Shown piece after piece: positions 1-64,000 of a stretch of DNA of 64,000 bases. A program made the translations under genes and the position numbers. The notes beneath the pieces are model-generated. The model saw nothing but the letters and a program-made list of their open reading frames with translations. It was not told the origin of the DNA and did not search any database. The first letter of the stretch is position 1, and the number at the start of each line of letters is the position of its first letter. This stretch comes from Streptomyces rimosus (GTDB taxonomy: Bacteria; Actinomycetota; Actinomycetes; Streptomycetales; Streptomycetaceae), in NCBI RefSeq assembly GCF_008704655.1, contig NZ_CP023688.1:434001-498000 (forward strand), written 5' to 3'.

Positions 1-3000
1 CGCCAACCACGCCTGGATCACACCCAGCGCCTCGGCCGCCACAGCGTGAACGGACTCCACCGTCCCCGCGGCCCCGGCCGTCGGCACCATCAGCACCGCA
101 CCCGGTACACCGCCCGCCGCCAAGGACTCCAGGTCCGCGTACTGCTCGAACGACGAGTCCGCGAGGGAACCGAGCACCGCGACGGTCTCCCCGGCCCCGG
201 CCGAGGGAAGCCGTACGGGGTTCCACTGGAGCCGGAACAGCGCGTCGCGGCCCACCGTGTTGGTGCCGCTCTCCCACTGGTCCGCGGAGACCGCCCGCAC
301 GACGAGCGCGCCGATGGAGGCGACGGGCCCGCCCGCGGTGTCGGCGACGTCCACGGAGACCGTGTCGGCGTCGTGCCGGGTGATCCGCACCCGTACCGCC
401 GCGGCGCCGGAGGCGTGCAGCGAGACGCCCTCCCAGGAGAAGGGCACGACCTGCCCGTGCGTTCCGTCGACGTTGACGATGTGCAGGGCCGCGTCGAACA
501 GCGCCGGGTGCAGGCCGTAACCGGGCGCGTCGCCCTCGGCCTCCTCGGGCAGGGCGACCTCGGCGAAGACCTCGTCGCCCCGGCGCCACGCGGCGCGCAG
601 GCCCTGGAAGTGCGGGCCGTAGTCGAATCCGCGGGCGGCCAGGCCCGGGTAGAGGCCGGTCAGGTCGACGGGCTCGGCGTCGGCGGGCGGCCAGGACGCG
701 GCGAAGTCGATGTCGGTCGCGGGCGGCTGCGGGCCGGTGGAGAGTGTACCGGTGGCGTGCTGCACCCACGGGTGGTCGCCGTCGCCCTCCGCCCTGGAGC
801 GCGCGCTGAACGTGCGGCGGCCCGTCTCGTCGGCGGGGCCCACGCGCAGTTGGAGGTGCACGCCGCCGTGTTCGGGCAGGACGAGCGGGGTGGCCAGGGT
901 CAGTTCGTCCACGCGGTCGCAGCCCGCCTCGTCGGCGGCGCGGATCGCGAGTTCGACGAATGCCGTGCCCGGCAGCAGCACCGCGCCCATGACGGCGTGT
1001 CCGGCCAGCCAGGGGTGGGAGGCGAGCGACAGGCGCGTGGTGAACAGCAGGCCGTCGCCGTCGGGCAGTTCCAGGGCGGCGCTGAGCAGGGGGTGTCCGG
1101 CCGCCGCGAGACCGGCGGCGCCGAGGTCCCCGGTACGGGCCGGGTCGGGGGTCGGCCAGAACCGCTGGTGCTGGAAGGCGTACGTCGGCAGGTCGACGGC
1201 GTGCGCGTCCCGGCCGGAGAGGAACGCGGACCAGTCGATGCCGGCGCCGTGTACGTGCAGTTCCGTCAGCGCCGCCAGGAGCGTCGTCTCCTCGGCGCGG
1301 TCCTTGCGCAGGACGGGGACGAGAACGGCCTCCTCGGAAGTGCTGCCGTCGGCGGCGCCGTCCGGCAGCGACTCGCGTGCCATCGCCGACAGCGTGCCGT
1401 CGGGCCCCAGCTCCAGGAAGCGCGTCACGCCCTGCGCGCGCAGGGCGCGGACGCCGTCGGCGAACCGTACCGCCGCGCGGACGTGGGTCACCCAGTATTC
1501 GGGGGTGCGCAGCTGGTCGGGGGTGGCGAGTTCGCCGGTGACGTTCGATACGACGGCCAGTTCCGGTTCGCCGTAGGAAAGGCCCTCGGCGACGGCCCGG
1601 AATTCCTCCAGCATCGGGTCCATGAGCGGCGAGTGGAAGGCGTGCGAGACCCGGAGGCGGGTGGTTTTGCGGCCCTCCTCCTCGAAGTGCCGCGCGATCG
1701 CGAGTACGGCTTCCTCGGCGCCCGAGATCACAACCGACGACGGGCCGTTGATCGCCGCGATCGACACCTCTTGCGTCAGCTGCGGAAGGACCTCCTCCTC
1801 CGTGGCGCGGATCGCCACCATCGCCCCGCCGGCGGGCAGCGCCTGCATGAGACGGCCGCGGGCCGCCACCAGCGCACAGGCGTCGGGCAGCGAGAACACC
1901 CCGGCGACATGCGCGGCGGCGATCTCGCCGACGGAGTGCCCGGCCACGTACTGCGGCCGTACGCCCCAGGTCTCCACGAGCCGGAAGAGGGCCACCTCGA
2001 TGGCGAACAGCGCGGCCTGCGCGTAGGCCGTCTGGTTCAGCAGCTCGGCGTCCTCGCCCCAGACGACCTCTCGCAAGGGGCGGTCCAGGTGCTCGTCCAG
2101 GGCGGCGCACACGGCGTCGAACGTCTCCGTGAAGGCCGGGTAGCGGTCGTACAACTCCCGTCCCATGCCCAGGCGTTGTGAGCCCTGGCCCGAGAAGAGG
2201 ACGGCGTCCGGGCCGGTCCGGGCGGTGCCGGTGGCCACGGCGGGGTCGGGCTCGCCCGCGGCCAGTGCGGCCAGGGCGCGCAGTGCGGCGCCGTGGTCGT
2301 CGGCGCGGACGGCCGCGCGGTGGGGGAAGGCCGTGCGGTGCGTCATCAGCGTGCACGCGGTGTCCGTGAGCCGGGGCGCGGGCTCGCGGCCGAGGTGGGC
2401 GTGCAGGCGGGCCGCCTGGGCGCGCAGGGCGCTCTCGGTCTTGGCGGAGAGCAGCAGCGGTGCCGGCCCGTCGGGAGCGGTGCCGGGCGCTTCGGATTCC
2501 GTGGCCGAGGGCAGCTCCAGGACCACGTGCGCGTTGGTGCCGCTGATGCCGAACGCGGAGACGGCGCTGCGCCGGGGGCGGCCGGTCTCGGGCCAGTCGG
2601 TGTTCTCGGCGAGCAGTTCGACGGCGCCCGCGGTCCAGTCGACGTGCCCGGTGGGCTCGTCGAGGTGGAGGGTGCGCGGCAGTACGCCGTGCCGCATCGC
2701 CAGGACCATCTTCATCACGCCCGCCACACCGGCGGCGGCCTGGGTGTGTCCGAGGTTGGACTTCACCGCGCCCAGCAGCAGCGGCTGCTCGGCCGGCCGG
2801 CCCTGGCCGTAGGTGGCGAGGAGCGCCTGGGCCTCGATCGGGTCGCCGAGCGTGGTGCCGGTGCCGTGCGCCTCCACGGCGTCGACCTCGGAGGCGTCCA
2901 GCTGGGCGTTGGCCAGAGCCTGGCGGATGACCCGCTGCTGGGACGGGCCGCTGGGGGCGCTCAGGCCGTTGGACGCGCCGTCCTGGTTGACGGCGGAGCC

Positions 3001-3793
3001 GCGGACCACGGCCAGCACCTGGTGGCCGTTGCGGCGGGCGTCGCTGAGCCGTTCCACGAGCAGCAGGCCGACGCCCTCGCTCCAGCCGGTGCCGTCGGCG
3101 GCGGCCGCGAACGGCTTGCAGCGGCCGTCGGGGGACAGTCCCCGCTGCCGGGCGAACTCCACGAAGGAGGACGGGGTGGACATCACCGTCACACCGCCCG
3201 CGACCGCGAGGGAGCACTCGCCCTGGCGCAGCGCCTGGGCCGCCATGTGGAGGGCCACCAGCGAGGAGGAGCACGCGGTGTCCACCGTGACGGCCGGTCC
3301 TTCGAAGCCGAAGGTGTAGGAGACGCGGCCGGAGACGACGCTCATCGCGTTACCGGTGATCCGGTGGCCGCCGGAGTCGTCCTGGGCCGCGTCCAGGACC
3401 GTGCCGTAGTCCTGGGTGTTGGTGCCGGCGAAGACGCCGGTGCTGCTGCCGCGCAGCGTCTCCGGGTCGATACCGGCCTGTTCCAGGACTTCCCAGGTGG
3501 TTTCCAGGAGCAGCCGCTGCTGGGGGTCCATGGTGAGGGCCTCGCGCGGCGAGATGCCGAAGAAGTCCGCGTCGAAGCCGGCCACGCCGTCCAGGAAGCC
3601 GCCGTCGCGGGTGTAGCTGGTGCCCTGGTGGTCGGGGTCGGGGTGGTAGATCCGGTCCAGGTCCCAGCCCCGGTCGGCGGGCATCCGGGTGATGGCGTCG
3701 CCGCCCTCGGCGAGCAGGCGCCACAGGGCCTCGGGCGAGTCCACCCCGCCGGGGAAGCGGCAGGCCATGCCGACGATCGCCACCGGTTCGTCG
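1..3793 (-). other. PKS module 2 (partial): KS-AT(malonyl)-DH-...
   Basis: The KS has TACSSSL. The AT has GHSVGE and HAFH (about 1632-1643), so malonyl-CoA is expected. The DH shows the HxxxGxxxxP motif (HAVMGAVLLP, about 970-1000) and the second-motif Asp (LFDAALH), so it should be active. The sequence ends in the structural part that precedes the KR, so the KR itself is not visible. A DH-KR module here would install the first conjugated double bond (C24=C25 in rimocidin numbering). Confidence 0.82.
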
Positions 3794-6700
3794 AGGGCGG
3801 CGGCCGACGCCTGGACGACCGTGGCGGGGCCGGCGGCGCCCAGGACCTCGGAGCGCAGATACGCGGCGACCGCGACGGTGGAGGGGTGGTCGTACAGCAG
3901 GGTGGCGGGCAGCCGCAGGCCGGTGGCGGCGGAGAGCCGGTTGCGCAGGTCGACCGACATCAGCGAGTCGAAGCCCTGCTCGCGGAAGGCGCGCTGGACG
4001 TCGACGGTGTCCGGCGAGGGGTGTCCGAGGACCTTCGCGGCTTCTTCCCTGACCGTGGTGACGAGGGCCTGTTCCTGCTCGGCGGGCGGCAGGGCGGCGA
4101 TCCGGTCGCGCAGGGGGGAGCGTTCCCGGCGCGGGCCGTCCGCGGGGCCGAGCGCGCGGCGGGCCTCGGGCAGGTCGCCGATGAGGGGGCTGGGGCGGAC
4201 GGCGGTCAGGGCCGGGGCGTACGCGCTCCAGTCGATGTCGGCCACGGTCACGTGCGTCATGTCCTGGGCGAGGGCCTGGCGCAGGGCGGCGAGTGCGGGG
4301 GCCGCGGCCATGGGCAGCAGTCCGTCGCGGCTCAGCCGGTCGGCCGCGTCGCTGTCGGTGGCCATGCCCTCGCCCGCCCAGGGGCCCCAGGACACGGAGG
4401 TGGCCGGGAGGCCCTGTTGGCGGCGGTGTGCGGCAAGGGCGTCCAGGTGGGCGTTGGCGGCGGCGTAGCCGGCCTGTCCGGCGTTGCCCAGGACGCCGAC
4501 GATCGAGGAGAACAGGACGAAGAGGTCCAGGTCCATGCCCTGGGTGAGGTCGTGCAGGTGCTGTGCGGCGCGCGCCTTGGGGCGCAGTACGGTCTCGAAG
4601 CGCTCGGGGGTGAGCGCGGCCAGTACACCGTCGTCCAGGACGCCCGCGGCGTGCACGACGCCGGTCAGCGGCAGCTCCGGCGGGATGTCCGCGAGGACGG
4701 CCGCCAGCGCTTCGCGGTCGGCGGCGTCGCAGGCGGCGAGGGTGACCTTGACGCCCCGGTCGGTGAGCGCGGCGGCGAGTTCCTGGGCGCCGGGGGCCTG
4801 CGGGCCGCGGCGGCCGGTGAGCACGAGGTGTTCGGCCCCGGCGTCGGCCAGCCAGTGGGCGAGGTGGCCGCCGAGGGCGCCGGTGCCGCCGGTGACCAGG
4901 ACGGTGCCGTGGATGCTCCACCGGGCGCCGGTGTCGCCGCCTGGGGCGATCCTTTCCAGGCGGCGGGCGAAGGTCCCGGCCGGGCGGATCGCGACCTGGT
5001 CCTCTTCCGAGGCGAGGGCGTCCAGCAGCGCGGAGACGGCGCGCCGGTCCAGGTTCTCGGGGAGGTCGACGAGGCCGCCCCAGCTCTGCGGCGCTTCCAG
5101 GGCGGCCACCCGGCCCAGGCCCCAGATCTGAGCCTGTACGGGGCTGTCGAGCGCGTCGTGCCGGTCGACGGCGACGGCGCCGCGGGTCGCGCACCACAGC
5201 GGCGCCTGGACGCCCGCGCTCTCCAGGGCGTGCAGCAGTGTGGTGGTGGCGGCCAGGCCGCGGGGCACGGAGGGCAGGTCCGGGTGGGGCCGCTCGTCCA
5301 GGGCCAGGAGGGAGAGCACGCCGTCGAGCGGGGTGTCGGGCCAGGCGATGGGCGCGTCGGGGTCGTGGTCGGCGGGCAGTTCGCGTACGTCGGTGTGCAG
5401 GCCCAGGTCGTGCAGCGCGTCCAGGAGGCGGGCGGTCCACGGGTCGTCGGTGCCGCCTTCGGGCAGGACGACGAGCCAGTGGCCGGTGGCGGCGGGGCCG
5501 CCGGAGGCGGTGCGCGGGGTCCAGTGGACGCGGTAGCTGAAACGGTCCGCGGCGGCCTGCGTCCTGCGCTGCCGGTGCCAGGAGGAGAGGGTGGGCAGGA
5601 GGCTGCCGAGGGAGTCCGCCTCGCTGCCGTCGATGGCCAGGACGGCCGAGAGTTCCTGGAGGTCCTCGCGTTCGACGGCCGCCCAGAAGCCGGCCTCGCC
5701 CGCTTCGGCGGCGGCCGTCTGCTCCTCGTCGCGGCCGGCCGGGTCCAGCCAGTACCACTGGCGCTGGAAGGCGTACGTGGGCAGGTCGACGTGCGAGGTG
5801 CCGGGCGCGCCCAAGCAGGCGGTCCAGTCGACACGCTCGCCGTGCGCGAAGGCGGTGGCGACGGCCTCGGTGAGGGCGTGCGCCTCGGGGCGTCCGGTGC
5901 GCAGCAGCGGGACGAGCACGGGCGCTTCGAGGGTGGTCAGGCTGTCCTGGACCATGGGCGTCAGGACGCCGCCGGGGCCGATCTCCACGTACGTGGTGAC
6001 GCCTTCGGCTTCGAGGGTGCGGACCGCGGCGCAGAAGCGCACCGCTTCGCGGACCTGCCGTACCCAGTAGTCGGGCGAGCGCAGGTCCTCCTCGGCGGCG
6101 AGCGCGCCGGTCACCGTGGACACGACGGGGATACGGGGCGCGTGGAAGGTCAGGCCGCGCGCGACGCGCCGGAATTCCTCCAGCATGCCGTCCATGTGCG
6201 GGGAGTGGAAGGCGTGGCTGACCCGCAGCCGCTTGGTGCGGCGGCCCTGCGCCGCCCAGTGCTCCGCGATCTCGGCCACGGCCTGCTCGTCGCCCGAAAT
6301 GACGGTGGAGTCGGGCCCGTTGGCGGCTGCCAGGGCCACGTTCTCGCGGTCCGCGAGGTGGCCTCGTATCTCCTCCTCGGTGGCCTGGATCGCCACCATC
6401 GCGCCGCCTTCGGGCAGCGCCTGCATCAGGGTGCCGCGCGCGGCGACCAGCCGTGCGGCGTCCTGGAGGGTCAGTACGCCGCTGACGTGGGCGGCGGTCA
6501 GCTCGCCGATGGAGTGTCCGGCGACGAACCGGGGCGCCATGCCCCAGGATTCGACCAGCCGGAACAGGGCGGTCTCCAGGGCGAACAGGGCGGTCTGCGT
6601 GTAGGCGGTGCGGTCCAGCAGGGCGGCCTCGTCACTGCCTTCCCCGGCGAAGACGATGTCGCGCAGCGGCCGGTCCAGGTGCGGGTCGAGTTCCGCGCAC

Positions 6701-8484
6701 ACCGCGTCGAAGGCCGCGGCGAACACGGGGTACGCCGCGTACAGCTCGCGTCCCATGCCGGCGCGCTGCGAGCCCTGTCCGGCGAAGAGGAACGCGGTGG
6801 GGGCGTTGACGGCGACGCCGCCGGCCAGGCCGGTGGCGGTACGGCCGGCGGCCAGCGCGTCCAGGCCGCTGAGCAGCGCTTCCCGGTCGTCCGCGACGAC
6901 GACCGCGCGGTGCTCCATGAGCGTACGGCTGCTCGCGAGGGCGCGTGCGACCGCGGCCGGTTCCAGGTCGGCCCGGTCCCGCAGGTGGCGGCCGAGCCGT
7001 TCGGCCTGGGCGCGCAGGGCCTCTTCGGTGCGGGCGGACAGGACCAGGGGCAGCGCGCCCGGCCGGGCGGCCGGTTCGGGGGCCGGTGTGGCGTCCTGGG
7101 CGGGTGCCTGCTCCAGGATGACGTGGGCGTTGGTGCCGCTGATGCCGAACGAGGAGACGGCGGCGCGGCGGGGCCGGTCGGCGCTCGGCCAGGGCTCGGG
7201 CTCCGCGAGGAGTCTGGCGTTGCCCTCGCTCCAGTCGACGTGCCCGGTGGGCTCGTCCAGGTGCAGGGTCCTGGGCAGCTGCCCGTGCCGCATCGCCAGG
7301 ACCATCTTCATCACGCCCGCGATACCGGCGGCGGCCTGGGTGTGCCCGATGTTGGACTTCATGGCGCCGATCAGCACGGGCCGGTCGGCGGGGCGCTGCT
7401 GTCCGTACGTGGCCAGCAGCGCGTGCGCCTCCACGGGGTCGCCGAGGGTGGTGCCGGTGCCGTGCGCCTCCACGGCGTCGATGTCCGCGGCGGCCAGCCC
7501 GGCTCCGGTGAGCGCCTGACGGATGACGCGTTGCTGCGAGGGGCCGTTGGGGGCGGTCAGGCCGTTGGACGCGCCGTCCTGGTTGACGGCCGAGCCCTTC
7601 AGTACGGCGAGTACGGGATGGCCGTTGCGTACCGCGTCCGACAGCCGCTCGACGCACAGCATGCCGACGCCCTCGCTCCAGCCGGTGCCGTCGGCGGCGG
7701 CCGCAAACGGCTTGCAGCGGCCGTCGGGCGCCAGGCCGCGCTGGCGGGAGAACTCCACGAAGATCTTCGGCGTGGACATCACGGTCGCGCCGCCCACCAG
7801 GGCCATGGAGCACTCGCCGCGCCGCAGCGCATGCGCGGCCAGGTGCAGGGCGACCAGCGACGAGGAGCAGGCCGTGTCCACGGTCAGCGCGGGGCCCTCC
7901 AGGCCCAGCACGTAGGAGATCCGGCCGGAGGCGATGCTGATGTGGTTGCCGGTCAGCAGGTGCCCGCCGACCTCGTCGGCGCGCCGGCCGCCCTCGGTGT
8001 CGTACTCCCCGTGGCCGGTGCCGACGAACACGCCGGTGCTGCTGCCCGCGAGGGATTCCGGGTCGATGCCGGCGCGTTCGACGGCTTCCCACGCGGTCTC
8101 CAGCAGCAGCCGCTGCTGGGGGTCCATGGCCAGCGCCTCGCGCGGGGAGATCCCGAAGAAGCCGGGGTCGAACTCGCCCGCCTCGTGCAGGAACCCGCCC
8201 TCACGGGCGTAGGTGGTGCCCTGGTGGGACGGCTCGGGGTGGTAGAGCGTGTCCAGGTCCCAGCCGCGGTTGCGGGGGAAGGAGGAGATCGCGTCGACGC
8301 CGTCCCGCAGCAGGTCCCAGAGGTCTTCCGGGGACCGGACGCCGCCGGGGAAGCGGCAGGCCATCGAGACGATCGCGATGGGCTCGCGCTGCTTCGCCTC
8401 GGTCTCGTCCAACTGCTGACGGGTCTCGTGGAGGTCCGCGATCGCGCGCTTGAGGTACTCGCGCAGCTTCTCCTCGTTCGACAT
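1..8484 (-). CDS. Type I modular PKS, probable modules 1-4 protein of a tetraene macrolide (3' end beyond window)
   Basis: The start is the ATG at 8484, opening a charged N-terminal docking helix (MSNEEKLREYLKR...). The visible 2828 codons hold one complete module and most of a second. Order by residue: KS 32-460, AT 562-860, KR dimerisation element about 925-975, KR 1189-1369, ACP 1459-1545, KS 1564-1990, AT 2091-2388, DH 2464-2735, then the reading frame leaves the window. The first KS has the normal active-site Cys (TACSSSL), so it is not a KSQ loading domain and a separate loading protein is needed, as with NysA or PimS0. KR-only then DH-KR is the order expected for the lactone oxygen carbon followed by the first polyene double bond. 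By analogy with PimS1 the full protein should carry four modules, but only two are visible. It lies downstream of the TE gene, behind a hairpin and with its own putative operator, so it is probably a separate transcript. Confidence 0.93.
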   Translation of the reverse strand, partial: MSNEEKLREYLKRAIADLHETRQQLDETEAKQREPIAIVSMACRFPGGVRSPEDLWDLLRDGVDAISSFPRNRGWDLDTLYHPEPSHQGTTYAREGGFLHEAGEFDPGFFGISPREALAMDPQQRLLLETAWEAVERAGIDPESLAGSSTGVFVGTGHGEYDTEGGRRADEVGGHLLTGNHISIASGRISYVLGLEGPALTVDTACSSSLVALHLAAHALRRGECSMALVGGATVMSTPKIFVEFSRQRGLAPDGRCKPFAAAADGTGWSEGVGMLCVERLSDAVRNGHPVLAVLKGSAVNQDGASNGLTAPNGPSQQRVIRQALTGAGLAAADIDAVEAHGTGTTLGDPVEAHALLATYGQQRPADRPVLIGAMKSNIGHTQAAAGIAGVMKMVLAMRHGQLPRTLHLDEPTGHVDWSEGNARLLAEPEPWPSADRPRRAAVSSFGISGTNAHVILEQAPAQDATPAPEPAARPGALPLVLSARTEEALRAQAERLGRHLRDRADLEPAAVARALASSRTLMEHRAVVVADDREALLSGLDALAAGRTATGLAGGVAVNAPTAFLFAGQGSQRAGMGRELYAAYPVFAAAFDAVCAELDPHLDRPLRDIVFAGEGSDEAALLDRTAYTQTALFALETALFRLVESWGMAPRFVAGHSIGELTAAHVSGVLTLQDAARLVAARGTLMQALPEGGAMVAIQATEEEIRGHLADRENVALAAANGPDSTVISGDEQAVAEIAEHWAAQGRRTKRLRVSHAFHSPHMDGMLEEFRRVARGLTFHAPRIPVVSTVTGALAAEEDLRSPDYWVRQVREAVRFCAAVRTLEAEGVTTYVEIGPGGVLTPMVQDSLTTLEAPVLVPLLRTGRPEAHALTEAVATAFAHGERVDWTACLGAPGTSHVDLPTYAFQRQWYWLDPAGRDEEQTAAAEAGEAGFWAAVEREDLQELSAVLAIDGSEADSLGSLLPTLSSWHRQRRTQAAADRFSYRVHWTPRTASGGPAATGHWLVVLPEGGTDDPWTARLLDALHDLGLHTDVRELPADHDPDAPIAWPDTPLDGVLSLLALDERPHPDLPSVPRGLAATTTLLHALESAGVQAPLWCATRGAVAVDRHDALDSPVQAQIWGLGRVAALEAPQSWGGLVDLPENLDRRAVSALLDALASEEDQVAIRPAGTFARRLERIAPGGDTGARWSIHGTVLVTGGTGALGGHLAHWLADAGAEHLVLTGRRGPQAPGAQELAAALTDRGVKVTLAACDAADREALAAVLADIPPELPLTGVVHAAGVLDDGVLAALTPERFETVLRPKARAAQHLHDLTQGMDLDLFVLFSSIVGVLGNAGQAGYAAANAHLDALAAHRRQQGLPATSVSWGPWAGEGMATDSDAADRLSRDGLLPMAAAPALAALRQALAQDMTHVTVADIDWSAYAPALTAVRPSPLIGDLPEARRALGPADGPRRERSPLRDRIAALPPAEQEQALVTTVREEAAKVLGHPSPDTVDVQRAFREQGFDSLMSVDLRNRLSAATGLRLPATLLYDHPSTVAVAAYLRSEVLGAAGPATVVQASAAALDEPVAIVGMACRFPGGVDSPEALWRLLAEGGDAITRMPADRGWDLDRIYHPDPDHQGTSYTRDGGFLDGVAGFDADFFGISPREALTMDPQQRLLLETTWEVLEQAGIDPETLRGSSTGVFAGTNTQDYGTVLDAAQDDSGGHRITGNAMSVVSGRVSYTFGFEGPAVTVDTACSSSLVALHMAAQALRQGECSLAVAGGVTVMSTPSSFVEFARQRGLSPDGRCKPFAAAADGTGWSEGVGLLLVERLSDARRNGHQVLAVVRGSAVNQDGASNGLSAPSGPSQQRVIRQALANAQLDASEVDAVEAHGTGTTLGDPIEAQALLATYGQGRPAEQPLLLGAVKSNLGHTQAAAGVAGVMKMVLAMRHGVLPRTLHLDEPTGHVDWTAGAVELLAENTDWPETGRPRRSAVSAFGISGTNAHVVLELPSATESEAPGTAPDGPAPLLLSAKTESALRAQAARLHAHLGREPAPRLTDTACTLMTHRTAFPHRAAVRADDHGAALRALAALAAGEPDPAVATGTARTGPDAVLFSGQGSQRLGMGRELYDRYPAFTETFDAVCAALDEHLDRPLREVVWGEDAELLNQTAYAQAALFAIEVALFRLVETWGVRPQYVAGHSVGEIAAAHVAGVFSLPDACALVAARGRLMQALPAGGAMVAIRATEEEVLPQLTQEVSIAAINGPSSVVISGAEEAVLAIARHFEEEGRKTTRLRVSHAFHSPLMDPMLEEFRAVAEGLSYGEPELAVVSNVTGELATPDQLRTPEYWVTHVRAAVRFADGVRALRAQGVTRFLELGPDGTLSAMARESLPDGAADGSTSEEAVLVPVLRKDRAEETTLLAALTELHVHGAGIDWSAFLSGRDAHAVDLPTYAFQHQRFWPTPDPARTGDLGAAGLAAAGHPLLSAALELPDGDGLLFTTRLSLASHPWLAGHAVMGAVLLPGTAFVELAIRAADEAGCDRVDELTLATPLVLPEHGGVHLQLRVGPADETGRRTFSARSRAEGDGDHPWVQHATGTLSTGPQPPATDIDFAASWPPADAEPVDLTGLYPGLAARGFDYGPHFQGLRAAWRRGDEVFAEVALPEEAEGDAPGYGLHPALFDAALHIVNVDGTHGQVVPFSWEGVSLHASGAAAVRVRITRHDADTVSVDVADTAGGPVASIGALVVRAVSADQWESGTNTVGRDALFRLQWNPVRLPSAGAGETVAVLGSLADSSFEQYADLESLAAGGVPGAVLMVPTAGAAGTVESVHAVAAEALGVIQAWLA
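3794..8484 (-). other. PKS module 1: docking-KS-AT(malonyl)-KR(B type)-ACP
   Basis: The AT carries GHSIGE (about 6511-6525) and HAFH (about 6205-6216), the malonyl-CoA pair. There is no DH. A KR dimerisation element (FWAAVEREDLQELS...) sits between AT and KR, as is usual in KR-only modules. The KR has an intact GGTGALGG nucleotide motif, a catalytic Tyr (QAGYAAANAHLDA) and the LDD signature of B-type ketoreductases. The ACP serine is in GFDSLMS. In the predicted product this module adds C25-C26 and sets the C27 hydroxyl that closes the lactone. The numbering is inferred from analogy with rimocidin. Confidence 0.85.
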
Positions 8485-8570
8485 CAGGACGCCAATCTTT
8501 CGGTGGGATGCCGGCCCGGGGACCCGACACGCACGTTTGACCGTTGCCCCGCCATCTTCGCCGCGGTGGA

Positions 8571-8586
8571 CTGCGGGTTTCCCTAG
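8571..8586 (-). promoter_or_regulatory. Probable PAS-LuxR (PimM-like) operator upstream of the modules 1-4 PKS
   Basis: On the minus strand the site reads CTAGGGAAACCCGCAG. The published operator consensus for PimM-type PAS-LuxR regulators is CTVGGGAWWTCCCBAG. By eye 14 of 16 positions agree; the departures are the tenth base (C for T) and the thirteenth (G for C). It lies about 87 bp before the ATG at 8484 and on the promoter side of the hairpin at 8602-8639. A PAS-LuxR gene is present in the same cluster at 56067-56810. Binding is inferred. Confidence 0.6.
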
Positions 8587-8601
8587 ATGCGTGCGCGGAT
8601 A

Positions 8602-8639
8602 CGCCCCGGCGGGCGGCCGGATGGCCGCCCGCCGGGGCG
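8602..8639 (-). terminator. Perfect 17-bp hairpin after the TE-containing PKS gene
   Basis: Positions 8602-8618 and 8623-8639 are exact reverse complements with a 4-nt loop (GGAT on the plus strand). The hairpin starts 18 nt past the stop codon at 8658-8660. There is no T-run, as is common for strong actinomycete terminators. It separates the 55.7-8.7 kb PKS transcript from the next PKS gene. Confidence 0.75.
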
Positions 8640-8657
8640 CTGGTCACCGCTGTCGGG

Positions 8658-9370
8658 TCATGCCTGGCCGAGGGTGGCCAGCCAGTCCTTGACGATCTGC
8701 GCGGTCTGCGGGGCGTGGTCGCGGACCATGGAGAAGTGGTCCGCGTCGACGATGCGGACATCGGCCGACGGGAGCATGTCGCTCTTCGTGTCGTCGGGCG
8801 AGACGGCCGCGGTGCCCTCCATGGCGAAGGTCTCCTGGGCGGCGCGGACGATCAGCACGGGAGCGCTGGTGTGCTGGACGTCGAGCTGCCCGAGCAGGCC
8901 CATGTACCGCCCCATCCCGGACAGCCGGGAGTTGGTCACCCGCACCGGGGATTCCTGGTCGGCGAGGAAGTTGCGGTGCATCAGGTTGTCGTAGTCGATG
9001 TCCTCCCGGTCGTCGTGCCGGATGCTGACGGTGTCCAGCAGCACCACGGCCTCGGGCTTGATGCCCCAGGTGCTCTCCAGCAGCCCGGCGGCCACGTAGG
9101 CGTACGCACCGCCGGAGGAGTGTCCGACCAGGATGAAGGGGTTGCCGTCGCTTGCGCGCAGAGCGCTCTCCGCGATGGTCCTGACCGCGCTGGTGGGTGT
9201 GGCGGGCAGCCGTTCCCCGGCGGCGAAGCCGACCAGCGGCAGTGCGCTGACGTGCCGTTCGCCCCGGAAGGACGCGGCGAACCTGGCGTATTCGTGGACA
9301 CCGCCGTTGGCGGTGGGTGTGCTGATGCAGATCAGCCGCGGCTCGGCGGGGCCCTCGGCGAGCGTGGTCG
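8658..9370 (-). other. Thioesterase domain (macrolactone release)
   Basis: This alpha/beta-hydrolase domain follows the last ACP. The nucleophile elbow is GHSSGG, with the serine codon at 9117-9119. A VVLLDTV strand and DADHFSMV near the C terminus supply the likely Asp and His. As in other macrolide PKS, it should transfer the finished chain from the ACP and close the ring through the C27 oxygen. Confidence 0.92.
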
Positions 9371-12300
9371 GCAGCGGCAGCTCCACCAGTTCGGCCGTGT
9401 TCTCGAAGGTCGTGCGCAGGCCGGTCAGGGCCCGCAGCATGAGCCGGATCTCCGGGAACCTGCCCTCGTCCATCGCGTCGAGGAACATCCGCTCCAGCGA
9501 GTCGGGGTCGGGCCCGGCCAGCAGGAGGCCGCCCTCGCCGCCGCCCAGGCCGGGCTGTGCGGCGAACTCGCTGCGCAGCCGGGCGCCGAGGGCGTCGGGG
9601 GTCTTGTTGTCGAAGACCAGGGTCGCCGGGAGCTGGAGCCCGGTGACGGTGGCGAGCCGGTTGCGCAGCTCGATCGAGGTCAGCGAGTCGATGCCCAGCT
9701 CGTAGAAGTCCCGGCCGGCCTCGATCTCCTCGGCGGAGACATGGCCGAGGATGGTGGCGGCCTCGGTACGGACCAGGTCGACGAGGTGGCGTACGCGCTC
9801 CCCCTCCGGCAGCGCCAGCAGCTGCTGGGCGAAGGTGTCCGGGGAGGCGGACGTGCTCGCGGCGTTGACGGCGGTCCGCCTGCTGTGCCGCACCAGCCCC
9901 CTGAAGAGCGGCGGGATCTGTCCTTCCGGCACACGGGCGCCGGGGATCAGGCCCACCGCCATCACGACGGGCTCGGCGTAGCCGCGCGCGATGTCGAACA
10001 GTTCCATGCCCTCCTCGATGGAGACCGGCGCCATGCCGTTGAGGCGCATGCGCTGCACGGTGGCCTGGTTCATCGCGTCGGCCATGCCGCCGCCGTCCCA
10101 GTGGCCCCACACCAGTGACTGGCCCGGCAGGCCCAGGGCGGCGCGGTGCCGGATCAGGCCGTCGAGGAAGGCGTTCGCGGAGGCGTAGTTGGCCACGCCG
10201 GGGGCGCCCAGCACACCGGAGACGGAGGAGAACATGATGAACGCGGACAGGCCGAGGTCCTTGGTGGCCTCGTGCAGGTGCCAGGCGGCGTCCACCTTCG
10301 GCCGCAGCACCGGCGTCAGGCGCTCCGGGGTCAGCGCGGTGACCACGCCGTCGTCGAGGACGCCGGCGAGGTGGACGACCGCGGTCAGCGGGTGCTCCTC
10401 GGGGATGGCGGCCAGCAGGCCGGCGAGCGCGGCGGGGTCCGCCGTGTCGCAGGCCGCGATCGTGGGCTGCGCGCCCAGGGCCCGCAGCTCTTCGGCCAGT
10501 TCGTCCGCCCCGCGGGCCGCCGGGCCACTGCGGCTGACCAGCAGCAGGTGCCGGGTGCCGGTCGTGGCCAGGTACCGGGCGAGCTCGATGCCCAGACCGC
10601 CGGTGCCGCCGGTGATCAGTACGGTCCCCTCGGGGTCCCACTGCGCCGGCCGGGTGCCGGCGTCGGCGGGCAGCCAGGCCAGCCGCCCCATGAGCACCGC
10701 GCCGTCGCGGACGACGAACTGGGTCTCACCGGTGGGCAGCAGACCCGGCAGGGCGTCGAGGAGCGTGGCGAGGTCGCCGCCGTTCTCGTCCGGGTCCTCG
10801 ACGTCGGCCAGCACGAAACGGCCGGGGTGTTCCGCGATCGTCGAGCGCAGCAGGCCCCACAGGGCGGAGCCGGCCAGGTCGCCGCCGTCGACGGCGCCGG
10901 AGGTCAGGAACACCATCTGGGACGTGGTGAAGCGCTCGTCGGCGATCCACTGCTGTACCAGGAGCAGGGCCTGGGTCGTCAGCTCGTGCACGGCCTCCGG
11001 GTAGCCGTCCGCCGTACGGGGCACGGGGACCACGACCAGGTCGGGGGTGTCCGTGAGGCCGGCGAGGGACGTGGTGCCCAGGGGCGCCAGGACGGTGCTC
11101 CGGGCGCTCGGCGCGTCCTCCGTGCGCGGTGCGGGGATCCACTCCAGGCGGAGCAGTTTCTGGCTCTGGCCGCTGGAGGTGCGCTCGGGGGCTTCGGCCA
11201 GCGCGCGCAGTGTGACGGTGCGGGCCGACAGGACGGGTTCCCCGGCGGCGTCGACCGCGGTGACGGTGACGGTGTCCTCGCCGGTCTTCGTGATCCGTGC
11301 CCGCAGCGCCGCGGCACCCGAGGCGTGCAGCGACACGTCGTTCCAGGAGGCGCCGTAGGAGATGTGCTCCCTGTCACCCACGCCGCTGAAGGAGGTGCCG
11401 TGCAGGACCGCTTCGAGCAGTGCCGGGTGCAGGCCGAAGGACGGGGCGTCGGAGGCGGCGTCGTCCTGGAGTTCGGCTTCGACGAAGGTCTCGTCGTCGC
11501 GGACCCAGACCGCCCGCAGCCCCTGGAGGGCGGGTCCGAATTCGGTGCCCTCGTAGTACTCGTCCACGTCCATCTCGGTCGCGTCGCTGGGCGGCCAGCC
11601 GGACACGTCGAGGGTGTCGGTGTGCCGGTCGGCGGCGAGGATGCCCGTGGCGTGCCGGACCCAGGGCTCGTCCAGCGCGGCCTGGGGCCGCGTGAAGAAC
11701 CGGATCTGCCGGGTGCCGTCGTCGTCGGGGGCGCCGACCCACACCTGGAGCACCAGGGCCGCGCCGTCGGTGAGCCCCAGCGGCGTGTCGAGGGTCAGTT
11801 CGGCGATCCGGTCGCAGTCGAAGCGGTCCCCGGCGCTCAGGGCCAGCTCGACGAAGCCGGCGGCCGGGAAGACGGCCGTGCCGCCCGCCACGTGGTCCTT
11901 GAGCCAGGGGTGGGTTTCCAGCGACAGCCGGCTGGTGAACAGCGTGCCGCCGCCGTCCGCCAGCGGTACCGCCGCGCCGAGCAGCGGGTGTTCGGTGGGC
12001 AGCAGGCCGGCGGAGGTCACATCGCCCGCCAGGGCCCTGCGCTTGGGCCAGTACCGCTGGCGCTGGAAGGGGTAGGTGGGCAGGTCGACGCGGCGGGCGC
12101 CGGTGCCGTCGAAGACGCGGGCCCAGTCCGCGTCGACCCCGGCGACGTGCAGCTGCGCCAGGGTGGTGAGCAGGGCCGTCTCTTCGGGGTGGTCCTTGCG
12201 CAGGGCGCTGACGGTGACGGCGGTGCCATCCAGGTTGTGCGGGACCATGCCCGTCAGTGCCCCGTCGAGGCCCAGCTCCAGGAAGGCCGAGACGTCCTCG

Positions 12301-15300
12301 TCGGCCAGGGTGCGGATCGCGTCGGCGAAGCGGACGGGCTCACGCACGTTGCGGACCCAGTAGTCGGCGGAGCGCATCAGCTCCTCCGGGGCCCGCCCGC
12401 CGGTCACGGTGGAGACGAGCGGGATGCGCGGCTCCTGGTAGGACAGGCCCTCGGCGACCTGGCGGAACTCGTCCAGGATCGGGTCCATCAGCGGGCAGTG
12501 GCCGGCGACCTGCACCGCCACCTGCCGCGTCTTGCGGCCCTCGGCGGCGAACGCGTCGGTGATGCGCTGGGTGGCGGGCCCGTCGCCGGCGATGACGACG
12601 GACTCCGGTCCGTTGACCGCCGCGATCGAGACGCCGTCGACCAGCCGCGCGGCCACTTCCTGCTCGCTCGCCTGGACCGCCACCATGATGGCGCCGCGGC
12701 CCTCCAGGGTGCCCATCAGCCGCCCGCGGGCGGCCACCAGGGTGCAGGCGTCCTTGAGGGAGAGGACCCCGGCGACGTGCGCGGCGGCGATTTCGCCGAA
12801 CGAGTGCCCGCCGACGAAGTCGGGCCGTACGCCCCAGGATTCGACGAGCCGGAACAGTGCCACCTGGATGGCGAACATGGCCGGCTGGGTGAACTCGGTG
12901 CAGTCCAGCCGCTCGGCGTCGCTGCGCATCACCTCGCGCAGTTCGTCGTCGAAGTGTGCCAGTACCGCGTCCAGGGCCTCGGCGAACACCGGGAACCGGT
13001 CGTACAGCTCGCGGCCCATGCCGATGCGCTGTCCGCCCTGGCCCGGGAAGAGCATGGCCAGCGAGCGGTCCTCGGCGGTGCCGCGCGCCACCTCGGCACC
13101 GTCCAGCAGCACCGCGCGGTGCGCGAACAGCGGCCGCCCGGTGGCCAGCGAGAAGCCCACGTCGGCCGGCGCGAGTTCCGGCCGCTCGGCGACCCACTCC
13201 CGAAGCTGTCCGATCCCGTCGTCCAGCGCCTGGGCGGACTTGCCCGAGACGAGCCACGGGACGGCTCCCGGCTGGGCGGGCCGGGTGTCCTCGGCCGGCC
13301 GCCCGGCGTCCGCCGGTGCCTGTTCGAGGATGGCGTGGGCGTTGGTGCCGCTCATGCCGAAGGAGGAGACGGCGCCGCGGCGCGGGCGGCCGGTGTCCGG
13401 CCAGTCGGTCCGCTCGGTGAGGAGCCGGACGTCTCCCGCCGTCCAGTCGACGTGGGAGGAGGGCGTGTCGATGTGCAGGGAGCGCGGCAGGACGCCGTGC
13501 CGCAGCGCCAGGACCATCTTGATGACGCCGGAGACACCGGCCGCCGCCATGGTGTGGCCGATGTTCGACTTCAGCGAGCCGAGGAGCAGCGGCTGCCCCT
13601 CGGGCCGGTCCTGGCCGTAGGTGGCGAGCAGCGCCTGGGCCTCGATCGGGTCACCGAGCGAGGTGCCGGTGCCGTGTGCCTCGACCGCGTCCACCTCGTC
13701 GGCGGACAGCCCGGCGTTGGCCAGGGCCTGGCCGATGACGCGCTGCTGGGAGGGGCCGTTGGGGGCGGTCAGGCCGTTGGACGCGCCGTCCTGGTTGACG
13801 GCCGAACCGCGGACGACGGCGAGGATCTCGTGGCCGTTGCGGCGGGCGTCGGACTGCCGTTCCAGTACGAGGACGCCGACGCCCTCGGCCCAGCTCGTGC
13901 CGTCGGCGTCGTCGGAGAACGCCTTGCACCGGCCGTCCGTCGCCAGCGCGCCCTGCCGGCTGAATCCGGCGATGCTCATCGGCGTGGACAGCAGCGTCAC
14001 ACCGCCGGCCAGCGCGAGCGAGCACTCGCCGTTGCGCAGCGCATGGGCCGCCAGATGGAGGGAGACGAGCGAGGAGGAGCACGCGGTGTCGACGGTGACG
14101 GCCGGGCCCTCCAGGCCGAAGGTGTAGGACAGCCGCCCGGACAGGACGCTGCCCGCGAGGCCGGTGCTGGCGTGGGCCTCCACGTCCTCGCCGGAGTTCA
14201 TCAGGATGCTGGCGTAGTCGGAGCCGCTGGTGCCGACGAAGACGCCGGTCTCGGTGCCGCGCAGGGACACCGGGTCGATGCCGGCCCGTTCGACGGCCTC
14301 CCAGGAGGTTTCCAGCATCAGCCGCTGCTGCGGGTCCATGGCCATGGCCTCGCGCGGGGAGATGCCGAAGAAGGGGGCGTCGAAGTCGCCGAGGCCGTCC
14401 AGGAAGCCGCCCTTGGACGCGGAGCTGCGGCCCTGGTCGCCCTCGGCCCCGCCGAGCAGGGTCTCCAGGTCCCAGCCCCGGTCGGTCGGGAAGGCGGAGA
14501 TGCCGTCGCGCTCGTCGGTGACGAGCCGCCACAGGTCCTCCGGGGACCGCACGCCGCCGGGCAGCCGGCAGGCCATGCCGACGATGACGACCGGGTCGTC
14601 GGCGGACGCCGTGGTGACCGCGGTGGCGGCGCGCGCCTCGCCCCGCTCGTCGAGCAGGACGGCGATGAGGTGGTCGGCGAGGACGACGGGGTTGGGATAG
14701 TCGAAGACGAGGGTGGCGGGCAGCCGCAGGCCGGTGGCCGTGGAGAGCCGGTTGCGCAGTTCGACGGCGGTCAGCGAGTCGAAGCCCAGGTCGTTGAAGT
14801 CCCGGCGGGTGTCGATGGCCTTGGCCGAGGCGTGCCCGAGCACGGCGGCGGCCTCGGTGCGTACGAGGTCGACCGTGAAGGCGGTCCGCTCGTCCCTGGC
14901 CAGCTCCGTCAGCCGCCGGGTGAGCCGCGCCGCCGCGGCGGCGCCGCCCGCGGAGCCCGCTGCCGTACGGCGAGCGCCCTTGACCAGGCCGCGAAGCACA
15001 GGCGGTACGGCGCCGCGGCCCCGGGCGTTGGCGGCGACGGGTCCGATGGGCACGAGGTGCGCCGCGTCGGTCGCGGTGGCGGCGTCGAACAGCGCCACGC
15101 CCCGCTCGGCCGGCAGCGGGGGCACGTCCAGCGACGCGATCCGCTCCGGGGCGGACGGCGCGCTTGGCGTCCCGTCCGGCGTCGCCCAGGCGCCCCACGC
15201 GAGGGACTGGGCGGGCAGGCCCTGGGCCGTACGGTGCCGGGCCAGCGCGTCGAGGAAGACGTTGGCCGCGGCGTAGTCGCCGTGCCCGCCGCTGCCGAGG

Positions 15301-18300
15301 ACGCCCGAGACGGACGAGTACATGACGAACGCGGCGAGATCAAGGTCCTTGGTGGCCTCGTGCAGGTGCCAGGCCGCGTCCGCCTTCGGACGCAGCACGG
15401 CCGACAGCCGCTCCGGCGTCAGCGAGGTCACCTCGGCGCCGTCGTGGACGCCGGCGGTGTGGATCACGGCGGTCAGCGGGTGCGCGGCGGGCACCGCGCC
15501 GACGGCGGCGGCCACCGCCTCGCGGTCGGCCAGGTCGCCGTCGAGGAAGGTCACCTCGGCGCCGTGCGCGATCAGTTCCGCTTCCAGCTCGCTCGCTCCG
15601 GGCGTGTCCGGGCCGCTGTGGCCGCCCAGCAGCAGGTGCCGTACGCCCCGCTCGGCCACCAGGTGCCGGGCCAGCTCGCCGCCCAGTTCGCCCGTGCCGT
15701 CGGTGATCAGCACGGTGCCGTCCGGGTTCCAGGCGCGGGGCAGCGTCAGCACGATCTTCCCGACGTGCTGCGCGCGGCTCATGTACCGGAACGCCTCGGG
15801 GGCGCGCCGCACGTCCCACGTCGTCACCGGCAGCGGGCGGATCTTCTCGGCGGCGAACAGCTCCAGCAGTTCGCCGAGCATGTCCCGGGTGCGCTCCGGG
15901 CCCGCTTCCGCGAGGTCGAAGGCCTGGTAGCGCACTCCGGCGGCGGTTTCGGGGTCGCGGAGGTCCGTCTGCCCCATCTCCAGGAAGTGGCCGCCGGGGG
16001 CGGTCTGCCGCAGGGAGGCGTCGATGAATTCGCCGGTGAGGGCGTTGAGGACGACGTCCACGCCGCGGCCTTCGGTGACCGCGCGGAACCGCTCCTCGAA
16101 GTCGGTCGAACGGGAGGAGGCGATGTGGTCGTCCGCGACACCCAGTTCGCGCAGCGTGTCCCACTTGCCCTCACTGGCCGTGGCGAACACCTCGGCACCG
16201 AAGTGCCGGGCCAGCTGGATCGCCGCCATCCCCACGCCACCGGCTCCGGCGTGCACGAGGATCGACTGACCGGGCCGCAGACCGGCAAGGTCCTTCAAGG
16301 CGTAGTACGCGGTCAGGAAGACCATCGGCACGGAGGCGGCCTCGGGGGCCGTCCAGCCCTCGGGAATCCGGGCCAGCAGGTGCTCGTCGGCGACGGCTTC
16401 CGGGCCGAAACCGCCGAAGACCAGGCCCGTCACGCGGTCGCCGATCCGCAGGCCCCGTACGCCGGGGCCGGTCTCGGTCACCACACCGGCGGCCTCGGCG
16501 CCCAGCAGCCCGGCCTCGCCCGGGTACATGTCCAGGGCGGCCAGTACGTCGCGGAAGTTGACGCCGGCGGCCTCGACCCGGAGGCGCACCCGGCCCTCGG
16601 TCAGCGGTTCCCGCACCTCCGGGCAGGGGGTGAGGGCCAGGCTGTCCAGGCTGCCCTTGGCCGCGCTGTCCAGCCGCCACGGCGTCCGGACGGGCGGGAG
16701 CAGACCGGCGTTGCTGCCGAGCGGTGCCAGCCGTGCCACGCGAACGGCGCCGTCGCGGACCACGAACTGGGCGTCGTCGGTGGCCAGCAGGCCCGGGAGC
16801 GCTGCGAACACTCCGCTCGGGTCGGTGTCTTCGAGGTCCAGGAGGACGAAACGTCCGGGGTTCTCCGTCTGCGCCGAGCGCACCAGGCCCCACACCGCGG
16901 CCGCGGCCACGTCCCGTACGGCCTCGCCCTCGTCGGCGGAGACGGCGCCGCGCGTGACGAACACCAGACGGGTGGCGTCGGCCCCCTCACGGCCGGCCCA
17001 GTCCTGGAGCAGGCCCAGAACCCGGGTGGTGAGCTGGTGCGTCGCGGCGGGCACGTCATCGCCCGTACCGCCGGACACGGGGACGACCACGAAGTCCTCG
17101 TCGCCGGCGAGGTCCGCCAGGGAGGCGACGGACGCGCCCATTCCGAGTTCGTCGGTGCCCAGGGACACACACCGGACCTCGGTGGAAGCCACCTCGGGCG
17201 CCGCCACCCAGTCCAGCGACAGCAGCCCGTCGTACTCCACGCCCGGCCGCGCCGTCAACGCTCGTCCTGCTGCATCGAGTTGACTGCTCAGGACGAGCGC
17301 CTCGGCGGACAGGACGGGTGCGCCCTCGGTGTCGACGGCGGCGATGGACACCGAGTCGTCACCGGTCTTCGTCACCCGGGCCCGGAGCACCGAGGCTCCC
17401 CCGGCGTGCAGCGACACACCGTGCCAGGCGGACGGCAGGAGGAGTTCGCCGCCATCGCCGACCCCGGCCATCCGGTGGGACTGGAGCACGGCGTCCAGCA
17501 GTGCGGGGTGGAGCCCGAACGACGCGGCCTCCTCGGCTACCTGGCCGGGCAGCGCCGCCTCGACGAAGATCTCGTCACCGCGCCGCCACACCGAGCGCAG
17601 CCCCTGGAAGGCCGGGCCGTAACCGGTCCCCTCGTGGAAGCCCTCCAGGTCCACGACCACGGCGCCCTCCGGCGGCCAGACCTCGGAGCCGATGCCCCCG
17701 ATCCGTTCGCCGCTGGTCAGGGTGCCCTGGGCGTGCTGCGTCCACGGCTCGTCGGCGGCGCCCTCGGCCCGCGAGTACACCGAGACCGTACGGGCGCCCG
17801 CCTCGTCGGGGGCACCGACCAGCACCTGGACCTGTGCGGCGCCCTCCTCGGTGAGCTCCAGCGGGGCGAGCAGGGCGAACTCCTCGATCCGGTCGCAGCC
17901 GGCCTGGTCACCGGCGCGCAGGGCCAGTTCAAGGAAGCCGGTGGCCGGGAAGAGGACGCGGCCGCCCAGGACGTGGTCGGTCAGCCACGGGTACGTCTGC
18001 GACGACAGCCGGCCGGTGAACAGCACCTCGCCGGAGTCGGCGAGGGTGAGGGTCACGCCCAGCAGCGGGTGCTCCGCCGGGAGGAGTCCAGCTCCGGTCA
18101 CGTCTCCGGAGAGCGCGGCGGGGCGGGGCCAGTACCGCTCGCGCTGGAAGGGGTAGGTGGGCAGCTCCACTCGGCGGGCGCCGGTGCCGGCGAACCACGC
18201 CGCCCAGTCCACCGGGACGCCCGTGACGTGCAGCCGCGCCAGCGCGGTCAGCAGCGCCGACTCCTCGGGCCGGTCCTTGCGCAGGGCGCTGACGAAGACC

Positions 18301-20834
18301 GCGGCCTCGTCCGCGCCGTGCTGGGCCATCGCCGTCAGCACCCCGTCCGGGCCCAGCTCCAGGAAGACGGACGCCCCTTCGGCCTCCAGGGCGCGGACGC
18401 CGTCCGCGAAGCGCACCGTTTCCCGTACGTGCCGGACCCAGTACTCGGGCGAGCACACCAGCTCGTCGTCGGCGAGGTCCCCGGTCACGTTGGAGACGAG
18501 CGGAATCTGCGGGGCCTTGTACGACAGCCCCTCGGCCACCTGCCGGAAGTCGTCCAGCATCGGGTCCATCAGCGGCGAGTGGAAGGCGTGGCTCACCGGC
18601 AGGCGCCGGGTCTTGCGGCCTTCGGCCGCCAGCTCACCGGCGATCCGCAGAACCTGGGCCTCCTCCCCCGCGATCACCACTGCCTGCGGCCCGTTGACCG
18701 CCGCGATCGACACCCCGTCGGCCGGCCGCCCGGCCACCTCGTCCTCGGTGGCCTGCACGGCCACCATCGCGCCGCCCGCGGGAAGGGCCTGCATCAGCCG
18801 CGCCCGCGCCGCGACGAGCGCACACGCGTCCTCCAGCGACAGCACCCCGGCGACATGCGCGGCGGCGATCTCACCGATCGAGTGGCCGGCCACGAAGTCC
18901 GCGCGGATGCCCAGGGACTCGGTCAGCCGGAACAGGGCCACCTCGATGGCGAACAGCGCGGGCTGGGTGAACCCGGTCTCGTCCAGGCCCTCCGCCTCGC
19001 CGAAGATCACGTCCCGCAGTTCGCCGTCGAATTGCGCCAGCACCTCGTCCAGCGCCTCGGCGAACACCGGGTACCGGCCGTAAAGTTCGCGGCCCATCCC
19101 GGCGCGCTGCGCGCCCTGGCCGGAGAACAGCACCGCGACGTTTCCGGTCGTGTCCTCGGCGAAGCCCTGTGCCACCTCGACGGTTTCGCCGCCCTCGGCC
19201 AGCAGGACCGCGCGGTGTTCCAGGTGCGCGCGGGTGGTCGCCAGGGAGAATCCCAGGTCGACGGGCGACAGGCCGGTCAGCGCGGTGATCTGCTCGCGCT
19301 GTGCCGCGAGGGCTTCCTCGGACCTGGCGGAGACCAGCCACGGCACGGCCGCCGGAACGACCGTCGCGGGCTCCGGAGCGGCCTGCGCAGCGGCCTTCGG
19401 CTCGCTCCCGTCCTGCTCTCCGGTGCCCTCGTCGGACTCCTCACCGGTCTCTTCGGCAGCAGCCGGTGCCTGCTCGAGGATGACGTGGGCGTTGGTGCCG
19501 CTGATGCCGAACGACGACACACCCGCCCGCCACGGCCGGTCGGCCTCGGGCCACTGCCGGGACTCCGTCAGCAGCTCGACCGCGCCGGACGTCCAGTCCA
19601 CGTGCGACGACGGCACCTCGGCGTACAGCGTCTTCGGCAGGACGCCGTGCCGCAGCGCCAGCACCATCTTGATGAGCCCCGCCGCACCGGCCGCCGCCTG
19701 GGTGTGGCCGAGGTTGGACTTCACCGAGCCGAGCAGCAGCGGCCGCTCCGGGTCGCGGTCCTGGCCGTACGCGGCCAGCAGCGCCTGCGCCTCGATCGGG
19801 TCGCCCAGGGTCGTGCCGGTGCCGTGGGCCTCGACGGCGTCCACGTCCGAGGGGGTGAGACCGGCGCTCGCCAGTGCCTGCTGGATCACCCGCTGCTGGG
19901 AGGGGCCGTTGGGCGCCATCAGGCCGTTGGAGGCGCCGTCCTGGTTGACGGCCGAGCCGCGGACGACGGCGAGGATCTCGTGGCCGTTGCGGCGGGCGTC
20001 GGACAGGCGCTCGACCACGACGATGCCCACGCCCTCGGACCACCCGGTGCCGTCGGCGTCGTCGGAGAACGCCTTGCACCGGCCGTCACCGGCCAGCCCG
20101 CCCTGCCGGGTGAAGCCGGCGAAGCTCATCGGCGACGACATCACCGTCACACCGCCGGCCAGCGCCAGCGTGCACTCGCCGTTGCGCAGCGCGTGGGCCG
20201 CCAGGTGGAGGGAGACGAGCGAGGAGGAGCACGCGGTGTCGACGGTGAGGGCCGGGCCCTCCAGGCCGAAGCTGTAGGCGAGCCGGCCGGACAGGATGCT
20301 GCCCGCGAGGCCGGTGCTGCCGTGGCCCTCGATGTCCTCGCGGGAGTTCAGCACCGCGTTGATGTAGTCGACGCCGCTGGTGCCGACGAAGACACCGGTC
20401 CGGCTGCCCTTCAGGGACACCGGGTCGATGCCGGCCCGCTCGAACGCCTCCCAGGAGGTCTCCAGCAGGAGCCGCTGCTGCGGGTCCATCGCCACGGCCT
20501 CACGGGGCGAGATGCCGAAGAAGCCCGCGTCGAACGAGGCGGCGTCCACGAAGCCGCCTTCGGCGGTGGCGCTGCTGCCGCTTCCGTCACCGCTGAGAAT
20601 GTCGAGGTTCCAGCCACGGTCCGTGGGGAAGGCCGCGATGCCGTCGCGGCCCTCGTCCAGCATCCGCCAGAGCTCTTCCGGCGACCGGACTCCCCCGGGC
20701 AGCCGGCAGGCCATGCCGACGATGGCGATCGGCTCCTGCTTGGCGGACTCAGCCTCCCGAAGCCGTTGGCGGGTCTGGTGCAAGTCGTTCGTGACCCACT
20801 TGAGGTAGTCAACGAGCTTGTTGTCGTTCGGCAT
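8658..20834 (-). CDS. Type I modular PKS, two modules (12 and 13) with C-terminal thioesterase
   Basis: The protein has 4058 aa. The ATG at 20834 has a good ribosome site (GGAAGG, 8 nt upstream) and lies 35 bp after the stop of the preceding PKS gene, so the two are probably co-transcribed. An N-terminal docking helix ([13 protein letters not shown]...) is followed by KS 34-455, AT 564-862, DH 919-1192, ER 1385-1699, KR 1701-1882, ACP 1982-2059, then KS 2080-2506, AT 2591-2889, DH 2949-3212, KR 3397-3586, ACP 3682-3759 and TE about 3822-4058. The TE shows this is the last enzyme of the line; it should release and cyclise the macrolactone. Although the domain set is rich, several domains look dead (KR of the first module, DH of the second), which changes the predicted product. 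In nystatin and pimaricin the TE protein has one module, so the two-module arrangement is distinctive. Confidence 0.95.
9400..14598 (-). other. PKS module 13: KS-AT(atypical)-DH(inactive)-KR(B type)-ACP
   Basis: The AT has GHSFGE (about 12792-12811) and VAGH (12498-12509) where malonyl domains have HAFH and methylmalonyl domains YASH. The surrounding sequence ([11 protein letters not shown]) is still malonyl-like. A larger extender such as ethylmalonyl is inferred, matching the C2 ethyl of rimocidin. The DH keeps HxxxGxxxxP ([10 protein letters not shown]), but its second motif reads LLEAVLH, with Glu (11412-11414) for the catalytic Asp, so it is probably dead. There is no ER. The KR is complete (GGTGGLG, LDD, Tyr in ANYASANAF) and B type, giving the C3 hydroxyl. 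The ACP serine is in GIDSLTS. Confidence 0.82.
16141..16229. repeat. 89-nt exact repeat in the module 12 ER (copy A)
   Basis: The sequence is identical to 22614-22702 in the ER of module 11. It encodes part of the ER cofactor region. Exact nucleotide identity, beyond protein similarity, points to recent duplication or gene conversion. Confidence 0.95.
18725..18884. repeat. 160-nt exact repeat in the module 12 AT (copy A)
   Basis: The sequence is identical to 25204-25363 in the AT of module 11, covering the region around GHSIGE. Both copies are in the same orientation, 6479 bp apart. Confidence 0.95.
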
Positions 20835-20869
20835 GACTGGAACCTTCCGTGTATGTGCGGGGGCCGGAT

Positions 20870-23800
20870 TCAGCGAGCGCTGTGCCGGCCGAGCTCGTTG
20901 TCGATGAAGGCGAAGATTTCGTCGGTGCTGGCGGCCTCGAGCCGCTCGGCGACCTGCTCGCCGTCCTCCTCCGCCGGGGCCCCGCGCCAGGCGTCCAGGA
21001 GCTGCGCCAGGCGCCCGGCGACGGCGGCCCTGGTACGGGCGTCGGGCTCGCCGGCGGCGAGTGCGGCGTCGAGCCGGTCGATCTCGGCGAGGAGGTCGGG
21101 ACCCGTTTCGGACTCGTCCACGAGCTGCGGGACGAGGTGACCGGCGAGTGCGGCGGGGTTGGGGTAGTCGAAGACGAGGGTGGCGCTCAGCCGCAGGCCG
21201 GTGGCGGTGGAGAGCCGGTTGCGCAGCTCGACCGAGGTCAGCGAGTCGAAGCCCAGCTCGTTGAACTCCCGCCGGGTGTCGATGGCCTTGGCCGAGGCGT
21301 GTCCGAGCACGGCGGCGGCCTCGGTGCGTACGAGGTCGGTCAGGATGCGCAGGCGCTCCTCCGGACGTGCCTCGCGCAGCCGTTGGGTGAGCGTCGCGGC
21401 CGCTTCGGCGCCGCCCGCGGAGCCCGCCGCCGTACGGCGGGCGCCCTTGACCAGGTTCCGCAGGACCGGAGGTACGGCGCCCCGGTCCCGGGCGCCGGTG
21501 GTGACCGGTCCGATGGGCACGAGGTGTGCGGCGTCGGCCGTGGTGGCGGTGTCGAACAGGGTCAGTCCCTGCTCGATGGTCAGGGGCGTGGCTCCGGAGG
21601 CGGCGATCCGCTGGACGTCGGCGTCCGAGAGGGTGGCGGTCATGCCGCCGCTCGGGGCCCAGGCGCCCCAGGCCAGGGAGTGGGCGGGCAGGCCCTGGGC
21701 CGTACGGTGCCGGGCCAGCGCGTCGAGGAAGACGTTGCCCGCGGCGTAGTTGCCCTGGCCCGCGCCGCCGAGGATGCCCGAGACGGACGAGTACATGACG
21801 AAATCGGCGAGGTCGAGGTCCTTGGTGGCCTCGTGCAGATGCCAGGCCGCGTCCACCTTCGGACGCAGTACGGCGGACAGCCGCTCGGGCGTCAGCGACG
21901 CCACCACACCGTCGTCCAGGACGCCGGCGGTGTGGATCACGGCGGTCAGCGGGTGCGCGGCGGGCACCGAGGCCACGATCCCCGCGGCCGCTTCCCGGCC
22001 GGCCACATCGCCCGCGACGATGGTCACCTCGGCGCCCTGCGCGGCCAGTTCCGCCCGCAGCTCCTCGGCGCCGGGCGCGTCCGGGCCGCTGCGGCTGGCC
22101 AGCAGCAGGTGCCGTACGCCCCGCTCGGCCACCAGGTGCCGGGCCAGCTCACCGCCCAGGCCGCCCGTACCGCCGGTGATCAGCACGGTGCCGTCCGGGT
22201 TCCAGGCACGGGGCAGCGTCAGCACGATCTTCCCGATGTGCTGCGCCCGGCTCATGTACCGGAACGCCTCCGGTGCGCGCCGCACGTCCCAGGTCGCCAC
22301 CGGCAGCGGGCGGATCGTGCCCGCCCCGAACAGCTCCAGTAGTTCGGTCAGCATCCCCTGTACGCGGTCGGGGCCCGCGTCGGCGAGGTCGAACGCCTTG
22401 TAGTGGACCGGGGCGGCGGTTTCGGGGTCGCGGATGTCCGTCTTGCCCATCTCCAGGAAGTGGCCGCCGGGGGCGGTCAGCCGCAGGGAGGCGTCGACGA
22501 ACTCACCCGCCAGGGCGTTGAGGACCACGTCCACGCCGCAGCCATCGGTGACCGCCCGGAACCGCTCCTCGAAGTCCGTGGTCCGGGAGGAGGCGATGTG
22601 GTCGTCCGCGACGCCCAGTTCGCGCAGCGTGTCCCACTTGCCCTCACTGGCCGTGGCGAACACCTCGGCACCGAAGTGCCGGGCCAGCTGGATCGCCGCC
22701 ATACCGACACCGCCGGCTCCGGCGTGCACCAGGATCGACTGCCCGGGACGCAGACCGGCGAGGTCCTTCAGGGCGTAGAGCGCGGTCAGGAAGACCAGCG
22801 GCACCGACGCCGCCTGCTCGGGTGCCCAGCCCTCGGGAATACGGGTCAGCAGCCGCTGGTCGGTCACGCCCACCGGCCCGTAACCGCCGAAGACCATGCC
22901 CATGACGCGGTCTCCCGGGCGCAGTCCGTGCACGCCGGGCCCGGTTCCGGTCACCACACCGGCGGCCTCGGCGCCCAGCAGTCCGGCCTCGCCCGGGTAC
23001 ATTCCCAGGGCGTTCAGTACGTCGCGGAAGTTGACGCCGGCGGCCTGGACCTGGATGCGGACCTGGCCCTCGGTGAGCGTGTCGAGGATCTCCGGGCACG
23101 GCGCGAGGACCAGGTTGTCCAGGCTGCCCTTGGCCGCGCTGTCCAGCCGCCACGGCACGTCGGCGGGCGGCAGCAGGCCCGCGCTGCCGCTGAGAGAGGC
23201 CAGCCGTGCGACCCGGACGGCGCCGTCGCGGACCACGAACTGGGCGTCGTCGGTGGCCAGCAGGCCCGGGAGTTCCGCGAGTGCGTCCTTCGGGTCGCAG
23301 CCGTCTTCGAGGTCCAGGAGCGCGATCCGCCCGGGGTTCTCCGTCTGCGCCGAGCGCACCAGACCCCACACCGCGGCCGCGGCCACATCCCGTACGGTCT
23401 CGCCCTCGTCGGCGGAGACGGCACCGCGCGTGACGAACACCAGACGCGTGGCAGCGGACTCCTCCCGGCCGAGCCAGTCCTGAAGCACGCCCAGGGCCCG
23501 GGCCGTCACCTCGTGCGTCGCGGCGGGTACGTCATCGCCCGTACCGCCGGACACGGGGACGACCACAAGGTCCTCGTCCCCCGTCAGGTCCGCCAAGGAG
23601 GCGACCGACGCGCCCACTCCGAATGCATCGTCGCCCAGGGACACGCACCGGACCTCGGTGGAACCCACCTCGGGCGCCGCCACCCAGTCCAGCGACAGGA
23701 GCGTTCCCTGCTCCGTGCCGCGCTGTCCCGCCGACCGGCCGGTACCGGGGTCCTGGTAGGCCCGTATCACCATCGCCTCGGCGGAGAGGACGGGTGCGCC

Positions 23801-26800
23801 CTCGACGTCGACGGCCGCGATGGACACCGAGTCGTCTCCGGTCTTCGCGACCCGGGCCCGCAGTACGGAGGCTCCCCCGGCGTGCAGAGAGACGCCCCGC
23901 CAGGCGAACGGCAGGGCGTCCTCGTGCTCGCTGCCGACCCCGGCCATCCGGTGCGACTGCAGCACCGCGTCCAGGAGCGCCGGATGGAGCCCGAAGGAAC
24001 CGGCGTCCTCGGCCACCTGCGCCGGGAGTGCCACCTCCACGTAGGCGCCGCCCTCGTACTGCCACACCGAGCGCAGGCCCTGGAAGGCCGGGCCGTACCC
24101 GGTCCCCTCGTAGAAGCCGTCCAGGTCGACGGCCACCGCGTCCTGCGGGGGCCAGGTACGGACACCGAAGTCAGCGATGCGCTCGCCGCTGGTCAGGGTT
24201 CCCTCGGCGTGCTGGGTCCACGGCTCGTCGGCGGCGGCACCGCCGGGGCGCGAGTGCACCGAGACCGTACGGGCGCCCGTCTCGTCGGGGGCACCTGCCA
24301 CCACCTGGACCTGTGCGGCGCCCTCCGCCGTGAGGACCAGAGGAGTCAGCAGCAGGAATTCCTCGACCCGGTCGCAGCCGATCTGGTCACCGGCGCGCAT
24401 CGCCAGCTCCAGGAAGCCGGTGGCCGGGAAGAGGACGCTGCCGCCCATCTTGTGGTCGGTCAGCCACGGGTACGCCTGCAACGACAGCCGGCCGGTGAAC
24501 ACGACCTGGCCCGAGTCCGCGACGGTCAGTGTCGCGCCCAGCAGCGGGTGCTCCGCGGGCTGGAGGCCCGCTCCGGTCACGTCTCCGGAGAGCGCGGCGG
24601 GCTGCGGCCAGTACCGCTGGTGCTGGAAGGGGTAGGTGGGCAGGTCGACGCGGCGGGCGCCGGTGCCGTCGAAGACGCCGGACCAGTCGATGCCGACCCC
24701 GGTGACGTGCAGCCGTGCCAGCGCGGTGAGCAGGGCGGTCTCTTCGGGGCGGTCCTTGCGGAGGGCGGGGACGGTCACGGCCGTCTCGTCCAGGGTGTGC
24801 TGGGCCATGGCCGTCAGCACGCCGTCCGGGCCCAGCTCCAGGAAGACCGAGGCGCCTTCGTCGGCCAGCGCGCGCACGCCGTCGCCGAAGCGCACCGTCT
24901 CGCGTACGTGCCGGACCCAGTATTCGGGCGAGCACACCAGCTCTTCGTCGGCCACCTCGCCGGTCACGTTCGAGACGATCGGGATCTGCGGGGCCGCGTA
25001 CGACAGTTCCCCGGCCACCTGCCGGAAGTCGTCCAGCATCGGGTCCATCAGCGGCGAGTGGAAGGCGTGGCTCACCGGCAGGCGGCGGGTCTTGCGGCCC
25101 TGGCCGGTGAACTCCTCGGCGATCCGGAGCACCTCGGCTTCCTGCCCGGCGATCACCACGGCTTCCGGGCCGTTGACGGCGGCGATCGACACCCCGTCGA
25201 CCAGCCGCCCGGCCACCTCGTCCTCGGTGGCCTGCACGGCCACCATCGCGCCGCCCGCGGGAAGGGCCTGCATCAGCCGCGCCCGCGCCGCGACGAGCGC
25301 ACACGCGTCCTCCAGCGACAGCACCCCGGCGACATGCGCGGCGGCGATCTCACCGATCGAGTGCCCTGCCACGTGGTCCGGACGGACACCCCAGGACTCC
25401 ACCAGCCGGAACAGCGCCACCTCGATGGCGAACAGCGCGGGCTGGGTGAACCCGGTCTCGTCCAGGCCCTCCGCGTCACCGAAGATCACGTCCCGCAGCC
25501 CGGCGTCGAAGTGCTTCAGCACGGCGTCCAGCGCCTCGGCGAACACGGCGAACCGGCCGTACAGTTCCCGGCCCATCCCGGCGCGCTGCGCGCCCTGGCC
25601 GGAGAACAGCACCGCGAGCGAGCGGCCCGTCTCCGCGCGGCCCCGGGCCGCCTCGGACAGTTCGCCGTCGGGGCACCGCGCCAGCAGCACCGCGCGGTGC
25701 TCGAAGACCGAACGGCCGTTGGCGAGCGAGAAACCGACGTCCGCCGGGGACGACGCGCCCCGCAGCGACAAGATCCGCTCGATCTGCGCCGCCAGGGCCT
25801 CCTCGGACCTGGCCGACACCGGCCAGGGCACCACGGCGGGCGCCACCTCGGATTCGGGTGCCGGTTCGTCGGCCGGTGCCGCCTGTTCCACGATCACATG
25901 GGCGTTGGTGCCGCTGATGCCGAACGACGAGACGCCCGCCCGCCACGGCCGGTCGGCCGCCGGCCACTCCCGCGGCCCGGTGGCCAGGAGTTCCACCGCG
26001 CCGGACGCCCAGTCCACGTGCGACGACGGCGTATCCACGTGCAAGGTCTGCGGCAGTACGCCGTGCCGCATCGCCAGGACCATCTTGATGATCCCGGCGA
26101 CTCCGGCCGCGGCCTGGGTGTGGCCGAGGTTGGACTTCACCGAGCCGAGCAGCAACGGGCGCTCGGGGTCGCGGTCCTGGCCGTAGGTGGCCAGCAGCGC
26201 CTGTGCCTCGATCGGGTCGCCGAGCGGGGTGCCCGTGCCGTGGGCCTCGACCACGTCCACGTCCGCGGCCGACAGGCCCGCGCTCGCCAGGGCCTGGCGG
26301 ATCACCCGCTGCTGGGACGGGCCGCTGGGCGCCGTGAAGCCGTTGGAGGCGCCGTCCTGGTTGACGGCCGAGCCCCGGACGACGGCGAGCACGGGGTGCC
26401 CGTTGCGGCGGGCGTCGCTCAGCCGCTCGACGAGGAGCATGCCGACGCCCTCCGACCAGCCGGTGCCGTCGGCGGCCTCGGAGAACGCCTTGCACCGGCC
26501 GTCCGCCGCGAGGCCGCCCTGCCGGCTGAACTCCATCAGGGAGCCGGGGGACGACATCACGTTCACGCCGCCGACCAGGGCGAGCGAGCACTCACCGGCC
26601 CGCAGGGCGTGGGCCGCCGAGTGCAGGGCCACCAGCGAGGAGGAGCAGGCCGTGTCGACCGTCACCGCCGGGCCTTCGAGGCCCAGCGTGTAGGACAGCC
26701 GCCCGGAAGTGGCGCTGGCGGCGATCCCGGTGCCGATGTCGCCGGTGGCGTCGGACAGGGAGCGCACCAGCAGGTAGGCGTAGTCCTGGCCGTTGGTGCC

Positions 26801-27265
26801 GACGAACACGCCGGTGCGGCTGCCGCGCAGGGACACCGGGTCGATGCCGGCCCGCTCGATCGCCTCCCAGGAGGTCTCCAGCAGGAGCCGCTGCTGCGGG
26901 TCCATGGTCAGCGACTCGCGCGGCGAGATCCCGAAGAAGTCCGCGTCGAAGTCGGCCACGCCGTCGAGGAAGCCGCCTTCCTGGCTGACGGCGTTGCCGC
27001 GCTGGTCGACACCGGCGTCCCGCAGGGCGTCGAGGTCCCAGCCGCGGTCCGTGGGGAACGCGCCGATCGCGTCCTTGCCGGAGGCCAGCAGCTCCCACAG
27101 GTCCTCGGGCGAGTTGACGCCGCCGGGGTAGCGGCAGCTCATCGCCACGATCGCGAGCGGTTCGGTGGCCGCGGCGACGAGGGTGCGGTTCTGCCGGCGC
27201 AAGTGCTCGGCTTCCTTCAGCGACGCGCGGAGGGCCGCGACGATCTGCTCACTGGAGGTGGTCAT
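20870..27265 (-). CDS. Type I PKS, single fully reducing module (module 11)
   Basis: The protein has 2131 aa. I chose the ATG at 27265 because AGAGGG lies about 6 nt upstream and the resulting N terminus ([18 protein letters not shown]...) is a typical docking helix. In-frame ATGs at 27295 and 27304 would overlap the previous gene. The gap to that gene's stop is only 10 bp, so translation may be coupled. Order: docking, KS 35-459, AT 547-844 (GHSIGE, HAFH: malonyl), DH 903-1172 ([17 protein letters not shown]), ER 1369-1682 ([11 protein letters not shown]), KR 1688-1869 ([11 protein letters not shown], Tyr), ACP 1966-2049 (GFDSLTS), and a C-terminal docking region ending [11 protein letters not shown]. 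All reductive motifs are intact, so the module should leave a methylene (C7 in rimocidin numbering). Its neighbours supply the preceding and following modules. Confidence 0.95.
22614..22702. repeat. 89-nt exact repeat in the module 11 ER (copy B)
   Basis: The sequence is identical to 16141-16229 in the ER of module 12. Confidence 0.95.
25204..25363. repeat. 160-nt exact repeat in the module 11 AT (copy B)
   Basis: The sequence is identical to 18725-18884 in the AT of module 12. Confidence 0.95.
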
Positions 27266-27275
27266 GGTCCCTCTT

Positions 27276-55697
<28,422 letters not shown>

Positions 55698-55869
55698 GTT
55701 CGCCACGTTCAACCCAACCCATCTCAAGACCGGCGGACAGCAGAGGATTTCGTTGTGGGCATCCGGCACTGGGGACGGTTGTTCCACAGCGACTGATGAG
55801 ATATCTGCGTGCCCGGCACGAGGCAGCTCGACTTCCCGCACGCCACCTGCCCAGTCTCGACAAGGACGG

Positions 55870-55885
55870 CCATGGAATTCCCTAG
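55870..55885 (-). promoter_or_regulatory. Probable PAS-LuxR (PimM-like) operator upstream of the giant PKS
   Basis: On the minus strand the site reads CTAGGGAATTCCATGG. It fits the PimM-type consensus CTVGGGAWWTCCCBAG at 14 of 16 positions; the misfits are in the outer part of the second half-site. It is a near-palindrome centred on GGAATTCC and lies 173 bp before the PKS start, on the promoter side of the hairpin. A matching site precedes the other PKS transcript at 8571-8586. Confidence 0.65.
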
Positions 55886-55918
55886 AATCGGCCGGGCCCC
55901 GGGAGCGGCAGCACGACG

Positions 55919-55959
55919 AGGCGCCGGGTACCGCGGTTGCTCCGCGGTACCCGGCGCCT
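55919..55959 (-). terminator. Perfect 18-bp hairpin downstream of the PAS-LuxR gene
   Basis: Positions 55919-55936 and 55942-55959 are exact reverse complements around a 5-nt loop. It lies about 108 nt after the PAS-LuxR stop (56067-56069) and insulates the PKS promoter region from it. No T-run follows. Confidence 0.75.
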
Positions 55960-56066
55960 TGTGTCCCGTCGGCTCGCATTCGGACCATGGGCCGGGCACG
56001 GGGCAGGGACCGGCCCGCGGGTCCGCGCTCGGCGAGCCGCGGGATTGCGGGAATGTTGCTTGTGCG

Positions 56067-56810
56067 TTACTTGATGAAGCCCTCGACGACACGGGGCGGC
56101 CAGGTTCCCACCGTCAGCACCCCCATCGCATAGGCGCGGGAGACCAGTGCCGCGCGGTTGGGCACCTTGAGTTTCCGCAGCAGTCCGGTGACGTGATACT
56201 CCACTCCCTGCCGGCTGAGATACAGCCGGGAGGCCAGCGGAATCGTGGACAGGCCCGCCGCTATTCCCTCCAGGATTCTCGCGTCGATCTCACTGAGTAA
56301 TTTCTTGCGGGGCGCGACCACCGCGTCGCCCTCGGCGCTCTGCCCCGGCCGCATCAGCACGAGCACCGCCGCCGGGTCGGGGGCGTAGCCGCTCACCGCG
56401 GTGGCCGTGAGGTTGCCGGTGAAGGCGTCGCCCTCCGAGCGCAGCGCCACGACGTGCGCGGAGAACCGGTCGCAGCGGCCGCTCAGCAGCCGTTCGAACT
56501 GCCGCATGAGCGGCTGTCGCACGCTGGGGTGCACCAGCTCGCGGAAGTCGCGGCCGCACACGTCGGGGGCGGTGGTGGTCGAGGAGTCGGAGGGTGCGCC
56601 GGCGAGCACATCGGCGCCGGTCTCGTCGGGGGTCGCGAAGTTGCGGAAGAAGTCCTGGGTGGCCTGACGGATCGTCAGTGTGGGGTCCAGTACGGCCATG
56701 CACACGCCCTGCCGGTCGGCCGGCGGGCGCGCGTCCCGCCGTACCGGGGCGACGGCCGTCGCGACCGGGCCGGCCGCACTCCGGCCTGTCGAAATCTGCG
56801 GGGAATCCAC
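56067..56810 (-). CDS. PAS-LuxR family pathway-specific transcriptional activator (PimM/NysRIV/AmphRIV type)
   Basis: An N-terminal PAS domain (from about GVCMAVLDPTLTIRQA) is followed by a C-terminal LuxR helix-turn-helix (LSEIDARILEGIAAG...LYLSRQGVEYHVTGLLRKL) and the family's typical WPPRV tail. Such proteins directly activate polyene PKS genes through the CTVGGGAWWTCCCBAG operator, and two matching sites lie before PKS genes here. The start is uncertain. The GTG at 56810 gives 247 aa and keeps the whole PAS domain and a stretch with coding-like GC3. A TTG at 56828 has a better ribosome site. The ATG at 56699 (210 aa, AGGG 7 nt upstream) would trim the first PAS strand. A TTA codon (56298-56300) suggests bldA control. 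The linker after the PAS start (TPDETGADVLAG...) looks longer than I expect for PimM. Confidence 0.92.
   Translation of the reverse strand: MDSPQISTGRSAAGPVATAVAPVRRDARPPADRQGVCMAVLDPTLTIRQATQDFFRNFATPDETGADVLAGAPSDSSTTTAPDVCGRDFRELVHPSVRQPLMRQFERLLSGRCDRFSAHVVALRSEGDAFTGNLTATAVSGYAPDPAAVLVLMRPGQSAEGDAVVAPRKKLLSEIDARILEGIAAGLSTIPLASRLYLSRQGVEYHVTGLLRKLKVPNRAALVSRAYAMGVLTVGTWPPRVVEGFIK
56298..56300 (-). promoter_or_regulatory. In-frame TTA leucine codon in the PAS-LuxR gene
   Basis: The plus-strand TAA is in frame and gives TTA in the KKLLSE segment. TTA codons are rare in Streptomyces and need the bldA tRNA, so the activator is probably translated mainly late in growth. Confidence 0.85.
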
Positions 56811-56975
56811 CAGAGCGGAAAACTTCAAGGGACCGACATCCTTTCCAACCCCCGTCTGTAACCAGAAGTGCACGAGCAATCGAGCGAGGTGGCGAAAATC
56901 CGGAGAATGAAACGCCCCGGGCCGACCGAAGGCCCGGCAGTTGCGGGAGAATTCCGACCTCCCCGAACACATTCG

Positions 56976-57005
56976 ACACTAGGGAGAGGTCCAGACAAGC
57001 GTCAA
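56976..57005 (-). promoter_or_regulatory. Candidate promoter of the PAS-LuxR gene
   Basis: On the minus strand TTGACG (57000-57005) and TAGTGT (56976-56981) are separated by 18 bp, a good match to the vegetative-type actinomycete promoter. A CTAGGGA half-site overlaps the -10 end, which could allow feedback by the same regulator family. Assigned by pattern only. Confidence 0.55.
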
Positions 57006-57090
57006 CGTCCACCCGGCCCGGTACGGCTAAACCTGTGGTCGCCACCCGGAGGGGTACGGTCCCGCACCACTCTTTCGGTGCCCCCGAACA

Positions 57091-57125
57091 CCCCGTACCG
57101 TTTACCGCCGGTAAGCCGTACGGGG
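57091..57125 (-). terminator. Hairpin after the last LAL gene
   Basis: The outer arms 57091-57098 and 57118-57125 and the inner arms 57102-57106 and 57110-57114 form one stem with a single C-C mismatch, one G-U pair and a 3-nt loop. It begins 12 nt past the stop at 57137-57139. It probably ends the LAL operon transcript. Confidence 0.65.
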
Positions 57126-57136
57126 CCAGGACGGAC

Positions 57137-59893
57137 TCACCCCACGGCGAACACCGCGCCCGCACTTCGGCTTCCCGGCAACTCGCGTCGCCCCGCCACG
57201 CCCAACTTCCGGTAGCACGAGGTCAGATGCTTCTCAACGGCCCGTGTACTCACACCGAGTTCATCGGCGATTTCCTGATTGGTCAGTCCCTTGCCCACCA
57301 GAGAGACGACCTTGCGCTCGCTGTGGGTGAGGGAGGCGTCCACACTCGGCGCGGTGGTCCCCAGGGCCGCGTAGGCACGTTCGGTCAGCCAGGGGGCGCC
57401 GCAGGCGGTGGCGAGATCGGCGGCCTCGCGCAGGACGGCCTTCGACTCCTTGCCGCTCTCCAGCGCCCGGCCCAACTGCAGCAGTGTACGGGCCCGTTCG
57501 AGCGTGTTGGCGGACGCCCGCAGGACGTCGGCGGACTCGCGCAGGGCGGCGACGCCGCCTCCCCCGGGCAGCAGGGCCCTCAGCCGCAGGGCGCGGCCGA
57601 GCGAGGCGGGGGCCGCCCACTGCCGCGCCCAGGACAGCTCCTCCTCCGCCAGGGCCAGGGCCGCACGGGGCTCGCCCAGGCGGTGGTGGAGGGCGATGGC
57701 GCGGGGCCGCCAGGGGTAGAGGGCGGAATTGCGCCAGCCGGCCGCTTCCAGCTGGCGCCCGCAGCCCAGCAGGGATTCCAGCGCGTGGGCGCCACGGCCG
57801 CGACGCGCGTCGAGCGATGCCTTGAGGAGTTGCAGCATGGCGGTCAGCGCGAGACCGCCCGTCCAGCGCTGCCCGGCGTCCCGCAGGAGGTGTTCGATCA
57901 GCTGGACGTCGCCGGTCTCCATGGCCACCGCGGCCCGTACGGCGGTGGTGGGCTCGCGCCAGTCCGCGTCCGCCAGTTCGGCGGCCAGGTCGGCTTGTTC
58001 GCGGGCCTGGGTCAGACGGCCGCAGGCCAGCTGGACCAGGGCGTTCTCGGCGTGCACCACCGCGTCGGGGCGGTCGGCGTGCTGCTCGCCGGACAGGCGG
58101 GCGTTCAGGCCCTCCACGGTGTCGGCGGCGTACAGGGCCACCGCGACCAGCGGGAGCGCGATGCAGGCACGTGCGGCGGTCACCGGCTCGCGTTCCAGGA
58201 TCTTTCCGGCCAGGGCGGCGACATCCGTGGCGGACAGGGCGCTGGAGAGGGTCGCCGCGTTGGTCAGCACGGCCGCCAGTTCGCGGTCGCCGCCGGTGTC
58301 CAAGGGGGGCGGGGTGCCCAGTGCTCTCAGGCGTTCCACCGCTCCGGTCAGTTCCGTCGGGTTCTCGTGCCCGGCGTGCCAGAGCCGCGCTTCCAGGCGC
58401 AGGGCGATCTCCCGGGCGGTGCCCCGGTGCGCGGCCGTGGGGTCGAGGTCCTCGGACGCGCGGCGCAGCAGGTCCACCGCCGAGGCGGGCGCCTCGCCCA
58501 GGAAGGTGGGCGGGATGAGCAGGGTGGCGGCGGCCCGGTCGGTGGCCGAGGGCAGGAGGCGGACGGCCTGGCCGATGTGGCGTTCGCAGGCGGCGGGGTC
58601 GGTGGCGCGTTCGGCGCCGGCCAGCTCGATCAGCAGGCGCGCGCGCTCGAAGGAGCCCGTACTCCCCAGCAGAGCGCGCTGGAGATAGCGGGCGGCGGTG
58701 TCCGGTGCTCCTCGGCGCAGGGCGGCCTGCGCGGCTGCCCGCAGTACCGCCACGGCCCATGGATGGTGGGTGGCGGTGACGGTCATCAGCAGGTCCGCGA
58801 CGTGTTCGGCGGGCCGGCCGGCCTGATGGAGGAGTTCGGCGGCGGCCTCGCGGGAGCGCTCGCGTTCGGCGACGGTGAGAGAGGAGTCGACGGCGTCGCG
58901 GACCACGGGGTGGATGAAGCGCGGGGTGTCGTGCGGGCCGAGCAGGCCGAGGTGGTGCAGGGTGCGCAGGGCCTGCTGGAAGCCGACGGCGTCCAGGCGC
59001 GCGTGGCGCCGGAAGAGGTCGGTGTCGCCGTGGTCACCGAAGGCGGCGATGGCCGCGGCCAGGTTCCGTACGGGCCCCGGCTGGGTGCACAGGCAGCCCG
59101 CCAGGCGGTCGCGGAACTGGGCGGGGCCCTGCACACGCACCTCGTCGGCGTGCTCGGCGGTGGGGCGGTGGCCGGTCAGGGCCAGCTCGCGCAGCACGGC
59201 TTCGAGGAAGAGCGGGTTGCCCTCGCAGGTCTCCTGGCAGGCGAGCGCGTAGGCGTCGTCGGCGGGCTCGCCCAGCTGGTGCTGGATCATGGCCCGGGTG
59301 CCGTCGAGCGAGAACGGGGCGGGGCGCAGGACCTCGGCGGCGTCCGCGAGGTCGCGGATGAGCGGGTGCTGCGCGCGGGGGTCGCCGTCGCGCAGGGTGC
59401 ACACGAGGACGACGCGCAGGGCGAACGGACGCCGGACCAGGTAGGCGAGCCAGCGCAGGGAGGGCACATCGGCCCACTGCAGGTCGTCGACGAGGAGGAG
59501 TACGGGGGTGTCGGCGCAGATCTCGGCCAGTACGGAGCGCAGGTCGTGCAGTACGGCTTCGGAGGCGGGCGTGTCCTGGTCGCCGGGGGCCGGGAGGCGG
59601 CCGGCGGGGCACGGCCCTGCGGCGCCGCCCGCGCCCTGGCCCCTGGGGTCGGCGCACAGGGCGGGCCCCAGGAGCTGGTGGAAGATGCCGTAGGCGAAGT
59701 CCTGCTCCATGGGTGCGGCGTTGGCCCGCAGGACCCGTACGGTGTCGGGGGCCTGGGCGCCGGCCTCCTGGAGGAGCGTGGACCGGCCGATGCCCAAGGG
59801 TCCGGTGAGCACCAGGGCGGACGAACGGCCCGCCTGCGCCCGGCGTAGTGCGGTATTGATGCGGGTCATTTCGGCCTCCCGCTCATACAGCAT
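57137..59893 (-). CDS. LAL-family (LuxR, large ATP-binding) transcriptional regulator, third of the tandem
   Basis: The protein has 918 aa, the usual size for LAL activators. The N-terminal ATPase has a Walker A-like GPLGIGRST (residues 31-39), with Arg where Lys is usual, and a good Walker B (LLLVDDLQW, about 132-142). A long helical, TPR-like middle follows, then a LuxR helix-turn-helix at about 852-902 (GLTNQEIADELGVSTRAVEKHL). The ATG at 59893 has AAAGGGA upstream and overlaps the end of the preceding LAL gene by 11 bp, so translation is probably coupled. Tandem LAL genes with a PAS-LuxR gene recall NysRI-RIV, AmphRI-RIV and FscRI-RIV. I infer that it activates this cluster. Its effector is unknown, and the Lys-to-Arg change may weaken ATP use. 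Confidence 0.93.
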   Translation of the reverse strand: MLYEREAEMTRINTALRRAQAGRSSALVLTGPLGIGRSTLLQEAGAQAPDTVRVLRANAAPMEQDFAYGIFHQLLGPALCADPRGQGAGGAAGPCPAGRLPAPGDQDTPASEAVLHDLRSVLAEICADTPVLLLVDDLQWADVPSLRWLAYLVRRPFALRVVLVCTLRDGDPRAQHPLIRDLADAAEVLRPAPFSLDGTRAMIQHQLGEPADDAYALACQETCEGNPLFLEAVLRELALTGHRPTAEHADEVRVQGPAQFRDRLAGCLCTQPGPVRNLAAAIAAFGDHGDTDLFRRHARLDAVGFQQALRTLHHLGLLGPHDTPRFIHPVVRDAVDSSLTVAERERSREAAAELLHQAGRPAEHVADLLMTVTATHHPWAVAVLRAAAQAALRRGAPDTAARYLQRALLGSTGSFERARLLIELAGAERATDPAACERHIGQAVRLLPSATDRAAATLLIPPTFLGEAPASAVDLLRRASEDLDPTAAHRGTAREIALRLEARLWHAGHENPTELTGAVERLRALGTPPPLDTGGDRELAAVLTNAATLSSALSATDVAALAGKILEREPVTAARACIALPLVAVALYAADTVEGLNARLSGEQHADRPDAVVHAENALVQLACGRLTQAREQADLAAELADADWREPTTAVRAAVAMETGDVQLIEHLLRDAGQRWTGGLALTAMLQLLKASLDARRGRGAHALESLLGCGRQLEAAGWRNSALYPWRPRAIALHHRLGEPRAALALAEEELSWARQWAAPASLGRALRLRALLPGGGGVAALRESADVLRASANTLERARTLLQLGRALESGKESKAVLREAADLATACGAPWLTERAYAALGTTAPSVDASLTHSERKVVSLVGKGLTNQEIADELGVSTRAVEKHLTSCYRKLGVAGRRELPGSRSAGAVFAVG

Positions 59894-62699
59894 CCGTTAC
59901 GTCCCTTTCCGTCGACCGGCTCCGCGCGCGGAGTTCCTTGCGTGAGGTGATACGCAATTTCTTGTAGGTATTGCTCAACCGGTGTTCGACGGTTCTCCGG
60001 CTCACCATGAGCTGCTCGGCGATCTCGCGGTTGCCCAGGCCGCGGCGGGCCAGTTCGGCGGTCTGCCGCTCGGCGGGCGACAGGGCGGACCAGCCCTCGG
60101 GAAGGGCCTCGTCGTCGGGAGCGGCCGGCTGGTCCAGCTGGGCGGACAGCCACCGCACGCGTTCGGCCAGCCGGCCGGAGGTACGGGTGACGCTGAGCCG
60201 GGACAGTTCGGACAGCAGGCGGGCCGCGGAGGCGCGCTGGCCCTTGGTGACCTCCTCGGTGACGAGGTCCGCCAGAACCCATGCGTAGGCGAGCCGGGTG
60301 GGCAGCTCGCCCAGGAGGCGGGTGGTCGTGCCGTCGGCCGGCTCCTGCTGGTCGACGCTTTCGGCGCCCAGCTGGGCCAGGCCCAGTGCGCTGGGGGCAC
60401 CCCACTGGCGGGCGAGGGTCAGCTCCTCACGGATCAGCCGCTGGGCCTGTTCCTGGTCGCCGAGCGTGAGGCAGGCCCGGGCGGCCATCGAGCGCCAGGG
60501 CAGCACGATGGGGTTGGCCCACTGTCGGCGCAGCAGCCAGCGGCCGCTCTCCTTGAACAGTTCGGCGCTCTCGGCCCAGTGTCCTTCCTCCATGGCCACG
60601 CGGGCACGGGCGTACAGCAGATAGGGCCAGTAGACGCCGTATTCGGCGCCGGGCGGCAGGGGGGTACGGGCCAGGGCGCGGGCCTCGTCGCACCGGCGGT
60701 CCTCCTGGGCGATGGTGCTGCGTACGGCGATGAGGTGCGAGGCGGCCAGGGGGTGCCAGGCGGCGAGGGGAAGGGCCCGTTCGGCGGCGTCCGCGGCGCG
60801 GTCGGCGGCGTCCAGGCGGCCACCGCGCAGATGCAGTTCGGCGGACAGGGCCAGGGCGCGGGCCAGGACGGGGTGGCTGTGGCGGCGGCGCAGTTCGGCG
60901 ATGACGGTGGCGAGCCGGTCCTCGGCCTCGGTGGCGGCATCGGTGGCCCACAGTGCCCGGACGGCGGCCAGGCGGGGCAGTGCGGGGGCGGCGTTGCCCG
61001 CGTCCAGGGCGCGGCGGGCCAGCTCCGCGACCCGTGCGCGGTGCCGGCCGCGTGCGGCGAGCTGCCAGGCCCGGACGCCGGCCTGGGCCGGTGCCAGCGG
61101 GTGTTCGGGCAGGGTGGGGAAGCCGGGGGCGGGCAGGTCACAGGTCTCGGGAGCGCTCTCAGCCGCATACCAGTACAGCGCGATCAGCTCGTCGCGCTCG
61201 CTGCCGTGGGCGGTGGCGAGGGCGTGCGCGGCGGCGCGGCGGCCCCAGGCGTCGTCGCCGCGGGCCAGGCCCATGTCCAGGGCCCGTACACGCAGCTGGG
61301 CCCAGGGTTCGCCCTCGTCCGGGGCCTGGACGAGGGTCATGAGCCTGCGGTCGCCGGCTTCGGGAGCGGACACGGCCTCGGCGCCGGCCAGGTCGAGGCC
61401 GAGGTGGGCGCGTTCCAGCGGGTCCTGGGGCTCGTCCAGGGCGCGGTGCAGATACGTGGCGGCGCGGGCGAAGTCGCCGCGGCGCAGGGCGGCGCCGTAG
61501 CCGCCGCGCAGGGCGTGCACCGCCCAGGGCTCGCCGATGGGCGGTGCCTCCAGCAGGAGGCGGGCGATGTCCTCGTCGTCGGCCACGATCTGATAGGCGA
61601 GGTGGGCGGCGCGGGCGTACAGGGCGGCGCGTTCGGCGGCGGGTGTGTCCTCCAGGATGCGGGCCCGGACGATGGGCATCCGCAGGCGTTCGTGGGTGCC
61701 TTCGGGGACGGTGAAGCCGGCCATCTCCAGCGACGCCCGCAGCCGGGATTCGCGTACGGTGCGCAGCCCGGCCAGGGAGCAGATCAGGGGGAAGTCGAGC
61801 AGGTCGCCGCCGACGGCCAACGCGCGTAGCACGGCGGTCGCCTCGTCGGTCAGTCCGCGCAGGGCGCGGCCCGCGCGGTCGCCGACGATGCCATTGATCA
61901 GGGTGTGCAGCTGCGGAACACGGTCGGCGGCCGGCCGGTGGCCAGCGTCGGCGAAGCAGCGCAGGGCCGCGTTCAGGACGGCGGGGCTGCCGTGGGCCGC
62001 CTCGGTGGCCGCGGCGGCGAACGCCTCGTCGCACGGGGTGCCGCAGATCCGCTCGGTCAAGGCGGCGACCGCGCGCGGGCTCAGGGGTTGAACGGTGAGG
62101 CGGCGGAACAGCCGTGCGGAGGGGGTGGCGTCGGCCAGCCAGTCGGGGCCGTACGGGTACAGCCCGGTGCGTCCGACGATCAGGACGAGGGGGACGCCGT
62201 TGGCCAGGCGGCGCACCAGGGCCTGCAGCCACTGTACGGAGGCCGGGTCCAGCCACTGCGCGTCCTCCACCGTCACCAGCGTGGGTGTGCGGCGGGCGGT
62301 GTGCAGGAGTTCGGGCAGGCCCGGCAGACAGGCCGGCTCCTGCTCCCTCCGCAGATCCTGTAACGAGCGTTCGGCCACCTCGCCCAGCTGGCCGAGCAGC
62401 TGGGTCACGGCTCCGTAGCGCAGATCGCGTTCGGCCAGCGAGCCGCTGACGCGCAGGACGCGTACCGAGCGCTCCTCCGCGAGGCGGCCGGCCCAGCGCA
62501 GCAACGCGTTGTGGCCGAAGCCGGGGCGGCCGGTCACGGAGACGACGGCGGGACGGCCTTCGCCGAGCGCGACCACCGCACGGCCCAACTCGGCCTGCTG
62601 TTCCTCACGTTCGAGCAGGGGCGGATCGGCGCGCAGCCGTCCCGCCCGTATGAACCCCGCGTATAGCTGCTCGTCGTTCAACCCGGTCACCGACCTCAC
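59883..62699 (-). CDS. LAL-family transcriptional regulator, second of the tandem, with degenerate Walker A
   Basis: The protein has 938 aa from a GTG start at 62699, 10 bp after the stop of the upstream LAL gene. A GTG at 62690 is an alternative. The P-loop position reads GRPGFGHNA (residues 57-65), so both the Lys and the Ser/Thr that hold phosphate and magnesium are missing. The Walker B-like VTVEDAQWLD (about 143-153) is kept. The helix-turn-helix is at the C terminus (about 873-923: GLGNREIAEQLMVSRRTVEHRL). It contains one TTA codon (62361-62363, residue 113). It overlaps the next LAL gene by 11 bp. It may regulate without ATP hydrolysis or through its partners; this is inference. Confidence 0.92.
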   Translation of the reverse strand: MRSVTGLNDEQLYAGFIRAGRLRADPPLLEREEQQAELGRAVVALGEGRPAVVSVTGRPGFGHNALLRWAGRLAEERSVRVLRVSGSLAERDLRYGAVTQLLGQLGEVAERSLQDLRREQEPACLPGLPELLHTARRTPTLVTVEDAQWLDPASVQWLQALVRRLANGVPLVLIVGRTGLYPYGPDWLADATPSARLFRRLTVQPLSPRAVAALTERICGTPCDEAFAAAATEAAHGSPAVLNAALRCFADAGHRPAADRVPQLHTLINGIVGDRAGRALRGLTDEATAVLRALAVGGDLLDFPLICSLAGLRTVRESRLRASLEMAGFTVPEGTHERLRMPIVRARILEDTPAAERAALYARAAHLAYQIVADDEDIARLLLEAPPIGEPWAVHALRGGYGAALRRGDFARAATYLHRALDEPQDPLERAHLGLDLAGAEAVSAPEAGDRRLMTLVQAPDEGEPWAQLRVRALDMGLARGDDAWGRRAAAHALATAHGSERDELIALYWYAAESAPETCDLPAPGFPTLPEHPLAPAQAGVRAWQLAARGRHRARVAELARRALDAGNAAPALPRLAAVRALWATDAATEAEDRLATVIAELRRRHSHPVLARALALSAELHLRGGRLDAADRAADAAERALPLAAWHPLAASHLIAVRSTIAQEDRRCDEARALARTPLPPGAEYGVYWPYLLYARARVAMEEGHWAESAELFKESGRWLLRRQWANPIVLPWRSMAARACLTLGDQEQAQRLIREELTLARQWGAPSALGLAQLGAESVDQQEPADGTTTRLLGELPTRLAYAWVLADLVTEEVTKGQRASAARLLSELSRLSVTRTSGRLAERVRWLSAQLDQPAAPDDEALPEGWSALSPAERQTAELARRGLGNREIAEQLMVSRRTVEHRLSNTYKKLRITSRKELRARSRSTERDVTDAV
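62361..62363 (-). promoter_or_regulatory. In-frame TTA leucine codon in the second LAL gene
   Basis: The plus-strand TAA at these positions is in frame, giving TTA in the ERSLQDL segment (residue 113). It suggests dependence on the bldA leucyl tRNA. Confidence 0.85.
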
Positions 62700-62709
62700 C
62701 CCGGCCGTC

Positions 62710-64000
62710 TCAGCGCTGACCGCGCGTCCGCGACGCCTGCCGTGGCACCCGCGCCCCGCGGACGCCCGGAGTGCGCAGGACCGCGGCGAGCTGGGCGCGC
62801 TCGGTGATGGCCAGCTTGCGGTACACGTTCGTCAGGTGCATCTCGACCGTACGGACGCTGACGTGCAGCGACTGGGCGATCGAGCGGTTCCTCGCGCCTC
62901 CGGCGGCGAGGCCGGCGACCTTGCGCTCCATGCTGGTGAGCAGGTCCAGGGGCGAGCCGGTCATCTTCCGCATGCGGCCGCCCGCCGCCAGCAGGGCGCC
63001 GCGGGCGTTCTGCCCCAGGGTGAGGGCTCCGCAGCGCTGGGCGAGGTCGGCCGCGGCACGCAGGTGCTCGCGCGCGCCGCGCCGGTCGTCGGCCGCCAAC
63101 AGGGTCTGCCCCAGGACGAGTTCGGCGCGGGCGTGCTCCACACGGGCCGGTGAGGCGGCCAGCGCCTGTACGGCCTCGCCCAGCAGGGCCACGCCCTTCT
63201 CGCCGGGGGTGGCCACACCGCGGGCCAGGGCGGCGAGGCCGAGGACGCGCGGGGTGCCCCAGCGCCGTGCGAGCCGGGTGCCGTGCGCCGCGAGGTCCCG
63301 GGCCTCCTCGGCGCGGCCGAGTTCCGCGAGCACACAGGCCGCCTCCGCCCACCAGGGCAGATACAGCGCGTTGCGCACTTCGGCCTCCTCCAGCGACCTG
63401 CCGCATTCGAGGAACAGTGCCAGCGCCCCTTCGGGGTCGCCCAGGGCATGTCGGGCACGACCGTGGACCAACAGGTACCGGTAGAAGGACCACACGTACT
63501 GGTCGCGCCATACGGGGTCGATGCCGGCCAGCAGCTTCTCGGCGCGCGCGGCCTCGCCCCGGTCCACCAGCACGCCGGCCAGGGCCAGGCGCGGCAGGGC
63601 CACCGTCTCGCCCCACTGTTCCGCTTCGCTGATCTGCACCGCCCTGCGGGCGTCCGCGAGCGCGTCCGGGAGGGAGCCCAGACCGTGCAGGACCAGGGCG
63701 CGGATGGACAGGGCCAGGGAGTAGGTCCAGACGGCGGAGTTCTCCCGGCCGTGGCGCAGGAGGCGGTCCAGCGCGCGCAGCGCGTCGTCGGTACGGTCGG
63801 CGAGGGCCAGGACGAAGCCGGAGTTGATCAGCGACCAGTTCTTCAGGGGCAGCTGGGGCGAGCGGACCGCGCGCAGGGCGCACTGCACCGCGGGTTCCGG
63901 GTCCGCCTCGTCGTCGAACACCCTCAGTACGGCCATCGCCCCCAGCTTCTGGCGCTGGGCGGGGGTGTCGCCCTCGGGCACGGCCATCCCCGCGGCCCGC
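62710..64000 (-). CDS. LAL/LuxR-family transcriptional regulator, first of the tandem (5' end beyond window)
   Basis: The frame is open to the window edge. The in-frame ATG at 63987 is probably internal because codons upstream of it (…RAAG) continue the frame and the family's N-terminal ATPase is absent. What is visible is a helical, TPR-like C-terminal half and a LuxR helix-turn-helix near the end (about 62930-62780: ARNRSIAQSLHVSVRTVEMHL, then NVYRKLAITERAQL). The stop at 62710-62712 is 10 bp before the start of the next LAL gene, so the three LAL genes form a tight operon. Full length cannot be judged, but a protein of about 900 aa is expected. Confidence 0.88.
   Translation of the reverse strand, partial: RAAGMAVPEGDTPAQRQKLGAMAVLRVFDDEADPEPAVQCALRAVRSPQLPLKNWSLINSGFVLALADRTDDALRALDRLLRHGRENSAVWTYSLALSIRALVLHGLGSLPDALADARRAVQISEAEQWGETVALPRLALAGVLVDRGEAARAEKLLAGIDPVWRDQYVWSFYRYLLVHGRARHALGDPEGALALFLECGRSLEEAEVRNALYLPWWAEAACVLAELGRAEEARDLAAHGTRLARRWGTPRVLGLAALARGVATPGEKGVALLGEAVQALAASPARVEHARAELVLGQTLLAADDRRGAREHLRAAADLAQRCGALTLGQNARGALLAAGGRMRKMTGSPLDLLTSMERKVAGLAAGGARNRSIAQSLHVSVRTVEMHLTNVYRKLAITERAQLAAVLRTPGVRGARVPRQASRTRGQR

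Follow-up and report, generated by a model that had tools for sequence, protein, structure and literature searches.

A Streptomyces rimosus PKS line read as the known rimocidin/CE-108 assembly line

The PKS line encoded in the analysed part of the Streptomyces rimosus genome is, with a probability of about 0.97, the known rimocidin/CE-108 assembly line. The window, which is the whole stretch of DNA that was analysed (64,000 nucleotides; positions 434,001 to 498,000 of contig NZ_CP023688.1, assembly GCF_008704655.1), falls inside the published BGC 6 of S. rimosus ATCC 10970 as given in PMC9045324. The cluster, its product and its engineering are already in print, and an earlier note on this DNA, made from the sequence alone, was correct in identifying a 28-membered tetraene of the rimocidin/CE-108 type, which is supported by the module count, the predicted formulae and the published products of BGC 6. 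The fresh points are small and concern only the evolutionary source of the module 13 AT and a partly intact module 12. As the literature search was narrow, a malonyl-type origin of this AT may already have been reported elsewhere. The locus, a known antifungal pathway in an oxytetracycline strain, illustrates how a polyene product can be deduced from sequence alone, including a correct prediction on unseen modules.

Module order and the tetraene

Four large PKS frames, all on the minus strand, hold the following modules in the order described here, as judged from open reading frames, Pfam domains and residue-level alignments.

1..8484, minus, continuing to window position -11870: first extension PKS, modules 1-4, 6784 aa (open reading frame, Pfam, alignments)
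about 1-3795, minus: module 2 KS-AT-DH, with its KR and modules 3-4 outside the window
about 3796-8391, minus: module 1 KR, within the modules 1-4 PKS
8658..14603, minus: module 13, with AT (GHSFG/VAGH), DH with HPALLE, KR and ACP (Pfam, alignments)
about 8661-9422, minus: TE, at the end of module 13
14604..20834, minus: module 12 with docking domain, DH and ER motifs intact, KR cofactor site altered (Pfam, alignments)
20870..27304, minus: module 11 PKS, DH-ER-KR (Pfam, alignments)
27276..55697, minus: six-module PKS, modules 5-10, with ATG at 55697 (Pfam, alignments)
27279-32075, minus: module 10 KR, within the six-module PKS
32076-36548, minus: module 9 dead KR, within the six-module PKS
36549-41165, minus: module 8 KR, within the six-module PKS
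41166-45749, minus: module 7 methylmalonyl KR, within the six-module PKS
45750-50357, minus: module 6 KR, within the six-module PKS
about 50358-55640, minus: module 5 DH-KR, within the six-module PKS

Modules 12 and 13 and the thioesterase form one protein (8658-20834, minus strand). The alignments bear out the module order and motif calls of the earlier note for module 1, the DH of module 2 and modules 5-11, and the start proposed for the six-module protein, position 55697, is an ATG immediately ahead of the docking domain. By Pfam, the line has 13 extension KS domains, 13 KR stretches and one terminal thioesterase, with DH in modules 2, 3, 4, 5, 11, 12 and 13 and ER-type domains in modules 11 and 12. 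The Pfam input for the modules 1-4 protein consisted of two pieces that omit about 300 residues (the end of the module 2 KR and its ACP); the full module 2 KR is covered by the residue-level KR alignment, with its nucleotide-binding motif at window position -294 and its Tyr at -711. The DH-KR call for module 2 was right, although the KR lies outside the window and the call had therefore been partly inferred.

Extension of the sequence below position 1 located both modules 3-4 and the loading unit, which had been placed outside the window, and the count of DH-KR modules on this fetched sequence gave exactly three before module 5. Because exactly three DH-KR modules (2, 3 and 4) precede module 5, such that modules 2-5 are all DH-KR, the product is a tetraene; a shorter or longer polyene is excluded by the module count. 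The KR of module 9 is dead, as had been proposed, with the Tyr changed to Glu and the Asn to Gly in the alignment. KR type is read by the LDD motif, which is present in modules 1-5, 10, 11 and 13, reads VDD in module 8 and is missing from modules 6 and 7.

All 13 extension KS domains contain the Cys residue. The AT motif is HAFH in modules 1-6 and 8-12 (11 ATs), YASH in module 7, VAGH with GHSFG in module 13 and VAAH with GHSAG in the loading AT. We take YASH of module 7 to denote methylmalonyl and VAGH of module 13 to denote ethylmalonyl, and these motif-based assignments of the likely extenders fit the product. HAFH is reported as a malonyl motif and GAAH as that of the acyl-CoA-selecting eurocidin loading AT (PMC12843615). 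The loading protein frame lies outside the window (genome 409420-414861) and contains AMP-binding, ACP, KS, AT and ACP domains by Pfam. Its organization as CoA ligase-ACP-KS(Ser)-AT-ACP, with two PP-binding stretches and the KS motif VDTASSSS, is that described for RimA (PMC4540446), and the rimocidin loading AT is reported to activate butyryl-CoA (PMC12843615). As a marker for rimocidin, the loading AT motif is unspecific: in 12 of 45 loci, those in which a motif script found a KS-Ser module, it reads VAAH (5), TAPH (2) or HAFH (3) or is unreadable (2).

Both the arrangement of modules 5-10 and the mycosamine tailoring genes are the same in eurocidin and pimaricin/nystatin-type clusters, which depart from this line in the length of the chromophore, the ring end and the final extender unit. 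Pimaricin is made with 12 extension modules. A 26-membered tetraene of the pimaricin/tetramycin type would be accompanied by similar tailoring genes, and nystatin A1 is the nearest known cluster for BGC 6 in antiSMASH (72%; PMC9045324). However, the 13 extension modules found here, rather than 12, exclude a pimaricin-type 26-membered ring, and both a CCR gene and the VAGH terminal AT are present; the probability of this alternative is negligible.

Products and the published cluster

Taken as a whole, the line predicts products with the formulae of rimocidin and CE-108, in agreement with the earlier claim that each position fits rimocidin. When C14 carboxylation, mycosamine and non-reducing modules 9 and 12 are included in the calculation, a butyryl start gives C39H61NO14 (767.409), the formula of rimocidin, an acetyl start gives C37H57NO14 (739.378), the formula of CE-108, and a propionyl start gives C38H59NO14. 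The congeners reported at 725 Da (CE-108D, 14 below CE-108) and 753 Da (two further compounds, 14 below rimocidin; PMC4540446) fit the calculated formulae.

In the pathway proposed here, domain order and residues are those observed, the products of the strain are taken from print and the enzyme roles are those of the published rim pathway. RimA would select a butyryl or acetyl starter and module 1 would provide the C27 oxygen. The four conjugated double bonds would then come from modules 2-5. Modules 6-8 would set the hydroxyls at C17, C15 and C13, with the C14 methyl supplied by module 7, and module 9 would leave a ketone at C11 from which the hemiketal forms. A hydroxyl at C9 is predicted from module 10, a CH2 at C7 from module 11 and the C5 ketone from module 12, with a KR that probably is unable to bind cofactor. 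Module 13 would add ethylmalonate, the source of the C2 ethyl, with reduction at C3, and the TE would close the 28-membered lactone. The P450 RimG and the ferredoxin RimH would convert the C14 methyl to the carboxyl, and RimE would attach mycosamine made by the GDP-mannose dehydratase and RimF.

The genome coordinates match those of ATCC 10970: 34 of the 38 strongest KS matches overlap its published cluster intervals (32 wholly and 2 across an end), the other four falling outside the intervals in Table 4 of PMC9045324. That table lists the 46 chromosomal clusters used for comparison, which cover 12.8% of the genome, and none of 10,000 random rotations of the KS matches reached 34 (mean of 4.9). 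Of the 34 overlapping matches, 14 lie in BGC 6 and 2 in the oxytetracycline cluster; for all KS matches, the overlap is 35 of 46. The genome analysed here is a single contig of 9,361,154 bp, which falls 4,745 bp short of the published ATCC 10970 chromosome (9,365,899 bp), itself called the largest of three assemblies of this strain.

Compared by published description, the locus and BGC 6 of ATCC 10970 have the same coordinates, gene content and module number, with no difference found (PMC9045324, PMC11097637), the ATCC 10970 rimocidin line being counted as 14 modules with the loading module (PMC11097637). The compounds detected for BGC 6 of this strain are rimocidin, CE-108 and its amide, amide CE-108 (PMC9045324). 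Five rimocidin congeners and an in-frame rimA deletion have also been described for ATCC 10970, and rimocidins are undetectable in its whole-cluster deletion strains (PMC11097637). Among 32 S. rimosus genomes, 28 were found to carry the rimocidin cluster (PMC6437091), and by published description its gene content in strain M527 (MK300953, PMC9942304) is like that found here. Streptomyces diastaticus var. 108 (AY442225), as described in PMC4540446, shares with this line the 13 extension modules, a RimA with KS-Ser and the CCR gene rimJ, and its methylmalonyl at module 7 and ethylmalonyl at module 13 are the extenders that the AT motifs suggest here.

Modules 12 and 13

The reductive loop of module 12 had been called dead, which holds for the altered KR cofactor site but not for the DH and ER motifs or the KR catalytic residues. 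The ER motif (HAGAGGVG) and the DH motif are intact, and the KR still has K, S, Y and N aligned with those of the other KRs. In contrast, the KR cofactor loop reads TDGTGELG versus TGGTGGLG, and after the second strand an H replaces the R found in all other KRs except that of the dead module 9. From these substitutions, we infer that module 12 probably yields the C5 ketone because its KR no longer binds cofactor. With the DH and ER motifs intact and the KR catalytic residues retained, the sequence by itself does not dictate a ketone at C5.

A thioesterase search matched 63 of the 392 genomes, counting the one analysed here; of the 62 others, the 12 highest-ranking apart from G338 and G316, which rank among them, supplied stretches for a reading of the terminal module. 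A readable terminal module is present in 11 of these 12 stretches (L058 is the one without), and its AT is VAGH in 2 and HAFH in 9 of the 11. Within this sample of thioesterase relatives, which may not all be mycosamine polyenes, the result is in line with the earlier statement that this end is not shared by other mycosamine polyenes. Of the two VAGH relatives, G048 (L055) is in all likelihood the sister strain S. rimosus WC-3904. Defects in the penultimate KR also occur in L055, where it is lost by a Tyr to His change, and in L059 (G303), in each case by changes other than those seen here. The other VAGH relative, G036 (L056, G036:C2:584800-602800), has intact KR, DH and ER motifs in its penultimate module, and in the preceding module no ER was found and the DH reads HPGLLE. 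Based on these motifs, G036 should make a different product, a C2-branched polyene with a reduced C5 and a C7 hydroxyl.

A rimocidin line that is leaky at module 12 would release 5-deoxo congeners as well. The intact DH and ER motifs and the retained K, S, Y and N of the KR speak for such a leak, but both the cofactor loop and the position of the R have changed, the penultimate KRs of L055 and L059 are also defective by other changes, as if the loss were kept, and no such congener is named in the parts of the literature examined; we consider the leak quite improbable. The calculated masses are 753.430 for 5-deoxo-rimocidin (C39H63NO13) and 753.394 for C38H59NO14, and if the leak were real, 5-deoxo-rimocidin would be masked by the 753 Da congeners already described.

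Module 13, which completes the rimocidin line, had been described as an atypical AT-KR-TE. The AT (GHSFG/VAGHC), KR and TE are all present, and the module also contains a DH domain that had been missed, in which HPALLD is changed to HPALLE. Identity of its AT runs from 70.7% with the malonyl AT of module 11 to a lowest value of 50.0% with the module 6 AT, and reaches 71.5% with HAFH ATs of relatives. Against the methylmalonyl AT of module 7 the value is 36.6%, and the listed identities of that methylmalonyl AT to other ATs are 34-39%. In an AT tree that is small, has weak deep supports and includes a single methylmalonyl AT, the module 13 AT clusters with two other VAGH ATs (support of 1.000). 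These comparisons suggest that the module 13 AT is a malonyl AT reprogrammed to ethylmalonyl. The loading AT pairs with the module 7 methylmalonyl AT on long branches of the tree (0.919), which by itself gives no support for a malonyl origin of the loading AT. A combined proposal, in which the module 13 AT arose from a malonyl AT (HAFH to VAGH and GHSIG to GHSFG) as a second AT reprogramming besides the published one of the butyryl-selecting loading AT, and in which module 12 may leak 5-deoxo-rimocidin, is unlikely when taken jointly.

The terminal AT also bears on whether the line could make a different 28-membered mycosamine polyene, for example a eurocidin-type pentaene, that shares the loading protein and the ring end. 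A close relationship between the loading ATs of eurocidin and rimocidin has been reported (PMC12843615), and L059 also combines a defective penultimate KR with an HPALLE DH. However, the line has only four consecutive DH-KR modules (2-5), which specify a tetraene and not the five double bonds of a pentaene, the terminal AT is VAGH here but HAFH in L059, and rimocidin is the compound detected for BGC 6 (PMC9045324); the probability of a eurocidin-type product is very low.

Neighbouring genes and relatives

Beyond the PKS frames, the window contains the following genes, with names taken from PMC9942304.

56067..56972, minus: PAS-LuxR regulator, RimR1-like (GerE over the cut-off, PAS_4 below the cut-off)
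57137..59893, minus: LAL (large LuxR) regulator, RimR2-like, 918 aa (2757 nt)
59883..62699, minus: LAL-type regulator, RimR3-like
62710..64000, running to 65613, minus: large frame, RimR4-like by position only (open reading frame)

Toward the low end, outside the window, are a tyrosine phosphatase, a GMC oxidase (cholesterol oxidase-like), a glycosyltransferase, a DegT aminotransferase and a P450, together with a ferredoxin-like frame, the loading PKS, an IS1182-family transposase and a crotonyl-CoA carboxylase/reductase (rimJ, L004:1180-2523; TIGR01751, 613 bits, over the cut-off). Toward the high end are LuxR/LAL regulators, a type II thioesterase and a GDP-mannose dehydratase. The tailoring genes rimC-rimH and the regulators rimR1-rimR4 are present, with RimR4 assigned by position and RimH by reading a short frame. 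Relative to the rim cluster legend of M527 (PMC9942304), the genes are the same except for the transposase, type II thioesterase and GDP-mannose dehydratase found here, and the RimR2-like gene equals M527 rimR2 in length (2757 nt). The acetyltransferase rimK named in that legend was not identified among the genes here.

A glycosyltransferase search returned 45 loci, of which the nearest is that of S. rimosus NRRL WC-3904 (L010, 94%). This locus has the same gene order around RimE, with rimJ adjoining rimA, and is 88-97% identical over nine queries (the module 4 and ferredoxin queries being pieces) and 80% identical in the TE. RimJ was seen in 1 of the 45 loci, a number that is set by flanks limited to 10 kb and is not a count of absence. 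In a RimE protein search, the top match is 99% identical, and no rim name appears among the shortened names of the matches listed (120 of 404).

The IS1182-family transposase (L004:2534-4374, genome about 407534-409374) is located outside the window, in the interval where rimA and rimJ converge with their 3′ ends. The element has 52-nt inverted ends that are 87% complementary, and neither rimA nor rimJ is broken. In contrast, WC-3904 (L010) has no transposase between rimA and rimJ and carries an uninterrupted hairpin-like sequence there. The outer parts of the repeats resemble the arms of a terminator hairpin, and the element seems to have inserted in the hairpin loop. Finally, another type I PKS is located outside the window at genome 330803-348107 (L007, L008); it has four KS matches and corresponds to BGC 5 of PMC9045324, for which the nearest known cluster is that of sceliphrolactam (32%).
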